From Faecalibacterium langellae (GTDB taxonomy: Bacteria; Bacillota; Clostridia; Oscillospirales; Ruminococcaceae), in the NCBI RefSeq assembly GCF_002549775.1, contig NZ_NMTR01000016.1, forward strand, positions 62,001-126,000: a stretch of 64,000 nucleotides of DNA. The letters run 5' to 3'. Under the pieces are notes generated by a model. It worked only from the letters and a program-made list of their open reading frames with translations. It ran no database searches and was not told where the DNA came from. Each line of letters starts with the position of its first letter. The first letter of the stretch is position 1. Made by a program: the position numbers and the translations under genes. This document shows positions 1 through 64,000 of the stretch, piece after piece.

Positions 1-200
1 CGGAAGGACCCCTGCGGCTGGGCCGCCCGGTGAACGACGACTACCAGCCCGCCGATGAACAGCCGCTGGGCCAGCCGGTGGAGACTGCTGAGCCCCAAAA
101 ACCGGCACGGTTCACCGATGCTTTGAACACGCTGCTGTTCGGCCGCCGCGATGCGGCAGACAGCACCCACAATACGACCACGGAAACCACGACGAAATGA
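1..200 (+). CDS. C-terminal end of a truncated gene, product unknown
   Basis: An open frame enters from the left edge (codons begin at base 3) and stops with TGA at 198-200. The visible 65 residues are hydrophilic and Pro/Glu-rich and end in a Thr-rich tail (TTTETTTK). There is no membrane segment or recognisable domain. The next gene starts 11 bases downstream with its own GGAG site, so the two probably share an operon. The protein could be a membrane or envelope protein like its two neighbours, but the visible part does not show this. Confidence 0.6.
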   Translation, partial: EGPLRLGRPVNDDYQPADEQPLGQPVETAEPQKPARFTDALNTLLFGRRDAADSTHNTTTETTTK

Positions 201-211
201 GGAGATGCACT

Positions 212-928
212 ATGATGAAAAACGGGATCCTGACCTTTCTCTTTGCCTTCTGCCCGGGCGCAGGCCAGATGTATCAGGGCTACATGAAGCGGGGCCTTTC
301 GCTGATCACGATGTTCTGCCTGTTCATTATGGCAGGCGCACTGACCGGCCTGGACCCGCTGATCGTGGGCTGCCTGATCGTGTGGATGTACAGCTTTTTT
401 GACACCTTCAACCTCCGCGCCCAGATCGGCGCAGGTACCGCCCCGGCGGACGACTATCTGGTGCACATCAACTGGCAGGATAAGCGCATGGAGCAGTTCA
501 TGATGGACAGCCACAAGCTGCTGGGCTGGGGCCTGATCGCCCTGGGTGCGCTGGTGGCCTACCAGAACATCATCATGCGGGTGCTGGGCGATGTGATGTG
601 GCGCTGGGGCCAGAACAACCCCTTCTTCCGCGCAGTCTACCTGATGCTGGATGAGCTGCCGCAGATCGTGGCCTGCGTGGCGCTGGTCATCTGCGGCGTG
701 TGGCTGGTGCGCGGCCCCAAGGGCAAAAAGCAGAAGCACGATGCGCCCGAAGACGAGGACTTCCGGGAGTATGCGGCGGCCCCGCAGGCAGCACCGGAAG
801 ACACGGCCGACTTTGCCATGCCGGAGCTCAGCGCCCTGCTGGGCCAGCCCGTGACCCCGGAAGACGCGGAAGAACAGCCCGAGGATGCCGACAAACCGAC
901 GGAGGACGACGATGGACGAGCAGAATAA
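212..928 (+). CDS. TM2-like membrane protein with acidic tail
   Basis: A 238-residue protein. GGAG at 201-204 lies 7 bases before ATG 212, which decides the start (a tandem ATG follows at 215). The N-terminus resembles the TM2 fold: hydrophobic helix, FCPGAGQMYQGYMKRG turn with charged loop, second helix near residues 30-70. Two more hydrophobic segments lie near residues 105-125 and 145-170. The last 70 residues are Ala/Pro/Glu/Asp-rich and probably cytoplasmic and disordered. It overlaps the next gene by 17 bases, which suggests translational coupling and perhaps a complex. Function unknown; TM2 similarity is by eye. Confidence 0.75.
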   Translation: MMKNGILTFLFAFCPGAGQMYQGYMKRGLSLITMFCLFIMAGALTGLDPLIVGCLIVWMYSFFDTFNLRAQIGAGTAPADDYLVHINWQDKRMEQFMMDSHKLLGWGLIALGALVAYQNIIMRVLGDVMWRWGQNNPFFRAVYLMLDELPQIVACVALVICGVWLVRGPKGKKQKHDAPEDEDFREYAAAPQAAPEDTADFAMPELSALLGQPVTPEDAEEQPEDADKPTEDDDGRAE

Positions 929-1853
929 GACCGTGCAGCCGGAAGCGGCCGCCGCACCGGAGAGCCGCCCGCTGAAAAAGCCGGCCCCGGCAAAGGACGA
1001 AGCGCCCCGCCGCCGGGTGGGCAGCTTCACGCTGGGCATCAGCCTGATCGCGGCAGGCATCCTGTTTTTGTGCTACTACTTTGTGCCGGGCTTTGACTGG
1101 CAGCTGGTGCTGAAAGTTGCCCCGGCGGCCGGGCTCGTGCTGCTGGGCGGCGAGGTGCTGTGGTTCGCCAGCCACCCGGGCCGCTGGAAGTACGATTTCG
1201 TGTCGGTGCTGGTGTGCCTGCTGCTGATGGGCGTGTGCCTGTGCATGGGCTTTGTGCCGCTGATCGCGGAGCAGTACGGCCCGGAACGCCAGCAGACGGC
1301 GAACCGCCTGAGCCAGACCTATACGGACACGCTGTATCAGGACCTCAAGGCAGAGGCACCGGATGTCCAGCTGGAGGACGTGTACACCGACCTGTACCTC
1401 TACACCAGCACGGTGCAGGACCTGGCTGATCTGGAGCCGGGCGATGGCAACCTGCGCCTGACCGTGACCCTGTTTGGCCCCTACGCCAGTGCCGACGATT
1501 TTGCCAAAGACTGCCGCACAGTGGCGGATGTGATCCAGAAGCAGGCCGTGCAGCCCAACGCCGTGACCTTCCGGTGTGACGCGCCGCTGCCTGCGGACAG
1601 CACGGTGCGGGAAAATCTGGATTCCGCCAGTGCGCCGCAGACGCAGGACTACCTGCTGGAAGTGTTCGGCACCACCCAGCTGGACTGGACGGCAGAGCAG
1701 ATGGCCCGCCAGACGGAAGTGAGCGGCCTGCTGGACGAGGAGAACACAGATTCGGACGAAGCCGAAGAAGCTGCAGAGACGGAAGATGCAGAGGAGACGG
1801 AAGCGCCTTCTTCGATGGACGGCTCCGGCCTGAGCGGAACAAGAAGCGATTGA
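912..1853 (+). CDS. Membrane protein of unknown function
   Basis: A 313-residue protein. I place the start at ATG 912 because GGAGG at 901-905 is correctly spaced; an in-frame ATG at 885 has no such site. The first 35 residues are charged and Pro/Ala-rich. Three hydrophobic helices follow (about residues 40-60, 66-82 and 97-117). After these comes a long extracytoplasmic or cytoplasmic domain of about 150 residues, then an acidic Glu/Asp tail. No catalytic motif was recognised. It is last in the operon and is followed directly by a strong terminator. The shared layout with the gene upstream (helices plus acidic tail) suggests a joint envelope role. Confidence 0.75.
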   Translation: MDEQNKTVQPEAAAAPESRPLKKPAPAKDEAPRRRVGSFTLGISLIAAGILFLCYYFVPGFDWQLVLKVAPAAGLVLLGGEVLWFASHPGRWKYDFVSVLVCLLLMGVCLCMGFVPLIAEQYGPERQQTANRLSQTYTDTLYQDLKAEAPDVQLEDVYTDLYLYTSTVQDLADLEPGDGNLRLTVTLFGPYASADDFAKDCRTVADVIQKQAVQPNAVTFRCDAPLPADSTVRENLDSASAPQTQDYLLEVFGTTQLDWTAEQMARQTEVSGLLDEENTDSDEAEEAAETEDAEETEAPSSMDGSGLSGTRSD

Positions 1854-1859
1854 GTAAAA

Positions 1860-1894
1860 ACAGCTCCCGTGCAGACGCACGGGAGCTGTTTTTT
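1860..1894. terminator. Bidirectional rho-independent terminator
   Basis: A 12-13 bp perfect stem with AGAC loop (1873-1876) is followed by T6 on the plus strand and preceded by A5, so it also serves the minus strand. It ends the membrane-protein operon and the convergent purC. Confidence 0.92.
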
Positions 1895-1913
1895 GTTTGT
1901 GTGAAAAAGCGGC

Positions 1914-2783
1914 TTACAGCTGTTTGCCGGTGAGCAGCTCGTAGGCTTCCAGATACTTGGCAATGGTCTTGTCAATGACATCCTGCGGCAGGTCGTAGTT
2001 GCTGTCGGGGTTGGCCTTCAGCCAGTCACGGACGAACTGCTTGTCGAAGGAAGGCTGGCTGTGGCCCGGCTCGTAGCCTTCCAGCGGCCAGAAGCGGGAG
2101 GAATCCGGGGTGAGCATCTCGTCGCCCAGCACCACGTTGCCATTCTCGTCCAGACCGAACTCGAACTTGGTGTCGGCGATGATGATGCCGCGGGAGAGTG
2201 CATACTCGGCGCACTTCTTATACAAGGCAATGGTGTAATCGCGCAGCTTGGTGGCGTACTCCTCGCCGTGGCCGGGGAACTGCTTCTCCAGCACTTCAAT
2301 GCTCTTTTCGTAGGAGATGTTCTCGTCGTGGTCGCCGATCTCAGCCTTGGTGGAGGGGGTGTAGATGGGCTCGGGCAGTTTGTCGGACTCTTTCAGGCCT
2401 TCGGGCAGCTGGATGCCGCACACCACGCCGGTCTTCTGGTAGCTGGCCCAGCCGCTGCCGGTGATGTAGCCGCGCACGATGCACTCGATGGGCAGCATGG
2501 TCAGCTTGCGGCACATCATGCTGTTGCCGTCGAACTGGGGCTGCTGGAAGAACTCCGGCATATCCTTCACGTCCACGCTCAGCATGTGGTTGGGCAGCAG
2601 ATCGCGGGTGTAATCGAACCAGAATTTGCTCATCTGGGTGAGCACGGTGCCCTTTTTGGTGACCTTGTTTTTCAGGATGACGTCAAATGCAGAGATGCGG
2701 TCGGTGGCAACCATGATGAGGCTGTCGCCGTTGTCATAGATCTCGCGGACCTTGCCTTCTTTGATGGGCTTGAACTCAGTCAT
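1914..2783 (-). CDS. purC: SAICAR synthase (phosphoribosylaminoimidazole-succinocarboxamide synthase)
   Basis: Joins aspartate to CAIR with ATP to give SAICAR in purine synthesis; cytosolic. The N-terminus KEGKVREIYDNGD and the segments ATDRISAFD, PIECIVRGYITGS, DTKFEFGLD and DSSRFW are characteristic. Length is 289 residues, the longer form rather than the roughly 240-residue compact form. I start at ATG 2783 because GGAG lies 9 bases upstream; an upstream in-frame ATG at 2798 overlaps that ribosome site. The gene stands alone, away from other pur genes, behind its own promoter, and no guanine riboswitch is visible in the short leader. Confidence 0.96.
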   Translation of the reverse strand: MTEFKPIKEGKVREIYDNGDSLIMVATDRISAFDVILKNKVTKKGTVLTQMSKFWFDYTRDLLPNHMLSVDVKDMPEFFQQPQFDGNSMMCRKLTMLPIECIVRGYITGSGWASYQKTGVVCGIQLPEGLKESDKLPEPIYTPSTKAEIGDHDENISYEKSIEVLEKQFPGHGEEYATKLRDYTIALYKKCAEYALSRGIIIADTKFEFGLDENGNVVLGDEMLTPDSSRFWPLEGYEPGHSQPSFDKQFVRDWLKANPDSNYDLPQDVIDKTIAKYLEAYELLTGKQL

Positions 2784-2838
2784 AATCAAACACTCCATTT
2801 TCCAGTGCCGGTTGGGCGGCGGTGTATCTTACACCGAT

Positions 2839-2866
2839 ATTGTACCATGTCCGCGGACAGTTTGAA
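2839..2866 (-). promoter_or_regulatory. purC promoter
   Basis: TTCAAA, 16-base spacer, TACAAT on the minus strand. A 6-bp hairpin (2821-2835, TCT loop on the plus strand) lies just downstream in the leader. Confidence 0.65.
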
Positions 2867-3037
2867 AGAACCAGAATGAAAGGAAAATGCGGCTGTTTTT
2901 GTGTTTTTATCGTGAAAAGTGCGCAAAAAACAACGCCAAAATTCGGCGTTTTGACGACAAAAGTCGTACTTTCACAACTTTTGCTGCTGCTTTTTGTAAA
3001 ATGCGGGCATAGACAAGGAATCGTTTGTGCGGTATCT

Positions 3038-3043
3038 TATAAT
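3038..3043 (+). promoter_or_regulatory. Probable -10 box for the glucosidase gene
   Basis: A perfect TATAAT lies 28 bases before the start codon, with no convincing -35 at standard spacing. A small dyad ACGAC-AAAA-GTCGT sits at 2954-2967. I found no antiterminator element of the LicT type, so the mode of sugar control is unclear. Confidence 0.45.
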
Positions 3044-3053
3044 CAAAAAATAA

Positions 3054-4511
<1,458 letters not shown>

Positions 4512-4571
4512 CTGCTGCGGCGTGCGGCAGCTTTGTGAGGAGCACAAAACAGAGAGGAATGACCGCATTTT

Positions 4572-5558
4572 ATGACACCTGAGATCATTGCACACAGAGG
4601 CGCATCCTACCTTGCGCCGGAGAACACCCTTTCCGCCTTCCGCAAGGCGATGGAGATCGGCGCAGACGGCGTGGAGATGGACGTCCAGCAGACCAGCGAC
4701 AAAAAACTGGTCATCCACCACGATTATATCATCGACCTGCACACGGATATTTCCGGCAAAATTTATGATATGACCGAGGGCGAGCTGAAGGAACTGGACT
4801 TCGGCAGCTGGAAGGACATCGCCTACAAAGACGAAAAGATCGCGACGCTGGAGGAAGCGCTGGCCCTGTGCAAAGAGCTGGACGTTGCCCGCGTGCAGCT
4901 GGAAATGAAAGCCCCGCTGCTGTACGGCGACGCCTTTGTGGAGCAGGTGGTGGAACAGGTGCGGGCTGCCGGCCTTGGCGAAAAGCTGGTGCTCACCTCC
5001 TTCAACCACGACCATCTGAAGCTGGCAAAGCAGCAGATGCCCGAGCTGCAGGTGGGGGCGCTGCTGTTTGGCGCGGTGGAAACGCTGGCCCTGCCCAAAG
5101 GCACCTGGGAAACGCTGGGCCTGCAGAACGGCCTGGACGAAGACGAGGATGAAGATGATTTTCCACAGCTGCCTGTGCCCACCGTGGAAAACATGGACGA
5201 AGAAAACTGCCGCGAGCTGACCCGCTGGGTGAACGACAAATACAGCATGCTGCAGGCGGCCTTCCCGAACGAAAGCCTGAGCGGCATCCTGTCCAAGCTG
5301 AACCGCCAGCGCGACCCGGCGCAGTACATCCAGACGCTGGATTTTCCGGTGGAGTGGGTGAGCTGTGAGTACCACACCGCCTACAAAAAGGTGAGCATGG
5401 TGCAGAAGCTGCACGACCTGGGCGTGAAGACGGCGTTCTGGACGGTGGACACCGAGGCGGCGCTGAAAGACCTCTGGCCGCTGCAGCCGGATGCCATCGT
5501 GACGAACCGCCCGGACCGCGTGCGGGAATGGGCCGGTGAGCTGGAAACGGGCGAATAA
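4572..5558 (+). CDS. Glycerophosphodiester phosphodiesterase
   Basis: A 328-residue cytosolic member of the GDPD TIM-barrel family, which hydrolyses glycerophosphodiesters to glycerol-3-phosphate and an alcohol. The start IIAHRGASYLAPENT, then GADGVEMDVQ and LVIHHD, contain the metal and catalytic residues (HR, E-N, E-D, HHD). The C-terminal FWTVDTEAAL and IVTNRPD close the barrel. It is longer than the usual 240-260 residues because of an acidic insert near residues 190-210 (DEDEDEDDF) and a helical stretch after it. No signal peptide. A bidirectional terminator follows within 13 bases. Confidence 0.92.
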   Translation: MTPEIIAHRGASYLAPENTLSAFRKAMEIGADGVEMDVQQTSDKKLVIHHDYIIDLHTDISGKIYDMTEGELKELDFGSWKDIAYKDEKIATLEEALALCKELDVARVQLEMKAPLLYGDAFVEQVVEQVRAAGLGEKLVLTSFNHDHLKLAKQQMPELQVGALLFGAVETLALPKGTWETLGLQNGLDEDEDEDDFPQLPVPTVENMDEENCRELTRWVNDKYSMLQAAFPNESLSGILSKLNRQRDPAQYIQTLDFPVEWVSCEYHTAYKKVSMVQKLHDLGVKTAFWTVDTEAALKDLWPLQPDAIVTNRPDRVREWAGELETGE

Positions 5559-5570
5559 TGCAAACAAAAA

Positions 5571-5606
5571 ACGGAAGGGACTGCTTTGCAGTTCCTTCCG
5601 TTTTTT
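5571..5606. terminator. Bidirectional terminator
   Basis: A 14-bp stem with TTT loop (5585-5587) is flanked by A6 and T6. It serves the plus-strand phosphodiesterase and the convergent permease operon. Confidence 0.92.
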
Positions 5607-5607
5607 G

Positions 5608-6567
5608 TTATACGATGCACCCGAAGCTGCGCAGTACGAACAGCCAGAAGGTCAGACTGAAGGCGCTGAACAGGGTGGTGGTGACGCATACGCTGCCGGT
5701 GAGCACGCCTTCGTGGCCCATCTGCTTTGCCATGACGTAGCAGCTGGGGGTGGCGATGCTGCCCAGCATCACCAGCAGGGCCACCAGCTTTTCATCGGTG
5801 AAGCCGAAGTGCACCGCCAGCGGCAGGAACAGCGCGGGCAGCACCATCAGCTTGACCACGGTGGCCACGGCGGTGGGCTTTAAGTACCCCAGCGCCTTGC
5901 GGCCCTTGAAGCCTGCGCCGATGGCAAGCAGGGCCAGAGGGCTCGTGAGCCCGGCCACGCTGGAAAGGGTCTTGTTGAGCATGGTGGGCATGGAAAGCCC
6001 CGCAAGGCTCCACGCAAAGCCAGCCGCGATGCCCAGCAGCGTGGGGTTCGTCAGGATGCCCTTCACGCTCTTTTTCAGCCGTGCGGGCAGGGAAGATGCC
6101 TGGGCAGAGCCGGGGCCCTCCAGCATCAGGATGACCACGGCCATGATGTTATAAAGCGGTACGCTGCCGAGGATCATCATGCTGGACATGCTGGCGGTGC
6201 CGTAGATGCTCTGCAGAAAGGCGGTACCGAGGATGGCCGCCGACGAGCGGTAGCACACCTGCACGAACTCGCCCACAAGGGCCTTGTTCTTCAAAAACAG
6301 CTTTGCCAGCGCCCAGACGGCCAGGATGCTCACCAGCGTGACCGCAAAGCAGAACAGCACATAGGCCCCGTCAAAGCTGGTGCGCACGTCGGTGGCACCA
6401 AGGTCCCGGAACAGCTGCACCGGCAGGGAAACATAGAACACGAATTTGTTGGCCCCGGCCACGAACTCGTCGCTCAGAAAGCCGGTGCGGTGCAGCACAT
6501 AGCCCAGCAGCATGACGAAAAACAGCGGCATGGTGCTGTTCATGCTGAACAGGATGTTTTCCAGCAT
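5608..6567 (-). CDS. AEC-family (auxin efflux carrier type) permease
   Basis: A 319-residue integral membrane protein with about ten hydrophobic helices in two five-helix halves, typical of AEC permeases that export or exchange small organic acids. Family-like segments are the N-terminal FFVMLLGYVLHRTGFLS and the C-terminal GSIATPSCYVMAKQMG. ATG 6567 lies 3 bases after the stop of the AAA+ gene, and the upstream sequence is only weakly Shine-Dalgarno-like, so its translation is probably coupled. Its place at the end of the LRR/VWA/MoxR operon is unexpected; a shared role is inference only. Confidence 0.85.
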   Translation of the reverse strand: MLENILFSMNSTMPLFFVMLLGYVLHRTGFLSDEFVAGANKFVFYVSLPVQLFRDLGATDVRTSFDGAYVLFCFAVTLVSILAVWALAKLFLKNKALVGEFVQVCYRSSAAILGTAFLQSIYGTASMSSMMILGSVPLYNIMAVVILMLEGPGSAQASSLPARLKKSVKGILTNPTLLGIAAGFAWSLAGLSMPTMLNKTLSSVAGLTSPLALLAIGAGFKGRKALGYLKPTAVATVVKLMVLPALFLPLAVHFGFTDEKLVALLVMLGSIATPSCYVMAKQMGHEGVLTGSVCVTTTLFSAFSLTFWLFVLRSFGCIV

Positions 6568-6570
6568 GGC

Positions 6571-8109
6571 TCACACCCCGCCGTGGCGGCGCTGTTCGGC
6601 GGCCAGCTCCTGCTGCAGGGCGGCTTTGCGGTGGTCCAGCAGCAGGTCCTTGTTGTACTGGAAGTAGCGCTCGCAGCCGTTCTCGGTGAGGAAGGCATGA
6701 GAGACGGGGTTCACGGTCAGCTCGGTGACGAACACCACCATCTCCTGGCTCTCGGCAAAGGCCTGCTCCATGAAGTCGAAGGCGGCTTCCAGCGCGGCGC
6801 TGGCGGCCTGTTGGGCCGTCTCGCGGGCGTCGGCGAGGGAACGGAACTGCCCGCGCAGCAGGTCGAAAGCTTCCTGCGTCCCGGCGGCGTTGGCCCGGCG
6901 CAGCTCGCCCTCCCAGCCGCGCAGCACGGCAAGCACCTGCAGGCGGGTGGTCAGGGCATCTTTGCTCAGCAGCCCGGCTTCGCGCTTTTGCTGGGTCTCG
7001 GCGTCATAGTCGGCGATCTGCTGATGGAACATCTCGGCCGAACCGTCCGGGATATCCTCGGGCACGGTGGCGAGAGCCTTTTTCGTCTCCCGCAAAAAGG
7101 CATAGCAGCTGTCGGCCACGGCGTCGGCCTGACGGGAAGCGGTGAAGCGGGTGCTGAGACCCGACAAGATCAGGCTGACCAGGCTGAGCCGCTCGTCAAA
7201 CGGTGCCTGCAGCAGCCGGGCGAACACGGCGGGCTTTGCCTGCCCGGCCAGAATTTCCTCCACGCCGTAGTCGTCGCGGTACTTATAGTAAAGGTCGAGG
7301 TAGGCCGAGAAGTCCTCGGCAATCTTCGGATGCTGGATGTACTCGCGAATGAGGTCCTCGTCGGCCTGCAGGCCCAGCGTTTCGTAGGTGTCCAGCAGAT
7401 TCGAGAGGTCTTCCCAGCCGCGGGCGGTGACGAACTGGGTGCCGTCCACGTCGGCGTTGATCTGGTAGAAGTTCTGCGGGTGCAGCTCCAGATAGCTCAG
7501 GATGGCGCTGTGGATGTGGGCGGCGCGGGCGTAGTCCTTCCACACGGGCAGGTCCGGTTCAATATCCATGCGGCGCACACGGTCCAGCGTAACGATATCG
7601 AAATCGCGGACAGATTTATTGTACTCCGGCGGGTTGCCGGCCGCCACGATCACCCAGCCGGCGGGCACGGCCTGATTGCCGAAGGTCTTGCACTGCAAAA
7701 ACTGCAGCATGGTGGGTGCCAGTGTTTCGGAGACACAGTTGATCTCGTCGATGAACAGGATGCCTTCTTTTAAACCGGTGGCTTCCATTTTGGCGTAGAT
7801 GCTGGCAATGATCTCGCTCATGGTGTATTCGGTCACCGAAACATCCCTGCCGCCGTAGTTGCGCTGGCGGATGAAGGGCAGGCCCACCGCGCTCTGGCGG
7901 GTGTGGTGAGTGATGGTGTAGGCCACCAGCGCCACGCCGCACTCCCGGGCCACCTGCTCCATCACCTGGGTCTTGCCAATGCCCGGAGGGCCCATGAGCA
8001 GAATGGGCCGCTGCCGGATGGCCGGGATGGCGTATTCGCCCAGAGCGTCCTTGGCGAGGTAGGCTTTTACGGTGTGTTCAATTTCTTCTTTGGCTCGTTT
8101 GATATTCAT
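6571..8109 (-). CDS. MoxR-type AAA+ ATPase
   Basis: A 512-residue ATPase. The Walker A motif GPPGIGKT is at residues 40-47, Walker B GILFIDEIN has its Asp-Glu at 121-122, sensor 1 is VIVAAGNP, and LDRVRRMDIEP holds the arginine finger region. The C-terminal 250 residues are helical and partly coiled-coil, longer than a minimal MoxR. Such ATPases act as chaperones or remodelers with VWA-domain partners; the gene upstream encodes exactly such a partner, 10 bases away. GAGGG precedes ATG 8109. The substrate is unknown. Confidence 0.9.
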   Translation of the reverse strand: MNIKRAKEEIEHTVKAYLAKDALGEYAIPAIRQRPILLMGPPGIGKTQVMEQVARECGVALVAYTITHHTRQSAVGLPFIRQRNYGGRDVSVTEYTMSEIIASIYAKMEATGLKEGILFIDEINCVSETLAPTMLQFLQCKTFGNQAVPAGWVIVAAGNPPEYNKSVRDFDIVTLDRVRRMDIEPDLPVWKDYARAAHIHSAILSYLELHPQNFYQINADVDGTQFVTARGWEDLSNLLDTYETLGLQADEDLIREYIQHPKIAEDFSAYLDLYYKYRDDYGVEEILAGQAKPAVFARLLQAPFDERLSLVSLILSGLSTRFTASRQADAVADSCYAFLRETKKALATVPEDIPDGSAEMFHQQIADYDAETQQKREAGLLSKDALTTRLQVLAVLRGWEGELRRANAAGTQEAFDLLRGQFRSLADARETAQQAASAALEAAFDFMEQAFAESQEMVVFVTELTVNPVSHAFLTENGCERYFQYNKDLLLDHRKAALQQELAAEQRRHGGV

Positions 8110-8119
8110 AACAGGTCCC

Positions 8120-9559
8120 TCACGAATTGTTCAGATCACGGTAGAGGTCGTCTTCTTCGGCCAGCGCGTCGGCAAGGGCGCTTTGCGGGCGGGCCGCGGT
8201 GCCGGTAAATTCTTCCTCGTCCAGCACCACCTTCATGGCCCAGGGCGGCACATTGGCGTCGTCGAAGCGGTCGCCGAGGAACAGGAAGGCCGTGTCGTAG
8301 GCCGGGCGTTTGGCCGGGTAGGTGCCCATGCCGTCGGTGAAGTACAAAAGGCCCCGCAGGTTCGAGAACTTCTTCTCGGCGCACAGCTGGTTCACATAGT
8401 CAAAGGCAGGACGGAAGTCCGTTCCGCCGCCGCCCCGCAGCTCAAAGTGGTTCATGGCGTGGATGAGCTCGTCCTCGTTGTGGATGAGGATATCCTGCCG
8501 GATGGCATTGTCTGCCTGAATGAGGTGCAGGTTCATGCGGTGGAAGAAGTTCTCGCGGCCCTTGAGCAGGGTGTAGGTCTCGGCCAGGAACGCCCGCACC
8601 AGCTCACCGGAGGTGGAGTAGCTGGTGTCGATGACAAGGGCCAGCTCCTCGATCTTTTTGCTCTCCCGGCTTTCCAGCGGTTCGATGAGCGGCAGGTTGC
8701 CGTACACCGAAAGGCCGTAGGTGTAAAAGTTCAGGTCGAACTCGTCCGGGTCCAGTTTCACTTCCTCGCGCAGGATGCAGAACCGGCGCAGGAAATCTTT
8801 GTAGCTGCGGCGGCTGCGGTTGGCGGCCTTTACCTGCTGCTTCAGCGCGTCGGCACCGTCGCCCGCTTCCTTGTCCCGCAGGTCCAGCTCGGTCTGCATC
8901 CGTTCACCGATCTTCTGCCACGTTTTCTGCGGCAGGGGCGTGGGCATCTGCTGGGGCTGTTCGGGTGCGTCCTTCGGCCACAGGCGGTGGTCGTCGGTGG
9001 TAAACTCCCGCTCCAGCTGGCGCAGTACACCGGGCGTCTGGCGGGCGAGCCACCGGTACACCGGGGCTGCGGCCACCACTTTTTCCTCGGCGGCAATCTG
9101 CTGGTAGGCGTTCTGGCGCACATAGGTCAGCGGCCGTTTGACGCTGGCGCGGTTCAGGTTGTCGATGACGTTTTCCACCGCGATGTCGCAGGCAAGGTGC
9201 CACAATTGCGGCTCCCGGCGGCCTTTCAGCCACAAATGCCGAAATACGCAGTGGAATATCACGTGCATATACAACCGGTTGAGATACTTCGGGTTCTGCT
9301 GGTAGAGCTGTAAAAGCCGCGTGGGCTGGTAGTACAGCATCTGTCCGTCGGTGGCCAGCACCCGGCAGCGCTCGTCCGGCGCGGGCGTCAGGGCAGAGAG
9401 CGCCATATCCAGAAAGCGGAAGTCCAGATACAGCCCGCTGCGTACCACGGCCAGCACTTCGCCGCCCATGCGGGCCTGCCACTCCTCGTGGGTCTCGGGC
9501 CGCTGGGACTGGAACGGTTTCCGCGGGTCAATGAATTTTTCTTTTGGCAAGGGGGTCAC
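8120..9559 (-). CDS. VWA-like (DUF2201-type) protein, partner of the AAA+ ATPase
   Basis: A 479-residue protein starting with GTG at 9559, 5 bases after the preceding stop. The N-terminal half resembles the metallopeptidase-like part of the DUF2201 family, but at the expected HExxH site it reads HVIFH (His99, His103, then His108), so the catalytic Glu is replaced by Val. The C-terminal half is a VWA-like domain: IDTSYST (MIDAS-type D-x-S-x-S, Asp311) and RGGGGTDFRPAFDYV are clear. With the MoxR ATPase it should form a binding/remodeling pair in the cytosol. The family name is from memory. Confidence 0.85.
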   Translation of the reverse strand: MTPLPKEKFIDPRKPFQSQRPETHEEWQARMGGEVLAVVRSGLYLDFRFLDMALSALTPAPDERCRVLATDGQMLYYQPTRLLQLYQQNPKYLNRLYMHVIFHCVFRHLWLKGRREPQLWHLACDIAVENVIDNLNRASVKRPLTYVRQNAYQQIAAEEKVVAAAPVYRWLARQTPGVLRQLEREFTTDDHRLWPKDAPEQPQQMPTPLPQKTWQKIGERMQTELDLRDKEAGDGADALKQQVKAANRSRRSYKDFLRRFCILREEVKLDPDEFDLNFYTYGLSVYGNLPLIEPLESRESKKIEELALVIDTSYSTSGELVRAFLAETYTLLKGRENFFHRMNLHLIQADNAIRQDILIHNEDELIHAMNHFELRGGGGTDFRPAFDYVNQLCAEKKFSNLRGLLYFTDGMGTYPAKRPAYDTAFLFLGDRFDDANVPPWAMKVVLDEEEFTGTAARPQSALADALAEEDDLYRDLNNS

Positions 9560-9564
9560 CTCAC

Positions 9565-10659
9565 TCAGAAATCAAAATCGTACCGGTCTTTTTTCTTTTC
9601 CGCTGCATATTTTTTATGCTCCGCATCGGCCAGCAGGGCAGCGGCAGAAGCGTTTTCTGCTTTGGCGGCAAGGGTTGCAGCTTCGGCAAAGCCGTCTTTG
9701 CCCAGCACATCCAGCGCAATGAGTGCCCGGATGCCCTCGTTGTCCTGCGCTTTCAGCAGGCGGGTGAGCACCCGGCCCGTGTTGGCCGCCAGAAATGCCC
9801 GGTAGTGCCCGGCGGCGGTGTCGCTCAGCTGCCAAGGATACCGCAGGCGGTCAAAGCAGAGCATGGCCATCGCGTTGGCGTCGTCGGCGTCGTGCCCCTG
9901 CGGGAAAATGGCGTCGTATTCTGCGGGGAGGAATTTATTGTCGAGAAAACACTGTCGGTAATGATACCCTTGCCCGGAAAAGGTGTGCAGCAGGATGTGT
10001 GCAGGCGTTTCTTCAATGTCCTCCCAGTAGGCGGGGTACCAGAGCGCCGCCTGCGGAGCCGCTGCCCCGGCAGGCCAAAACTCTGCCCGCACGGCCTCGG
10101 TGATGTTGTTCACAAGGGCGAACAGGCCGGTGGCTTCCGCAGGGCCCGCCTGCACGCGGAGCGTTTCCAGTGCAAAGCAGTTCAGGAACACATCGCTGCC
10201 CATGGTCAGATTGCCTGCACCCACGGTGAGCAGGCGCAGCCTGCGGCAGTTGTAGAACGCGCAGCTGCCGATGACCTGCAGCGTGTCCGGCAAAATCAAT
10301 TCTTCGAGGAAGTTCCCGCACACCGGGTGCAGGTCGTCCGGGTCCGAAGCCGGGGCGTCAAAGTCAAAGTCGTACCGGCGGGCTGTGCCGCCCACGCTCT
10401 GCCCAAAGGCACGGGTCAGCCGGGCGGTGCCGTCCGGCGTAATCTCGTAGCGGCAGGTCTTGTCCGCACCGGGCAGGCTGCGCGGCTTTTCGGAGAAGCA
10501 GTAGTCGCCCAGCTCTGTGACGGCAAAGCTGCCGCCCTCCGGTGTAGGCAGAGCGCCGGGCAGTGCAATGCACGGCTCGGTGCCGTACACCCGTACCAGC
10601 CGGGCTGTGTCTGCCGAGAGCGGCAGGATATCCAAGGTCAATGTGCTCTCCGAAACCAC
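9565..10659 (-). CDS. Leucine-rich-repeat (BspA/LRR_5 type) protein
   Basis: A 364-residue protein with a GTG start at 10659, 9 bases after GAGGGG. The centre (about residues 115-175) shows LRR_5-like repeats such as LILPDTLQVIGSCAFYNC and GSDVFLNCFALETL. No signal peptide is visible, so it is probably cytosolic, unlike secreted BspA proteins. The C-terminal 130 residues are helical and end in a charged tail (YAAEKKKDRYDFDF). It is first in the operon, directly behind a near-consensus promoter. In this setting it may be the recognition component for the VWA/AAA+ pair; that is inference. Confidence 0.8.
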   Translation of the reverse strand: MVSESTLTLDILPLSADTARLVRVYGTEPCIALPGALPTPEGGSFAVTELGDYCFSEKPRSLPGADKTCRYEITPDGTARLTRAFGQSVGGTARRYDFDFDAPASDPDDLHPVCGNFLEELILPDTLQVIGSCAFYNCRRLRLLTVGAGNLTMGSDVFLNCFALETLRVQAGPAEATGLFALVNNITEAVRAEFWPAGAAAPQAALWYPAYWEDIEETPAHILLHTFSGQGYHYRQCFLDNKFLPAEYDAIFPQGHDADDANAMAMLCFDRLRYPWQLSDTAAGHYRAFLAANTGRVLTRLLKAQDNEGIRALIALDVLGKDGFAEAATLAAKAENASAAALLADAEHKKYAAEKKKDRYDFDF

Positions 10660-10699
10660 GATGCAAAACCCCTCAATTTGATAAAATCATTCAGCTTTC

Positions 10700-10728
10700 A
10701 GTATAAACCAATGGTGAAATAATGTAAA
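10700..10728 (-). promoter_or_regulatory. Promoter of the LRR/VWA/MoxR/AEC operon
   Basis: TTTACA, 17-base spacer, TATACT on the minus strand, about 40 bases before the GTG start. No operator dyad is evident. Confidence 0.8.
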
Positions 10729-10730
10729 GC

Positions 10731-10761
10731 AAAAAGAGCGGGCGCATTGCTGCGCCCGCCC
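10731..10761 (-). terminator. Terminator of the ABC exporter operon
   Basis: On the minus strand an 11-bp GC-rich stem with GCAA loop is followed by T5. It lies just before the next operon's promoter. Confidence 0.9.
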
Positions 10762-10782
10762 TTGAGGAGGTAGGGAATATCG

Positions 10783-12702
10783 TTAGTTGTCGGCCAGATT
10801 GCCGGTGTAAAGCTGGTAATACTTGCCCTTTTTGGCGATCAGCTCGTCGTGGCTGCCGCGCTCGATGATGCGGCCCTGTTCCAGCACCACGATGCAGTCT
10901 GCGTTGCGGACGGTGGACAGGCGGTGCGCGATGACGAAGCTGGTGCGGCCATACATCAGGCCGTCCATGCCGCGCTGCACCAGTGCCTCGGTGCGGGTGT
11001 CGATGGAGGAAGTTGCTTCGTCCAGGATCAGCACCGGCGGGTCGGCCACGGCTGCGCGGGCAATGGCCAGCAGCTGGCGCTGGCCCTGCGACAGGTTTGC
11101 ACCGTCGCCTGTCAGCATGGTGTTGTAGCCATCCGGCAGGCGCTGGATGAAGCCGTCTGCGTTGGCGAGCCGTGCAGCGGCCACACACTCCTCGTCGCTG
11201 GCGTCCAGACGGCCATAGCGGATGTTTTCCATGACCGTGCCGGTGAACAGATGGGTGTCCTGCAGTACGATGCCGAGAGAGCGGCGCAGGTCGGCCTTTT
11301 TGATCTTGTGGATGTTGATGCCGTCGTAACGGATCTTGCCGTCCTGAATGTCGTAGAAGCGGTTGATGAGGTTCGTGATGGTGGTCTTGCCGGCACCGGT
11401 GGAGCCGACAAAGGCGATCTTCTGGCCCGGACGGCCATAGAGGTTGATGTCGTGCAGGACCGTCTTCTCCGGCACATAACCAAAGTCTACATCCGTGAAG
11501 GTGATGTTGCCTTCCAGCTTGTGGTAGGTGGTGGTGCCGTCGTGGTGGGGGTGCTTCCACGCCCACAGGCCGGTGCGCTCGGTGGTCTCCACCAGATTAT
11601 CCTCGCGGTCGTACTTGGCGTTCACGAGGGTCACATAGCCCTCGTCGGTCTCGCTTTCCTCGTCCATCATTTTGAAGATACGCTCAGCACCGGCCAGCGC
11701 CATGATGATGCTGTTGGCCTGCATGGATACCTGACTGATGGGCATGTTGAAGCTCTTGTTCAGAGAAAGGAAGGCCACCACGGTGCCCAGCGTCATGCCG
11801 CCGATGCCGCCCACGGCCATGGCTGCACCCACCAGTGCGCAGATGGCGTAGCTGATGTTGCCCAGCTGGGCGTTGACGGGCATCATGATGTTGGCAAAGC
11901 TGTTGGCCTTGTTGGCGCTGTCCTTCAGCTGATCGTTCAGCTCACGGAAACCGGCCAGAGCCTTCTGCTCGTGGGTGAACACCTTGACCACCTTCTGGCC
12001 TTCCATCATTTCTTCGATGTAGCCGTTCACCTTGCCGAGGTCGCGCTGCTGCTGGATGAAGTACTTGCCGGACTGCTGGGTGATCTTTTTGGAGCAGAAC
12101 AGCATCAGGGCCACCATCAGCATGGTGACGATGGTGAGCTGCCAGCTCAGCAGGCACATGCTGAAGAAGACGGACACGATGGTGATGACGCTGGAAACCA
12201 GCTGCGGGATGCTCTGGCTGAGCATCTGGCGCAGGGTGTCCACGTCGTTGGTGTACACGGACATGATGTCGCCGTGGGGGTGCTGGTCAAAATACTTGAT
12301 GGGCAGGCTCTCCATGTGGGTGAACAGCTGGATGCGCAGGTTGCGCAGGGTGCCCTGGGTCACGTTGACCATGGTGCGGGCGTTGAGCCAGGCCGCCAGA
12401 ATGCCGATGACATAGATGACGCCCACCCGCAGCAGGGCTGCTGCCAGCGGGGCAAAATCGGGGTTCTGCTGCTGAGTCATGGGCACGATGTAATCGTCCA
12501 TCAGCGTCTGCAAAAACAGGCTGGCCTGCACGTTGGCCAGCGCGCTGACCACGATGCACACCAGAACAAGGATGCAGTGGGGCAGATAGTGCCGGAACAC
12601 TTCGCCCATGATGCGCTTGAGCAGCAAGCCCGGGTTTTCCACTTTGGGCTTGGGGCCCATGCCGCGCGGGCCGGGGCCGCGTACTTCTTTTGCCTGTGCC
12701 AT
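10783..12702 (-). CDS. ABC exporter half-transporter, catalytically complete subunit
   Basis: A 639-residue type IV exporter half: about 40 charged residues, six membrane helices, then a nucleotide-binding domain. Walker A is GSTGAGKTT, the signature is LSQGQ, and Walker B is LILDEATSSID with the catalytic Glu. The start codon overlaps the stop of the partner gene (TAATG), with GGAGGTGA upstream, so both halves are made together. About 45 residues (11520-11670, ERTGLWAWKHPHHDG region) are inserted before the nucleotide-binding domain. Heterodimers of this kind export drugs or peptides in Firmicutes; the substrate cannot be read from sequence. Confidence 0.93.
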   Translation of the reverse strand: MAQAKEVRGPGPRGMGPKPKVENPGLLLKRIMGEVFRHYLPHCILVLVCIVVSALANVQASLFLQTLMDDYIVPMTQQQNPDFAPLAAALLRVGVIYVIGILAAWLNARTMVNVTQGTLRNLRIQLFTHMESLPIKYFDQHPHGDIMSVYTNDVDTLRQMLSQSIPQLVSSVITIVSVFFSMCLLSWQLTIVTMLMVALMLFCSKKITQQSGKYFIQQQRDLGKVNGYIEEMMEGQKVVKVFTHEQKALAGFRELNDQLKDSANKANSFANIMMPVNAQLGNISYAICALVGAAMAVGGIGGMTLGTVVAFLSLNKSFNMPISQVSMQANSIIMALAGAERIFKMMDEESETDEGYVTLVNAKYDREDNLVETTERTGLWAWKHPHHDGTTTYHKLEGNITFTDVDFGYVPEKTVLHDINLYGRPGQKIAFVGSTGAGKTTITNLINRFYDIQDGKIRYDGINIHKIKKADLRRSLGIVLQDTHLFTGTVMENIRYGRLDASDEECVAAARLANADGFIQRLPDGYNTMLTGDGANLSQGQRQLLAIARAAVADPPVLILDEATSSIDTRTEALVQRGMDGLMYGRTSFVIAHRLSTVRNADCIVVLEQGRIIERGSHDELIAKKGKYYQLYTGNLADN

Positions 12703-14453
12703 TACTGCTCACCTCCCTGCTTATCGAAATCGCCGCCGCCCTGGGTCTGGCTGTTGTAAACTTCCTGATAGATGGCGTTGGTCTTCAGCAATTCTTCGTG
12801 AGTGCCCAGACCATTGATCTTGCCGTTATCCAGCACAAGGATGCGGTCGGCATCCTGCACCGAGGAAATACGCTGTGCAATGATGATCTTGGTGGTGCCG
12901 GGGATCTCCTCGCGGAACGCCTTGCGGATCTTGGCGTCGGTGGCGGTATCCACGGCGCTGGTGGAGTCGTCCAAAATCAGCACCTTCGGCTTGCGCAGCA
13001 GGGCGCGGGCGATGGTCAGGCGCTGCTTCTGGCCGCCGGACACGTTGGAGCCGCCCTGCTCGATCCAGGTATTATATTTATCCGGGAAGCGCTCGATGAA
13101 CTCATCGGCGCAGGCCAGCTTTGCCACGCGGATGCATTCTTCCTCGCTGGCGTTCTCGTCGCCCCAGCGCAGGTTATCCAGAATGGTGCCGCTGAACAGC
13201 ACATTCTTCTGCAGCACCATGGACACTTCGCGGCGCAGCACGTCGAGGTTGTAGTCGCGGACGTCCACGCCGCCCACCTTCACGGTGCCGGTCTCGGCAT
13301 CGTACAGGCGGGGGATCAGCTGCACAAGGCTGGACTTTGCGCTGCCGGTGCCGCCGATGATACCCAAGGTCTCGCCGGGCTTGATGCGGAAGGTGATGTC
13401 GTTCAGCACCGGCTGGCCGCTGCCGTGCTTATACTTGAAGGTGACGTGCTCGAACTCGATGCCGCCGTCGGCCACCTGCTGTACGGGCTGCTTTGCCGGG
13501 GGCAGGTCGGTGGTCTCGTCCAGCACTTCCACGATACGCTTGGCCGAAGCGGCGGACATGGCGATCATCACAAAGGCCATGCTCAGCATCATCAGAGCCA
13601 TGAGGATGTTCATGACGTAACCGAACAGGGCATTCAGCTGTCCGGTGGTAATGGCACCATGGAGCACATATTTTGCGCCGAACCAGCTCAGGGCAATGTT
13701 GCAGCCGTACACCGCCACCAGCATGGCAGGGTTATTGAAGCTCAGACGGCTCTCAGCGTTGACGAACTGGTCGTAGAGGCTCTGGCAGGCCTTGGTGTAC
13801 TTCTCGTTCTCAAAGCCCTCACGCACAAAGCTCTTGACCACGCGGATGGCGGACACATTCTCCTGCACCGAGGCGTTCAGGTTGTCGTAGTTCTTGAACA
13901 CGCGGTCAAAGATGTGGAAGGTGGGGATCATGATGCTGGCCAGCACCACCACCAGAAAGACTACCGCCACCACGAACACCAGCGACAACGGGCCGCCGAT
14001 GACCACAGCCATGAACAGTGCGAACACCAGATGCACCGGGGCACGCACGCACATGCGTTCGATCATCTGGAAGGCGTTCTGCACATTGGTCACGTCGGTG
14101 GTCATGCGGGTGACAAGGCCCGCCGTGGAGAACTTGTCGATATTGGAAAAAGAATAATGCTGGATGTTCTCATACATGGCATCGCGCAGGTTGCCGGCAA
14201 AGCCGGTGGATGCCTCGGCGGCGTACTTGCCGGCCAGAACGCCCAGCAGCAGAGCAACGGCTGCCACCAGGAAAGTGAGCAGGCCGTACTTGATGATGGC
14301 ATGCATGTCGCCCTTTTCAATGCCCAGGTCGATGATGAAGGCCATGATGGTGGGCAGAAGCACATCCATGACGGCTTCCAGAGCGGCAAAGAGCGGTGTC
14401 AGGACTGCGGCGCGTTTGTACTCGCCCAGATGTGACACTAACTTTTTGATCAT
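12702..14453 (-). CDS. ABC exporter half-transporter with degenerate catalytic site
   Basis: A 583-residue partner half with six membrane helices (residues 1-310) and a nucleotide-binding domain. Walker A is GGTGSAKSS, the signature VSGGQ is intact, but Walker B reads LILDDSTSAVD: Asp replaces the catalytic Glu. This is the usual asymmetry of heterodimeric exporters, where one ATP site is non-hydrolytic. ATG 14453 follows AGGAGGTAA. It is the first gene of the operon, with a promoter at 14496-14523 and a marR gene just upstream, so regulation by that repressor is likely. Confidence 0.93.
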   Translation of the reverse strand: MIKKLVSHLGEYKRAAVLTPLFAALEAVMDVLLPTIMAFIIDLGIEKGDMHAIIKYGLLTFLVAAVALLLGVLAGKYAAEASTGFAGNLRDAMYENIQHYSFSNIDKFSTAGLVTRMTTDVTNVQNAFQMIERMCVRAPVHLVFALFMAVVIGGPLSLVFVVAVVFLVVVLASIMIPTFHIFDRVFKNYDNLNASVQENVSAIRVVKSFVREGFENEKYTKACQSLYDQFVNAESRLSFNNPAMLVAVYGCNIALSWFGAKYVLHGAITTGQLNALFGYVMNILMALMMLSMAFVMIAMSAASAKRIVEVLDETTDLPPAKQPVQQVADGGIEFEHVTFKYKHGSGQPVLNDITFRIKPGETLGIIGGTGSAKSSLVQLIPRLYDAETGTVKVGGVDVRDYNLDVLRREVSMVLQKNVLFSGTILDNLRWGDENASEEECIRVAKLACADEFIERFPDKYNTWIEQGGSNVSGGQKQRLTIARALLRKPKVLILDDSTSAVDTATDAKIRKAFREEIPGTTKIIIAQRISSVQDADRILVLDNGKINGLGTHEELLKTNAIYQEVYNSQTQGGGDFDKQGGEQ

Positions 14454-14495
14454 CTGAGTTACCTCCTGTTAATTTTATTTGTTTGGTACAGAACA

Positions 14496-14523
14496 ATTCT
14501 ATACAAAACATTTTAATTGTCAA
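14496..14523 (-). promoter_or_regulatory. ABC exporter promoter with overlapping operator-like dyad
   Basis: TTGACA, 16-base spacer, TAGAAT on the minus strand. The -10 is embedded in AGAATTGTTCT, which resembles the half-site AGAACTGTT of the dyad in front of marR. A repressor bound here would block the -10. Confidence 0.75.
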
Positions 14524-14613
14524 GTCCTGCGGAAAAGTTTCGAAAAATGTTCATAATTACTAATTTAACGAACATATTTTCAGCAGGTTGCACGGGAAAA
14601 CTACAACTGACCC

Positions 14614-14847
14614 GGGGCGGCGGGCCGGGAGTTTTTCCGAAGACCGTCCGCTGGGGTGGGACCCTGTTGCCGAAGGCAATAGGGCGGGCGATGGAATGGC
14701 CTGCAACGACGGCGACCGCCGCCAGTGGCGGAAACAGGGAGCTATTGTTGGGGCCGCGGCCAGCAAGACGCAAGCGGTAGCGAAGCGGATGCTGGGAGCC
14801 GCAACCCGAACTCATGTCCGAGGAGAAAGCTACCGACACACCGCCCC
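14614..14847 (+). repeat. 230-bp dispersed structured repeat, copy 1
   Basis: Copy 1 of three (others at 16527-16756 and 47394-47621). Outer arms GGGGCGG (14614) and CCGCCCC (14841) are complementary, followed inward by imperfect inverted repeats AGTTTTTCCGAAGAC and GTCCGAGGAGAAAGCT. Inside are a long hairpin (CCCTGTTGCC-GAA-GGCAATAGGG) and a CCGCC-AGT-GGCGG hairpin. A reading frame is open through it but lacks a ribosome site, so I do not call a gene. It lies between marR and the exporter genes, on the opposite strand. Confidence 0.8.
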
Positions 14848-14854
14848 TTTTGCG

Positions 14855-15337
14855 TCACTGCAGTGCTTCCCGCAGTTTGTTCAGCAGCCGCAGCAGCTCG
14901 GCGTTTTCCTCCTCCGTCAGCAGACCGGCCACATAGTCGTCGGTCTGGTGGAAGGTGAGCATCGTTTTTTCGTGGAACTGCACACCTGCCTCAGTGAGCA
15001 CCAGCTGCTTGAGCCGGGCGTCCTGCGGCACGCTGCGCCGCTCAATGTAGCCCTTGCGCTCCATCAGCTGCAGGATGTTGGTCACGGTGGAGCGGGTGAT
15101 GGAAAACTCCCGCTCGATGTCCCGCTGGAACACCGGAGTGTCCGGGTGGCGGTAGAGGTATTCAATGATCCACCCATGCATGGGGGTGGCCTGTTCCACC
15201 TCGTTCTCGCGGGAAAACTGGTTGATCTTGCGGAAGATCAGGTTGTCCACGCGGCGAATTTGTGCCGGGATGACCTGCGGGCCTTCCCAGGGGGGATCGG
15301 TGCATTTGCAGCACTCGTCTTTGATCTCGTCACACAT
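14855..15337 (-). CDS. MarR-family transcriptional regulator
   Basis: A 160-residue winged-helix regulator. The recognition region is about residues 70-105 (FQRDIEREFSITRSTVTNIL, then the wing RSVPQDARLKQLVLT). The N-terminus is unusually Cys-rich: Cys2, Cys9, Cys10 and Cys12, which could sense oxidants or metal; this is inference. It is transcribed toward the ABC exporter and probably represses both itself and the exporter, because similar half-sites lie in both promoters. It has a strong promoter of its own. It is separated from the exporter by a 230-bp repeat, so exporter transcription probably relies mostly on its own promoter. Confidence 0.9.
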   Translation of the reverse strand: MCDEIKDECCKCTDPPWEGPQVIPAQIRRVDNLIFRKINQFSRENEVEQATPMHGWIIEYLYRHPDTPVFQRDIEREFSITRSTVTNILQLMERKGYIERRSVPQDARLKQLVLTEAGVQFHEKTMLTFHQTDDYVAGLLTEEENAELLRLLNKLREALQ

Positions 15338-15370
15338 AATGGTTTTGTCCTTTTGATTGTTTTGATGCTG

Positions 15371-15433
15371 AACAGTTTCTAATAGAACTGTTTGATAGCA
15401 TACATATTATACAGCGCTCAAAGGGATTGTCAA
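15371..15433 (-). promoter_or_regulatory. marR promoter and operator
   Basis: TTGACA (15428-15433), 16-base spacer, TATAAT (15406-15411) on the minus strand. Just downstream, 15371-15392 is a near-perfect dyad AACAGTT-TCTAATAG-AACTGTT covering the start of transcription, as expected for autorepression. Confidence 0.82.
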
Positions 15434-15440
15434 GGGGAAG

Positions 15441-15548
15441 AAAACGATTTTAAATGCCCTCCGCTTTGCTCTGGGCATAAAATAATGAAATATTATTTTT
15501 AATATTGCAAACCAGCCAAGCCTGCGGGCTTGGCTGGTTTGCTTTTTT
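15441..15548 (+). ncRNA. Orphan copy of the pseudoknot-like motif plus terminator
   Basis: Plus-strand ATGCCC (15454-15459), loop with CCGCT, GGGCAT (15473-15478), then an AT-rich stretch and a 16-bp terminator hairpin with TGCG loop (15507-15542) and T6. The downstream AGCGG arm seen in other copies is missing. No plus-strand gene precedes it, so it may be a stand-alone small RNA or a decayed remnant. Confidence 0.5.
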
Positions 15549-15658
15549 CACGGAAGGGGCCGCAGTTGCAAGCAGCATATTTTCCGGCTGCGCGGTCATT
15601 TCCGAAGGAAATAAGCGCAGCAGATGAGGTTTCCATTTTGGACCTTTCCTGTGAAAAT

Positions 15659-15757
15659 GCAACAGCAGACAGCCCGCAGGCTGTCTGCTGTTGCTCTATT
15701 ATTAAAATACCTTTCCGCTAAATATGCCCAGAGCAAAGCGGAGGGCATTCTAAATCG
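15659..15757 (-). promoter_or_regulatory. 3' UTR pseudoknot-like motif and terminator of the DedA gene
   Basis: Reading the minus strand after the DedA stop: ATGCCC-T-CCGCT-TTGCTCT-GGGCAT-ATTT-AGCGG, in which ATGCCC pairs with GGGCAT and CCGCT (inside that loop) can pair with AGCGG. Then comes an AT-rich run and a 16-bp terminator hairpin with C(UGCG)G cap (15659-15694) and T4. Between this and the opposing 15441 unit (15549-15658) I see nothing else. Confidence 0.6.
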
Positions 15758-16348
15758 TCATTCCAGATTGTGCCGTTTGCAGAAATGTTTGCTGGCAAGG
15801 TACATGCCGCACCAGATGAGAACGGCAAGGATGAGATACACCGGGTTCTTCATGGAGCTGACCAGCGACTGCCCGAACACCGCCATCATGGCCACCATGA
15901 CACCCTTGCCCAGCAGCATGGTGATGAGATAACGCTTCTCGTCAAAGTCCGAGATGCCAAAGGCCAGATGCATGAAGGAGCTGGGGGTGAAGGGCAGCAG
16001 CGTGAGCATGAGCAGCGACGAAGTGTCGAAGCGGTTCACCCATTGCTGGGCCTTTTCCAGCTTGGGCCAGCGGGAAGCCAGCTTCCAGAAATAGCGCTTG
16101 ACCAGCCGCCGCCACAGCAGAAACATGATGCTGCCGCCCAGCGCCACACCGGCCCAGCTATAGATAAAGCCCAGCAGGCCGCCGTGGGCCGCCACGTTCA
16201 GCGCCACGATGGCAATGAGCGGCAGCGGCGGGAAGAAGGACTCTACCATCGCCAGCGTGATGGGTGCCAGCGGCCCCAGATTGCCGAAGCCGTTCAGGAG
16301 GTTCTCCCAGAATTCCAGCGTGCCCAGCTGGTGCAGCCAAAGATTCAT
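15758..16348 (-). CDS. DedA/VTT-domain membrane protein
   Basis: A 196-residue inner-membrane protein of the VTT (TVP38/TMEM64/DedA-like) family, linked elsewhere to lipid flipping and envelope homeostasis. Hydrophobic helices lie near residues 25-75, 120-150 and 165-190. The re-entrant segment ESFFPPLPLIAIVALNV and the motif LPFTPSSFMHLAFG are present. I start at ATG 16348 (MNLWLHQLG), because the upstream in-frame extension (to 16417) is basic and lacks a membrane or conserved segment. The ribosome site is weak (GGGACGG at a long distance). Its 3' end carries the pseudoknot-like motif. Confidence 0.85.
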   Translation of the reverse strand: MNLWLHQLGTLEFWENLLNGFGNLGPLAPITLAMVESFFPPLPLIAIVALNVAAHGGLLGFIYSWAGVALGGSIMFLLWRRLVKRYFWKLASRWPKLEKAQQWVNRFDTSSLLMLTLLPFTPSSFMHLAFGISDFDEKRYLITMLLGKGVMVAMMAVFGQSLVSSMKNPVYLILAVLIWCGMYLASKHFCKRHNLE

Positions 16349-16526
16349 TGTGTGTATCCGTCCCTTCTGCCTGCGCCCTTTCCCGCAGCGCAGGCCGTCT
16401 ATCCGTAGTATATCCACATTCTATGACAGAGACGTGAACAGAAAGCGACTTTTTTCGCCCTGCCGCGTCTCTCTGTGAATTGATACGAGACAGCCGGGCG
16501 TTTTTCTGCAAAAAAGTGCGTGGTAA

Positions 16527-16756
16527 GTCTGTGCGTCGGAAGCTTTCTCCTCGGACACGAGTTCGGGTTGCGGCTCCCAGCATCCGCTTCGCTACCGCTT
16601 GCGTCTTGCTGGCCGCGGCCCCAACAATAGCTCCCTGTTTCCGCCACTGGCGGCGGTCGCCGTCGTTGCAGGCCATTCCATCGCCCGCCCTATTGCCTTC
16701 GGCAACAGGGTCCCACCCCAGCGGACGGTCCTCAGAGAAACTACCGACGCGCAGAC
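16527..16756 (-). repeat. 230-bp dispersed structured repeat, copy 2
   Basis: Copy 2, minus orientation. Outer arms are 13 bases at each end (16744-16756 and 16527-16539), complementary except for one G-T pair, and different in sequence from the arms of copy 1. Inner inverted repeats and the internal hairpins match copy 1 closely. It occupies most of the gap between the exonuclease stop and the DedA start, in the same direction as those genes. The remaining 16349-16526 shows no clear promoter. Confidence 0.8.
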
Positions 16757-16796
16757 GAATACAACAGCTCCCCGCTGGTCTGCTTTACTCTGCGCT

Positions 16797-17774
16797 CTAC
16801 TTCTCCGCGCGGGCCTTCAGGCGTTCCAGCTGGGCGGTGCGCTGCTTCTCCCACCGGGCGAGGGATGCTTCGTCCGGCACCTGCAGGCAGCGGGCGTAGC
16901 TCCAGTGCAGGCCGTCGCGGCGGGCCAGCTTGTACCGCTGGAAGACGCCTTTGCCCACGTCATTGCCGCTGCCGGCGCAGTGGGGGCACTGGCTCAGGGT
17001 GTACCAACTGTTGCTGCCCTTTTTCAGCCACACGTCGTCCGGCGTCAGCGGTGTGCCGCACTCCGGGCAGTGCATGGTGTAAATTTTCGGGTCGGTGCGC
17101 CAGGCGTACTGCTCCACATAGCCGTGGAAGACTGCAAAATCCCGGTAGTCGCCGGGGGCGGGGCACAGGCTGGCCCGCAGGGAGTCTTCCTCGGTGGGGT
17201 AGGCGGCAAGGCCTGCCCGCAGGTCGAGCAAACGGCAGACATCGGCGGTGTAGAGCGTGTCGGACAGGGCATCGTGGAACTGCCGCTCCATGGGGATGCC
17301 CATCCGGGTGACGACGCTTTCCAGCGTCATGCCCTCGCCCTCCTTGCGCGGGTGCTCCCGCAGGAACACCTGCTGCAGGTCGTACCAGACAGTGGGCTTC
17401 GATTCGTCGATGTTGCAGAGAAATAAGTTCTGCTTGAGCACCGGAACATCGTCCATGCCCCACTCGGCAAACTCGGCGTCCGGGCCGCACCACTGCATGA
17501 AGCGGCGCAGGCCCTGCACGATGGGCTCGCCCTTGTCGAGGTCGGCCTGGGTCAGGCCGGTGACCTTGGCGATGTGGTGCTGCAGCTTGCGGAAGATGCG
17601 GGGCTTCAGGTGGATGGAAAAGGTGTCCAGCACGTTGGCATCCTCGTCGATCTTCACGGCACCGATCTCCACGATCTCGCCCCGGAAGGTCTGCTGCACG
17701 CCGTGATAATTGAAGGTGTAGGGCTGGTAGCCGATGTTCCATTCCAGATCAAATAAAACCAGATTGCGCGGCAT
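16797..17774 (-). CDS. DEDDh 3'-5' exonuclease with zinc ribbon
   Basis: A 325-residue RNase T/DnaQ-like exonuclease. Exo I is LFDLEWN (Asp, Glu), Exo II lies in EWGMDD, Exo III is FHDALSDT (His, Asp). It resembles the KapD/sporulation-inhibitor-like group rather than PolC. The C-terminal 80 residues hold two Cys pairs (CPECGTPL and CPHCAG) that likely form a zinc ribbon for nucleic-acid binding. It lies 18 bases downstream of the HAD phosphatase gene and probably shares its promoter. No typical terminator is seen after the stop; the 230-bp repeat begins 40 bases later. Confidence 0.88.
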   Translation of the reverse strand: MPRNLVLFDLEWNIGYQPYTFNYHGVQQTFRGEIVEIGAVKIDEDANVLDTFSIHLKPRIFRKLQHHIAKVTGLTQADLDKGEPIVQGLRRFMQWCGPDAEFAEWGMDDVPVLKQNLFLCNIDESKPTVWYDLQQVFLREHPRKEGEGMTLESVVTRMGIPMERQFHDALSDTLYTADVCRLLDLRAGLAAYPTEEDSLRASLCPAPGDYRDFAVFHGYVEQYAWRTDPKIYTMHCPECGTPLTPDDVWLKKGSNSWYTLSQCPHCAGSGNDVGKGVFQRYKLARRDGLHWSYARCLQVPDEASLARWEKQRTAQLERLKARAEK

Positions 17775-17792
17775 TGTTTTGTGTTCCTCTCG

Positions 17793-18608
17793 TTACTCTA
17801 AAATAAACTTCTCCACCGCTTCGGCCACGCCGTCGTGGTTGTTGTCGGCTTCGGTGACGTAGTCGGCGCAGTCCTTCACGGGCGGCTCGGCGTTCTGCAT
17901 GGCCACGCCCACCCCGGCAAATTCGATCATGGAGCGGTCGTTCAGGCCGTCGCCGCAGGCCATCAGGTTCTCGCGGCCAAGGCCCATGCGTTCCAGCAAT
18001 GCGGCCAGGCTGCCGTCCTTCGCCACGCCCAGCGGCACGGCCTCGATGAAGAACGGGCTGGAGGGGTACAGGTCGGCGCGGCCCGCAAACTGCTGCTGCC
18101 CGGCGGCGCACACCGCGTCCCGGCGGGCCGGGTCCAGCGTGATGAGCATCTTGCAGATGGGGTAATCCACATACTTTGCCAGGTCGTCCACATGGATCAT
18201 GGGCAGCTTTGTGGTAAAGCACTCCTTGTTGGCCCATTCGTCGGTGTCACGTTCGCACACGATGCCCTCATGGTTGTAGGTCAGGATGGCAATATCCTGC
18301 GCGGCGGCAAAGGCGCACAGCTCGGGCACCAGGGCCGGGTCCAGCGTTTTTTCCACCAGCGTCTCGCCGGTGACGCAGTCCACGATCTTGCCGCCGTTGT
18401 AGGACAGGATGCACCCGCCCTTTTTGTCCAGCCCCAGCTCCTTTGCCAGCGGGGTGATGCCGGCGGTGGGGCGGCCGGAGGCCAGCACGACGGTGACGCC
18501 CTGCGCGATGGCGGCGTCCAGCGCGGCGCGGGTGCGGGGGGTGACGACCTTCTGGTCGTTGGTCAGGGTGCCGTCCAGGTCCAGTGCCAGAACTTTGATC
18601 TTGCTCAT
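17793..18608 (-). CDS. Cof-type HAD phosphatase
   Basis: A 271-residue HAD subfamily IIB hydrolase. Motif I is LDLDGTLTN (nucleophile Asp), motif II VVLASGRPT, motif III a Lys near VAKDGSL, and motif IV GDGLNDRSMI. Such enzymes dephosphorylate sugar phosphates and cofactor phosphates in the cytosol; specificity cannot be read from sequence. The C-terminus ADNNHDGVAEAVEKF is typical of the family. A paralogue is present at 28329-29237 with the same C-terminal pattern (ADCDHDGVAEILEKL). Confidence 0.92.
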   Translation of the reverse strand: MSKIKVLALDLDGTLTNDQKVVTPRTRAALDAAIAQGVTVVLASGRPTAGITPLAKELGLDKKGGCILSYNGGKIVDCVTGETLVEKTLDPALVPELCAFAAAQDIAILTYNHEGIVCERDTDEWANKECFTTKLPMIHVDDLAKYVDYPICKMLITLDPARRDAVCAAGQQQFAGRADLYPSSPFFIEAVPLGVAKDGSLAALLERMGLGRENLMACGDGLNDRSMIEFAGVGVAMQNAEPPVKDCADYVTEADNNHDGVAEAVEKFILE

Positions 18609-18654
18609 CTATAACATTCCTCTCTCTTGCGGAAATAAGACACTTACATCTTCT

Positions 18655-18684
18655 ATTGTACAATGAAATGCGCCCAACTTTCAA
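18655..18684 (-). promoter_or_regulatory. Promoter of HAD phosphatase-exonuclease operon
   Basis: TTGAAA, 18-base spacer, TACAAT on the minus strand, about 45 bases before the ATG. Confidence 0.65.
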
Positions 18685-18817
18685 CCCTTCCGGCACGGTT
18701 TGTGGGAAAAGCGGGATTTTACACACTTTTCCAGGGCTTTACATTGGGCGGGGAACGCCCGCGCCGGTTTTACCAAAGCTTTGCAGCGGCATGGTTTTTT
18801 GCAGCCCGGCGGCGCGC

Positions 18818-18823
18818 TACAAT
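18818..18823 (+). promoter_or_regulatory. Possible -10 of the alkaline phosphatase gene
   Basis: TACAAT with only a T-rich -35 region (18795-18800). No Pho-box-like direct repeats were recognised. Confidence 0.3.
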
Positions 18824-18904
18824 AAAAGCGTTCCCGCAAGATGACAAAACGGGGCCTGAGGCAGGCCCGCAGCGTTTGATGAGATGAAAAGAGAGGATCA
18901 CGTT

Positions 18905-20452
18905 ATGAAAGAAAATAAGATCTCCCGCCGCAGCTTTCTGAAATTTGGCGCAGCCGCTTCCGCCGTCGGTATGCTGGCCGCAGCACCCGTTGCCGCCCAG
19001 GCAGCCGAAGCAGATGCTTCCACCGCAGCAGACGAGGAAAACTGCCTGCTGGACCTGTTCAAGAAGCCCAAGTACATCTTCCTGTTCATCGGCGACGGCA
19101 TGGGCACCGCCCAGATCCAGTCCGCCCGCTTCTATAAGGGCACCGTGGACAACAACGGTGCTGTTACCGAGGCTGACCTGAGCTTTACCAGCTTCCCCAC
19201 CGTGGGCAGCGTGACCACCTACGACAGCACTTCCTTCTGCCCGGACTCCGCTTCCACCGCCACCTCCATCGCCACCGGCCACAAGACCGAGAGCGGCGTC
19301 ATCAACATGTGCCCCTGGACCCGCGACGTGCCCTATGAGACCATCGCCGAAAAGCTGCACAGCCAGAAAGGCTACAAGGTGGGCGTCATTTCTTCCGTCA
19401 ACATCGACCATGCCACCCCGGCCGCTTTCTATGCCCACCAGAACAGCCGCAAGAACTACTACCAGATCGGCGTGGAGCTGGCAAACTCCGGCTTTGAGTA
19501 TTTTGCAGGCGGCGAGTTCCAGAAGGTGAACGGCGACGGCACCGGCCCCAACAACCACGAGGTGGCTGCACAGGCTGGCTACAATGTGGTCACCACGCAG
19601 GCAGGCGCTGCTGCCCTGGCCGCAGGCGCAGGCAAGACCCTGATCATCGCCGAGAACCTGGCCGACGGCAAGGCCATGAACTACGCCATGGACGCCGCCG
19701 CAGGCGAGTGGCAGCTGACCGACTACGTGAAGAAGGGCATCGAGCTGCTGGACAACGACAAGGGCTTCTTCCTGATGACTGAGAGCGGCAAGATCGACTG
19801 GGCCTGCCACGCCAACGATGCCGCTGCTTCCATCCACGATGTGCTGGAGATGAGCAACGCCGTGCAGGCCGCCGTTGACTTCCAGAACAAGCACCCCAAC
19901 GAGACCCTGATCCTCGTCACCGCCGACCACGAGACCGGCGGCATGGCCATCGGCTACAAGACCACCAACTACGACACCTTCCTGACCAACCTGACCCACC
20001 AGAAGATGTCCTACGCAAAGTTCGATTCCACCTATGTGCAGGGCTACATTGCCAATAAGACCCCCTTTGAGACCGCCATGGCTGACGTGAAGGCAAACTT
20101 CGGTCTGACCCTGCCCACCGACCCGGCCGCCGCCAGCGCAGGCAAGCTGCTGCTGACCGACTACGAGGTGGAGAACCTGCGCACCGCCTACGAGCGCACC
20201 CTGGAGGTGGGTTCCTCCAGCCAGAGCAAGATGAGCCAGCAGGATTATGAGCTGTACGGCACCTACATCCCCTTCAGCATGGCCATCTGCCACACCATCA
20301 ACCACAAGTCCGGCATGGACCACACCACCTATGCCCACACCGGTGCCATGGTGAACATCTACGCAAACGGCGTGGGTGCTGAAAACTTCGGCGGTGTGTT
20401 CGACAACACCGAGATCTACCACAAGCTGGCGGACCTGACCAAGGTGCAGTAA
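18905..20452 (+). CDS. Secreted alkaline phosphatase with Tat signal
   Basis: A 515-residue PhoA-family enzyme that releases phosphate from monoesters outside the cytoplasm. ATG 18905 follows GAGAGGA; an in-frame ATG at 18884 has no such site. The N-terminus has a twin-arginine motif (SRRSFLKF) followed by a hydrophobic Ala-rich segment and an AQAAEA cleavage region, so it is exported folded. Metal and catalytic motifs: FIGDGMG, DSAS with Ser115 as nucleophile, ATGHKT, ADHETGGM and HTGAMVNIYANG. It stands alone with a following terminator. Confidence 0.93.
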   Translation: MKENKISRRSFLKFGAAASAVGMLAAAPVAAQAAEADASTAADEENCLLDLFKKPKYIFLFIGDGMGTAQIQSARFYKGTVDNNGAVTEADLSFTSFPTVGSVTTYDSTSFCPDSASTATSIATGHKTESGVINMCPWTRDVPYETIAEKLHSQKGYKVGVISSVNIDHATPAAFYAHQNSRKNYYQIGVELANSGFEYFAGGEFQKVNGDGTGPNNHEVAAQAGYNVVTTQAGAAALAAGAGKTLIIAENLADGKAMNYAMDAAAGEWQLTDYVKKGIELLDNDKGFFLMTESGKIDWACHANDAAASIHDVLEMSNAVQAAVDFQNKHPNETLILVTADHETGGMAIGYKTTNYDTFLTNLTHQKMSYAKFDSTYVQGYIANKTPFETAMADVKANFGLTLPTDPAAASAGKLLLTDYEVENLRTAYERTLEVGSSSQSKMSQQDYELYGTYIPFSMAICHTINHKSGMDHTTYAHTGAMVNIYANGVGAENFGGVFDNTEIYHKLADLTKVQ

Positions 20453-20483
20453 GTCCATCCACCGCTTTCCTTCGCGAATGTGC

Positions 20484-20537
20484 AAAAAGCTCCCCGCTCT
20501 GAAACCGCAGCGACTGCGGCAGGGTGGAGAGCTTTTG
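20484..20537 (+). terminator. Terminator after alkaline phosphatase
   Basis: AAAAGCTC...GAGCTTTT outer stem enclosing a CCGCAG-CGA-CTGCGG hairpin. Confidence 0.65.
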
Positions 20538-20582
20538 TATCTGTTATGCCGTCGGCCTTTGCGGCTCTGCGGTTGAAAAAGC

Positions 20583-20614
20583 AAATCGGGAAAGTCCGCA
20601 GACTTTCCCGATTT
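20583..20614 (-). terminator. mscL terminator with UGCG loop
   Basis: Minus strand: AAATCGGGAAAGT stem, C(UGCG)G cap, then GCTTTTTC. Confidence 0.88.
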
Positions 20615-20627
20615 GTAATTTAAAAAT

Positions 20628-21080
20628 TTAATTGTTGATCTCCGGGAAGCCCTCCAGCTTGCTGGTGCAGTGGGGGCAGCGCACGGCCTTGATGGCGATC
20701 TCGCTCTGGCAGAAGGGGCACACCTTGGTGGTGGGCTCTGCGGGCGCGGCGGGTGCTTCGGGCTTTTTGTGCAGGGAGTTGATCGCCTTGATGACCACGA
20801 ACAGCACGAATGCCACGATCAGGAAGTTGATGATGGCATTGATAAAGGAACCAATGCCGATCATCACATCGCCCACATGGATGCCGACGTCCGAAAAATC
20901 AGCGTTGAAAAACAGGCCGATGGCGGGGTTGATGATGTCGTTCACCAGTGAGTTGACGATCGAGGTGAACGCACCGCCGACGACCACGCCGACTGCCATG
21001 TCCAGCACGTTGCCGCGCATGGCGAATGCCTTGAATTCTTCCAGGAATTTCTTGATGCCCTTGCTCTCTTTTTCTGCCAT
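20628..21080 (-). CDS. mscL: Large-conductance mechanosensitive channel with zinc ribbon
   Basis: A 150-residue channel that opens under membrane tension to release solutes at osmotic downshock. The core is canonical: KKFLEEFKAFAMRGNVLDMAVGV, then TM1 with GGAFTSIV, periplasmic loop, and TM2 near residues 70-95. The C-terminal 40 residues carry CPFCQSEIAIKAVRCPHC, a rubredoxin-like zinc ribbon added to the cytoplasmic end, seen in some Clostridia but absent from E. coli MscL. I start at ATG 21080 (MAEKESKG, GGAG upstream); a much longer in-frame extension to 21332 has no support. Confidence 0.95.
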   Translation of the reverse strand: MAEKESKGIKKFLEEFKAFAMRGNVLDMAVGVVVGGAFTSIVNSLVNDIINPAIGLFFNADFSDVGIHVGDVMIGIGSFINAIINFLIVAFVLFVVIKAINSLHKKPEAPAAPAEPTTKVCPFCQSEIAIKAVRCPHCTSKLEGFPEINN

Positions 21081-21135
21081 AAGTAAATCTGCTCCTTTAC
21101 GCCCCTTATGCCGCAGGGGATTTTTATTTATCTCT

Positions 21136-21164
21136 ATGATAGCGGATTTTCCGCCTGCTTTCAA
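21136..21164 (-). promoter_or_regulatory. mscL promoter
   Basis: TTGAAA, 17-base spacer, TATCAT on the minus strand. A CCCCT/AGGGG hairpin lies in the leader. Confidence 0.65.
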
Positions 21165-21232
21165 GGGAAAAAGCCCTGTTTCGGCGTTTTTTTCGGGGCC
21201 CAAAATGCTGCGCCATTTTGGGCGGCAAAACA

Positions 21233-21264
21233 AACACGGGAAAGCCCGCAGGCTTTCCCGTGTT
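21233..21264 (-). terminator. Terminator of the lipoprotein gene, UGCG loop
   Basis: A 14-bp stem AACACGGGAAAGCC with TGCG loop on the minus strand, then a T-rich tract. Confidence 0.85.
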
Positions 21265-21282
21265 GTGGCTATAAAACGGAAA

Positions 21283-21753
21283 TTACTTCTCCGGTGCAGC
21301 AAAAGCGATGGGGGTAGCGCCTGCAGCGGCATCCACGTTCTTCAGAGAGATCGGGGTGGTCTCGTAGTGCAGGGTCTCAAAGCTCTGGGTCTCGCCGTCC
21401 TCGGTGGTGAACTCCAGCACGTAGTTCACATCGGACTGCTTGTCGGCGTCCTCGTCGCGGGTGATGACAACGCTCTCGCCGTCAGCCAGACCGTTTTCGC
21501 CGGCCAGATTGTCGCCCTTCTCCTCGCTGCCTACGTCGTACAGGTACAGCTCGGTGACGGTAGAACCAGTGGTGTTGTACACGGTGTACTCAGCGGAAAC
21601 AGCCTCGGCCTCGCTGGAAGCAGCCTCGGAGGAAGCGGCAGCAGAAGAAGCCACGGAAGAAGCAGCGGTGGAGGATGCGGAAGAACCGCATGCGGTCATG
21701 CCGACAGCCAGTGCTGCAGCGGCAGCAACGATAGCAGCATTCTTGAGTTTCAT
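21283..21753 (-). CDS. Lipoprotein of unknown function
   Basis: A 156-residue protein starting at ATG 21753 after AGGAG. The signal peptide ends in the lipobox MTAC with Cys near residue 22. A Ser/Ala/Glu linker of about 30 residues (SSASSTAASSVASS) follows, then a small domain that begins YTVYNTTGSTVTELYLYDVG and contains VITRDEDADK and YVLEFTTEDGE, all consistent with a beta-sandwich. It should be anchored on the outer face of the membrane. No known catalytic motif. It has its own promoter with an unusually long leader of about 70 bases and its own terminator. Confidence 0.85.
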   Translation of the reverse strand: MKLKNAAIVAAAAALAVGMTACGSSASSTAASSVASSAAASSEAASSEAEAVSAEYTVYNTTGSTVTELYLYDVGSEEKGDNLAGENGLADGESVVITRDEDADKQSDVNYVLEFTTEDGETQSFETLHYETTPISLKNVDAAAGATPIAFAAPEK

Positions 21754-21826
21754 GTGAAATATACTCCTTATAGTCTTTACTTCATGTTTGAATTCAACCA
21801 ACAAGGTGGGTTGGCTGACGAAGATG

Positions 21827-21855
21827 ATTATACGGAAATTTGGACAAAAAAGCAA
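21827..21855 (-). promoter_or_regulatory. Promoter of the lipoprotein gene
   Basis: TTGCTT, 17-base spacer, TATAAT on the minus strand. Confidence 0.7.
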
Positions 21856-21952
21856 GAATTTCATGCGCATTTTCCACGATGAAGCAGGAACTGTTACCAT
21901 TTTGACATGAAATGGACACATTTTAACATGTGCTAACATGAAGAAAACAAAA

Positions 21953-21976
21953 AGAACCTTCAAGATGGAAGGTTCT
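21953..21976 (-). terminator. Terminator of the ribbon-helix-helix gene
   Basis: Minus strand AGAACCTTC-CATCTT-GAAGGTTCT followed by TTTTTG. Confidence 0.88.
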
Positions 21977-21987
21977 GGCAAAAGACA

Positions 21988-22173
21988 TTATTTGGAACTT
22001 GATTCGGGAGGATCATCTTCCAGGTTGTCTAAAGCGTATTCAATGCAAAGCACGGTCAGTTTATTAAGAGAGATGTTTTTGTCGTTGCAGATCGTCTCCA
22101 TGCGGTCAACCAGCTCTTTTCGCAGCCGAAAGGTACGGTTGATGTATTCTTCTTTTGGAATCTTGAATGCCAC
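21988..22173 (-). CDS. Small ribbon-helix-helix-like protein
   Basis: About 61 residues. I choose GTG 22173 as the start because AGGGGG lies 8 bases upstream; another GTG three codons earlier (22182) overlaps that site. The sequence INRTFRLRKELVDRMETIC followed by KNISLNKLTVLCIEYAL fits the beta-alpha-alpha pattern of Arc/CopG-type DNA-binding proteins. The acidic tail is DNLEDDPPESSSK. It has its own terminator and a likely -10 (TATAAT near 22197). No toxin gene adjoins it, so it is more likely a free regulator than an antitoxin. Confidence 0.7.
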   Translation of the reverse strand: MAFKIPKEEYINRTFRLRKELVDRMETICNDKNISLNKLTVLCIEYALDNLEDDPPESSSK

Positions 22174-22249
22174 GATACACACCCCCTATGCTTCTATTAT
22201 AAAAACATGATACACAAAATCTACGCATTAAATTGTGCGCTATTTACAC

Positions 22250-22278
22250 TTGAAAAATAAGTGCAAATACAGTAAACT
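22250..22278 (+). promoter_or_regulatory. Promoter for the two orphan membrane protein genes
   Basis: TTGAAA, 17-base spacer, TAAACT. Confidence 0.6.
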
Positions 22279-22362
22279 TAAGAAAATCTGGCAAAAAGAG
22301 GCTGGCGGAGACCAACTTGCCAGAAAACGACCATAAATGAAACCTATGAGGAGGATGATCTT

Positions 22363-22548
22363 ATGGAGATGTTTGTTTTTATTGTGTATAGCGCGCTGGC
22401 TTACTGGGCGGCAGGGCAGACGATCTACGCCAATAAGATCCAAATCGGCACAATGAAGAATATTTTTCTTAACCGTCTTGTGGTGGGCATCCTGCTGGGG
22501 GTGATCCTGATCCCGGTGGCGATTCTGAAAAAGCTTTTCAGCCATTGA
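22363..22548 (+). CDS. Small membrane protein (61 residues)
   Basis: Starts at ATG 22363 after GAGGAGGATG. Two hydrophobic segments: residues 3-20 (FVFIVYSALAYWAAG) and 37-55 (NRLVVGILLGVILIPVAIL), with a basic end KKLFSH. No family recognised. It lies 24 bases before the next membrane protein gene, so the two are probably co-expressed. Confidence 0.7.
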   Translation: MEMFVFIVYSALAYWAAGQTIYANKIQIGTMKNIFLNRLVVGILLGVILIPVAILKKLFSH

Positions 22549-22572
22549 ACGGACGAAGTGAGGAGAAAAGCG

Positions 22573-24171
22573 ATGAGTGAACCAATGAAGATCTACGACG
22601 GCAGTGCCGAGGCCAAAACCGCCCGGAAACAGGCCAAAAGCTGGAACGGCTTCCATCTGCTGCTGACAGCGCCGGCCCGACGTGCTGTGATGCTGAGCAG
22701 CCTGAAGATCCCGATGCTGGTCGTCTTTATTGTGGGTTTGGCGGCAGGCATCGCTGCAGGAGCCGGCGTCGGGTTTGGTTTGGGATTTGGTACAGCGTTG
22801 GCGCTGGTGATCTATATGGGTTACCAGAACGATGTGTATAAAAAGCTGTACGCGCCGGAACGTGACCAAGGCGTTCTGACCCTGCCCGAGGGCATGACAT
22901 GGGAGCAGGCGGTGGAGCGCATCCGACACGGCTTTGCGCACCCGGACGTGGAACAGGTGACCGATACGCCGGAGGATATTACATTCCACAGCAAAAAACG
23001 CGGTACTTACCAGCTGAAAAATACGCCGGACGGTCTGCGGATGACCATTCTGGCAAAGCCGTCCCGGAGCGGCAAAAAGGAATATCTGTATGCGGTGTTC
23101 GGCAGTATGCTGCTCTCACAGGTGATCGCACTGCTCTACCCGGAAATGATCTCTGCCGCGCAGGTGGAAGAAGAAAAAGCCCAGGTGAACAAACTGTTCA
23201 GGCGGCACGGTCTGCCCATGCTCATTGAGTGGGTCATTGGCATCGTGGTGCTGGTCGTTATGGGCTGGATGCTGTATATGGCACTGTACTCGGATGCGGC
23301 CCGCTCCAAAGGCCTTTCGGAGGGTCACTACAGTGCGTTCCCCGCAGAAGCCACTGTGGGCGAAGTGCTGGATGACTTTTTTGTCAACGGCAAGTGGGAT
23401 AACTACGAGCAGAGCGGCGCGACCTTTGTCAGCTACACCGGTGAATGTGCGGACGCGCAGACCGGCGGGACGATCACCATAGGGTTCTACTTCAAACAGG
23501 AGGATGACGGCTCGTTCAGCATGGACCGGATGACATGGAACGGCGACACCATGAACCTGCTGAAGCAGTATGCTGTGCTTTCCAAGATCAGTGAGAGCTA
23601 TTGCCAGCATCATGGCATTGCAAACTCCGGCAGTAACCCGCTGGATGATGCGCTTGATTCACTGGACGACATTTTGAACGGCGACTTAAACGATGCTACC
23701 GGCGCCGTTCCTGAGCCGGAGAGTGAGCCGGAAGAACCTGCAGCTGAATCAGTAAGCGAGTCGGTAAGCGGTTCTGATGAGGAGAGCGAAGCGGACAGCG
23801 AATGGGACGATTGGGACTGGGGCGAAGACCTTTATACACGCATTCAAGTGGACGCCGGTCTGGCTGCGGATGGAGAACTGGATAATGAGGAACTCAGCTA
23901 TTTGCGTGCCATGGGAGAGGATGCGTTTTTCGACCAGTGGGAATACACCATGTGCGATGATATTGAAATGATCGGTTCCAGATACGATTACGAAACGGCG
24001 TACAGCATTTTTGAAAACTATGTTAATCTGTACGAGGTCGTATTCCCGAATGGCAGCCTGGCAGATAAATACATTTCTTATTGCTATGAGTCGAGCACAC
24101 CGGAAACGGAGGATCAGGCAGAAAATCGAGTACACGACATTACGGGTGAACTCCGTTATTACGACGACTGA
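22573..24171 (+). CDS. Membrane protein of unknown function with acidic linker
   Basis: A 532-residue protein starting at ATG 22573 after GAGGAG. Two hydrophobic stretches near residues 45-80 (Gly/Ala-rich, GLAAGIAAGAGVGFGLGFG), one around 215-240, and a possible one around 180. The region 85-175 looks like a soluble domain similar to YcxB-type modules (KKRGTYQLKNTPDGLRM). After the third helix comes an extracytoplasmic domain (VGEVLDDFFVNGKWDNYEQS). Then follow an acidic Ser/Glu linker and a C-terminal helical domain rich in Asp, Glu and Tyr. No enzyme motif. Codon and base use are slightly less GC-rich than its neighbours. Confidence 0.7.
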   Translation: MSEPMKIYDGSAEAKTARKQAKSWNGFHLLLTAPARRAVMLSSLKIPMLVVFIVGLAAGIAAGAGVGFGLGFGTALALVIYMGYQNDVYKKLYAPERDQGVLTLPEGMTWEQAVERIRHGFAHPDVEQVTDTPEDITFHSKKRGTYQLKNTPDGLRMTILAKPSRSGKKEYLYAVFGSMLLSQVIALLYPEMISAAQVEEEKAQVNKLFRRHGLPMLIEWVIGIVVLVVMGWMLYMALYSDAARSKGLSEGHYSAFPAEATVGEVLDDFFVNGKWDNYEQSGATFVSYTGECADAQTGGTITIGFYFKQEDDGSFSMDRMTWNGDTMNLLKQYAVLSKISESYCQHHGIANSGSNPLDDALDSLDDILNGDLNDATGAVPEPESEPEEPAAESVSESVSGSDEESEADSEWDDWDWGEDLYTRIQVDAGLAADGELDNEELSYLRAMGEDAFFDQWEYTMCDDIEMIGSRYDYETAYSIFENYVNLYEVVFPNGSLADKYISYCYESSTPETEDQAENRVHDITGELRYYDD

Positions 24172-24205
24172 GAACGATCTATAAGCGAAAGACGAAGAAA
24201 GCGGA

Positions 24206-24247
24206 GCTTCCGCACAGCACAGGCTGTGGGAAACTCCGCTTTTTTGA
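24206..24247. terminator. Terminator between convergent genes
   Basis: AAGCGGAG...CTCCGCTT stem with inner imperfect CACAGC/GCTGTG pairing and T6 on the plus strand. It faces the kduD end on the minus strand. Confidence 0.8.
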
Positions 24248-24260
24248 TACCTCGAAAAGC

Positions 24261-25061
24261 TTACTTGGGCTGGCGGCCGATGTAAGCCAGAATGCCGCCG
24301 TCGGCATACAGGATCTGGCCGTTCACAAAGTCGGAAGCGTGGCTGGCCAGGAATACGCAGGGGCCCACCATGTCGTCCGGCTCACCCCAGCGGCCTGCGG
24401 GGGTCTTGGCGGTGATGAACTGGTCAAAGGGGTGGCGGCTGCCGTCCGGCTGGATCTCGCGCAGGGGCGCGGTCTGGGCGGTGGCGATGTAGCCGGGGCC
24501 CATGCCGTTGCACTGGATGTTGTACTCGCCGTACTCGGAAGCAATGTTCTTGGTCAGCATCTTCAGGGCGCCCTTGGCGGCGGCATAGGCGGAGACGGTC
24601 TCACGGCCCAGCTCGCTCATCATGGAGCAGATGTTGATGATCTTGCCCTCACGCTTTGCGATCATATCCGGCAGCACGGCCTTGGAGCAGTTGAAGGCAC
24701 CGCCCACATGCACGTCGATGACACGCATGAAGTCGGCGTGGCTCATCTCGATCATGGGCACGCGCTTCATCAGACCGGCGTTGTTCACCAGAATGTCCAC
24801 GGGGCCCACTTCGGCCTTGATCTTGGCCACCATGGCGTTCACGGCGTCCTCGTCGGACACATCGGCCACATAGCCATGGGCCTCGATACCGGCAGCCTTG
24901 TAAGCAGCCAGGCCCTTTTCCAGGCTTGCCTCAGAAGAACAGTTGAAGCAGATAGCTGCACCGCATTTGGCCATGCCCTCTGCGATGGAAAAACCGATGC
25001 CGTGGGCACCGCCGGTGATCAGGGCCACCTTGCCCTGCAGATTGAAAGCGGAAAGATCCAT
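24261..25061 (-). CDS. kduD: 2-dehydro-3-deoxy-D-gluconate 5-dehydrogenase (SDR family)
   Basis: A 266-residue short-chain dehydrogenase. It has the cofactor motif TGGAHGIG, NNAG, catalytic Ser in NICSMMS, and YAAAKGA (Tyr and Lys). By itself it could be a gluconate 5-dehydrogenase, but its place next to kduI, kdgK and kdgA points to reduction of 2,5-diketo-3-deoxygluconate to KDG, the second step in using unsaturated uronates from pectin or glycosaminoglycans. A strong hairpin terminator lies upstream between it and kduI, so its level may be set lower than that of the genes before it. Confidence 0.88.
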   Translation of the reverse strand: MDLSAFNLQGKVALITGGAHGIGFSIAEGMAKCGAAICFNCSSEASLEKGLAAYKAAGIEAHGYVADVSDEDAVNAMVAKIKAEVGPVDILVNNAGLMKRVPMIEMSHADFMRVIDVHVGGAFNCSKAVLPDMIAKREGKIINICSMMSELGRETVSAYAAAKGALKMLTKNIASEYGEYNIQCNGMGPGYIATAQTAPLREIQPDGSRHPFDQFITAKTPAGRWGEPDDMVGPCVFLASHASDFVNGQILYADGGILAYIGRQPK

Positions 25062-25094
25062 GATTTTCTCCTTATCCCAGTTAAATTTTTAGCA

Positions 25095-25131
25095 AAACGC
25101 CCCGTACCGGTCCTCCCGGTACGGGGCGTTT
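25095..25131 (-). terminator. Intra-operon terminator between kduI and kduD
   Basis: A 14-bp perfect stem AAACGCCCCGTACC with a 9-base loop on the minus strand, followed by TTTGC and then an AT-rich stretch. The tract is short, so read-through is plausible. Confidence 0.75.
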
Positions 25132-25143
25132 GAATGGTGCTTT

Positions 25144-25992
25144 TTAGCGCAGGTCAGTGGTGGCGATGTTGTCCATGTCGTCAAACTCCATGTTCTCGCC
25201 GCCCATTGCCCAGATAAACGTATAGTTCGAGGTGCCTACGCCGCTGTGGATGCTCCAGGAGGGGCTGATGACAGCATCCTCGTTGTGCATCACGATGTGG
25301 CGGGTCTGGGTAGGCTCGCCGCACATGTGGAACACCACCTGCCCCTCGGGCAGTTCAAAGTAAGTATAGATCTCCATGCGCCGCTCGTGGGTGTGACTGG
25401 GCATCGTGTTCCAGTTGGAACCCGGCTCCAGCTCGGTCATACCCATGCTCAGCTGGCAGGTCTTCAGCACATCCGGGTGGATGAACTGGTTGATGGTGCG
25501 CTTATTGCAGGTCTCGACGTTGCCCAGAGGACGATGGTTTGCATCGGCCATCTTGATCAGGCGGGTCTCGTAAGAGCAATGTGCGGGAGCGGATACCATG
25601 TAGAACTTGGCGGGATGCTCCGGGTCGGCGGAAGCAAAAGTGACTTCCTTGGTGCCTTTGGTGATGTACAGGCAGTCCTTATAGCCCAGTTCGTACTTTA
25701 CGCCGTCAGCCACCACGATGCCGGTGGAATCCTTGCCGATGTTGAACATGCCGATCTCGCGGCGCTCCAAAAAGTAGTGGGTGCCAAAGTTGGCCCAGAT
25801 GTCGATGCCCTTGTCGATGGACACGGTCTCGTGCACCGGCATGCAGCCCAACGTGACCATACGGTCCACATGACTGTACACAGCAACGACCTCATCGGCC
25901 TTGTACAGACCGGTGATGAGCATTTCGTCCCGCATTTCCTCGGTGGTATAGCGCTTGAAATCCTTCTGGTTGCAGGAGTAGCGGATATCCAT
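25144..25992 (-). CDS. kduI: 5-dehydro-4-deoxy-D-glucuronate isomerase
   Basis: A 282-residue cupin-fold isomerase that converts 5-keto-4-deoxyuronate to 2,5-diketo-3-deoxygluconate in the cytosol. The N-terminus MDIRYSCNQKDFKRYTTEEM and the zinc-binding region with TMPSHTHERRMEIYTYFELP (His residues and Glu), then MHNEDAVISPSWSIHSGVGT, are diagnostic. Length matches the family. It lies 19 bases after kdgK. With kduD it supplies KDG to the kinase and aldolase upstream in the same operon. No unsaturated glucuronyl hydrolase or lyase gene is in this window. Confidence 0.96.
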   Translation of the reverse strand: MDIRYSCNQKDFKRYTTEEMRDEMLITGLYKADEVVAVYSHVDRMVTLGCMPVHETVSIDKGIDIWANFGTHYFLERREIGMFNIGKDSTGIVVADGVKYELGYKDCLYITKGTKEVTFASADPEHPAKFYMVSAPAHCSYETRLIKMADANHRPLGNVETCNKRTINQFIHPDVLKTCQLSMGMTELEPGSNWNTMPSHTHERRMEIYTYFELPEGQVVFHMCGEPTQTRHIVMHNEDAVISPSWSIHSGVGTSNYTFIWAMGGENMEFDDMDNIATTDLR

Positions 25993-26011
25993 TCTGGACT
26001 CCTTCCTGCTC

Positions 26012-27037
26012 TTAGCGCTGGATACGGCCGGAACCGTCGCCGCCGGCCAGCTTCTCGACCTCGGACACGGTCATCATGTTGTAGTCGCCCTCGATGGAGT
26101 GCTTCAGAGCGGAAGCTGCAACTGCAAACTCGACAGCCTCCTGGGTGGTCTTGCCGGTCAGCAGGCTGTAGATCAGGCCGCCGCCGAAGGAGTCGCCGCC
26201 GCCAACGCGGTCGATGATCTTCAGCTCGTACTTCTTGGAGAAGCAGTACTCATTGGAAGCAACATCATACAGCATTGCGCTCCAGCCGTTCTCGGAAGCG
26301 TTGTGGCTCTCACGCAGGGTGATAGCGACCTTCTCGAAGTGGAACTTGTCAGCCAGCTGCTTAGCCACGCTCTTGTAGCCCTCAGCGTTCAGCTTGCCGC
26401 CGTAGATATCGGTAGCCTCGGCCTCGATGCCGAACACGTCCTTTGCGTCCTCCTCGTTGGAGATGCAGACGTCAACGTACTCGCACAGCTTGGTCATAGC
26501 CTCACGAGCCTGCTCGCGGGTCCACAGCTTGCCGCGGTAGTTCAGGTCGCAGCTGATCTTCACGCCGTGAGCCTTAGCAGCCTTGCAGGCCTCCAGGCAG
26601 ATCTCAACAACGTTTGCGCCCAGAGCCGGGGTAATGCCGGTGAAGTGGAACCAATCCACACCCTCGAAGATCTTGTCCCAATCGAAGTCGGAAGGCTGAG
26701 CCAGCTGGATGGCACTGTTGGCACGGTCGTAGATGCAGACGGAACCGCGCTGAGAAGCGCCCTTCTCGTTGTAGTAGATACCAACGCGATCGCCGCCGCG
26801 GGTGATCATGCTGGTGTCAACGCCGTAGCGGCGCAGGCTGTTGACAGCGGCCTGGCCGATAGCGTGTGCGGGGAGCTTGGTGACGAAAGCTGCGTCCAGG
26901 CCGTAGTTTGCCAGAGAGACAGCAACGTTTGCCTCGCCGCCGCCGAAGGTGAACTCCAGGCTGTTAGCCTGAACGAAACGCTCATAGTTGAACGGCTGCA
27001 GACGGACCATCAGTTCGCCAAAAGTAACGACTTTCAT
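26012..27037 (-). CDS. kdgK: 2-keto-3-deoxygluconate kinase (PfkB family)
   Basis: A 341-residue sugar kinase that phosphorylates KDG to KDPG. PfkB signatures are the N-terminal FTFGGGEANVAVSLANYG and the C-terminal DRVGGGDSFGGGL, which holds the catalytic Asp and anion hole. GGAG precedes ATG 27037. It lies 91 bases after the aldolase gene. That gap holds GC-rich inverted sequence but no T tract, so the genes probably read through. This pathway also serves altronate/mannonate catabolism, which fits the uxaA gene near the right edge of the window. Confidence 0.95.
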   Translation of the reverse strand: MKVVTFGELMVRLQPFNYERFVQANSLEFTFGGGEANVAVSLANYGLDAAFVTKLPAHAIGQAAVNSLRRYGVDTSMITRGGDRVGIYYNEKGASQRGSVCIYDRANSAIQLAQPSDFDWDKIFEGVDWFHFTGITPALGANVVEICLEACKAAKAHGVKISCDLNYRGKLWTREQAREAMTKLCEYVDVCISNEEDAKDVFGIEAEATDIYGGKLNAEGYKSVAKQLADKFHFEKVAITLRESHNASENGWSAMLYDVASNEYCFSKKYELKIIDRVGGGDSFGGGLIYSLLTGKTTQEAVEFAVAASALKHSIEGDYNMMTVSEVEKLAGGDGSGRIQR

Positions 27038-27128
27038 TGGTTTTTCTCCTTTATTTACAGGTGTTTATGATATCCTGCTGCGGGGCATCCCCGGCGCGGC
27101 AGGGCTTTTACGGAAAGCGGGCTGGCGC

Positions 27129-28091
27129 TTAGGCCTGGACCAGGTGGAAGGCGAAGCCGGCGATCTCGTCTGCAAAGTAGCAGGCGATGGTCTTGCCGTT
27201 CTTCACGTTCTTGGAATCCAGATCGAACTTCACGCCGCGCTGAGACAGGTGATAGATGGCACGATCCACGTTGTTGCAGCCGATGGCGATGTGGCCATTG
27301 GTGCCGCGGCCGGGCTTCTTCATGATCTCGAACTCCTTGTTGCCCACGAAGATGCTGGAGTTGCCGGGAGCGACCTTCATGTTCAGCAGACTGCCGATGA
27401 GGTTTGCCACCTTCATGGCCTCCTCCTCGTTGCCGGTGTTGATGCCAACGTGCATCAGCTTCAGGCCCAGCATGGTGTCAACGGCCTCCTTGCTTTGAGC
27501 GGTGATCTTTGCCCAGTCGCCGGCCTTGATGACATCGCTCTTGCACATCCAGGTGCCGCCCACAGCGAAGATCTGGTCATAGCCCAGGTAATCGTTGACG
27601 TTCTTTGCGTTCACGCCGCCGGTGCACATCCAGCGTGCGCCCTTCAGGGCAGCGCCGATGTTCTTCAGCATGCCAACGCCGCCGTTTGCCTCAGCGGGGA
27701 AGAACTTCAGGGCCTCGCAGCCCATGTTCATGGCCTGCTGCATCTCGCCTGCGGAAGCGGTGCCGGGCATCATGATGCCGCCTTTGTCGATGACGTGCTT
27801 GCAGACCTCGGGGTCGAAGCCGGGAGCAACGATGAAGGAAGCGCCGGCAGCCATAGCGCGGTCAGCCTGCTCGGTGGTCAGGACAGTGCCTGCGCCCAGC
27901 AGCATCTCGGGCATCTCCTCGTGGATCTTGCGGATGCACTCCTCAGCACATGCGGTGCGGAAGGTGACCTCGGCTGCGGGCAGACCGCCGTCGGCCAGAG
28001 CCTTGCACAGGGGCAGGGCCTCGTCCACGCTGTTGAAGGCGATAACAGGGATAATGCCGATCTGATAGACCTTTTCTACGATGGGATTCAT
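27129..28091 (-). CDS. kdgA: KDPG/KHG aldolase with C-terminal VOC-like domain
   Basis: A 320-residue protein; the aldolase is residues 1-210 and matches Eda in length and motifs: Glu41 in AEVTFRT, GAGTVLT, GFDPEVCKHV, and Schiff-base Lys129 in LKFFPAE. It splits KDPG into pyruvate and glyceraldehyde-3-phosphate. Residues about 215-320 are an added domain (LMHVGINTGNEEEAMKVANL, then GRGTNGHIAIGCNNVDRAIYHL) that looks like a vicinal-oxygen-chelate/glyoxalase fold. AAGGAG precedes ATG 28091. It is first in the kdg operon. The role of the extra domain is unknown to me. Confidence 0.92.
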   Translation of the reverse strand: MNPIVEKVYQIGIIPVIAFNSVDEALPLCKALADGGLPAAEVTFRTACAEECIRKIHEEMPEMLLGAGTVLTTEQADRAMAAGASFIVAPGFDPEVCKHVIDKGGIMMPGTASAGEMQQAMNMGCEALKFFPAEANGGVGMLKNIGAALKGARWMCTGGVNAKNVNDYLGYDQIFAVGGTWMCKSDVIKAGDWAKITAQSKEAVDTMLGLKLMHVGINTGNEEEAMKVANLIGSLLNMKVAPGNSSIFVGNKEFEIMKKPGRGTNGHIAIGCNNVDRAIYHLSQRGVKFDLDSKNVKNGKTIACYFADEIAGFAFHLVQA

Positions 28092-28179
28092 AACGCATTT
28101 CTCCTTTTTAAATTTGACTCTCTTGGTGCGCGTGGGCTGCCGTTCGGGCATGGTGCACCCACAGTGCGCTCATATTATT

Positions 28180-28250
28180 AGTATAAACGACGGAAATGAG
28201 TTTGGAAATGCTCAACAAGCACAATGTTTTGCATAATAGCTTGTATACAT
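28180..28250 (-). promoter_or_regulatory. kdg operon promoter and candidate operator
   Basis: TTTCCA (28203-28208), 17-base spacer, TATACT (28180-28185) on the minus strand. Upstream, 28242-28249 is the perfect dyad TGTATACA inside a longer CAATG...CATTG inverted repeat. A GntR/FCD regulator gene lies at 30158 and is a candidate ligand-responsive regulator. Confidence 0.6.
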
Positions 28251-28262
28251 TGCACAAAAATG

Positions 28263-28297
28263 ACGAACGACGCCCCAAAGCGGGCCAAAAGTTCGTT
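28263..28297 (-). terminator. Terminator of the second HAD gene
   Basis: ACGAAC/GTTCGT outer stem enclosing GGCCCGC...GGGGC; minus strand continues CATTTTTG. Confidence 0.6.
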
Positions 28298-28328
28298 AAA
28301 TCGCACCCAAACTGCCCCCCAATACGGC

Positions 28329-29237
28329 TCAGACGCCCAGCTTTTCCAGAATTTCGGCCACGCCGTCGTGGTCGCAGTCGGCTTCGCTCACATAGTCCGC
28401 CAGGGCCTTTACCTCCGGGATGCCGTTGGCCATCACGGCAGAAACACCGGCCTTTTCCAGCATGGCGCGGTCGTTCTCGCTGTCGCCCACGGCCAGGGTG
28501 GCACGGCGGTCGATGCCCAGCCTGTCGGCCAGGGCCAGCACGGCTTCGCCCTTGTCCACCCCGGCGGCGGTCACCTCGATGTTCTCCGGCGAGCCCTGCA
28601 CCACCTCGATGCCCGGCATGGCCCGGAAGCGCGCCAGCGCCCCGGCCACCTGCTCCTGCCGGGCAAAGAACAGGCACTGCTTTTCCACCTCGTGGGCATG
28701 GCGGGTCATCCACTCGCCCAGGTCACGCACCACGAGAAAACGGCCATCGTTGGGCTGGCGGGCCTCGGTGGAGTGCAGCCGTGCCAGGCGGGCGGCCTGA
28801 AAATCCACACCGGCCTGATCTTTGACCGAGTAACCGTTGCAGAACACGCCCATGCCGCCTTCATATTCCATAAACATCGCAAAGGCTTCGCGGGCGGTTT
28901 CCACCGGCATCAGCCGGTGCAGCAGGCACACGGGTTCGGCGGTGCGGCGCTGGGCGGCGTTGGAATAGCGGCTGTATACGGCGGCCAGCGGGTCGTCGCC
29001 CAGGTCCCACACGGCGGCACCGTTGGAGGTGATGGCGTAGCGGATACCGGGCAGCTGGGCCACCACCGGCGGCAGGTTGCCCAGCGGGCGGCCTGTGGTG
29101 GGCACGATGGCAACGTCCCGGTCGGCAGCGGCCTGCAGGGCGGCCCGGGTGCGGGACGTGACCTTGCCCTCGTGGTTGAGCAGGGTGCCGTCCAGGTCCA
29201 GCGCGACCAGACGGATGGGGGGAACATTCTGTAACAT
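28329..29237 (-). CDS. Cof-type HAD phosphatase, second copy
   Basis: A 302-residue HAD IIB hydrolase. Motif I LDLDGTLLN, motif II IVPTTGRPL, motif III Lys near GVDKGEAVLALADRLG, motif IV GDSENDRAML. It belongs to the same family as the gene at 17793 but is distinctly diverged (extra cap-domain sequence, residues 110-160). Likely a cytosolic sugar-phosphate phosphatase; substrate unknown. It is divergently transcribed from a PAP2 gene through overlapping promoters, which suggests shared control. Confidence 0.92.
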   Translation of the reverse strand: MLQNVPPIRLVALDLDGTLLNHEGKVTSRTRAALQAAADRDVAIVPTTGRPLGNLPPVVAQLPGIRYAITSNGAAVWDLGDDPLAAVYSRYSNAAQRRTAEPVCLLHRLMPVETAREAFAMFMEYEGGMGVFCNGYSVKDQAGVDFQAARLARLHSTEARQPNDGRFLVVRDLGEWMTRHAHEVEKQCLFFARQEQVAGALARFRAMPGIEVVQGSPENIEVTAAGVDKGEAVLALADRLGIDRRATLAVGDSENDRAMLEKAGVSAVMANGIPEVKALADYVSEADCDHDGVAEILEKLGV

Positions 29238-29299
29238 GGGGACTCCTTATTATAAATGTGCACCGGATGGGCGCAGAAAAAATTTTCACATACACCTTT

Positions 29300-29349
29300 A
29301 TTGTATACCACAGGCACTGTTTGCGCAAGATGGCGGGATGTGGTATAAT
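29300..29349. promoter_or_regulatory. Divergent promoters with overlapping -35 boxes
   Basis: Plus: TTGCGC (29321-29326), 17-base spacer, TATAAT (29344-29349). Minus: TTGCGC (29323-29328 read in reverse), 17-base spacer, TACAAT (29300-29305). Both -35 boxes share the palindrome TTGCGCAA, so only one polymerase can occupy the site at a time. Confidence 0.82.
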
Positions 29350-29385
29350 CATACGTCAACACATTGAAATTATAGGAGAAATACC

Positions 29386-30021
29386 ATGAAGTTCAAACAA
29401 CTGTGGGCGCAGCGCCGCCCGCATCTCTGGTTCCAGCTGTACTGGGTGATCTACCTCATCTGGTTCTTCTGGCTGGACCTGACCATCCAAACCCCCAAAT
29501 ACATCATCCACAGCCCCCTCGACGACATGATCCCCTTCAACGAGTGGTTCGTGTTCCCGTACTGCAGCTGGTTCCTGCTGCTGGCGGGGGTCACGGCGCT
29601 GCTGTGGTGGTGCGACACCGCAAGCTATGATAAGCTCTGCCTGATGATGTTCTCGGGCATGACCTTCTGCCTTGTCATCTACATGCTCCTGCCCAACGGT
29701 CTGGACATCCGCCCCACGGCGGAGGCAGTGGGCCGCTCCAACATCGCCATGAGCATCATGCAGCTGCTGTGGAGCGCGGATGCCTCGGTGAACGTGTGCC
29801 CCTCCATCCATTGCCAGTCCTCGGCCTGCATGGCGCTGGCCTTCAGCCAGAGCAGACTGGCGAAGCACCGCCCGGCCCTGCAGGCGGCGGCCTGGGTGTG
29901 GGCGGCGCTGATCTGCGCTTCCACCGTGTTCACAAAGCAGCACTCCATCCTGGACGTAGTGTGCGGACTGGCCGTGGCATTCGTGTGGGTGCCGGTGCTG
30001 TACCGCCGGAAAAAGGCGTGA
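29386..30021 (+). CDS. PAP2-superfamily membrane phosphatase
   Basis: A 211-residue membrane protein with about six hydrophobic helices. The PAP2 active-site motifs are CPSIHC (the PSxH part) and TKQHSILDVVCG (the SxHxxxD-like part), as in phosphatidate and inositol-phosphorylceramide-type enzymes. The first motif with the N-terminal KxxxxxxRP is weak. It probably dephosphorylates a lipid phosphate or undecaprenyl pyrophosphate at the membrane. The ribosome site is AGGAGAA before ATG 29386. Confidence 0.85.
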   Translation: MKFKQLWAQRRPHLWFQLYWVIYLIWFFWLDLTIQTPKYIIHSPLDDMIPFNEWFVFPYCSWFLLLAGVTALLWWCDTASYDKLCLMMFSGMTFCLVIYMLLPNGLDIRPTAEAVGRSNIAMSIMQLLWSADASVNVCPSIHCQSSACMALAFSQSRLAKHRPALQAAAWVWAALICASTVFTKQHSILDVVCGLAVAFVWVPVLYRRKKA

Positions 30022-30079
30022 AGGGCACAATCTGGGCAAAACGGCAAAAAATATGGGCAATTTTTAGTTGACAATGCTC

Positions 30080-30108
30080 TTGACAGCGGTCCGGCCGTCC
30101 GGTAATAT
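30080..30108 (+). promoter_or_regulatory. gntR-type regulator promoter
   Basis: TTGACA, 17-base spacer, TAATAT. A second TTGACA lies 12 bases upstream. Confidence 0.75.
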
Positions 30109-30157
30109 GGTCCCAGAACTAATATATCACTTCGATACCCTGAAGGGAGAGAAGATC

Positions 30158-30832
30158 ATGTCATCACTCAGTGCGCGCGAAACGGCCTACCAGACCATTC
30201 GCAGCCGGATCATTACCATGGAGCTCAAGCCCGGCGACCCGCTGAACGACCGGGAGCTGGCGGAAGAACTGGGCATCAGCCGCACCCCCATGCGGGAAGC
30301 GCTGCTCATGCTGAACATAGCCCGCATGGTGGACATCAAGCCCCAGAGCGGCACCCATGTGGCACCCATCAATCTGAAGCTGATGGAGATGGAACAGTTC
30401 TCGCGCTATGCGCTGGAAAAAGAGGTGCTCAACCGGCTGCGCGGCAAGCTGACCGAGCAGCAGATCGCAGATTATCGCCGCTGCATCGACGATTACCGCG
30501 CGCTGGAGGCAGACCTTGGCCAGCCCCGCCGCACGGCTCGGATGCTGGAGCTGGACAACGCCTTCCACCGCCGCGCCTTTGAGATCTGCGGCATGGAGGA
30601 CCACTACAACTACATGCTCTCCAAGCTGCAGCATGTGGAGCGCATCCGCAAGTTCAGCCTGCAGACCGAGGAGAACAAATCGGTGTGCGGGGCCCACACC
30701 CGCATTCTGGAAGCGCTGATCAGCGGCAGCCCGGAGGATGTGGGCGAGGCGCTGCAGAGCCACCTGACCCGCTACAAGCTCTCGGTGGAGCAGGCCCGCA
30801 GCGTGCACCCGGAATATTTCATCGACGAATAA
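30158..30832 (+). CDS. GntR-family (FadR/FCD-type) transcriptional regulator
   Basis: A 224-residue regulator. The winged helix spans residues 5-72 (RSRIITMELKPGDPLNDREL, then GISRTPMREAL as recognition helix). The C-terminal all-helical FCD domain contains the metal/ligand-binding pattern (DNAFHRRAFEICG, and later GAHTRILEAL). FCD-type GntR proteins often sense hexuronates or KDG-type acids, and the kdg operon is 2 kb away, so I infer that it controls that pathway. ATG 30158 follows AGGGAGAG. It is monocistronic. Confidence 0.9.
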   Translation: MSSLSARETAYQTIRSRIITMELKPGDPLNDRELAEELGISRTPMREALLMLNIARMVDIKPQSGTHVAPINLKLMEMEQFSRYALEKEVLNRLRGKLTEQQIADYRRCIDDYRALEADLGQPRRTARMLELDNAFHRRAFEICGMEDHYNYMLSKLQHVERIRKFSLQTEENKSVCGAHTRILEALISGSPEDVGEALQSHLTRYKLSVEQARSVHPEYFIDE

Positions 30833-30840
30833 AACGCAAA

Positions 30841-30875
30841 GGGGGACGCGGAAAAGCCGGGTCCCCCTTTTTTGT
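30841..30875 (+). terminator. Terminator of the GntR gene
   Basis: GGGGGAC...GTCCCCC stem, T6. Confidence 0.9.
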
Positions 30876-31049
30876 GTAAAAATGTAAAAATTTTGAGTTA
30901 CTTGAATCCCGTTATTGACCGGCTGCGGCTTTTGCGGTAAAATCGGGGTACAAGGGGCGCGGGGCCCGCGTTTCCGTCCCGCCGCTGCGTGCAGTGTGCA
31001 CGGCAGCAGGCGCTTGAAACTGACATTTGAGAACAGGAGGTCTTGTTGG

Positions 31050-31976
31050 ATGAAGGCCAAACGATGGATCGCATTTACCCTGGCTGCAGCGTTCGCGCTG
31101 AGCGCAGCGGCAATGCCTGTCCTGGCAGCGGCACCTGCCCTGAAGCCGGGCAGCGCGCTCGAAGAAGAAAACGACATGGTGTCGATCCGCATCAAGGCGT
31201 CTGGCAACCTGGTGTATGGTTCTGACTATAAACTGGAGGTCCAGACGACCCCCGAAAACACGCAGTATCTGGCCGTGGTGCTGGGCACCGGCGGCGAGGC
31301 CAACGGCTATGTGACCCTGCTGATGTCGGATAAGATCCGCACCCTGCTCAAGATGATCCCGCTGCCCAAAAAGATGTCCCAGACGCCGGACCAGGTAGAG
31401 GAGTTCAACGTTTACAGCTACCTCAAGCAGCTGATCGACGGCAACGACGTCGGCGTGCTGCTGCGGGTGGCGGACGAAGTGGTGTCGGTGATGGACACCA
31501 TCCACTTCTATGTGCCCCAGGTGGAGCAGGTGGCAAGCGGCCTGCGCCTGGCGCTGAACCTGATCCGCAAGTATCTGCCGGAGGGGGCATTCAGCCGCAT
31601 CTATCTGGATGAGCAGCCGGTGGACTCCGGCAATTATGTGGCCGGTGCTGTTGCACTGGAGAATGGCGACGTGAACACCGCAGGCTTTGCGATGTTCAAG
31701 ATCAAGCAGAAGACCGACGGCGTGCGTATGTACTGGGCACAGCAGGCCGAAGCGCCCATGAGCGCGGCCGAGGCTGCCGCCTTCAACCCGGCCGCCGTGC
31801 TGGAAGTGGACGGCCAGGTGGTGCCCACCGATAAGGTCACCTATACCTATAAGAAGAACGGCTCCCTGTGCAGCACCGGCAGCCTGCCCACCGAGCCGGG
31901 CACCTATGTGGAGACGGCCGAGATCGGCGGCAACTATTCCTGCAGCAAGATCAGCCGCAACATTGTGGTGTATTAA
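31050..31976 (+). CDS. Secreted protein of unknown function
   Basis: A 308-residue protein starting at ATG 31050 after CAGGAGG. The signal peptide is clear: basic MKAKRW, hydrophobic core, AMPVLAAAP cleavage region near residue 27. No lipobox. The mature part begins with a possible beta domain (VSIRIKASGNLVYGSDYKLEV), then a helical amphipathic segment (residues 90-180), and ends in a Tyr/Thr-rich Ig-like stretch (VTYTYKKNGSLCSTGSLP, PGTYVETAEIGGNYSCSKIS) with two Cys that could form a disulfide. No anchor motif. Not recognised. Confidence 0.8.
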   Translation: MKAKRWIAFTLAAAFALSAAAMPVLAAAPALKPGSALEEENDMVSIRIKASGNLVYGSDYKLEVQTTPENTQYLAVVLGTGGEANGYVTLLMSDKIRTLLKMIPLPKKMSQTPDQVEEFNVYSYLKQLIDGNDVGVLLRVADEVVSVMDTIHFYVPQVEQVASGLRLALNLIRKYLPEGAFSRIYLDEQPVDSGNYVAGAVALENGDVNTAGFAMFKIKQKTDGVRMYWAQQAEAPMSAAEAAAFNPAAVLEVDGQVVPTDKVTYTYKKNGSLCSTGSLPTEPGTYVETAEIGGNYSCSKISRNIVVY

Positions 31977-31991
31977 AAAGACGCAAAAAAA

Positions 31992-32027
31992 GACAGCCTG
32001 TGCATTGGTTTTGCACAGGCTGTTTTT
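31992..32027. terminator. Bidirectional terminator
   Basis: ACAGCCTGTGC/GCACAGGCTGT stem, T-rich on both sides; serves the secreted protein and the convergent dnaJ-like gene. Confidence 0.9.
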
Positions 32028-32045
32028 GCATGTTCCGTGTTTTTA

Positions 32046-32780
32046 TCAGAACCGTCCGCCGAACCGGAAGCCGCCAAAGCCGCCGCAGCAGCAGTTGCAC
32101 AGCAGGTTCAGCAGGATCATGCTCCAGCACCACTGCATCAGGCCGCCGGGCCGGGTGTAGGTGGTCTGGGTGGTGCGGTAGGTCTGGCCGGGGTTCTGCA
32201 TCCGGCGCAGGTGCATCTGGTATTCCACATTGTTGGGGTCCAGCTGGACGGCGCGGCGGGCGTCCTGCAGCGCGTCGATGCTGTTGCCCAGGCCCTGGTT
32301 TGCGAGGGAGGAGAGGTAATACCACCGGGCGCTGCGGGCGGACATGCCGTCCAGCACCCGCCGGGCCTCCGCATAGCGGCCATTGACCACAAAGTTGCGG
32401 GCGGCCTGCATCTCCGGGCTGTCGGAGCCGGAAGCGCTGGCCCCGCTCTGCTGGTAGCCGCCGAAACCGAACCCGAAGCCAAACGGGTCGAAGCCATCGA
32501 ACCCGTCAAAGCCGCCCTGGTAGCCATAGCCGTTCTGATAGCTCTGCTGGCTGTAGCCGCTCTGGGGGCCGTAGCCATAGGTGCTGCCGCCCTGAGGGCC
32601 GGTGGTGCCTTTGGTGATGGCGTCGTAGGCCTCCTGCACTTCCTTGAAGTGCTCCTCGGCGGTGGGGTCGTTGGGGTTCAGGTCCGGGTGCCAGCGCTTG
32701 CATTTGGCGCGGTATGCTTTTTTGATCTCGTCGTCGCTTGCGCCGCGCTGGATGCCCAGCACCTCATAAGGGTCTTTCAT
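32046..32780 (-). CDS. J-domain protein with TPR-like region
   Basis: A 244-residue protein. The N-terminal J-domain (residues 1-65) has [19 protein letters not shown] and the HPD motif in RWHPDLNP, so it can stimulate a DnaK partner. A Gly/Tyr/Gln-rich low-complexity stretch follows (residues 65-125). Next comes a TPR-like helical pair ([36 protein letters not shown]). The C-terminus has a hydrophobic segment and a Cys cluster CNCCCGG, perhaps a membrane or metal contact. It lacks the zinc-finger and C-terminal domains of true DnaJ. Probably co-transcribed with the DUF5685 gene upstream. Confidence 0.85.
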
Positions 32781-32877
32781 GGATCTACTTCCTCACGTCT
32801 CATTTTGCGCGGCCGCATTGCCGCACAGTGTTTTTATAGTACCGTATCTGCCGGTGAAAATCAAGCGGAAAAACGCC

Positions 32878-33729
32878 TCATTCTGCGGCCCTGCCGTTTT
32901 TCCGGGCGTCTTTGGCAGTCTTGCAGTCATATTTGAGCCACACGCCGGAATAAAGGATGTTGCGCAGAAGGTCGGCGTCTTCCACGCAGGGCAGGCGCTC
33001 AAAGCTCTGGGCGCAGCGGGCAAGCAGCAGCTCGAAGATCTCCTTCATCTCTGCCTCATAGCCGGGCTGGGTGCTCAGGGTCTTCAGCGGGTTGTAGCTG
33101 CCCTTGCGCTGGTCGCGGGCCAGATCGTCGTAGGCGTCCAGCAGGTAGATGAACTTGCCCAGGTGGAAGCCGATGGCCCGCAGCTCCGGCGACCAATGAT
33201 CCTGCCTGTAGTCGAACAGTTCTGCCATCAGCTCGCCAAAGCAGCCGGACACAGCGTCCAGGTCCTCGCTGCCGGCGGCTTCGTACTCCGCCAGCCGGGC
33301 AAGACAAACGCGGATGGCACCGCACTGGCGCGGCCAGCGGGCCTCGGCGTCAGCGCGGCAGCCGGTGAGCAGTTTTTCGTAGCCCAGTGCCAGCACATTG
33401 CGGTCGTCCTGCCATTTGTCCTGGGCGCTGTAATAGTGCAGCGCCACGCTCATGTCGGCGCAGTAGTCGGTGGGGGAATCGGCCCGCCAGTCCACGCCCT
33501 TGATGGGGTGGATGGGGCAGCGGCCATGGCCTTTTGCAGCTTCGGTCTCGCCCTCGTACAGGCTGCAGAGCAAAAGGTCGAGAAAGGTCAGGTCATAACT
33601 CAGGGAAAACCGCCCGCGCAGCCCGTGCAGCGCGTCGATGCGGCGGCACAGCCCGCAGTAAGCGGTGCGGTAGCGCGCCTGCGCTTCGGGTGCGAGGGCG
33701 GCCTGATTCGGTACAACGTATCCAAACAT
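32878..33729 (-). CDS. DUF5685-family protein
   Basis: A 283-residue all-helical protein. The start MFGYVVPNQ and YRTAYCGLCRRID (Cys pair) match my memory of DUF5685, often found next to a J-domain gene in Clostridia. Other notable residues are CPIHPIKG and DYCADMSVALHYY. It has several His/Cys and Asp residues that could bind metal (LLDAYDDLARDQRKG resembles a prenyltransferase or diiron-like helix). Function unknown. The start is 3 bases after the upstream zinc-ribbon stop. Confidence 0.75.
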   Translation of the reverse strand: MFGYVVPNQAALAPEAQARYRTAYCGLCRRIDALHGLRGRFSLSYDLTFLDLLLCSLYEGETEAAKGHGRCPIHPIKGVDWRADSPTDYCADMSVALHYYSAQDKWQDDRNVLALGYEKLLTGCRADAEARWPRQCGAIRVCLARLAEYEAAGSEDLDAVSGCFGELMAELFDYRQDHWSPELRAIGFHLGKFIYLLDAYDDLARDQRKGSYNPLKTLSTQPGYEAEMKEIFELLLARCAQSFERLPCVEDADLLRNILYSGVWLKYDCKTAKDARKNGRAAE

Positions 33730-33732
33730 GGC

Positions 33733-34128
33733 TCAGCTCTTTTTGATGAACTGGGTGCCGCAGCGCGGGCAGGAGATCTGGATGCGGCCCCGGCCCCGGG
33801 GCACGCGCAGCTTCTGGCGGCACTTGGGGCAGCGGTAGTAGTGGTAGATCTTGCGGTTGGCCCACTGGTCCTTCAGGCCGCGGAACTTGTTGTCCACACG
33901 GTCCTTGATGGCATAGTATTTGTAATTTTCCTCGGTGCGCTTGCCGATGTTACGGCTCAGGGAGCGGTAGTAGCACAGCACCAGCAGCACCACGCCCACC
34001 CAGGTGAACAGGGTGACGCGGGTGAGCAGCGAGATCAGCAGCATCACGATGGAAGCGATGCTCAGAAACTGGTTCAGGCCATCGGTGCCATAGCGGCCGA
34101 TCATAAACTGACGGAATTTTTCTTTCAT
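33733..34128 (-). CDS. Zinc-ribbon membrane protein
   Basis: A 131-residue protein with two hydrophobic helices at about residues 22-55 and a C-terminal zinc ribbon (CPKCRQKLRVPRGRGRIQISCPRCG). A basic, amphipathic stretch joins them. The ribbon should be cytoplasmic. It is first in the operon with DUF5685 and the J-domain protein, with a 3-base gap to the next gene. The three together suggest a membrane-tethered chaperone assembly (inference). Promoter not clearly visible in 34129-34265. Confidence 0.8.
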   Translation of the reverse strand: MKEKFRQFMIGRYGTDGLNQFLSIASIVMLLISLLTRVTLFTWVGVVLLVLCYYRSLSRNIGKRTEENYKYYAIKDRVDNKFRGLKDQWANRKIYHYYRCPKCRQKLRVPRGRGRIQISCPRCGTQFIKKS

Positions 34129-34265
34129 ATGTCCTGCATCCTTTTATTTGAAATGGAAAACGGGTGCAAACAGCCCGCAATTCTTTATGGTTCTAGGATA
34201 TCAGCCAACCATGAGGAAATTTTGAACAGAGTGCAAATCTATCGTGAAGGACGAAAGTTAAGGCT

Positions 34266-36653
34266 TCAGCTCTCCCGGCAGCGCACGGTGAGGGAGGCCT
34301 CGGTGTCCAGCGCGCCCTCCATGCGGCAGTGCAGCACGGCACGGCCCGCTTCGCCGGTGGTGGCAAGGTAGGTGCCCGCCATGCCGCCGCGCAGCGGCAC
34401 CACGCTGGGGCCGAGAATTTTCACGGGGCCCTCCACGCTCAGCTGCACGGCCTCGCCGCAGTAAGGCAGCAGACTGCCGTTCTGGTCGATGGCCCGCAGG
34501 CTGACGGCGGCGCAGTCCCAGGTGGGGCCGTCGGTCAGGATGGGGTTGTGCACGGTGCATTCCAGCCGGATGCTCTGCACCGGCTCCCGCACCACAGTGC
34601 GCACCGCGCGGCCGCGCCACACGGCTTCGAACCGGTAGACCGGGGCCGGGCCGCCCAGCACGCCGATATATTTGTAGTACATGCGCACCACGTCGTTCCA
34701 GCCCAGCCGCAGCGAGAGCATCCGCGCCTTGGACAGGGGCGAAAGCTCCATGGCGTCCCGGCGCATCTCGTTCAGGATGGCAGCGGCCATCTGGGCCGAG
34801 GCGGGGTCCATGCCCTCGTATTTTTCCAGCAGCGAGCCCACGAAATCGCTGATCTCGATGGGCGGGTGGGGCAGCGCGGCGAACCGTCCGCGGCGGTCGG
34901 GCGCAAACTCGGCAATGAAATCGTTGTCGCGGTAGAGCCGCACGCTCTCGGCGTTGGTGAACACCCAGCAGGCTGTGGGCACGCCGCCGGGCAGGTCGCC
35001 CAGCGCCATGGCGGAGGATACCTCCAGCACGATGTCCGAAGGTGAGCGGGCGGTCTTCTGGCTGGCGTAGACGGCGGCGGAAAGCTTCGGGTTGCGGAAC
35101 ATGTCCAGCACACCGTGGTAGCAGACCCGGTCGCCGCTGCCGAACTCCCGGTGGGTGTTGTAATCGGCCATGCACCAGCCAAAGCTGCCCGCCACGCCCT
35201 GCTGGGCAATGGAATCGTTCAGCACGGCGGCAAAGCGCAGGGCCTGCACCAGCCGGTGGGCCTCGTCGTCAAAGGGCTTGGTGGGGAACTGCTGCCCGCC
35301 GAACTCGCTGATGAGGTAGCCTTTGCGGGTGTCGGGCGTGACGGCTGAGCGGGCTTCGCAGGCGGCACCGCGGCCGCGGTAGGAGTAATCGTTGTAAGCA
35401 TAGACGTCCTCCAGCAGCTGGCTCTTGCGGAAGTTCCGCGCGCCCGCCGTGGGGCGGGTGGGGTCCAGCCGACGGATGGCTTCGTTGGTGCGCTTATAAA
35501 AGGCTTCGTCGTCGGCACTGCCGCTGACCCGCGCGCCCCACAAAAAGACGCTGGGATGGTTGCGGCACTGGCAGACCATCTCGCGGCAGTTCTGCAGCGC
35601 CTGTGCCTTCCACACCTCGTCACCGATGTGCTGCCAGCCGGGCATTTCGGTGAACACCAGAAGGCCCAGCTCGTCGCAGGCATCCAGGAAGGCCGGGCTC
35701 TGGGGACAGTGGGCGGTGCGCACGGCATTGCAGCCCAGCTCTTTCTTTAAAATCTGGGCGTCCAGCTGCTGGATGCTGTCCGGCATGGCATAGCCCATGT
35801 AGGCAAAGCTCTGGTGACGGTTCAGGCCCCGCAGCTCCACCCGCTGGCCGTTCAGGTACAGCCCGCCCGCCACGAACTGCACGGTGCGGAAGCCGAACCG
35901 CACCGTTTTTTCGTCCAGCACACGGTCCGGCAGGCCGCCGGTGCCCGGGCGGATGAGCTGCACCGTGAGGGTATACAGGGTGGGGTGCTCGATGCTCCAC
36001 GGGTGCACGCCGTTCAGCGTGCCGGTGATGGGCAGGGCCAACTCGCCGCTGTAGGCGGCCCGGCTGCCGGAAGGGCTGCAAATTTCGGCCTGCAGGGTGC
36101 AGCCCACTGTCTCGCCTACGGTGGAGGTGTAGATGCGAAAATCGCCCTCGGCTTTGGCCTCGATGAACACGTCCCGCAGGTAGGCGGGCTCCTTGATGTC
36201 CAGGCTGACGGCGCGGTAGATGCCGCCGAAGGTCAGGTAGTCGATCTGCCCGCCGAAGGGCGGGATGTTCAGGTCCTCGCGGCTGTCGCAGCGCACGGCC
36301 ACCACATTCTTCTGGCCGAAGCGCAGGGCGCTGGTCAGGTCCACGGTGAAGGCGGTGTAGCCGCAGCCATGGTGGAACAGCCGGCGCCCGTTGCAGAAGA
36401 CGGTGGCGTCGTGGGCGACAGCCCCGAAGGTGAGCAGCACGGTGCGGCCCTCCCACTCCCGGGGCGCAAAGAATTCGCGCCGGTAGCCGCACAGCCGCTG
36501 GTATTCATTTTCGTTGCAGTAGTTGTAGGGCAGCACCTTCACGGTGTGGGGGATGCGCACCGGCTCCAGCTCCAGCACACACTCTGGGCGCACGAGCGCC
36601 GGGTCGAACTGGGGCGAGAACAGCCAGCCTTCGTTCCAATCGTAGTGTTCCAT
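34266..36653 (-). CDS. Glycoside hydrolase family 2 protein lacking the acid/base Glu
   Basis: A 795-residue GH2-family protein with sugar-binding, Ig-like, and TIM-barrel domains, then a C-terminal extension of about 300 residues. The N-terminal DWNEGWLF and HDATVFCNGRRLFHHGCGY, and GLNRHQSFAYMG with AVRTAHCPQSPAFLDACDELG, are typical. Nucleophile Glu450 is present (LISEFGG). At the acid/base position, where relatives read NHPSV-LWG-R-NES, this protein reads LWGARVSGS (Ser377-Gly378): Asn and catalytic Glu are both gone. It may be inactive or use another residue. No signal peptide. GGGAG before ATG 36653. Confidence 0.88.
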   Translation of the reverse strand: MEHYDWNEGWLFSPQFDPALVRPECVLELEPVRIPHTVKVLPYNYCNENEYQRLCGYRREFFAPREWEGRTVLLTFGAVAHDATVFCNGRRLFHHGCGYTAFTVDLTSALRFGQKNVVAVRCDSREDLNIPPFGGQIDYLTFGGIYRAVSLDIKEPAYLRDVFIEAKAEGDFRIYTSTVGETVGCTLQAEICSPSGSRAAYSGELALPITGTLNGVHPWSIEHPTLYTLTVQLIRPGTGGLPDRVLDEKTVRFGFRTVQFVAGGLYLNGQRVELRGLNRHQSFAYMGYAMPDSIQQLDAQILKKELGCNAVRTAHCPQSPAFLDACDELGLLVFTEMPGWQHIGDEVWKAQALQNCREMVCQCRNHPSVFLWGARVSGSADDEAFYKRTNEAIRRLDPTRPTAGARNFRKSQLLEDVYAYNDYSYRGRGAACEARSAVTPDTRKGYLISEFGGQQFPTKPFDDEAHRLVQALRFAAVLNDSIAQQGVAGSFGWCMADYNTHREFGSGDRVCYHGVLDMFRNPKLSAAVYASQKTARSPSDIVLEVSSAMALGDLPGGVPTACWVFTNAESVRLYRDNDFIAEFAPDRRGRFAALPHPPIEISDFVGSLLEKYEGMDPASAQMAAAILNEMRRDAMELSPLSKARMLSLRLGWNDVVRMYYKYIGVLGGPAPVYRFEAVWRGRAVRTVVREPVQSIRLECTVHNPILTDGPTWDCAAVSLRAIDQNGSLLPYCGEAVQLSVEGPVKILGPSVVPLRGGMAGTYLATTGEAGRAVLHCRMEGALDTEASLTVRCRES

Positions 36654-36686
36654 GGCAGATCTCCCATTGAAAAAATCACTTTACAT

Positions 36687-36714
36687 CTTATAGTAACACA
36701 AAGATATGAACGAA
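36687..36714 (-). promoter_or_regulatory. GH2 gene promoter
   Basis: TTCGTT, 16-base spacer, TATAAG on the minus strand. Confidence 0.5.
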
Positions 36715-36843
36715 AAAAGAAGCCGGGAGCCGTTTTGCAAAGGTTTTTAGCTGCTTTCAGCACAAAAAAGCGGAGAGTGCAAATAAAAACTGCATTCGGG
36801 ATGAAGTGCGGTTGTTTTCTGCTGCGGCCTCTTGCGTGAAAAA

Positions 36844-36931
36844 GTAGCTCCGAAACGACCACAGTCGTTTCGGAGCTACAAATCATAAAAATATTTACCG
36901 CTGCAAATCGCTAGAGCAAAGCGGCGGCGTT
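36844..36931 (-). promoter_or_regulatory. 3' UTR pseudoknot-like motif and terminator of the flavoprotein gene
   Basis: Minus strand after the stop codon: CGCCG-CCGCT-TTGCTCT-AGCGAT-TTGC-AGCGG, with the CCGCT/AGCGG arm kept and the first arm weak (CGC/GCG with an A-A mismatch and flanking A-T pairs). Then an AT-rich run and a 16-bp terminator stem with TGTG loop (36844-36879) and T5. Confidence 0.55.
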
Positions 36932-37552
36932 TTACCGGATGAAGTTGGTCATCGGGCGCGGCGGGTTCTGCGGGTGGTCAAAGCCTGCGGCCTTGCCCGC
37001 CTCGATGCAGTGCAGCATCCAGGCCATGTTGCGGCCCAGCTCCTGCATCACGGCGCAGCCTTCGGCGTCCTCGAGCACCTGCTCGGCATTGGAGCCGTGC
37101 ACCATGGCCCAGTAAGAGCCGTTGACCAGCGGCATGTGGAAGAACTGGGGGTACTTCACCAGCTGATCCAGCGTGGTGGTGGTGCCGGCGCGGCGGGCCG
37201 AGCAGCAGATGGCGGCGGGCTTGTAGGCCAGATATTTTCCGCCTGCGTAAGAGAGACGGTCCATGAAGCTGGTCATGTTGCCGGAAGCGGATGCGTAGTG
37301 CACCGGGCTGCCGAAGACGAAACCGTCGGCGGTCTTGGCCTTTTCGATGGCCTCGTTGACTACGCCGCCGAACACACAGCCATTGCCGCTGCGGCAGCCG
37401 CCGCAGCCGATGCAGCCGCCCACGGGTTTGCCGCCGACGTGCAGAATTTCGGTCTCCACACCGGCGTCGTTCAGTTCCTTTGCGATGAGGGACAGGGCGG
37501 TGTAGGTGCAGCCCTTTTCGTGGGGGCTGCCGTTGATGAGCAGAACTTTCAT
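36932..37552 (-). CDS. Flavodoxin-fold NAD(P)H-dependent oxidoreductase with Cys cluster
   Basis: A 206-residue flavodoxin-like protein. The FMN-phosphate loop is INGSPHEKGCTYTAL; GSPVHYASASGNMTSFMDR is the second flavin contact. The segment CIGCGGCRSGNGC is a compact Cys cluster such as that of iron-sulfur flavoproteins. It should be a cytosolic electron-transfer enzyme. Neighbouring rsmD is divergent, and both have near-consensus promoters. No partner gene downstream; the unit ends with the pseudoknot-like motif and terminator. Confidence 0.88.
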   Translation of the reverse strand: MKVLLINGSPHEKGCTYTALSLIAKELNDAGVETEILHVGGKPVGGCIGCGGCRSGNGCVFGGVVNEAIEKAKTADGFVFGSPVHYASASGNMTSFMDRLSYAGGKYLAYKPAAICCSARRAGTTTTLDQLVKYPQFFHMPLVNGSYWAMVHGSNAEQVLEDAEGCAVMQELGRNMAWMLHCIEAGKAAGFDHPQNPPRPMTNFIR

Positions 37553-37609
37553 GAAAAACCTCTCCTTTTATGCCAGAATGCGCCGCAAAAGCCCGGCGCA
37601 GCTGGCTTT

Positions 37610-37677
37610 ATTGTAGCACAAAGGCTGCGGCGGCGCAACGCGCGGCCCTTGACAAGAATATGCCGTTGGGCGATAAT
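37610..37677. promoter_or_regulatory. Divergent promoters for flavoprotein and rsmD
   Basis: Minus: TTGCGC (37633-37638), 17-base spacer, TACAAT (37610-37615). Plus: TTGACA (37649-37654), 17-base spacer, GATAAT (37672-37677). Confidence 0.72.
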
Positions 37678-37737
37678 AAAAGATACAGAAAATGAGAAAG
37701 CAGCCGGGCACTCCGGCTGCCGGAGGAGGAACAACGT

Positions 37738-38325
37738 ATGCGCGTGATCGCAGGAGACGCCCGGGGCCGCAGCCTGGAGGCCCTGCCGGGGACCGATGTG
37801 ACCCGGCCCACCCTTTCGCAGGTGAAGGAGGCCATGTTCAGCATCGTCCAGTTCGACCTGCCCGGTGCACGGGTGCTGGACCTGTATGCGGGCAGCGGCC
37901 AGCTGGGTATCGAAGCACTGAGCCGCGGCGCGGCGCGCTGCGTGTTCCTGGACGAGAACCGCGACGCGGTGAACATCGTGATGCGCAACTGCAAAGCCTG
38001 CGGCGTGTTCGACCGCAGCCGCGTCAATATCGGCGAGGCAGCACGGTACCTCAGTGCCTGCCGGGAGCAGTTCGACATCGTTCTGCTGGACCCGCCGTTC
38101 CGCAATGGTACGCTGGAAAAGATCCTGCCTGCGGTGGACAAGTGCACCGCGCCCGGCGGCACCGTGCTGTGCGAGAGCGAGACCGGCATCGTGCTGCCGG
38201 CGCAGGCAGGCAGCCTGACGCTGCGCAAGCAGTACAAATACGGCAGGGTGCTGCTTTGGAAATACACGAAGCCCATGCAGAACGCAGACCCGATCGACCA
38301 TGAGCAGGAGGGAGAAGCACTATGA
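37738..38325 (+). CDS. rsmD: 16S rRNA (guanine(966)-N(2))-methyltransferase
   Basis: A 195-residue SAM-dependent methyltransferase that modifies G966 of 16S rRNA. N-terminal MRVIAGDARGRSLEALPG and DVTRPTLSQVKEAMFSI; SAM site LDLYAGSGQLGIEALSRGA; catalytic DPPF. GGAGGA precedes ATG 37738. It overlaps the next gene by 4 bases (ATGA). The usual partner coaD does not follow; instead a coiled-coil protein does. Confidence 0.95.
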   Translation: MRVIAGDARGRSLEALPGTDVTRPTLSQVKEAMFSIVQFDLPGARVLDLYAGSGQLGIEALSRGAARCVFLDENRDAVNIVMRNCKACGVFDRSRVNIGEAARYLSACREQFDIVLLDPPFRNGTLEKILPAVDKCTAPGGTVLCESETGIVLPAQAGSLTLRKQYKYGRVLLWKYTKPMQNADPIDHEQEGEAL

Positions 38326-38783
38326 ACGTGAACGAACTTTTGGATACCATTGAGGATGCACTGGAGGAGGGCGCCAACGTCCCCCTTTCCGGCGGCAAGA
38401 AGATCGTGGATGTGGAGCAGATCCGCGACCTGCTGGACGAGATCCGCGCAAACCTGCCCGGCGAGCTGCGGCAGGCCCAGCAGATCGTGAACGACCGCTC
38501 CCAGATCGTGGAGACGGCCAACGCCCAGGCCCAGGTCATCGTGAAAAAGGCCGAGGAGCGTGCCCGCATTCTGGTGAGCGAGGCCGAGATCGTCAAGGCG
38601 GCCCAGCAGCGCGCCGGGGAGATCACCTCTGCAGCGCAGACGGAAGCGCGCACCCTGCGCCAGACCGTGACCGACTACTGCGACAACATGCTCAAGAACA
38701 CCGAGGAGACCATGGTGGAAAATGCGGCGCAGGTGAAGAATGTGCGGGCAAATCTGCGCCAGAACGCAAAGAAAAACGGCTGA
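38322..38783 (+). CDS. Coiled-coil protein (often annotated as ATPase-like)
   Basis: A 153-residue, highly charged protein, almost wholly helical and Ala/Glu/Gln-rich (VETANAQAQVIVKKAEERAR), predicted coiled coil from about residue 45 to 140. A short N-terminal hairpin precedes it (LLDTIEDALEEG). Similar proteins after rsmD in Clostridia are often labelled ATP-synthase subunit-like, but I see no enzymatic motif. Start overlaps rsmD's stop by ATGA, so the pair is translationally coupled. Confidence 0.8.
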   Translation: MNVNELLDTIEDALEEGANVPLSGGKKIVDVEQIRDLLDEIRANLPGELRQAQQIVNDRSQIVETANAQAQVIVKKAEERARILVSEAEIVKAAQQRAGEITSAAQTEARTLRQTVTDYCDNMLKNTEETMVENAAQVKNVRANLRQNAKKNG

Positions 38784-38829
38784 GCAGCCCGGCTTTTTAC
38801 ACACAAATTACACACACGACAGAAACGGA

Positions 38830-38874
38830 AGCTCCGGTGGGCAAAAATGACGGCCCGGCGGGGCTTTTTTTGTG
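38830..38874 (+). terminator. Terminator before the cell-wall cluster
   Basis: AGCTCCGGTGGGC pairs imperfectly with GCCCGGCGGGGCT, then T7. Confidence 0.78.
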
Positions 38875-38906
38875 AATTTTTGACCGAAAAAGCAAAGCGA
38901 AAACCC

Positions 38907-38973
38907 TTGCAATCACAGGCTTGATTTGCTACAATAAATGTGTATCAGTGGGGCAAAGTGGGTAAAAGTAGGG
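38907..38973 (+). promoter_or_regulatory. Cell-wall cluster promoter with MraZ boxes
   Basis: TTGCAA (38907-38912), 17-base spacer, TACAAT (38930-38935). Just downstream are three direct repeats TGGGG, TGGGT, TAGGG at 38949, 38959 and 38969, each 10 bases apart, matching the spacing of MraZ binding boxes and implying autoregulation of the cluster. Confidence 0.85.
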
Positions 38974-39012
38974 CCAAGGCCCTGCATACCCTCCGGAAAG
39001 GGGGAATCAGAC

Positions 39013-39432
39013 GTGTTTTTTGGCCGGTACGATTACACCATTGACGCCAAAGGACGGCTGAATTTCCCCGCCAAATTCCGGGAAGCCATGGGCGAAAGCT
39101 TCGTGGTGCTGGAATGGGTGGACAACTGCCTGTTCGCGCTGCCCATGCAGGAAGTGGAAAAGCTGGCGGACAAGCTGGACGCTGACGAGCTGATGGACAG
39201 CTGGGCTGTCTCCGGCGATCTGTTCAGCACCGCGTGCGAAGTGGTGCCGGACAAGCAGGGACGCATCCTGCTGCCGGCAGAGCTGCGGGCCTATGCGGGG
39301 CTGGAAAAGGATGTGACCATCATCGGCAACCGTAACCACGCCGAGATCTGGGCCACCGAAGCCTGGAACGAGCGCCGTGCCGCCGTGACCAACGCCCAGC
39401 GCGCGGAGCGCCTGCGGATGCTGCATCTCTGA
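39013..39432 (+). CDS. mraZ: Transcriptional regulator MraZ
   Basis: A 139-residue protein with two SpoVT/AbrB-like halves; it binds the repeats upstream and controls the division and cell-wall cluster. GTG 39013 follows AAGGGGG. Signature segments are FGRYDYTIDAKGRLNFPAKF and CEVVPDKQGRILLPAELRAYA, the two DNA-binding repeats. First gene of the cluster, with rsmH 40 bases downstream. Confidence 0.96.
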   Translation: MFFGRYDYTIDAKGRLNFPAKFREAMGESFVVLEWVDNCLFALPMQEVEKLADKLDADELMDSWAVSGDLFSTACEVVPDKQGRILLPAELRAYAGLEKDVTIIGNRNHAEIWATEAWNERRAAVTNAQRAERLRMLHL

Positions 39433-39472
39433 TACCCCAAAATCTACAAACACGAGAAAGGAGGCCGTGCCA

Positions 39473-40438
39473 ATGGCCCCTGAACAACAGCAGCCTTTTG
39501 ACCCGGCCTCGTTTGAGCATATCCCGGTTTTGCTGAACGAGTGCCTGGAAGGGCTCAACATCGACCCCGCAGGCACCTACCTCGACGGCACCGCAGGCGG
39601 CGCGGGCCACTCCCGCCAGATCGCCCTGCGGCTGGACGGCGAGAAGGGCGGACGGCTGATCTCGCTGGATCAGGACCCGGACGCTGTGCAGACCGCCCGT
39701 GCCCGCCTGGCCGGACTGCCCGCCACAGTGGTGCAGATCAACTTCCGCTACGCCGGGCAGGCACTGGAGAGTCTGGGTATTGAAAAGATCAACGGCGCGC
39801 TGCTGGACCTGGGTGTTTCCAGCCACCAGCTGGACGACGCGGCCCGGGGCTTTTCTTACCGGGCAGACGCCCCGCTGGACATGCGCATGAGCCAGCAGGG
39901 CGAGACGGCGGCGGACCTTGTGAACAGCGAGAGCCGCGAGGAGCTGGCCCGCATCCTGCGGGACTACGGCGAGGAACCCTTCGCCTGGCAGATCGCAGGC
40001 AAGATCGTGGAGGCGCGGGAAACGGCCCCCATCGAGACCACCCTGCAGCTGGCCGACATCGTGGCCAGCGCCATGCCCCCGGCCGAGCGCCGCAAGAACA
40101 AGAACCCTTCCCGCCGCACCTTCCAGGCGCTGCGCATTGCGGTCAACCACGAACTGGACGCGCTGGAAGAAGGGCTGGACACCATTTTTGAACATCTCGC
40201 GCCGGGCGGCCGCCTGTGCGTGATCACCTTCCATTCGCTGGAGGACCGGCTGGTGAAGAACAAGTTCCGCCGCTGGTCTACAGCCTGCACCTGCCCGCCG
40301 GAGTTCCCGGTGTGCGTGTGCGGCGGCAAGGCGAAGGCGAAGCTTATTACCCGCAAACCGATCGAAGCAAACAGCCAGGAGCTGGAGGAGAACCGGCGCA
40401 GCCGGTCTGCTCACCTGAGAGTTTTGGAAAAATGCTGA
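39473..40438 (+). CDS. rsmH: 16S rRNA (cytosine(1402)-N(4))-methyltransferase
   Basis: A 321-residue SAM methyltransferase (formerly MraW). Start MAPEQQQ with AAAGGAGG upstream; an in-frame GTG at 39467 is too close to that site. Motifs: HIPVLLNECLEGL, YLDGTAGGAGHS, LLDLGVSSHQLDD and RRTFQALRIAVN. Cytosolic. Second in the cluster after mraZ, the usual order in Firmicutes. Confidence 0.96.
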   Translation: MAPEQQQPFDPASFEHIPVLLNECLEGLNIDPAGTYLDGTAGGAGHSRQIALRLDGEKGGRLISLDQDPDAVQTARARLAGLPATVVQINFRYAGQALESLGIEKINGALLDLGVSSHQLDDAARGFSYRADAPLDMRMSQQGETAADLVNSESREELARILRDYGEEPFAWQIAGKIVEARETAPIETTLQLADIVASAMPPAERRKNKNPSRRTFQALRIAVNHELDALEEGLDTIFEHLAPGGRLCVITFHSLEDRLVKNKFRRWSTACTCPPEFPVCVCGGKAKAKLITRKPIEANSQELEENRRSRSAHLRVLEKC

Positions 40439-40481
40439 ATGCTGACGGATCTGTCAGCATTGTGTGAGGAGGAGTGCAATC

Positions 40482-40961
40482 ATGGGTCAGGCAGCATATG
40501 ATATGAACGCGGTACGCCGCAGAAAAGCCCCGCAGACACAGCGGAAGGCCGATCTGCGGGTGGCAAAGGGCGGCAAGCGGCGTCTGTCGCCGCTGCAGGC
40601 AGCCGTGCACAACGCCATGCATCTGGTGGCGGCGGCGCTGCTGGTGGGCTTTGCCATCAGCCTGCTGTGGAGCGAGTCCCGTCTGGTGGAACTGAACGAC
40701 CAGATCCAGGATGCAAAAGCCCAGCTGGTGAGCGAGCAGAGCCAGTATACGTACTACAACAGCACCCTGAACAGCAAGACCAACATTACCAGCGTGGAAG
40801 AAACCGCCAACCGGCTTGGCCTGATGAAGATCGACCAGAGCCAGATCACCTACATCCGTCTGGGCGAGAGCGATACGCTGGAACGTACCCAGTCCGCTGT
40901 GCGGCAGTGGACCGATTTCATCTATAACGGTGCCGTGACCATTCTGGGCACCATCCAGTAA
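40482..40961 (+). CDS. ftsL: FtsL/DivIC-like septum protein
   Basis: A 159-residue bitopic membrane protein. GAGGAGG precedes ATG 40482. A basic cytoplasmic N-terminus of about 45 residues (AVRRRKAPQTQRK) is followed by one membrane helix (MHLVAAALLVGFAISLLW) and a coiled coil (LVELNDQIQDAKAQLVSEQS) with the family-like TNITSVEETANRLGL. It should join FtsQ and the SEDS/PBP pair at the septum. Called from position in the cluster and topology, since FtsL is poorly conserved. Confidence 0.85.
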   Translation: MGQAAYDMNAVRRRKAPQTQRKADLRVAKGGKRRLSPLQAAVHNAMHLVAAALLVGFAISLLWSESRLVELNDQIQDAKAQLVSEQSQYTYYNSTLNSKTNITSVEETANRLGLMKIDQSQITYIRLGESDTLERTQSAVRQWTDFIYNGAVTILGTIQ

Positions 40962-41082
40962 ATCGAAAAAACGGGAAAGCGTGCGGCAGTGCACGCTTTT
41001 TCGGTTTATAGCCGCAAGGCAGCAAAAAACGATCATGGCGGCAGGCTGGGCACGGCGCCCGGCACGCCGCAGGAGAATACCG

Positions 41083-43569
41083 ATGCAAGAATCTTCCCCC
41101 AAAAAACAAAAGGGCCGCGGCTACCGGCTGCGGCAGGCCAGCGCCCGCGACCGGCTGGACACGGGCGTGCGCAGCGTGTGCAGCAAGCTGGGCGTGGCGG
41201 CTGTGGTGGTGGCGGCGGCCATCGTCATCCACAGCCTGTACGTCATCCAGATCAAAAATGGCGCGACCTACCGCCAGTATGCGGCCCAGCAGCAGCTGAT
41301 GGACACCACCATCAAAGCCACCCGCGGTGAAATTTATGATGCTTCCGGCATCACGCTGGCTTCCACCAGCGTGGTGTGGACCATCTGGGCCGACCCCAGC
41401 TACAGCAGCATCCTCTACACCAGCCAGACCGCCGCCGACGGCACCGTGACCAAAACGCTGGACCCGGCCATGTGCGCCGAGGTGAGCCGGGAGCTGACGC
41501 TGCGGCTGCTGTCCGGCGACGGCGAAAGCCTGGACGCGGTGGACACCTCGTCCGACGCGTACCAGCAGCAGTACCAGACCGTGTACGATGCGCTTTCCAA
41601 GACCGACGCCGCCTATGTCACGCTGGCCACCAAGGTGAACAACGCGGTGAAGCTGTCCATTGAACAGTACGTCACCGCCTTCAACAAGGCCCACAAAAAG
41701 GCCACCGACACCTCCCGCAAGGGCCGCATCTCGGTGTCTTCGGAAAAGAGCTTCCAGCGCAACTACCCCTATGGTGCCTTTGCGGCGGCGGTGCTGGGCT
41801 TTACCGACGCCGACGGCGTGGGCACCTACGGACTGGAAAAATCCTACCAGTCCACGCTGGCCGGTGTGGACGGCCGCACCATCACCCAGCGCAACGCGGT
41901 GGGCAACGCCATCGCGGATGCAAACGCCACCACCTTTGCGGCCAAGGACGGCAGCAATCTGGTGCTGTCGCTGGACGTGAACGTGCAGGAGATCGTGGAG
42001 CGCTACCTGAACGAGGCCATCGCCGCCAACACCGTGGAGAACCGCGGCACGGCCATCGTGATGAACGTGAAGACCGGCGCGATCCTGGCCATGGCCTCCA
42101 AGCCGGATTTTGACCCCAACGACCCGCTGGACTACAGCACCAACCTCGATTACCTCAACGAACTGGTACGGGCTGAGCCGGAGCTCTATGGCATTTACAA
42201 AAAGGATGCCGACGGCAACGAGATCAAGGACGAAAACGGCAACCGCATCCTGGACGAGGAAGCCGATTACTCCGGCTATTTCCGCGATATCCAGTGGAAG
42301 AATAAGGCCATCACCGAGCTGTACTACCCCGGCAGTGTGTTCAAGGTGATCACCTCGGCCATGGGCATCGACTCCGGCCTTGCCAACATCAACACCACCT
42401 TCACCTGTGCCGGTGCCTACGGCGTGGCAAAGGAGACCTACCACTGCGCAGGCCACAAGGCCCATGGCACCATCACCCTGGCCGAAGCGCTGCGCCAGAG
42501 CTGCAACATCTATTACATCCAGCTGGGTCAGCGCATCGGCTCCCAGACCTTCTACGATTACTTCGATGCCTTCGGCTTTACCAGCCGCACCGGTGTGGAC
42601 CTGCCCAGCGAGACCAACTTCATGCAGTACTACAAGGCCGACCAGCTGGGCGAAGTGCAGCTGGCCTCCTCGGCTTTCGGTCAGGCCATGGCCATCACCC
42701 CGCTGCAGATGTGCACGGCCGTGGCCGCAGCCGTCAACGGCGGCTATCTGGTCACGCCCCATGTGGTGGATAAGATCACCGACTCCAACGGCAACGTGAT
42801 CGAGGAGGTGGGCGCGAACGTCCGCCGCCAGGTCATCAGCGCCAGCACCAGCGATGCCATCCGCCAGATCATGGAATATGAGGTGGGCAATGGCACCGGC
42901 GGCGGCAAATATGCTTACGTTTCCGGCTACCGCATCGGCGGCAAGTCCGGCACTTCCGAACAGCTGAACATGGACCGCCGCACCGATGGCGACTACAAGA
43001 AAGTGGCGTCCTTCGCCGCCGTTCTGCCTGCCGACGACCCGGAGATCATCGTCTATGTCATGCTGGATGACCCCAACAACGCCAAGACCGACTACTCGTC
43101 CCTGCTGGCAGCCCCCGTTGTGGGCAACATCATCAGCGAGGTAGCACCGTATCTGGGTATCGCCACCGACGGCGAGGACCGCAGCGGCACCACTGTCACC
43201 GTGCCCAATCTGGTGGGCACCGAGTGGAGCAGCGCCCAGGTGCAGCTGAACATCAAGGGCCTCAAGCATCAGCTGGCCGAGAGCGAGTCCAGCCAGACCG
43301 CTGCGGCGGTCACCTATCAGTACCCCCATGCAGGGGCAAAGGTGGCCTATGGCACCACGGTGTACCTGTACACCGATACCTACGAGGGCCAGCACACCGA
43401 GGTGCCGGATGTGACCGGCAAGAGCGCGGACTTTGCCCGCCAGATGCTGTCGGCGGCGGGCCTGAACTGCGTGGTGGAAGGCGACGCCAACGGCACCGTG
43501 CAGGCCCAGAGCGAGGATGCGGGGGCCAGCGTGCAGCGCGGCAGCATTATCACGATTACATGTGGATAA
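41083..43569 (+). CDS. Class B penicillin-binding protein with PASTA domains
   Basis: An 828-residue transpeptidase (FtsI/SpoVD-like) crosslinking peptidoglycan at the division site. AGGAG precedes ATG 41083. One membrane helix near residues 32-58; dimerisation domain; then the transpeptidase: SxxK motif in YPGSVFKVI, SxN in RQSCNIYY, and KSGTSEQ. Two C-terminal PASTA domains (VPNLVGTEWSSAQVQLNI and VPDVTGKSADFARQMLSA) may sense muropeptides. It lies between ftsL and murF in the cluster. Long-form proteins like this serve vegetative division (PBP2B) or sporulation (SpoVD); sequence cannot tell which. Confidence 0.94.
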   Translation: MQESSPKKQKGRGYRLRQASARDRLDTGVRSVCSKLGVAAVVVAAAIVIHSLYVIQIKNGATYRQYAAQQQLMDTTIKATRGEIYDASGITLASTSVVWTIWADPSYSSILYTSQTAADGTVTKTLDPAMCAEVSRELTLRLLSGDGESLDAVDTSSDAYQQQYQTVYDALSKTDAAYVTLATKVNNAVKLSIEQYVTAFNKAHKKATDTSRKGRISVSSEKSFQRNYPYGAFAAAVLGFTDADGVGTYGLEKSYQSTLAGVDGRTITQRNAVGNAIADANATTFAAKDGSNLVLSLDVNVQEIVERYLNEAIAANTVENRGTAIVMNVKTGAILAMASKPDFDPNDPLDYSTNLDYLNELVRAEPELYGIYKKDADGNEIKDENGNRILDEEADYSGYFRDIQWKNKAITELYYPGSVFKVITSAMGIDSGLANINTTFTCAGAYGVAKETYHCAGHKAHGTITLAEALRQSCNIYYIQLGQRIGSQTFYDYFDAFGFTSRTGVDLPSETNFMQYYKADQLGEVQLASSAFGQAMAITPLQMCTAVAAAVNGGYLVTPHVVDKITDSNGNVIEEVGANVRRQVISASTSDAIRQIMEYEVGNGTGGGKYAYVSGYRIGGKSGTSEQLNMDRRTDGDYKKVASFAAVLPADDPEIIVYVMLDDPNNAKTDYSSLLAAPVVGNIISEVAPYLGIATDGEDRSGTTVTVPNLVGTEWSSAQVQLNIKGLKHQLAESESSQTAAAVTYQYPHAGAKVAYGTTVYLYTDTYEGQHTEVPDVTGKSADFARQMLSAAGLNCVVEGDANGTVQAQSEDAGASVQRGSIITITCG

Positions 43570-43593
43570 GAAATAAGAGAGGGGAAAGGACCA

Positions 43594-44976
43594 ATGGAAA
43601 AGATCTCTGCAAGCAAGCTTCTGGCCGGGCTGGTGCCCGAAGGCTTTCTGACCGGTGACCCGGAGGTGGAACTGGTCACTACCGACAGCCGCGAGGTGAA
43701 GCCCGGCTGCATCTTTGTGGCGTTCCCGGGCGAAAAATTCGACGGCCACAACTTTGCGGCCAAGGCGCTGGAAGATGGCGCGGCCTTCGTTGTGGTGAAC
43801 CACCCGGTGGAGGGCGTGCCCGCCGAAAAGGCCATCCTCTGCCCGGACAGCTACCACGCCATGATGGTCATGGGCGCAAACTACCGCAGCCAGTACCACC
43901 CCAAGATGGTGGGTGTGACCGGCAGCGTGGGCAAGACCACCACCAAGCAGATGACCTACGCCGCGCTGGCCGGTTTTGGCGAGACCATCAAGACCGAGGG
44001 CAACCAGAACAATGAGCTGGGCATGCCCCGCACCCTGATGCGTCTGGAAAAGAGCACCGAATATGCCGTCATCGAGATGGGCATGAGCCATGCGGGCGAG
44101 ATCGACCGTCTGGCTCGCGCCGCCCGGCCGGATGTGGGCATCATCACCTGCATCGGTGTGTCCCACATCGGCAACCTGGGCAGCCAGGAGAACATCTGCA
44201 AGGCAAAGCTGGAGATCTGCAACGGCCTGCCCGAGGGTGCCCCGCTGGTGCTGAACTACGACGACCCCTTCCTGCGCAAGGCAAAGCTGCCCGCGCATGT
44301 GCGCCCGGTGTGGTTCAGCCTGGCTGACGAAAACGCCGACGTGTGTGCCCTGTCCATCCGGCAGGAAGCCGACGGCATGAGCTTTGTGCTGGAAGACCAG
44401 GAAGAAGGCACCTTCGTGGTAAAGATCCCGGCCATGGGCCGGCACAACGTGGCCAATGCACTGGCCGCCTATTGCGCCGCCACCCGTCTGGGCTGCGACC
44501 CGCGCGGCGTCATCAAGGGGCTGGCTGAATTTGAGCAGACCGGCCGCCGCCAGAAGGTGGTGCACAGCAAGGGCGTCACCGTCATCGAGGACTGCTACAA
44601 CGCAAACCCCGACAGCATGAAGGCGGCTCTTGCCATGTTCAAAGAGTTCCCCTGCAAGCGCCGCTTTGCCCTGCTGGGCGATATGCTGGAGCTGGGCGAG
44701 CTCTCCCGCGAGGCTCATGAGGAACTGGGCCGTCAGGCGGCCGAAAGCGGCCTGTACTGCCTGATCACCTACGGCGAGCAGGCAAAGCGCACCGCCGTGG
44801 TGGCCGCCGCGAAGGGGGTCAAGACCATCCATGCGGGCAGCTACCGCGAAGCAGCCGATTCGCTGCTCAAGCGCATGGAGCCGGGTGATGCCCTGCTGGT
44901 GAAGGCCAGCCACGGCATGGCACTGGAAAAAGTGCTGGAAATTTTCTACGCAGAGCAGAAAGATGCCGAAGCATAA
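43594..44976 (+). CDS. murF: UDP-N-acetylmuramoyl-tripeptide--D-alanyl-D-alanine ligase
   Basis: A 460-residue Mur ligase that adds D-Ala-D-Ala. It has GVTGSVGKTTTKQM (ATP loop), EMGMSHAGEIDRLARAARPDV, and the C-terminal EDCYNANPDSMKAALA typical of MurF. GGGGAAAGGA precedes ATG 43594; the gap to the PBP gene is 24 bases. A MraY-like gene follows, as in many Firmicutes. Confidence 0.96.
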   Translation: MEKISASKLLAGLVPEGFLTGDPEVELVTTDSREVKPGCIFVAFPGEKFDGHNFAAKALEDGAAFVVVNHPVEGVPAEKAILCPDSYHAMMVMGANYRSQYHPKMVGVTGSVGKTTTKQMTYAALAGFGETIKTEGNQNNELGMPRTLMRLEKSTEYAVIEMGMSHAGEIDRLARAARPDVGIITCIGVSHIGNLGSQENICKAKLEICNGLPEGAPLVLNYDDPFLRKAKLPAHVRPVWFSLADENADVCALSIRQEADGMSFVLEDQEEGTFVVKIPAMGRHNVANALAAYCAATRLGCDPRGVIKGLAEFEQTGRRQKVVHSKGVTVIEDCYNANPDSMKAALAMFKEFPCKRRFALLGDMLELGELSREAHEELGRQAAESGLYCLITYGEQAKRTAVVAAAKGVKTIHAGSYREAADSLLKRMEPGDALLVKASHGMALEKVLEIFYAEQKDAEA

Positions 44977-45004
44977 CACTTTGGCATAAATTGGAGACGG
45001 AAAA

Positions 45005-46024
45005 ATGATACGTTTCGCCTTGATCGTCGCGTCGGTGCTGGGGTTTGCACTGACGGCGGCGCTCGGCAATCTGATGGTGCCCCTGCTGCGGGAGCTGGAA
45101 CGCTCGCTGCGCGGGCAGGCACCGGACCCGAAAACAGAACCGCAGCACGAGCCGCCGCAGCCGGTGCCCGCGCTGGGCGGACTGTGCCTGATGGTGGGCA
45201 CGCTGGCTGCCGTGGGTGTGGGCTGGGTGGCCGCCTGTGCCGCGCAGCCCTCGCTGCTGGGCAGTGACGGCAACCTGATGACCCGGCTGCTCATCGCGCT
45301 GGCCGGTGCGCTGGCCTTTGGCGGCATCGGCCTGGCCGATGATCTGGCTCGGGTGCGCAGCGGCTATCCGAACGGGCTGGGCCTGCGGCGCGGCGTGCGC
45401 CTTGGGCTGGAAGCAGCGGCCGCTGCTGCAGTGCTGGGCCTGCTGGCGCTGAACGGCTGCCTGCCCGGCGGGCTCATTCTGCCGGGGAAAGGCTATGTGA
45501 GCTTTGCCGCCGCACCGCTGCTCTGGGGTGTGCTGCTGGTGGCGCTGGCCGAGTGCGGCCGGGTGGCCGACGGGGCAGACGGCACCGTGTGCGGTGCGGC
45601 CTTTGCAGCCATGCTTGGCCTGATGCTGCTGGAAACGCAGCTGGGCTGGTTCCCGCTGGCGGTGCTGCCCGCCGCGCTGGCCGGTGCGCTGATGGCGTTC
45701 CTTCTGTGGAACTTCCCGCCCGCAAAGCTGCGGCCCGGCAAATGCGGCTGCCTGTTCCTCACCGGGGCCATTGGGTGCATCCCGCTGTGCATGGGCTACG
45801 CAGAGCTGGCCGTGCCGCTGGCACTGCCCTTCTGGGCCGAGGGCGGCATGGTGCTTTTGCAGATTTTGTCCTACCGGCTGACGGGCAGAACGCTGTTCCG
45901 CGCCGCGCCGCTGCACCGCTGGCTGGAAAAACGGGGCCATGGCGATGTGAGTATTTTTTGCAGCCTGTGCGCATTGAGCGTGTGCGGGCTGGCGCTGACC
46001 ATGGGGCTGGCGCGCTGGGCCTGA
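45005..46024 (+). CDS. MraY-like membrane protein with degraded active site
   Basis: A 339-residue polytopic protein at the expected place of mraY, after murF. It keeps a family-like PALGGL turn, the Asp pair in GLADDL (Asp112, Asp113) and Asp189/Asp192 in ADGADG. However, the MGDxGS segment reads RPGKCGC, so the catalytic Asp is Lys246, and the His triad reads LHRWLE (only His304 remains). It is also unusually Ala/Leu-rich. About ten helices. It is either a divergent MraY or a non-catalytic paralogue; a normal MraY may be elsewhere in the genome. Confidence 0.72.
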   Translation: MIRFALIVASVLGFALTAALGNLMVPLLRELERSLRGQAPDPKTEPQHEPPQPVPALGGLCLMVGTLAAVGVGWVAACAAQPSLLGSDGNLMTRLLIALAGALAFGGIGLADDLARVRSGYPNGLGLRRGVRLGLEAAAAAAVLGLLALNGCLPGGLILPGKGYVSFAAAPLLWGVLLVALAECGRVADGADGTVCGAAFAAMLGLMLLETQLGWFPLAVLPAALAGALMAFLLWNFPPAKLRPGKCGCLFLTGAIGCIPLCMGYAELAVPLALPFWAEGGMVLLQILSYRLTGRTLFRAAPLHRWLEKRGHGDVSIFCSLCALSVCGLALTMGLARWA

Positions 46025-46061
46025 GGCCCGGCACAAACTGGAAACGAGGGGAGAAAGGCAG

Positions 46062-47372
46062 ATGGCAACCATCCGCAGAAAACACAGAGAGCCGGTGCGC
46101 CCGCTGCAGCGGGACCCGGGGCCGTGGTCCCGGCTGGTGATCGACTGGCTGGCGACGCTGGCGGTCATCATGGTGTTCGGCCTTGTGATGCTGTTCAGCG
46201 CAAGCTATACCACCGGCTACCTGCGCATGGGCGACAGTTTTCACTACATCAAGCAGCAGGCGCTGTGCATGATGATCGGCCTCGGGTGCATGTTCGTCAT
46301 GAGCTACATGGATTACCGCTTTCTGCGCAAAATGGCGGTGCCGGGGTATTTTATCGTGCTGGTCATGCTGGCCGTTACCCTGACCATGGCCCCGCTGAAC
46401 GGCTGCCGCCGCTGGATCCGCTTCGGCGGCTTCACGCTGCAGTCTTCCGAGGTGGCAAAATTTGAGATGATCCTGCTGTGCTCCAGCCTTGCGGCCAAAG
46501 CACCGCAGATCGAAAAATATGACCCCGCCCGCCGCGTCCGCGTGACACCGCACACCTGGTTCTATGTCCGGGTGTGGAAGCAGCTCATCTTCCCGGTGCT
46601 GCCGCTTCTGCCTGTGATCGTGCTGCTGGCGCTGGAGCCCCACATGTCCGGCATCGTGCTGACGGTGGCCGTGGTGGGCACCATCCTGCTGCTTTCGGGC
46701 AGCGGCGGCATCCTCACCTGGGTGGGTGCCGGTGCGGCGGGCCTGATGCTGGAAACGCTGCTGTCCCATGTGGATTCCATCCCCTACCTGCAGGACCGTC
46801 TGGACGGCTGGACCCAGGACCTGAGCAAGATGACCGACCAGACCGTGCAGAGCCTGTATGCCATCGGCTCCGGCGGGCTGACCGGCCTGGGCCTTGGCAA
46901 CAGCGTGGAAAAGCAGCTCTGGCTGCCCGAGAGCACCAACGACTTCATCTTCAGTGTTGTGTGCGAGGAGCTGGGCTTCATCGGCGCGGTGCTCATCATC
47001 GTGCTGTTCGTGCTGTTCATCGTGCAGGGCCTACTGATCGCCTACCGGGCCGAGAACCTCTACTGCACCATGGTGGGCATCGGCATCATGGCACAGATCG
47101 CGTGGCAGGTGTTCTGCAACATCGCGGTCGTCACCAACACCCTGCCCAACACCGGCATCAGCCTGCCCTTCTTCTCGTCCGGCGGCACCAGCCTGATCTT
47201 GCTGCTGGCCGAGATGGGCGTGATGGTGAACATCGGCCGCAACGGCGAGCGTGCCGCCCAGCAGCGGGAAGCCATGCGTGCCCAGCATGAAGCCGCAAAG
47301 GCCGAGCGGGAAGCCGACCGTGCCAGCCGCACCATTGATCTGGACGCCGCCCGCAGGGCACGCGAAGTATAA
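46062..47372 (+). CDS. ftsW: SEDS peptidoglycan polymerase FtsW
   Basis: A 436-residue glycosyltransferase with about ten membrane helices that builds septal glycan with its PBP partner. Conserved stretches: WIRFGGFTLQSSEVAKFEMI, PESTNDFIFSVVCEELGFIG and LPNTGISLPFFSSGGTS. The basic, Ala/Arg-rich C-terminus (residues 385-436) is cytoplasmic. Start follows GGGGAGAAAGG. Assigned FtsW rather than RodA from its place among division genes. Confidence 0.92.
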   Translation: MATIRRKHREPVRPLQRDPGPWSRLVIDWLATLAVIMVFGLVMLFSASYTTGYLRMGDSFHYIKQQALCMMIGLGCMFVMSYMDYRFLRKMAVPGYFIVLVMLAVTLTMAPLNGCRRWIRFGGFTLQSSEVAKFEMILLCSSLAAKAPQIEKYDPARRVRVTPHTWFYVRVWKQLIFPVLPLLPVIVLLALEPHMSGIVLTVAVVGTILLLSGSGGILTWVGAGAAGLMLETLLSHVDSIPYLQDRLDGWTQDLSKMTDQTVQSLYAIGSGGLTGLGLGNSVEKQLWLPESTNDFIFSVVCEELGFIGAVLIIVLFVLFIVQGLLIAYRAENLYCTMVGIGIMAQIAWQVFCNIAVVTNTLPNTGISLPFFSSGGTSLILLLAEMGVMVNIGRNGERAAQQREAMRAQHEAAKAEREADRASRTIDLDAARRAREV

Positions 47373-47393
47373 AATAGGAATGCAGTATTTTGA

Positions 47394-47621
47394 CAGGACG
47401 GCGGGTAGTTTCTTCGAGGACCGTCCGCTGGGGCGGGACCCTGTTGCCGAAGGCAATAGGGCGGGCGATGGAATGGCCCGCAACAATGACGACCGCCGCC
47501 AGTGGCGGAAACAGGGAGTCTTTGTTGGGGCCGCGGCCAGCAAGATGCAAGCGGTAGCGAAGCAGATGCTGGGAGCCGCAACTCGTTTTCGTGTCCGAGG
47601 AGAAAGCTACTCGATGGCCTG
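47394..47621 (+). repeat. 230-bp dispersed structured repeat, copy 3, in the ftsW-murG gap
   Basis: Copy 3, plus orientation, filling the gap between ftsW and murG. Inner arms TAGTTTCTTCGAGGAC and GTCCGAGGAGAAAGCTA match copies 1 and 2; the outer arms (CAGG at 47394 and CCTG at 47618) are less perfect. It is inside the operon, so it will be transcribed with the mur genes. A frame stays open from it into murG, but the AAAGGAGG and ATG at 47653 mark the real start. Confidence 0.8.
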
Positions 47622-47652
47622 CCGTTATAGATACATTAAAGGAGGAACCATT

Positions 47653-48780
47653 ATGCGCGTTCTGATCGCTGCCGGCGGCACTGCCGGCCATATCAACCCG
47701 GCCCTTGCCATTGCAGGAGCCATCAAAAAGGCAGACCCTTCTGCCGAGATTCATTTCGCTGGCCGCAGGGAAGGCATGGAGTATCGTCTGGTCACCCAGG
47801 CGGGCTACCCCTTCCACCACATTGAGATCACCGGCTTCCAGCGCAAGCTGTCGCTGAACAACATCAAGCGCAACATCGTCACGCTGTGGAATCTGGCCCT
47901 CTCCGGCCCCAAGGCCAAGGCCATCATGAAGGAAGTCAAGCCCGACCTCGTCATCGGCTGCGGCGGCTATGTGTCCGGCCCGGTGGTGCGCTGCGCCGCC
48001 AAAATGGGCATCCACACCGCCATCCATGAGCAGAACGCCTTCCCCGGCATGACCAACAAGCTGCTGGCCCCGGACGTGGATATCGTGTTTGCCGCTGTGC
48101 CGGCTGCTGTGGAAAAGCTGGGCGCGCCGGAAAAGACCGTCGTGGTGGGCAACCCGGTGCGGCCGGAGGTGTTCACCAAGGCGAAGGAACGCGACGCCAT
48201 CCGTGCCGAGCTGGGCGCAGGCGACCGCACTGTCATTCTCTCCTTCGGCGGCAGTCTGGGCGCACGCCGGGTCAACGAAGTGGTGGCCGACCTGTGCGCC
48301 TGGGAGCAGCATGAGCACAAGCCGGTGCTGCACCTGCACGCCACCGGTCAGTACGGTGTGCAGCTGTTCAAGGATCTGGAAACGGAAAAGAACTTTGCCG
48401 AGGGCGACAGCCTTGTGGTGAAGGAATACATCAACAATATGCCGGAGCTGCTGGCAGCGGCAGACCTTGTCATCAGCCGTGCCGGTGCGCTGACGCTGGC
48501 CGAGCTGGAAGCCGTGGGCCGCGCCGCCGTGCTCATCCCCAGCCCCAATGTGGCCGAGAACCACCAGTATTTCAACGCCATGGAGCTGCAGAAGGCCGGT
48601 GCCGCCGTGGTCATTGAGGAAAAGGACTTGACCGGCGAAAAGCTGGTGGCCACCGTTTCCGACATGCTGGCCCAGCCCGGCAAGCTGGCAGAGATGGGCC
48701 GGAACGCCCGCAGCCTGTCGGTGGATGACAGCCTGGACCGCATCGCCGATGCCCTGATGAAACTGGCGAACGAACACTGA
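47653..48780 (+). CDS. murG: UDP-GlcNAc:lipid I N-acetylglucosaminyltransferase
   Basis: A 375-residue GT28 enzyme that makes lipid II at the inner membrane face. N-terminal AAGGTAGHINPALAIA, then IGCGGYVSGPVV, EQNAFPGMTNKLLA, SFGGSLGA and ISRAGALTLAELEAVG. AAAGGAGG precedes ATG 47653. It sits just after the dispersed repeat, which could affect its expression. Confidence 0.96.
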   Translation: MRVLIAAGGTAGHINPALAIAGAIKKADPSAEIHFAGRREGMEYRLVTQAGYPFHHIEITGFQRKLSLNNIKRNIVTLWNLALSGPKAKAIMKEVKPDLVIGCGGYVSGPVVRCAAKMGIHTAIHEQNAFPGMTNKLLAPDVDIVFAAVPAAVEKLGAPEKTVVVGNPVRPEVFTKAKERDAIRAELGAGDRTVILSFGGSLGARRVNEVVADLCAWEQHEHKPVLHLHATGQYGVQLFKDLETEKNFAEGDSLVVKEYINNMPELLAAADLVISRAGALTLAELEAVGRAAVLIPSPNVAENHQYFNAMELQKAGAAVVIEEKDLTGEKLVATVSDMLAQPGKLAEMGRNARSLSVDDSLDRIADALMKLANEH

Positions 48781-48813
48781 GCGTGAAAAAACATTGGAAA
48801 GGAGGTGCTCACC

Positions 48814-50355
48814 ATGCCGCAGAACCGTGGGAACAACGGGAATATCTATGACCTGCGGCGGGACTTGAGACGGGACCCGCAGCGGCCCGCAGCACCTTCG
48901 CAGCAGAGCGGGACGCCTGCCGGGAGCGCCGACGGCCGCTACGGCTTCAACGGGGAACCGCTGAGCTTCAAGCCGGACCGCACGGCCAGCGGCGCGCCGC
49001 GCCGTACCCGCACTGACAACAGCATTGCCTTCCCCACCCAGCCGCGCACGGAGCGCCAGAGCGCCCCGCAGCGCAGCCGGGGCCAGAACCCGGGCCGCAG
49101 CGCCCAGCGCACCCGGGCGGCATCTTCCGGGCAGAACCGGCAGCAGGCACAGCGGCCGCAGAACGCGAAAAAGCGGAAGGCCCCGGGCGCAAAGAATGCC
49201 GCGCAGCAGCGCTACCAGAACCAGCGCCTGCGCCCGGCCCAGCAAAACCGGGACCCGGTCCGGCGGGAGAAGCGCAAAAAGCGCAAGATGACCCGGGCTG
49301 CCATCAAGCGCCGCCGGATGTTCCGGCGGCTGATGGCGGTGGTCACGCTGCTGGCCGTCATTGCGGCGGGCGTTTACCTGACCATGACCATGCTGTTCAA
49401 GATCGGCACCATCGAGGTGCAGACCGAGGACGGCACCGTGGTGCAGGAAGCAGCGGGTTATTCCAGCGGCCAGATTTTGCAGGCGCTGGGTGTGCAGCTG
49501 GAAGAAAACATCTTCAGCTTTGATCCCGCTGAAAAGGAGACTGCGCTGGAACGGCAGTTCCCGCTGCTGGGATCCATCCGTGTGGTGCGGGACTATCCCA
49601 ACACCGTGGTGGTCAAGGTGGCCGAAGCCGTGCCTGCTTACGCCATGCAGACGGAAAGTGGCTGGCTGACCCTCTCGGATAAGTTCAAAATTCTGGCCTG
49701 CGATGCCGCCCAGCCCGACGGGCTCAAGACCCTGTACGGCGGCGAGGTGAGCACCACGACCCCCGGCGAAATGCTGAGCTTTGCCGCAGAACAGCCCGCT
49801 GAGAGCGCGGCTTCCGCCGCCAGCGATGCGGCTGACAGCGCTGCCAGCACGCTGGAAGCGACGGACAAAAAGATGGAAGCTCTGGCCACATTGCAGGCAA
49901 AGCTGGAAGAATACGGGATGCTGGACGACGTGACCCGCATGGAGTTCGCGGACACCGACCAGATCGCATTTTTGTATCAGGACCGGGTCAGTGTGCTGCT
50001 GGGCACGCTGAACGATCTGGATTATAAGCTGGACCGTGCACGCTATGTGCTGACCAACGCCGACGGTAAGGGCTGTGCGCCCACCGATACCGGCCGGCTG
50101 GACTTCAGCCATATCAGCGCGGGCAGCACCCGCAAAATTTACTTCGCGCAGGGTGAGCCGACCCTGCCCTCCGGCTATGTGGTGCCGGAGCCGACAGAAC
50201 CGGCCGTGGACGATACCGCGGACGATACAGCCGCCGACACGGCGGACGATGCCGCTGCGGCCCAGCCTGCGGACGGCACGGAGGCAGCAGCGGATGAAAC
50301 ACCGCTGACCGACCCCGCCCGCATGACCGCCAACGAAGACGAAAACCCCATGTGA
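48814..50355 (+). CDS. ftsQ: FtsQ/DivIB-like division protein with long basic N-terminus
   Basis: A 513-residue bitopic protein, longer than the usual 250-330 residues. The first 160 residues are very basic, Arg/Gln/Pro-rich and probably disordered (RSRGQNPGRSAQRTRAASSG). Then a membrane helix (residues 171-192), a POTRA domain (FKIGTIEVQTEDGTVVQEAA), a beta domain ending near residue 440, and an acidic Ala/Asp tail. AAAGGAGG precedes ATG 48814. The basic tail might bind nucleic acid or acidic partners; this is inference. Confidence 0.88.
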   Translation: MPQNRGNNGNIYDLRRDLRRDPQRPAAPSQQSGTPAGSADGRYGFNGEPLSFKPDRTASGAPRRTRTDNSIAFPTQPRTERQSAPQRSRGQNPGRSAQRTRAASSGQNRQQAQRPQNAKKRKAPGAKNAAQQRYQNQRLRPAQQNRDPVRREKRKKRKMTRAAIKRRRMFRRLMAVVTLLAVIAAGVYLTMTMLFKIGTIEVQTEDGTVVQEAAGYSSGQILQALGVQLEENIFSFDPAEKETALERQFPLLGSIRVVRDYPNTVVVKVAEAVPAYAMQTESGWLTLSDKFKILACDAAQPDGLKTLYGGEVSTTTPGEMLSFAAEQPAESAASAASDAADSAASTLEATDKKMEALATLQAKLEEYGMLDDVTRMEFADTDQIAFLYQDRVSVLLGTLNDLDYKLDRARYVLTNADGKGCAPTDTGRLDFSHISAGSTRKIYFAQGEPTLPSGYVVPEPTEPAVDDTADDTAADTADDAAAAQPADGTEAAADETPLTDPARMTANEDENPM

Positions 50356-50390
50356 ACCAATATCAAACGATTTGAGGAGCGTGTGCAGTT

Positions 50391-51869
50391 ATGAAACTGG
50401 AACAGTTGCTGGAAGGCGTGCCTTTCACCCTGGTGCAGGGCAGCCTGGAAACCGAAATTTCGGACATCATCTATGACAGCCGCAAGGCGGCCCCGGGCCT
50501 TTTGTTCGTGTGCATCGTGGGCACCCAGCGCGACAGCCATGAGTTCGCCGCCGACTGCGCGGCCAAGGGCATCAGCGCGCTGGTCATCCAGCACGACATC
50601 GACCTTTCTGCCGTGCCCGGCGTGACTGTGGTCAAGGTGGAGAGCAGCCGCTACGCCATGGCCCTGATGAGCGGGAACCTGTTCGGCAACCCCTCCCGCA
50701 AGATGATCATGATCGGCGTGACCGGCACCAAGGGCAAGACCACCACCACCCACATGATCAAGAGCGTGCTGGAAGCCGCCGGCCGCAAGGTGGGCATGAT
50801 CGGCACCAACGGCATCTACTACATGGGCCGCCATAAGGATACCGCCAACACCACCCCCGAGAGCTACGAGCTGCAGAAGACCTTCCGGGAGTTTCTGGAC
50901 GCAGGCTGCGACACCGCGCTGATGGAAGTGTCCAGTCAGGGCCTGATGATGGACCGCGTGGCGGGCATCCACTACGACGTGGGCGTGTTCACGAACCTCT
51001 CGCCCGACCATATCGGCCCCGGCGAGCACAAGACCTTTGAGGAATACCGCAGCTGGAAGGGCCAGCTGTTCAAGCGCTGTGATGTGGGCGTGGTCAACAT
51101 CGACGACGAGAACACCGAAGCGCTGCTGGAAGGCCGCACCTGCAAGCTGGTGACCTATGGCCGCGCCGCACAGGCCGATTACCGCGAGACCGGCTTTGAG
51201 CTGCTGCGCACCCACGACTTTCTGGGCGTGAAGTTCCACGTTACCGGCAAGGACGAGATGGACGTGAAGGTGAACATGCCCGGCGAGTTCAGCGTCTACA
51301 ACGCGCTGGCAGCGCTGGCCGTGGGCAAGGTGCTGGGCCTGCCGGATGCCGCCATCCACGATGGCCTGGGCAAGTGCGTGGTCAAGGGCCGCGTGGAGCT
51401 GGTGCCCATCAGCAAAAAGTTCACCATTCTGCTGGACTACGCCCACAATGAGGTCTCCACCGAAAGCCTGCTGACCACCCTGCGGGCCTACAAGCCCCAC
51501 CGGCTGGTGGTGGTGTTTGGCTGCGGCGGCAACCGCTCCAAGCTGCGCCGCTACGGCATGGGTGAGATCTGCGCCAAGATGGCCGATTTCTCCATCCTCA
51601 CCGAGGACAACAACCGCTTTGAAAAGGTGGAGGACATCCTTGCGGATATCCGTGTGGGCATGAACAAGGGCAACCCGGACGCCAAGTTCGTGGAGATCCC
51701 GGACCGTCTGGACGCACTGCACTACGCGGTGGATCATGCGCAGGAGGGCGACCTGATCGCTGTCATCGGCAAGGGCCACGAGACCTACCGTGACCGCGAG
51801 GGCGTCAAGACGCCGTTCCTGGAGCGGGAACTGCTGGAAGAATATGCACAGCAGATCGGGCTGGAATAA
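50391..51869 (+). CDS. murE: UDP-MurNAc-tripeptide synthetase
   Basis: A 492-residue Mur ligase. ATP loop GVTGTKGKTTTTHM; MEVSSQGLMMDRVAGI; FGCGGNRSKLRRYGMGEI; ATG 50391 after GAGGAG. The amino-acid selectivity motif reads DNNR (Asp406-Arg409), against DNPR of meso-diaminopimelate enzymes. Arg is kept, so a diaminopimelate-type residue is likely, but the Pro to Asn change makes the substrate uncertain. It ends the cluster, at the opposite end from its usual place near ftsI. murD is not in this window. Confidence 0.92.
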   Translation: MKLEQLLEGVPFTLVQGSLETEISDIIYDSRKAAPGLLFVCIVGTQRDSHEFAADCAAKGISALVIQHDIDLSAVPGVTVVKVESSRYAMALMSGNLFGNPSRKMIMIGVTGTKGKTTTTHMIKSVLEAAGRKVGMIGTNGIYYMGRHKDTANTTPESYELQKTFREFLDAGCDTALMEVSSQGLMMDRVAGIHYDVGVFTNLSPDHIGPGEHKTFEEYRSWKGQLFKRCDVGVVNIDDENTEALLEGRTCKLVTYGRAAQADYRETGFELLRTHDFLGVKFHVTGKDEMDVKVNMPGEFSVYNALAALAVGKVLGLPDAAIHDGLGKCVVKGRVELVPISKKFTILLDYAHNEVSTESLLTTLRAYKPHRLVVVFGCGGNRSKLRRYGMGEICAKMADFSILTEDNNRFEKVEDILADIRVGMNKGNPDAKFVEIPDRLDALHYAVDHAQEGDLIAVIGKGHETYRDREGVKTPFLERELLEEYAQQIGLE

Positions 51870-51891
51870 GAAAATAATATTGTAAAACGGC

Positions 51892-51936
51892 AAGTCCCCT
51901 GTCTGCATCGGTGTGGTGCAGACAGGGGACTTTTTG
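51892..51936 (+). terminator. Terminator of the cell-wall cluster
   Basis: A 16-bp perfect stem with a 9-base loop, followed by TTTTT. Confidence 0.95.
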
Positions 51937-52008
51937 CGTGTGAAAGTGGAATCTTGACGGGTGGTGTGGTATACTCAACTCAATAAATCGGAATTTATGG
52001 AGGAAAAC

Positions 52009-53331
52009 ATGCAAGGTGAAAGAAAAACGTTGACACAACTATCTGTGCCAATATGCCTGGAAACTTTATTTTATATGCTTTCAGGTATGGTTGATACACT
52101 GATGTTATCATCAGTAAGCGACCAGGCTGTTGGGGCTGTCGGAACAGCAAATACATATATAAGTGTTTTTATCATTATGTTCGGGGTAATATCATCTGGT
52201 ATGGTAGCGGTGATGTCACAGAATATCGGGGCTGGAAGACCTGGAATTGCATATCAGGCGAGACAGCTTGGACTTGTATTTAATGCACTGACAGGTATCT
52301 TGATATCTGTTGTTCTTGCTGTCTTTTCAGGAGGGATACTGAGGGCAGTGAGTATTGCTCCTGCTTTGCTTGAATCAGCTGAAACATATCTTAAAATTGT
52401 TGGAGGCGCAAGCTTTTTAAATGCGCTTATTCCTATTTTTTCCAGCTATTTAAGAGTATTTGGATATACAAAACATTCCTTGATAGGGACAGTTGTCGGT
52501 AATGTAATTAATATTATACTGAATTCAGTATTCCTGTTTGTGTTTCACTGGGGAGTCATGGGAGTTGCTACTGCAACAGTTATTTCAAAAGCAGTGAATC
52601 TTATTATTGTAGCGGCAATGGGGGCTGTACTTATAAAAGCAAAGCAGAGCCCTGAACGTGAACAACCACGAAGGATACTTGCACAGATTGTTAAGATTGG
52701 GTTTCCTTCTGCATTTGAGACAGCACTTTATAATGTAGCAATGACATTTATAGTGCGTTTTATGAACCAGATGGATACGGATGGAATGAATGTTACAGCT
52801 CGTTCGTATGCTATGCAGATAGCCAATTTCTCATATTGTGTGGGGGCAGCACTTGCACAGGCAAATGCTATTATGACTGGCTGGAGAATCGGGGCAAAGA
52901 AGTATGAGGAATGTGACAGGGGTACACGGAAAGCTGTGATATATGGTCTTGTAACAGCAACGTGCTTTTCTGTGACATTTGCAATGACCGGACGTTTTAT
53001 CGTTCATATGTTTACGGATGATACACAGATGATTGAGCTTGTAGTAAAATTGTTGATAGTAGATATATTCCTTGAATTTGGAAGAGTGACAAATCTTGTA
53101 TATGGACAGGCATTAAAAACAAGTGGAGATGCTATTTTTCCAGTTATAATTGGTGCAATATTTATGTATCTGTTTGCAGTTGGTGGAACATATTTTCTTG
53201 GAATACACATGGGACTTCTGGCGGTAGGAGCATATATTGCCATGGCGGGTGATGAGTGCGCTAGAGCAATTGGAATGGTGCTTAGATGGAAGAGTGGAAA
53301 ATGGAAAAGTAAGAGCCTGATAGAATTGTAG
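52009..53331 (+). CDS. MATE-family efflux transporter, AT-rich, probably acquired
   Basis: A 440-residue multidrug/toxin extrusion protein with twelve helices. ATG 52009 follows GGAGG; another ATG at 51997 overlaps that site. MATE-like stretches: QLSVPICLETLFYMLSGMVD, AVGAVGTANTY and the C-terminal half repeat (FPSAFETALYNVAMTF). Base composition is clearly lower in GC than all its neighbours and codons such as ATA, AGA and TTA are common, so it seems to be a recent arrival from a lower-GC Firmicute. No mobile gene adjoins it, and no good promoter is visible. Confidence 0.93.
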   Translation: MQGERKTLTQLSVPICLETLFYMLSGMVDTLMLSSVSDQAVGAVGTANTYISVFIIMFGVISSGMVAVMSQNIGAGRPGIAYQARQLGLVFNALTGILISVVLAVFSGGILRAVSIAPALLESAETYLKIVGGASFLNALIPIFSSYLRVFGYTKHSLIGTVVGNVINIILNSVFLFVFHWGVMGVATATVISKAVNLIIVAAMGAVLIKAKQSPEREQPRRILAQIVKIGFPSAFETALYNVAMTFIVRFMNQMDTDGMNVTARSYAMQIANFSYCVGAALAQANAIMTGWRIGAKKYEECDRGTRKAVIYGLVTATCFSVTFAMTGRFIVHMFTDDTQMIELVVKLLIVDIFLEFGRVTNLVYGQALKTSGDAIFPVIIGAIFMYLFAVGGTYFLGIHMGLLAVGAYIAMAGDECARAIGMVLRWKSGKWKSKSLIEL

Positions 53332-53333
53332 AT

Positions 53334-53425
53334 TTGATGTTAAATTCAAGAATACATGATATGGCAAAAGAACTTGGGAAAACATGTATTTACAACTTCG
53401 CGTTTGTGGAGCAATGCGAAACAAT
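53334..53425 (+). pseudogene. AT-rich remnant at the right edge of the MATE island
   Basis: About 90 bases of the same AT-rich composition, open from ATG 53334 (MMLNSRIHDM, then AKELGKTCIYNFAFVEQCET) and running straight into the native terminator at 53427. AATACATG/CATGTATT inverted repeat inside (around 53349 and 53380). It may be the start of a gene carried with the MATE gene and cut at the junction. Low certainty. Confidence 0.3.
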
Positions 53426-53426
53426 G

Positions 53427-53486
53427 AAAGCCCCCGGGCAGGAACATGCAAGGCCGTTTGGCGGTGCGCTCTGCCCGGGGGCTTTT
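53427..53486. terminator. Bidirectional terminator at island edge
   Basis: AAAGCCCCCGGGCAG pairs with CTGCCCGGGGGCTTTT across a 29-base loop; ends the minus-strand P-type ATPase. Confidence 0.8.
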
Positions 53487-53505
53487 CTGTTTATGGTTAG
53501 GTGGT

Positions 53506-55608
53506 TTACGCCTTCAGCTGCGGAACCTGATTCTCCGGCAGGAGATTGGTCATGCTCTTGAGGCTGATGCCGATGGTGGACAGGTTGTGCAGCATGGCAG
53601 AAGAAGCCGGCTGCAGGATGCCCAGTGCACCCAGCGCGATGAGGGCCGAGTTGAAGGTGAGCACGAAGCGATAGTTGGCGTGCACGCGCTTCTGCAGGGA
53701 GTTGGCGATGGCCTTGAGCACCACCAGTTCCTCCAGGCTGTCGGCCTTGATGGTCACATCCGCGATCTCGCGGGCGATGGCGGCACCGGAGTTGATGGCA
53801 ATGCCGATGTCGGCAGCGGACAGGGCGGGGGAGTCGTTGATGCCGTCGCCGATCATCACGACGGTGTGGCCCTCGGCCTTGGCCTTCTGGACAAAGTTTG
53901 CCTTGTCCTCCGGCAGCACCTCGGCAAAGAAGTGGTCCACGCCCACCTGCTTTGCAATGGCGGCGGCGGTGCGCTCGCTGTCGCCGGTCATCATAACGGT
54001 GTTCTTGATGCCCAGGGCACGCAGGCCGTTCAGCACGGCAGCGGCTTCCGGGCGCAGCGGGTCGGAGATGCAGATGACGCCGCACAGCTGGCCGCTGGCC
54101 GCCATATAAAGGTGCGAATACTCGGGCTTGAGGGCGTCGAACTTTTCCTGCTCGTTTGCGGGCACGATGCACTTTTCATCCTCAAAGACGAAGTGATGGC
54201 TGCCGATGACCACGCGCTCGCCGCCCACGCGGCTGGCGATGCCGTGTGCCACGATGTACTCCACCTCGGAGTGCATCTCCTCGTGGGAGATGCCGCGCTC
54301 CTTGGCGGCGCGCACCACGGCGTTGGCCATGGAGTGGGGGAAGTGCTCCTCCAGGCAGGCGGCCAGCTGCAGCACTTCGCGCTCGTCACAGCCGGAGAAG
54401 GGGATCACATCCACCACCTGCGGGGTGGCGCGGGTGAGGGTGCCGGTTTTATCGAACACGATGGTGTCCGCCTTGGAGAGGGCCTCCAGATACTTGCCGC
54501 CCTTCACGGTGATGTGGTTGCTGCTGCACTCGCGCATGGCGGACAGCACCGCCAGCGGCATGGAGAGCTTGAGCGCACAGGAGAAGTCCACCATCAGGCA
54601 GGAGATGGCGCGGGTGACGTTGCGGGTGAGCACATAGGTGACCACTGTTGCACCCAGGCACCAGGGCACCAGCTTGTCGGCCAGCACCAGCGCACGGTTC
54701 TCGGTGCTGGACTTGAGCTTTTCGGATTCTTCGATCATGGCCACGATCTTGTCGTAGCGGTTGGAACCGCCCTCGGCCTTGGCCACGAAGACGCACTCGC
54801 CTTCCTCCACGACGGTGCCGGCGTAGATGGTGGAGCCTTCCACCTTGCGCACGGGCATGCTTTCGCCGGTGAGAGCGGCCTGGTTCACCATGGCTTCGCC
54901 TTCCAGCACAGTGCCGTCCAGCGGGATCATGTTGCCGCTGCGCACCACCACCTGATCGCCGGTGCGCACCTTGGTGAGCGGCATGAGCACTTCGGTGCCC
55001 TGGCTGCGCACCCAGACCTTATCGACATTCAGGGCCATGCTGCGGGCCAGATCGTCCAGGCTCTTTTTGCGGGTCCATTCTTCCAGCAGGGAGCCCAGGT
55101 TCAGCAGGAACATCACCGACCCGGCGGTGGCAAAGTCGCCGCGCAGCATCGACACGCCGATGCTCAGGGCATCCAGCACTTCCACTTCCAGCTTGCGGCG
55201 CAGCACGCAGCGCACGCCCTTCCAGATGAAGCCGATGGAGCGGAAGGCGGTGTAGGCGGCGGCGATGGGCGCGGGCAGGAACAGCTTGCGCAGGCAGCGG
55301 CCCGCCACCAGATTGAACATTTTATCCTGATACTCGCGGTTCAGCTTGCGGCTGTCGGCCGAGGTGACCAGCGCGTCATACTCGGCCACGTCGAACTTGT
55401 AGCCTGCCAGCAGAGCAACGGCGGCAGAGCGCTTGCCGGTATAGGTGATGACCACATCGCCGGTGCGCTCGTAGACGGTGGCGTGGACGATGGCGTCATT
55501 GTGGTTCAGATAAGCTTCCAGCACATCGGCGCGGTGCAGGGTCATGCGGACTTTTTCCACATGCACACGCATCCGGCCCTTGCCTTCATGCAGAATGGTA
55601 CATTTCAT
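53506..55608 (-). CDS. P1B-type metal-transporting ATPase, substrate uncertain
   Basis: A 700-residue heavy-metal ATPase. It has TGES, DKTGTLT (phosphorylated Asp), a family-like HP element in EEHFPHSMA and GDGINDSPAL. The transmembrane metal motif reads FSCALKLSMP (Ser343-Cys344), not the CPC of Cu or Zn pumps or SPC of Co pumps. The N-terminal 60 residues resemble an HMA fold without a CxxC metal site. A related motif occurs in a Firmicute clade of uncertain substrate; iron, manganese or zinc are candidates. It lies downstream of a terminator and a large inverted repeat, so attenuated or separately promoted expression is likely. Confidence 0.9.
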   Translation of the reverse strand: MKCTILHEGKGRMRVHVEKVRMTLHRADVLEAYLNHNDAIVHATVYERTGDVVITYTGKRSAAVALLAGYKFDVAEYDALVTSADSRKLNREYQDKMFNLVAGRCLRKLFLPAPIAAAYTAFRSIGFIWKGVRCVLRRKLEVEVLDALSIGVSMLRGDFATAGSVMFLLNLGSLLEEWTRKKSLDDLARSMALNVDKVWVRSQGTEVLMPLTKVRTGDQVVVRSGNMIPLDGTVLEGEAMVNQAALTGESMPVRKVEGSTIYAGTVVEEGECVFVAKAEGGSNRYDKIVAMIEESEKLKSSTENRALVLADKLVPWCLGATVVTYVLTRNVTRAISCLMVDFSCALKLSMPLAVLSAMRECSSNHITVKGGKYLEALSKADTIVFDKTGTLTRATPQVVDVIPFSGCDEREVLQLAACLEEHFPHSMANAVVRAAKERGISHEEMHSEVEYIVAHGIASRVGGERVVIGSHHFVFEDEKCIVPANEQEKFDALKPEYSHLYMAASGQLCGVICISDPLRPEAAAVLNGLRALGIKNTVMMTGDSERTAAAIAKQVGVDHFFAEVLPEDKANFVQKAKAEGHTVVMIGDGINDSPALSAADIGIAINSGAAIAREIADVTIKADSLEELVVLKAIANSLQKRVHANYRFVLTFNSALIALGALGILQPASSAMLHNLSTIGISLKSMTNLLPENQVPQLKA

Positions 55609-55633
55609 AGTCAGAATACCTTCTTACGTTTGT

Positions 55634-55673
55634 GCGCACAGCGGCAGGCAAAACGTCCCCGCCGCCTGTGCGC
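55634..55673 (-). promoter_or_regulatory. Large inverted repeat in the P-type ATPase leader
   Basis: Arms GCGCACAGCGGC (55634-55645) and GCCGCCTGTGCGC (55661-55673) pair over 12 bases with one G bulged or mismatched. No T tract follows, so this is a leader structure, not a terminator. No known metal riboswitch recognised. Confidence 0.5.
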
Positions 55674-55692
55674 AGGCCTCTATCATGAAAAA

Positions 55693-55714
55693 GAGCCGCC
55701 CACAAAGGCGGCTC
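55693..55714 (-). terminator. Terminator between DUF6110 gene and P-type ATPase
   Basis: Minus strand GAGCCGCC-TTTGTG-GGCGGCTC then TTTTTC. Confidence 0.82.
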
Positions 55715-55739
55715 CCCGATACCCAATGGGATGCTGTGA

Positions 55740-56018
55740 TTACTCGGCAGCCTCAGTGGTCTCCTCAGCAGCGTCCTCGATGACAGCAGCCTCGGCCTCA
55801 ACAGCGCGGGCCTCGTTGATGGCCTTTGCGTCAGCCAGAATGTCACCGGCCTGCTCCTGCACCTTGCTGACGGTCTCCATGGTGGAGTCCTTCATGCGCA
55901 GCACAGCAGCGGTGGTCTGGGTGTAGACCTTCTTGGCATCCTTGCTGGACAGCAGCTTGAAACCGGCAGAGCCGAACAGCGTGCCAGCGGCGAACAGAGC
56001 GATCTTCTTGATATCCAT
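55740..56018 (-). CDS. DUF6110-like small protein, partner of the P-type ATPase
   Basis: A 92-residue protein. ATG 56018 follows AGGGAAG. N-terminal hydrophobic segment (KKIALFAAGTLFGSAGFKLL), then DAKKVYTQTTAAVLRMKDS, then a helical acidic tail of Glu/Ala (EDAAEETTEAAE). It matches my memory of DUF6110, found next to P1B ATPases of this type in Clostridia. Probably a membrane-associated accessory. A start at 56096 would need an extension without a ribosome site. Confidence 0.75.
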   Translation of the reverse strand: MDIKKIALFAAGTLFGSAGFKLLSSKDAKKVYTQTTAAVLRMKDSTMETVSKVQEQAGDILADAKAINEARAVEAEAAVIEDAAEETTEAAE

Positions 56019-56136
56019 AGTAACTTCCCTACCTTTTTTATTTCCTGTCAGAGGCCCTGCATCCGCAGGACCTGTAAGATGAATATACCGGTCCAAAGGC
56101 CGAAAAACAGGGGGACATTTCCCTTGTTTTGAGCCT

Positions 56137-56164
56137 ATTGTAGCACAGAATTTTCCATTTTCAA
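56137..56164 (-). promoter_or_regulatory. Promoter of the DUF6110-ATPase unit
   Basis: TTGAAA, 16-base spacer, TACAAT on the minus strand. Confidence 0.65.
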
Positions 56165-56361
56165 GGCTTTCCTCGAATGTTAATACATGTAAACTTTTTA
56201 CGATGTGTAGTTAGAAAAAGCTATCCTTAACGCGTTTTTTAAGACAAACTACAGTTTGTAAACGGAAACTAACCGGCAGATGGGACGAGAAAGAATTTCC
56301 AGTTTGTAAAAAATCCTGGTTTGGAAATGCAGTTTGCCGCCACGGCCTTTCTCTGTGAAAA
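56165..56361. other. AT-rich intergenic stretch with a dyad
   Basis: No gene. It contains a 7-bp dyad ACAAACT-AC-AGTTTGT at 56244-56259 and two further CAGTTTG copies at about 56290 and 56331. Function unknown. Confidence 0.4.
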
Positions 56362-56465
56362 AAGCAACCCGGAAAAATCCGCAGATTTTTCCGGGTTGCT
56401 AAAATAAAAATCGTTTTCCGCTGAAGATGCCCAGAGCGAAGCGGCGGGCATTTTAAATCGTTTTG
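56362..56465 (-). promoter_or_regulatory. 3' UTR pseudoknot-like motif and terminator of serA
   Basis: Minus strand after the serA stop: ATGCCC-G-CCGCT-TCGCTCT-GGGCAT-CTTC-AGCGG, followed by an AT-rich run and an 18-bp terminator with C(UGCG)G cap (56362-56400) and T6. Confidence 0.62.
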
Positions 56466-56467
56466 CT

Positions 56468-57628
56468 TTACAGGATGCGCACCCGGATCACGGCGGGAAT
56501 GGCGGAAAGCTTTTCGCTCAGCTTGGCGTCCACGGCACCGGTGGCGTCCAGCATGGTGTAGGCCATGTTCTTCTTGCTCTTGTTCACCATGTTCTCGATG
56601 TTCAGGCCGGCTTCGGTGGTCAGGGCGGTGATCTGGCTGATCATGCCGGGCTCGTTTTTGTGGATGATGCAGATGCGCTTGCCGCCGGCGCGGGGCTGGT
56701 TGACCTCCGGCATGTTCACCGAGTGGGTGATGTTGCCGTTCTTCAGGTAGTCGCTCAGCTCTTTGGCGGCCATGACGGCGCAGTTGTCCTCGGCTTCCGG
56801 GGTGGAGGCGCCCAGGTGCGGGGTGCACACGATGCCGGGCTTGCCCAGAATGGCTTCGGACGGGAAGTCGGTCATGTAGCCGGACACCTTGCCGGTCTCC
56901 ATGGCATCCAGCAGGGCTTCGGTGTTCACCAGCTCGCCGCGGGCGTAGTTCAAGATTTTCACGCCGTCCTTGCACAGGGCGAGGGTCTGGGCGTTGATGG
57001 TGTCCTTGGTGGTGGGCAGGTAGGGCACATGGATGGTGAGGTAGTCGCACAGCGGCAGCATGTCGTTCAGGTTCACGCAGTGGTGCACCTGACTGCTCAG
57101 GTTCCATGCGGCTTCAATGGAGATGTAGGGGTCGTAGCCGTAGACCTCCATGCCCAGCTCGATGGCGCAGTTTGCCACCCGGGAGCCGATGGCACCCAGA
57201 CCGATGACGCCAAGGGTCTTGCCCTTGATCTCGTTGCCCACGAACTGCTTTTTGCCCTTTTCCACGCTCTTGGACATGGCCGGGTCACCGGCCAGTCCCT
57301 GACACCACTGGGCGGCGGCGGCCACGTTGCGGCTGCCCGCGATGAGCATGCCGATAACCAGCTCCGCCACGGCGTTGGCGTTGGCACCCGGGGTGTTGAA
57401 CACCACGATGCCCTGCTCGCTGCAGCGCTCCAGCGGGATGTTGTTCACACCCGCACCGGCGCGGGCGATGGCAAGCAGATTGTCGTTGAAGGTAGTGTTC
57501 AAAAGGTCGGCGCTGCGCACCAGAATGCCGTCCGGGGCATCGGCATCCACCGAGACATCGAACTGGTTCTTGGGCAGCTTTGCCAGCCCTACCGGGCTGA
57601 TGGCGTTGAGCGTTTTGATGGTGTACAT
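56468..57628 (-). CDS. serA: D-3-phosphoglycerate dehydrogenase
   Basis: A 386-residue NAD-dependent dehydrogenase, the first step of serine synthesis. The Rossmann motif is GVIGLGAIGSRVAN; the catalytic residues lie in NYARGELVN (Arg) and TPHLGAST (His, with Glu from PEAE). The C-terminal ACT domain is RICIIHKNEPGMISQITALT, likely for serine feedback. Shorter than the E. coli enzyme. Start at ATG 57628 (MYTIKTLN) with AAAGGGG upstream; a longer frame runs back into the repeat at 57660 and should not be used. Confidence 0.95.
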   Translation of the reverse strand: MYTIKTLNAISPVGLAKLPKNQFDVSVDADAPDGILVRSADLLNTTFNDNLLAIARAGAGVNNIPLERCSEQGIVVFNTPGANANAVAELVIGMLIAGSRNVAAAAQWCQGLAGDPAMSKSVEKGKKQFVGNEIKGKTLGVIGLGAIGSRVANCAIELGMEVYGYDPYISIEAAWNLSSQVHHCVNLNDMLPLCDYLTIHVPYLPTTKDTINAQTLALCKDGVKILNYARGELVNTEALLDAMETGKVSGYMTDFPSEAILGKPGIVCTPHLGASTPEAEDNCAVMAAKELSDYLKNGNITHSVNMPEVNQPRAGGKRICIIHKNEPGMISQITALTTEAGLNIENMVNKSKKNMAYTMLDATGAVDAKLSEKLSAIPAVIRVRIL

Positions 57629-57659
57629 AATAAGAAACCCCTTTGTAATTGCAAACTTG

Positions 57660-57796
57660 CTCGCCCTCTCAGGCCGCTTCGCGTCCAGCTCTCCCAAAGG
57701 GAGAGCCTCTGGCGAAACCAGAAACTTTGTGTGGACTGCCAAAGCCTCTCCCTTTGGGAGAGGTGGCATCACGCAAGTGATGACGGAGAGGGCGAG
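57660..57796. repeat. 137-bp MITE-like inverted-repeat element
   Basis: Ends CTCGCCCTCTC (57660-57670) and GAGAGGGCGAG (57786-57796) are perfect inverted repeats. Inside are two palindromic blocks, CTCTCCC-AAA-GGGAGAG and CCTCTCCC-TTT-GGGAGAGG, and a GCATCAC...GTGATGA dyad. It lies between serC and serA. I have seen such elements dispersed in gut Firmicutes, but there is only one copy here. Confidence 0.7.
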
Positions 57797-57807
57797 GATG
57801 TTAATCT

Positions 57808-58890
57808 TTATGCATTCTCTTTGCGGAACTTCTCCATGAAGTCCACCAGCTTGTCCACGCCCTCGGCAGGCATTGCGTTGTAGATGGAAGCGCGCATGCC
57901 GCCCACCAGACGATGGCCCTTCAGGTTCACGAAACCGGCGTCCGCTGCTTCGGCGCAGAACTTCTTGTCGAGGTCGGCGTTGGGGCTGGTAAAGGTGACG
58001 TTCATCGTGCTGCGGTAGCGGTGCTCGACCGGATTGTTGAAGAAGTCCTGCCCGTCGAGGTAGTCATACAGCACCTTGGCCTTGGCTTCGTTGATCTTCT
58101 GCATGTTGGCAAGGCCGCCGATGTCGTTATCCAGATATTTCAGCACCAGGCCGGTCATGTAGATGCACCAGCACGGCGGAGTGTTGTACATGCTGTCCTT
58201 GCCCAGCAGGGTGGTGTAGTTCATCATGGTGGGCACATTGTCGGCGGCGTGACCCAGCAGATCGTCGCGGACGATGGCAATGGCCATGCCGGCAGGGGCT
58301 ACATTCTTCTGCACGCCAAAGTAGATGCAGCCGTACTTGGTCACATCCACGGGCTTGGAGAGGATCATGGAGCTCATGTCCGCCACCAGCGGCACACCCT
58401 CCACCTGGGGCACTTCGACGTACTGGGTGCCGAAGATGGTGTTGTTCTGGCAGATGTGGATGTAGCTGGCGTCCTTATCGTAGTTGATGGCGTTCACATC
58501 CGGGATGTAGGTAAAGTTCTTGTCCTTGCTGGAAGCAACGATGTTCACCTCGCCGAACTTGGCGGCTTCCTTAGCGGCGAGGTTCGAGAAGTTGCCGGTG
58601 ACGAGGTAATCGGCCTTGCCGGTGGTCATAAAGTTCAGCGGCACCATGGCGAACTGCTGGGTGGCACCGCCCTGGAAGAAGCCAACCTTGTAGTTGTCGG
58701 GGATGTTCATCACCCGGCGCAGGGTGGCCTCGGTGTCCTTGATGATGGCGTCGAACCACTTGCTGCGGTGGCTCATCTCCATCACGCTCTGACCGCTGTC
58801 GCCGTACTCGAGCAGCTCTGCCTGTGCCTGCTTGAGCACCTTCTCGGGCAGCATGCTGGGGCCTGCGCTGAAGTTATAAACTCGTGCCAT
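57808..58890 (-). CDS. serC: Phosphoserine aminotransferase
   Basis: A 360-residue PLP enzyme, the second step of serine synthesis (also usable in B6 synthesis). N-terminal MARVYNFSAGPSMLPEKVL; phosphate and PLP contacts GGATQQF; the PLP Lys is in GVQKNVAPAG, with DMSSMILSKPVD before it. AAAGGAG precedes ATG 58890. It is the first gene of the serC-serA unit. Confidence 0.96.
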   Translation of the reverse strand: MARVYNFSAGPSMLPEKVLKQAQAELLEYGDSGQSVMEMSHRSKWFDAIIKDTEATLRRVMNIPDNYKVGFFQGGATQQFAMVPLNFMTTGKADYLVTGNFSNLAAKEAAKFGEVNIVASSKDKNFTYIPDVNAINYDKDASYIHICQNNTIFGTQYVEVPQVEGVPLVADMSSMILSKPVDVTKYGCIYFGVQKNVAPAGMAIAIVRDDLLGHAADNVPTMMNYTTLLGKDSMYNTPPCWCIYMTGLVLKYLDNDIGGLANMQKINEAKAKVLYDYLDGQDFFNNPVEHRYRSTMNVTFTSPNADLDKKFCAEAADAGFVNLKGHRLVGGMRASIYNAMPAEGVDKLVDFMEKFRKENA

Positions 58891-58964
58891 AATGAACTCT
58901 CCTTTTCCTGTATCACGATGCACCGTGGCTTTCTGGGGTGCCTTTTGTTTTTGACTGTAGCTGT

Positions 58965-58994
58965 AGTATACAGAATCACAGAGAATGAAAACAA
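58965..58994 (-). promoter_or_regulatory. serC promoter
   Basis: TTGTTT, 18-base spacer, TATACT on the minus strand. No T-box-like leader is visible. Confidence 0.55.
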
Positions 58995-59049
58995 GAGCAT
59001 CTTTGCACAAAGATAAGGCCGGAAAAGCTGCCGCGCAGGCACAAAGCAC

Positions 59050-59184
59050 ACAAATGTCCACGCCAGAAAAACAAAAATAAAGACAAATGTAAAATAATGC
59101 TGAAAATGCCTGATTTCACGGGCGATTCCGGCTCTTGCACTTTGGAGAGAAAACGGGTATAATGGAGAAACAAAGACAAATGTA
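59050..59184 (+). promoter_or_regulatory. Promoter with three BlaI/CopY-like operators
   Basis: TTGCAC (59135-59140), 17-base spacer, TATAAT (59158-59163). ACAAATGT, an ACA-NN-TGT dyad of the BlaI/CopY type, occurs at 59050-59057, 59083-59090 and 59176-59183; two copies extend to GACAAATGTA in a shared AAAGACAAATGTAAAA context. Confidence 0.78.
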
Positions 59185-59222
59185 AAAGTAAAAAAGGCGC
59201 CGAAAGGAGGGGGAAAAGCAGG

Positions 59223-59645
59223 ATGTACGGCATCCCGGACAATGTAAAGCCGCTTTCGGCGGCAGAGGAGCAGGTCATGCTGGCGGTGTGGGCCTGCCGT
59301 GCGCCCGTCACCCGGCGGGACATCGACGCGCGTCTGCGTGCCAAAGGCTGGGCCCCGGCCACGGTGCTCAACTTCCTTTACCGGCTGGAAGAAAAAGGCT
59401 GGGTGAAGCGCGGCAGAGACGGCAACCACAATACCTACACCCCGGCCATCACCCAGCGCGCCTACAGCGTGTGGAGTATGCGCGAGCGGCTGGACGTCCT
59501 TTTTGGCGGCGACCTGGCGGCGGCGGTGCACGCGCTGGTGAGTGAGAGCGGCTGCGGCCAGAGCGAGCTGGAACAGGCTATGAAGGTGCTGGAAGAAAAG
59601 CACCTGGAAGCGGAAGAATACGATCTGTATGACCCTTACGGGTAA
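59223..59645 (+). CDS. BlaI/MecI/CopY-family repressor
   Basis: A 140-residue winged-helix repressor. The fold begins PLSAAEEQVMLAVWACRAPVT, then VLNFLYRLEEKGWVKRGRDG (recognition helix and wing). The C-terminal half should dimerise. ATG 59223 follows GGAGGGGG. It lacks a neighbouring BlaR1-type protease gene. Three operator-like dyads lie in its own promoter, so it is probably autoregulated, and the downstream rlmD-like gene may belong to the same unit. Confidence 0.9.
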   Translation: MYGIPDNVKPLSAAEEQVMLAVWACRAPVTRRDIDARLRAKGWAPATVLNFLYRLEEKGWVKRGRDGNHNTYTPAITQRAYSVWSMRERLDVLFGGDLAAAVHALVSESGCGQSELEQAMKVLEEKHLEAEEYDLYDPYG

Positions 59646-59661
59646 AAGGAGAGAGAAGAAC

Positions 59662-60852
59662 ATGGATTGCAAACTGCGTGCCAAGAACTGCGGCGGCTGC
59701 CCGATGCTGGGCATGGACTACGCTGCGCAGCTGAAACAGAAAGAAGAAACGGTGAAAAAGCTGCTGGGCAAATTCGGCCCGGTGAACGCCATCCGGGGTG
59801 CAGAGGACCCGTACCACTACCGCAATAAGGTGATCTCCACCTTTACCACCGGCTGGGGCGGAAAACTCACCTCCGGCATCTACGCGGCAAACAGCCACAA
59901 GGTGCTGCCGGTGGAAAGCTGCCTTTTGCAGGACGAAGTGCTGGACAAGACCATGCTGGCCGTGCGTGCGGCGGCAAACGCCTGCCATTACCAGCCCTAT
60001 GATGAGGACAAGGGCACCGGCCTGCTGCGCCACTGCCTGCTGCGGCGTGGCGTCGTGACTGGGCAGGTGATGGTGGTGCTGGTAACGGCTCAGCCGGTGC
60101 TGCCCGGTGCAAAGAACTTTGTGAAAGCCCTGCTGGCCGAAGCGAAAAAGCAGGATGTGACCATCACCACCGTGGTGCAGAACGTGAACCCCCGCAAAAC
60201 CAGCGTCGTGCTGGGCGATATGGAAAAGGTGCTGTACGGCAAAGGGTTCATTCTGGATGAACTTTGCGGCAAGACCTACGCCCTGAGCCCGCGCAGCTTT
60301 TACCAGATCAACCACGCCCAGACCGAGGTGCTGTATGGTCTGGCCGTGGAGGCCGCACACCTCACCGGCAAAGAGGTGGTGCTGGACGCCTATTGCGGCA
60401 TCGGTACCATCGGCCTGACCGCCGCCGACCACGCAAAGCAGGTGGTTGGCGTGGAAGTGAACCGTGACGCCGTGCACGATGCCATTGGCAACGCAAAGCA
60501 CAACGGCGTAAAGAACGCCCGCTTCTTCGCAGCAGACGCCACCAAGTGGATCAGCGAAGCCGCCGCTGCAGGCGAGCGCGCCGACGTGATCTTTATGGAC
60601 CCGCCGCGCGAAGGCTCCACCCCGCAGTTCATCGACAGCGTGGCCCGCATGGCCCCGAAGCGCGTGGCCTACGTCAGCTGCAATCCGGTCACGCTGGCCC
60701 GGGACCTGGAACTGCTGACCCGCAAGGGGTATAAAGTGGAGAGCAGTACACCGGTGGATATGTTCCCCCACAGTGAGCATATTGAGGTCGTGTGCAGTCT
60801 GGTGAAAAGCAACAACACAAATAACGCAAAGAAAAGGAGCATCTACCCATGA
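59662..60852 (+). CDS. rlmD: 23S rRNA (uracil-5-)-methyltransferase, RumA family
   Basis: A 396-residue SAM-dependent methyltransferase acting on U1939-type or related positions. N-terminal CGGCPMLG Cys cluster (Cys for an iron-sulfur site); SAM site LDAYCGIGTIGLTAADHA; MDPPREG; catalytic Cys in YVSCNP. The TRAM domain of E. coli RlmD is absent. AAAAGGAGAG precedes ATG 59662. The paralogue family (RlmCD in Bacillus) means the exact uridine is uncertain. Confidence 0.88.
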   Translation: MDCKLRAKNCGGCPMLGMDYAAQLKQKEETVKKLLGKFGPVNAIRGAEDPYHYRNKVISTFTTGWGGKLTSGIYAANSHKVLPVESCLLQDEVLDKTMLAVRAAANACHYQPYDEDKGTGLLRHCLLRRGVVTGQVMVVLVTAQPVLPGAKNFVKALLAEAKKQDVTITTVVQNVNPRKTSVVLGDMEKVLYGKGFILDELCGKTYALSPRSFYQINHAQTEVLYGLAVEAAHLTGKEVVLDAYCGIGTIGLTAADHAKQVVGVEVNRDAVHDAIGNAKHNGVKNARFFAADATKWISEAAAAGERADVIFMDPPREGSTPQFIDSVARMAPKRVAYVSCNPVTLARDLELLTRKGYKVESSTPVDMFPHSEHIEVVCSLVKSNNTNNAKKRSIYP

Positions 60853-61364
60853 ACGCAAATATCAATTATGATGAGATCCCCGACACCGGTGCCGTGCAGG
60901 AGGACCTGCTCACGGCGCTGAGCGGCCAGCATGTGACCGTGCACACCAGCGAGGAGCCGGACTTCGACTATATGGAGAACGAGGACGTGGCCTTTGTGGT
61001 CAAGAACCCGCACAACGACGAAGACCTGCTCATTGAGCTGGGCGGCGAGTTCTCGCTGTTCTTCGGCCTGTGGCACGGGCAATACAAGGCGGAGGAACAG
61101 GACTACGACCGCATGAAACAGGATATCGCCGCCCTGCTGGCGGGCAATGCCGGTGTGCTGAGCCTGTATGCAGAAGACCACTGGCTGGGCAGCGCCCTCT
61201 GCCCGGAAAAGGTCTCCGCCGATGCAGACGTGGAAAAGCTGCTGGAACGCTGCTGGCAGAAACAGGAGCCGAAGGAGAAGCTTCTGGCGCAGGGCGGCCG
61301 GGTAGAGCTGCTCTACTGGGACCCGGCGGACAACAAAAGCTTTGCCATCCCGGCGAAGGGGTGA
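60849..61364 (+). CDS. Protein of unknown function (171 residues)
   Basis: An acidic, soluble protein without signal or membrane segment. It overlaps the rRNA methyltransferase by ATGA (ATG 60849, TGA 60850-60852), so it is co-translated. Possible features: DLLIELGGEFSLFFGLWHGQY and YAEDHWLGSALC. No family recognised. Confidence 0.75.
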   Translation: MNANINYDEIPDTGAVQEDLLTALSGQHVTVHTSEEPDFDYMENEDVAFVVKNPHNDEDLLIELGGEFSLFFGLWHGQYKAEEQDYDRMKQDIAALLAGNAGVLSLYAEDHWLGSALCPEKVSADADVEKLLERCWQKQEPKEKLLAQGGRVELLYWDPADNKSFAIPAKG

Positions 61365-61365
61365 C

Positions 61366-61496
61366 GATTTTGAATGGGCACCGCTTTGCTCTGGCCATCT
61401 TTAGCGGAAACTTTATTTTTTAAACCACTTTTTCACGCGAAAGTATTATGAAAAAGCAAAACAGCCAGGCCCGTGGGCCTGGCTGTTTTGCTTTTT
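61366..61496 (+). promoter_or_regulatory. 3' UTR pseudoknot-like motif and bidirectional terminator
   Basis: ATGGGC-A-CCGCT-TTGCTCT-GGCCAT-CTTT-AGCGG (about 61374-61409), then an AT-rich run and an 18-bp terminator stem (61454-61496) with T5; the reverse side serves the epimerase gene. The first arm changes relative to other copies with one compensatory pair (C-G to G-C) and one mismatch. Confidence 0.62.
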
Positions 61497-61521
61497 GCTA
61501 TAAGATAAAATATTTAAAAGG

Positions 61522-62403
61522 TCAGACCTTCTCGATGGTAATGCTCCACTCGCTGGTCATGGCCTCGTCCGGCTCCAGCACTTCGTGCTTGCCTTCCTCG
61601 TTGACGCTGTTGGCCCAGCCGTTCCAGGGCTCCATGCAGACGAAGTTCTCGGCATCCTGCTGCCACAGCACGCCGTTGTCAAAGGTCTCGTCGGCATCCA
61701 CCGTCACCTTGTGGCCGTTGCCCTTATCGGTCAGGGTCATGGGGAACTGCACACCGGTCAGCAGACGGATGGTGTTGTCTGCGCCCTCCTTGCGGGTAAG
61801 GGTGATCTTCTCCGGGGCTGCGGGCTGCTCGCCCTTGGCGTTTTCGGAGCAGGTGGCGCACTTGATATCAAACTCCACATTCTCCAGCTTGGAGGCGGTA
61901 AAGTAGGGGTGGTAGCCAAAGCTGAAAGGCATATCCGTGTTGCCCTCGTTAATGACGGTCAGGCTGACCAGTGCCTTGTTGCCCTCCAGATTATAGTTGA
62001 GCAGCAGGGTGAAATCGAACGGGTAGAGGAACTTGGTCAGCGGGGTGGACTCCAGTGCCAGCGTCACGCCGTCCGGGCCAACGCTTTCCACTTCCCATGC
62101 GCACAGGTCGGCCAGACCATGGTTCTCCATGGGGTAAGCCTTGCCGTCAAAGATGTGCACGCCGTTATCCGGGTTGCCGCAGCTGGGGAACAGCACCGGC
62201 ACGCCAAAGCGGGGGCGGTTGCACTCAGAGAAGTTGGGGCGGCGAGTCCAGATGTACTCGTCGCCGTCGAGGGTAAAGCCGGTGATCATGCCGCCGCGCT
62301 CCGGGGTGATGACCAGCTCGGTCTTGGCGGCGGGGTCGGAGATGACATACTGCTCGTAGCAGGCACCGTTTTCGGTGACATAACGGGTGGTGATCTGATT
62401 CAT
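61522..62403 (-). CDS. Aldose 1-epimerase-like protein
   Basis: A 293-residue galactose-mutarotase-fold protein. The start is MNQITTRYVTENGACYEQYV; the catalytic His is in FGYHPYFTAS and NHGLADLCAWEV, with Glu in the C-terminal MEPWNGWANSVNEEG. Substrate may be an aldose or a hexose-6-phosphate. ATG 62403 lies 3 bases after the small upstream gene stops. It follows the uxaA gene in the same direction, behind a terminator. Confidence 0.88.
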   Translation of the reverse strand: MNQITTRYVTENGACYEQYVISDPAAKTELVITPERGGMITGFTLDGDEYIWTRRPNFSECNRPRFGVPVLFPSCGNPDNGVHIFDGKAYPMENHGLADLCAWEVESVGPDGVTLALESTPLTKFLYPFDFTLLLNYNLEGNKALVSLTVINEGNTDMPFSFGYHPYFTASKLENVEFDIKCATCSENAKGEQPAAPEKITLTRKEGADNTIRLLTGVQFPMTLTDKGNGHKVTVDADETFDNGVLWQQDAENFVCMEPWNGWANSVNEEGKHEVLEPDEAMTSEWSITIEKV

Positions 62404-62406
62404 AGT

Positions 62407-62571
62407 TCAGTCCTCCTTATGCTTCTGGTATTCGGCCAGTTTTTCAAAATAATAATCAATGCCATAGCGGATGAGATATTTTATGACCCTTGCAACAACC
62501 GCCACGATGGCGGCAAAAATGCCGCCGTAAAGCAGAAATGCATAAATCATCATACGGGTGGTCATAGCCAT
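62407..62571 (-). CDS. Small membrane protein (54 residues)
   Basis: Starts at ATG 62571 after AAAGGATG. One hydrophobic helix (MIYAFLLYGGIFAAIVAVVA), then a basic/aromatic amphipathic helix (KYLIRYGIDYYFEKLAEYQK). Only 3 bases separate it from the epimerase. No family recognised. Confidence 0.65.
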   Translation of the reverse strand: MAMTTRMMIYAFLLYGGIFAAIVAVVARVIKYLIRYGIDYYFEKLAEYQKHKED

Positions 62572-62605
62572 AAAAACACATCCTTTCTGTGGCTCACAGA
62601 TGCAC

Positions 62606-62645
62606 AAAAAGGCCGCCGGGCGGCGCGAACCGCTCAGCAGCCTTT
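62606..62645 (-). terminator. Terminator of uxaA
   Basis: Minus-strand stem pairing GGCTGCTGAGCGG with CCGCCCGGCGGCC (with G-T pairs and one mismatch), then T5. Confidence 0.8.
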
Positions 62646-62650
62646 GATTT

Positions 62651-64000
62651 TTACAGAACGACGCCGTCCTTGAAGATGGAGATCTCGCGGAAGCCGTGCT
62701 TCTCGGCCTTGGTCTGCTCGCCGCTTGCAACGCGGATGACCAGATCCAGCAGGTCCTTTGCGGCCTCGTCGATGGTCTTTTCACCATCCGCGATGACACC
62801 GGTGTTGAAATCGATCCAGCCGGACTTCTTCTGGGCCAGCGGGGTGTTGGTGGAGATCTTCAGGGTGGGAGCCGGGGCAGAGAACGGGGTGCCGCGGCCG
62901 GTGGAGAACAGGATCAGGTGTGCGCCTGCTGCGGTCATGGCGGTAGCCGACACCAGATCGTTGCCGGGGCCGTACAGCATGTTCAGGCCCTTGGTCACCA
63001 CAGGGTCGCCGTAGCCGATGACGTCCATGATGGGGGCAGTGCCGCCCTTCTGCACGCAGCCGCAGCTCTTATCCTCCAGCGTGGTGATGCCGCCCTGCTT
63101 GTTGCCCGGAGACGGGTTATCGTAGACGACCTCGTTGTGGCTGATGAAGTATTCCTTGAAGCCGTTGATCATGTGCTCGGCCTTGACGAAGACATCCTTG
63201 TTGATGCAGCGGTCCATCAGGAAGCCCTCGGCACCGAACATCTCGGGCACCTCGGTCAGCACGGTGGAACCGCCGCGCTGGCCCATCATGTCGGAGAAGC
63301 GGCCGATGGTGGGGTTGGCGGTGATGCCGGACAGGCCGTCGGAACCGCCGCACTTCATGCCGACCACCAGGTCGGACACGGGGATGGGTTCACGGTGGAA
63401 CTGCCCGGCGTAAGCGGCCAGCTCCTTCAGGATATCGCGGGCGGCGGTGAACTCGTCGTCCACATCCTGGCAGGTCAGGAACTTCACGCGGTCATGATCG
63501 TACTCGCCCAGTTCTTCCACGAACTGATCGTGCTGCAGGTTCTCGCAGCCCAGATGCAGCACCAGAACAGCGGCGGCATTGGGGTGGCGCACCAGCGCAG
63601 CCAGCAGCTTGCGGGTCTGCGCGTGGTCATGGCCGGTCTGGCTGCAGCCGAAGGGATGGGTGAAGGTGTACAGGCCCTCGATGGAGCCGGTGACCAGATC
63701 CTGATTGTCGTTGACGATCTTCTTGGCGATGTCGTTGACGCAGCCCACGGTGGGGATGATCCAGATCTCGTTGCGGATGGCGGCGCGGCCGTCTTTGCGG
63801 CGGAAGCCCATGAAGGTCTCGGGCTGCACTTTGGGCAGCGGAGCCAGATCGGGGGACGGATTGTAGCTGTACTCCACCTCACCGGAGAGGTTCGTGTGCA
63901 CATTGTGGGTGTGCATCCAGGTGCCGGGCTCGGCGTCGGCGGTGGCGTGGCCGATGGGGAAGCCATACTTGATGACATTCTCGCCGTTCTTGATGGGCTT
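62651..64000 (-). CDS. uxaA: Altronate dehydratase (UxaA family), 5' end off the window
   Basis: At least 449 residues, open to the right edge. The first visible residues (KPIKNGENVIKYGFPIGHAT) belong to the small SAF-like domain, then MHTHNVHTNLSGEVEYSYNP. The large domain has GFRRKDGRAAIRNEIWIIPT, THPFGCSQTGHD, and CGGSDGLSGITANPTIG. Iron-dependent dehydration of altronate to KDG links galacturonate breakdown to the kdgK-kdgA genes at 26-28 kb. A start at ATG 63916 would cut off the first domain and is not real. Confidence 0.92.
   Translation of the reverse strand, partial: KPIKNGENVIKYGFPIGHATADAEPGTWMHTHNVHTNLSGEVEYSYNPSPDLAPLPKVQPETFMGFRRKDGRAAIRNEIWIIPTVGCVNDIAKKIVNDNQDLVTGSIEGLYTFTHPFGCSQTGHDHAQTRKLLAALVRHPNAAAVLVLHLGCENLQHDQFVEELGEYDHDRVKFLTCQDVDDEFTAARDILKELAAYAGQFHREPIPVSDLVVGMKCGGSDGLSGITANPTIGRFSDMMGQRGGSTVLTEVPEMFGAEGFLMDRCINKDVFVKAEHMINGFKEYFISHNEVVYDNPSPGNKQGGITTLEDKSCGCVQKGGTAPIMDVIGYGDPVVTKGLNMLYGPGNDLVSATAMTAAGAHLILFSTGRGTPFSAPAPTLKISTNTPLAQKKSGWIDFNTGVIADGEKTIDEAAKDLLDLVIRVASGEQTKAEKHGFREISIFKDGVVL

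Follow-up and report, generated by a model that had tools for sequence, protein, structure and literature searches.

A Folded Module Found across an Order Is Nested in a Probable MITE- or BOX-Like Repeat of Faecalibacterium

INTRODUCTION

BOX elements of Streptococcus pneumoniae and S. suis are described as composite intergenic repeats with an optional inner module (PMC3049150). Stem-loops are predicted upon their transcription, the repeats insert into each other, and the boxB modules of S. suis lie in both boxA/C and boxE/F frames (PMC3049150). ERIC is a 127-bp enterobacterial repeat associated with TA target duplications (PMC2759123, PMC10969869), and Rickettsia palindromic elements, which are about 150 bp long, are tolerated in frame within genes (PMC10969869). 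A survey of RNAs in 50 genomes reports mobile or repeat candidates that are multicopy, covary, have no fixed orientation, and possibly act as DNA (PMC11109978).

The window analyzed here is a stretch of 64,000 nucleotides from Faecalibacterium langellae that contains three copies of a 230-bp unit. This unit is two elements, an outer repeat of about 130 nt, designated A, and a 106-nt module inserted in it, designated B. As in BOX, A is an outer frame that occurs with or without its inner module at orthologous loci (PMC3049150). Unlike boxB, which forms tandem arrays (PMC3049150), no tandem B was noticed within one A, and B has a wider variety of host sequences, spread across an order; the likeness to BOX is one of description, not of sequence. 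A also resembles ERIC in being an intergenic repeat of about 130 bp that has a long hairpin and exists in tens of copies, some of them intragenic, but it is found in other bacteria and no TA duplication is demonstrable (PMC2759123, PMC10969869). This likeness, too, is descriptive rather than one of sequence. In-frame insertion into a gene, here cca, recalls the Rickettsia elements in description rather than in sequence, from which A differs in showing a clear in-gene insertion at one locus, a nested B, and both orientations at one locus (PMC10969869). The 50-genome survey candidates are likewise multicopy covarying motifs without a fixed orientation, but the survey's worked example is, unlike A and B, a single long stem (PMC11109978). 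The name Faecalibacterium does not occur in the main text of that survey, and A or B may overlap one of its 250 candidates (PMC11109978).

No prior description of A or B was found in the literature searched, which included few subscription journals. Within that literature we have also not seen described a comparable host breadth of one module, its covarying spread over an order, or both orientations of a repeat at one locus.

RESULTS AND DISCUSSION

Composite structure of the window copies

A reading made from the sequence alone had named three copies of a roughly 230-bp element in the window, and all three were found (Table 1). The hairpin that it described as common to them is present as CCCTGTTGCC-GAA-GGCAATAGGG. 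The outer arms vary between copies and are complementary within each, as that reading had stated, with one mismatch in the 13 nt named for copy 2. MFE z-scores for copies 1, 2, and 3 were -2.66, -4.31, and -5.19. The composite make-up, the inversions, and the order-wide spread of B had been overlooked.

Table 1. Locations of the composite copies (limits from the arm profile), their modules, and their P2 hairpins in the window
Feature	Position	Strand	Remarks
Copy 1, A+B composite	14615..14846	+	P1 arms 14615-14631 / 14830-14846; between - strand genes for a MarR-family protein and an ABC transporter, copy 1 antisense to both
Module B of copy 1	14703..14808	+	
P2 hairpin of A, copy 1	14662..14684	+	
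Copy 2, A+B composite	16526..16757	-	P1 arms 16741-16757 / 16526-16542; neighbors are two - strand ORFs, VTT domain in the downstream ORF, copy 2 codirectional
Module B of copy 2	16564..16669	-	
P2 hairpin of A, copy 2	16688..16710	-	
Copy 3, A+B composite	47392..47623	+	P1 arms 47392-47408 / 47607-47623; between genes for an FtsW/RodA-family protein and a family-28 glycosyltransferase
Module B of copy 3	47480..47585	+	
P2 hairpin of A, copy 3	47439..47461	+	

The sequence-only reading had called for a search of the whole genome and of its relatives. The window's own genome gave 43 matches, which resolved into A-only, B-only, and A+B pieces. A copies that lack B read ..GGGCGATGGAATGGCC-CGA.., and in A+B copies module B starts one base past GGCC. 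The insertion point is in the 3' strand of the last hairpin of A, and module B sits in the apical hairpin of A in the window copies. The glycosyltransferase gene beside copy 3 was named murG from its family and its position after ftsW.

No Rfam 15 family matched the window at its gathering score. In two more lenient scans, of 5 and of 10 loci, just the tRNAs beside B exceeded the gathering score, and the sub-threshold matches were weak; for example, Leu_leader touches the end of B in L371 with 34.9 bits, versus the 50 required. Assignment of A or B to a known RNA class was therefore rejected, in keeping with the earlier failure to recognize one.

Structure, covariation, and distribution of A

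A begins and ends with P1 arms of about 28 bp that include a tandem G-A internal loop, past which there is a series of hairpins, the last with a UGGA loop. Across 50 copies, the arms are complementary for about 17 nt outward of the junction between AG and TTTCTCC, with AG counted, and complementarity then drops. P1, with about 17 bp outside the junction plus 7 and 4 bp inside it, thus forms terminal inverted repeats. These repeats and the many small dispersed copies of A are as expected of a MITE, but the outer arms are not one common sequence, as those of a MITE would be, and the main subtype shares only the inner TTTCTCC/GGAGAAA. In other subtypes the inner stem is altered pairwise (GCAAGTG/CACTTGC, GCAAATG/CATTTGC, and GCGAGTG/CACTCGC), and copies at two loci, L141 and L161, fuse halves of different subtypes.

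Covariation in A was evaluated with 36 main-subtype copies out of 57 distinct copies lacking B; the 21 copies left out belonged to other subtypes, had indels, or were chimeric. Both sides had changed in 21 of the 51 pairs, and in 19 of the 28 pairs of P1. Paired cells accounted for 94.3% of the total versus 85.7% in shuffles, and the covariation score was 0.257 versus 0.102 ± 0.006 in shuffled alignments and 0.05 to 0.08 when the structure was slid. Hairpins 2 and 4 were invariant in this alignment and are uninformative on covariation.

Of 31 Faecalibacterium genomes, 14 contain A, and a single genome has as many as 21 matches, partial ones included. In a family-wide draw of 197 genomes, three of which were Faecalibacterium, two had A, and both were Faecalibacterium. 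The exact 25-nt core of A gave the same picture in a named genome collection, where 18 of 18 stretches were from Faecalibacterium, a count from which the records closest to the window's own were possibly excluded. A phage collection contained 20 matching records, all unannotated Bacteriophage sp. from human feces, in which bacterial carry-over is possible. There were 0 matches in plasmids, and a plasmid-borne element was rejected.

Fold and covariation of module B within and beyond the genus

Module B, which is about 106 to 116 nt long, folds into two adjacent hairpins. It was found in 18 of 31 Faecalibacterium genomes in a search that scored no more than 28 candidates in each. Within the genus it is surrounded by A, by the A subtype D, or by at least five further repeat types, as judged by eye from 96 rows, some of them weak. 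Both sides had changed in 13 of 33 pairs among 67 distinct copies from the genus, with a covariation score of 0.215 versus 0.111 ± 0.004 in shuffles; further pair types were not clearly above the shuffles (42 of 500).

A covariance model of B, applied at a threshold of E 1e-5 (the E-values are rough), found matches well beyond the genus: in 25 of 197 genomes and 19 of 125 genera drawn from the family, and in 27 of 197 genomes and 19 of 110 genera drawn from the order. When 43 distant matches were aligned to the model, which biases them toward it, 25 of the 33 pairs had changed on both sides. The score of this model-fitted alignment was 0.518 versus 0.128 ± 0.009 in shuffles and 0.05 to 0.09 on sliding. 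The stretches of distant B that are largely constant are CGC..CC.GTGGC.GA..AG.GA and GCGGTC..GGGCACCGCAA. The earlier suggestion, either an RNA that folds or a MITE-like element with hairpin ends, is thus upheld by larger alignments of A, of B within the genus, and of distant B, all of which covary, and dispersal together with presence and absence supports a mobile repeat.

Better folding of the plus strand in most copies

The fold of the plus strand was better than that of its complement in 36 of 36 A copies and in 58 of 67 B copies. In A, G-U occupied 58 cells versus 29 for A-C, and the excess persisted (46 versus 19) when orthologs were collapsed to 25 rows; three pairs that are mostly G-U were left out of the A count. 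Distant B had 22 G-U versus 7 A-C cells, and B within the genus had no G-U excess (21 versus 17, one mostly G-U pair left out). Wobble cells are not independent events. The difference in folding between strands and the G-U excess suggest that folding of one strand is favored. Folding as RNA and folding as single-stranded DNA would give the same pattern.

A differs between genomes in orientation and presence

Comparison of the flanks of 79 copies yielded 12 loci that could be matched on both sides between genomes. A is in opposite orientation between genomes at 6 of these 12 loci, and B is present in some genomes and absent from others at 5. At one of the 12 loci, in the L009/L146 comparison, A in one genome occupies the site of the related D subtype in another. 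The arms at opposite-orientation loci are long and perfect, and shortened derivatives were also found.

At the ftsW-murG junction, a comparison of 150 nt by eye showed no similar sequence in 26 of 28 relatives and just the joined outer arms in the other two. Because this arms-only state is confined to one locus in two genomes, apart from one match with 3 mismatches elsewhere in a third genome, we interpret it as a deletion, and the possibility that A targets a preexisting hairpin was rejected. At six more loci, several relatives lack the element and others have unrelated repeats in its place. At L110, both arms are missing from the element-free site in the window's own genome. The arms therefore arrived with A at L110, which speaks against the copying of A's arms from the host. 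At cca, the resemblance of one arm to the element-free site holds for one clade and fails for a second. A target-site duplication could not be fixed because intergenic flanks are too diverged; a CTAT repeat is possible at one locus only.

An in-frame copy in cca and the gene context of A

A is also found inside the gene for the CCA-adding enzyme, cca (PF01743, PF12627, PF13735), which lacks the element in the window's own genome. The cca frame stays open through A in 7 of 7 translated copies, in either orientation and once with B. This is the one locus with a clear in-gene insertion. A stop-free frame of some kind is present in 78 of 79 copies, which counts for little because the DNA is GC-rich and the elements are short. 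In a rough count based on mechanical ORF calls, the neighboring genes of 55 copies were convergent for 14, codirectional for 14, and divergent for 2, with 14 copies inside an ORF and 11 undetermined. A mostly spreads into intergenic sites. A fixed cis-regulatory role is unlikely because the orientation of A and the presence of B vary, relatives lack A, and the cca copy is in frame both ways.

B beside tRNA genes and at gene ends

The sample of B outside the genus comprised 42 copies: 40 fetched out of 48 places listed, plus 2 matches within the fetched stretches, with duplicate loci and Faecalibacterium left out. Of these 42, 17 have an intact same-strand tRNA nearby, no farther away than about 490 nt and in 16 cases within 400 nt. 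In six Faecalibacterium genomes, 0 of 40 B loci had a tRNA in the stretch, which for most loci extended 400 nt to each side, whereas 4 of 6 B loci did in a further Faecalibacterium genome, G015. One of 30 A loci had a tRNA within about 3 kb.

Several tRNA-adjacent B copies show direct repeats of tRNA parts. By eye, B lies within a partial tRNA copy in cases of tRNA-Ser, -Trp, and -Met, and in the anticodon loop of a tRNA 5' half in cases of tRNA-Pro. For example, the B-interrupted tRNA-Ser copy at L350 adjoins an intact tRNA-Ser gene. At a tRNA-Pro locus, L362, the flanks CCTGCTTTG and CAAAGCAGG are complementary, and CCTGCTTTG is tRNA sequence; the tRNA-Pro flank match is less complete at L325, L345, and L368.

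Five more B copies are located at the stop codons of genes: guaA, for GMP synthase (GMP_synt_C; L336 and L348), and an ABC permease gene (BPD_transp_1; L352, L354, and L178). L354 and L178 are in Faecalibacterium, and the other three are in other genera. In these cases the 5' strand of the first stem of B opens with the gene's final codon and its stop. The opposing 3' strand is fully complementary in L336, L348, and L352 and has one mismatch in L354 and L178, with just five or six bases of each stem known as host sequence. Complementarity between the outer flanks of distant B reached at least the 95% control limit in 4 of 46 cases (medians, 19 and 18). General inverted repeats at the outer flanks of distant B were therefore rejected, and flank complementarity is asserted only for the tRNA and gene-end cases identified by eye.

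Origin and possible mobility

A and B are spread in copies, present or absent between genomes, nested, and covarying, and A can face either way at the same locus. We consider it probable that A+B is a non-autonomous, structured repeat, similar to MITEs and BOX, that carries the order-wide structured module B. An enzyme supplied in trans would move the element, and the fold of one strand, as RNA or single-stranded DNA, may be needed for the element's movement or tolerance. The complementarity of the arms could be kept by selection for the fold together with inversion or hairpin-templated repair. B joins or leaves A at a given locus and is also lodged in further hairpin repeats, in tRNA-derived copies, and at the ends of genes, both in Faecalibacterium and in other genera.

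An alternative, which we regard as unlikely, is that these are mobile repeats whose fold has no function and whose arms stay complementary through recombination, inversion, and mutual repair by hairpin template switching. Opposite orientations at 6 of 12 loci, the long perfect arms at those loci, the shortened derivatives, and deletion across the hairpin in the two genomes with an arms-only remnant would all be accounted for. However, such a process would not explain why G-U exceeds A-C in A and in distant B, why the internal hairpins of B covary despite having no long arms, or why the two strands differ in how well they fold. The strong covariation and the unpaired core, which is conserved, are also what would be expected of a functional regulatory RNA, such as a riboswitch, a leader, or a trans-acting small RNA, that is retained for the benefit of the host. 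Nevertheless, this explanation is highly improbable considering that the element can lie either way round at the same locus and is absent at orthologous loci, that the neighboring genes of the three window copies differ, and that placement between divergent genes is not preferred (2 of 55 in the rough count).

The association with tRNAs raises a further explanation, that B is the debris of integrase attachment sites, marking old insertions in tRNA genes and gene ends that were later copied around. Classic sites of integration include guaA and tRNA loops. B is found at both, and the intact tRNAs near 17 of 42 out-of-genus copies, in several cases accompanied by direct repeats of parts of the tRNA, are consistent with such an origin. 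Yet the fold of B covaries in all settings aligned, and, G015 notwithstanding, none of the 40 B loci in the six other Faecalibacterium genomes had a tRNA in the stretch compared. We therefore regard an origin as attachment-site debris as very unlikely. A more specific and rather doubtful proposal is that B is the scaffold of an undescribed mobility system templated by RNA or single-stranded DNA. Its sites would be hairpin-encoding sequences or conserved gene ends, and its stem strands would represent the host target and a complement borne by the element. If this were true, the covarying arms would be target and guide, for example at the guaA and permease stop codons and the tRNA-Pro anticodon arms.

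With or without such a system, A and B provide a well-supported case of modular small repeats, in which one folded module is found throughout an order in many unrelated hairpin hosts, in tRNA-derived copies, and at gene ends, and in which the outer repeat keeps its fold although it is inverted between genomes at the same locus. B, which has no match in Rfam 15, could be described as a new family. The repeats make it possible to test whether such elements move as RNA, as single-stranded DNA, or via recombination, and whether covariation in bacterial repeats results from selection or from hairpin repair.

Open frames and hairpin repeats

Open frames traversed all three window copies of the outer mobile hairpin repeat (A) with its nested folded module (B), and at copy 3 one such frame continued in frame into the downstream gene. 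Several genomes (loci L046, L129, L102, L034, L033, L113, and L111) had an in-frame insertion of A within the gene for the CCA-adding enzyme, with both orientations found among them.

A further hairpin repeat, C, occurred twice in the window, each copy having a TGCG loop enclosed by a long, near-perfect stem. Among the copies of C within this genome the loop was constant and the stem sequences varied.

Features of the window associated with the hairpin repeats
Feature	Position	Remarks
Open frame through A and B, copy 1	14588-15382	
Open frame through A and B, copy 2	16158-16676	
Open frame through A and B, copy 3	47251-48780	
Repeat C	15454-15542	Without B; inverted relative to the other C copy
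Repeat C	15659-15750	Without B; inverted relative to the other C copy

At L310, L311, L317, L318, and L320, the intergenic site occupied by A in one species was occupied in other species by very different hairpin repeats, of the CCTCTCC..GGAGAGG type. At L383 and L384, and at several loci in the series L194-L213, B lay within a hairpin repeat resembling this type.

Module B, tRNA genes, and phage records

In one Faecalibacterium genome (G015; L355-L359), tRNA genes were close to 4 of the 6 fetched B loci, in contrast to the other Faecalibacterium genomes examined. Module B split a tRNA-Ser copy adjoining an intact tRNA-Ser gene at L350:343-674, and every repeat unit in L362 and L368 contained a 5' half of tRNA-Pro and B.

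Parts of A or B were also present in 20 phage-collection records (H1-H20), all unannotated Bacteriophage sp. sequences from human faeces.
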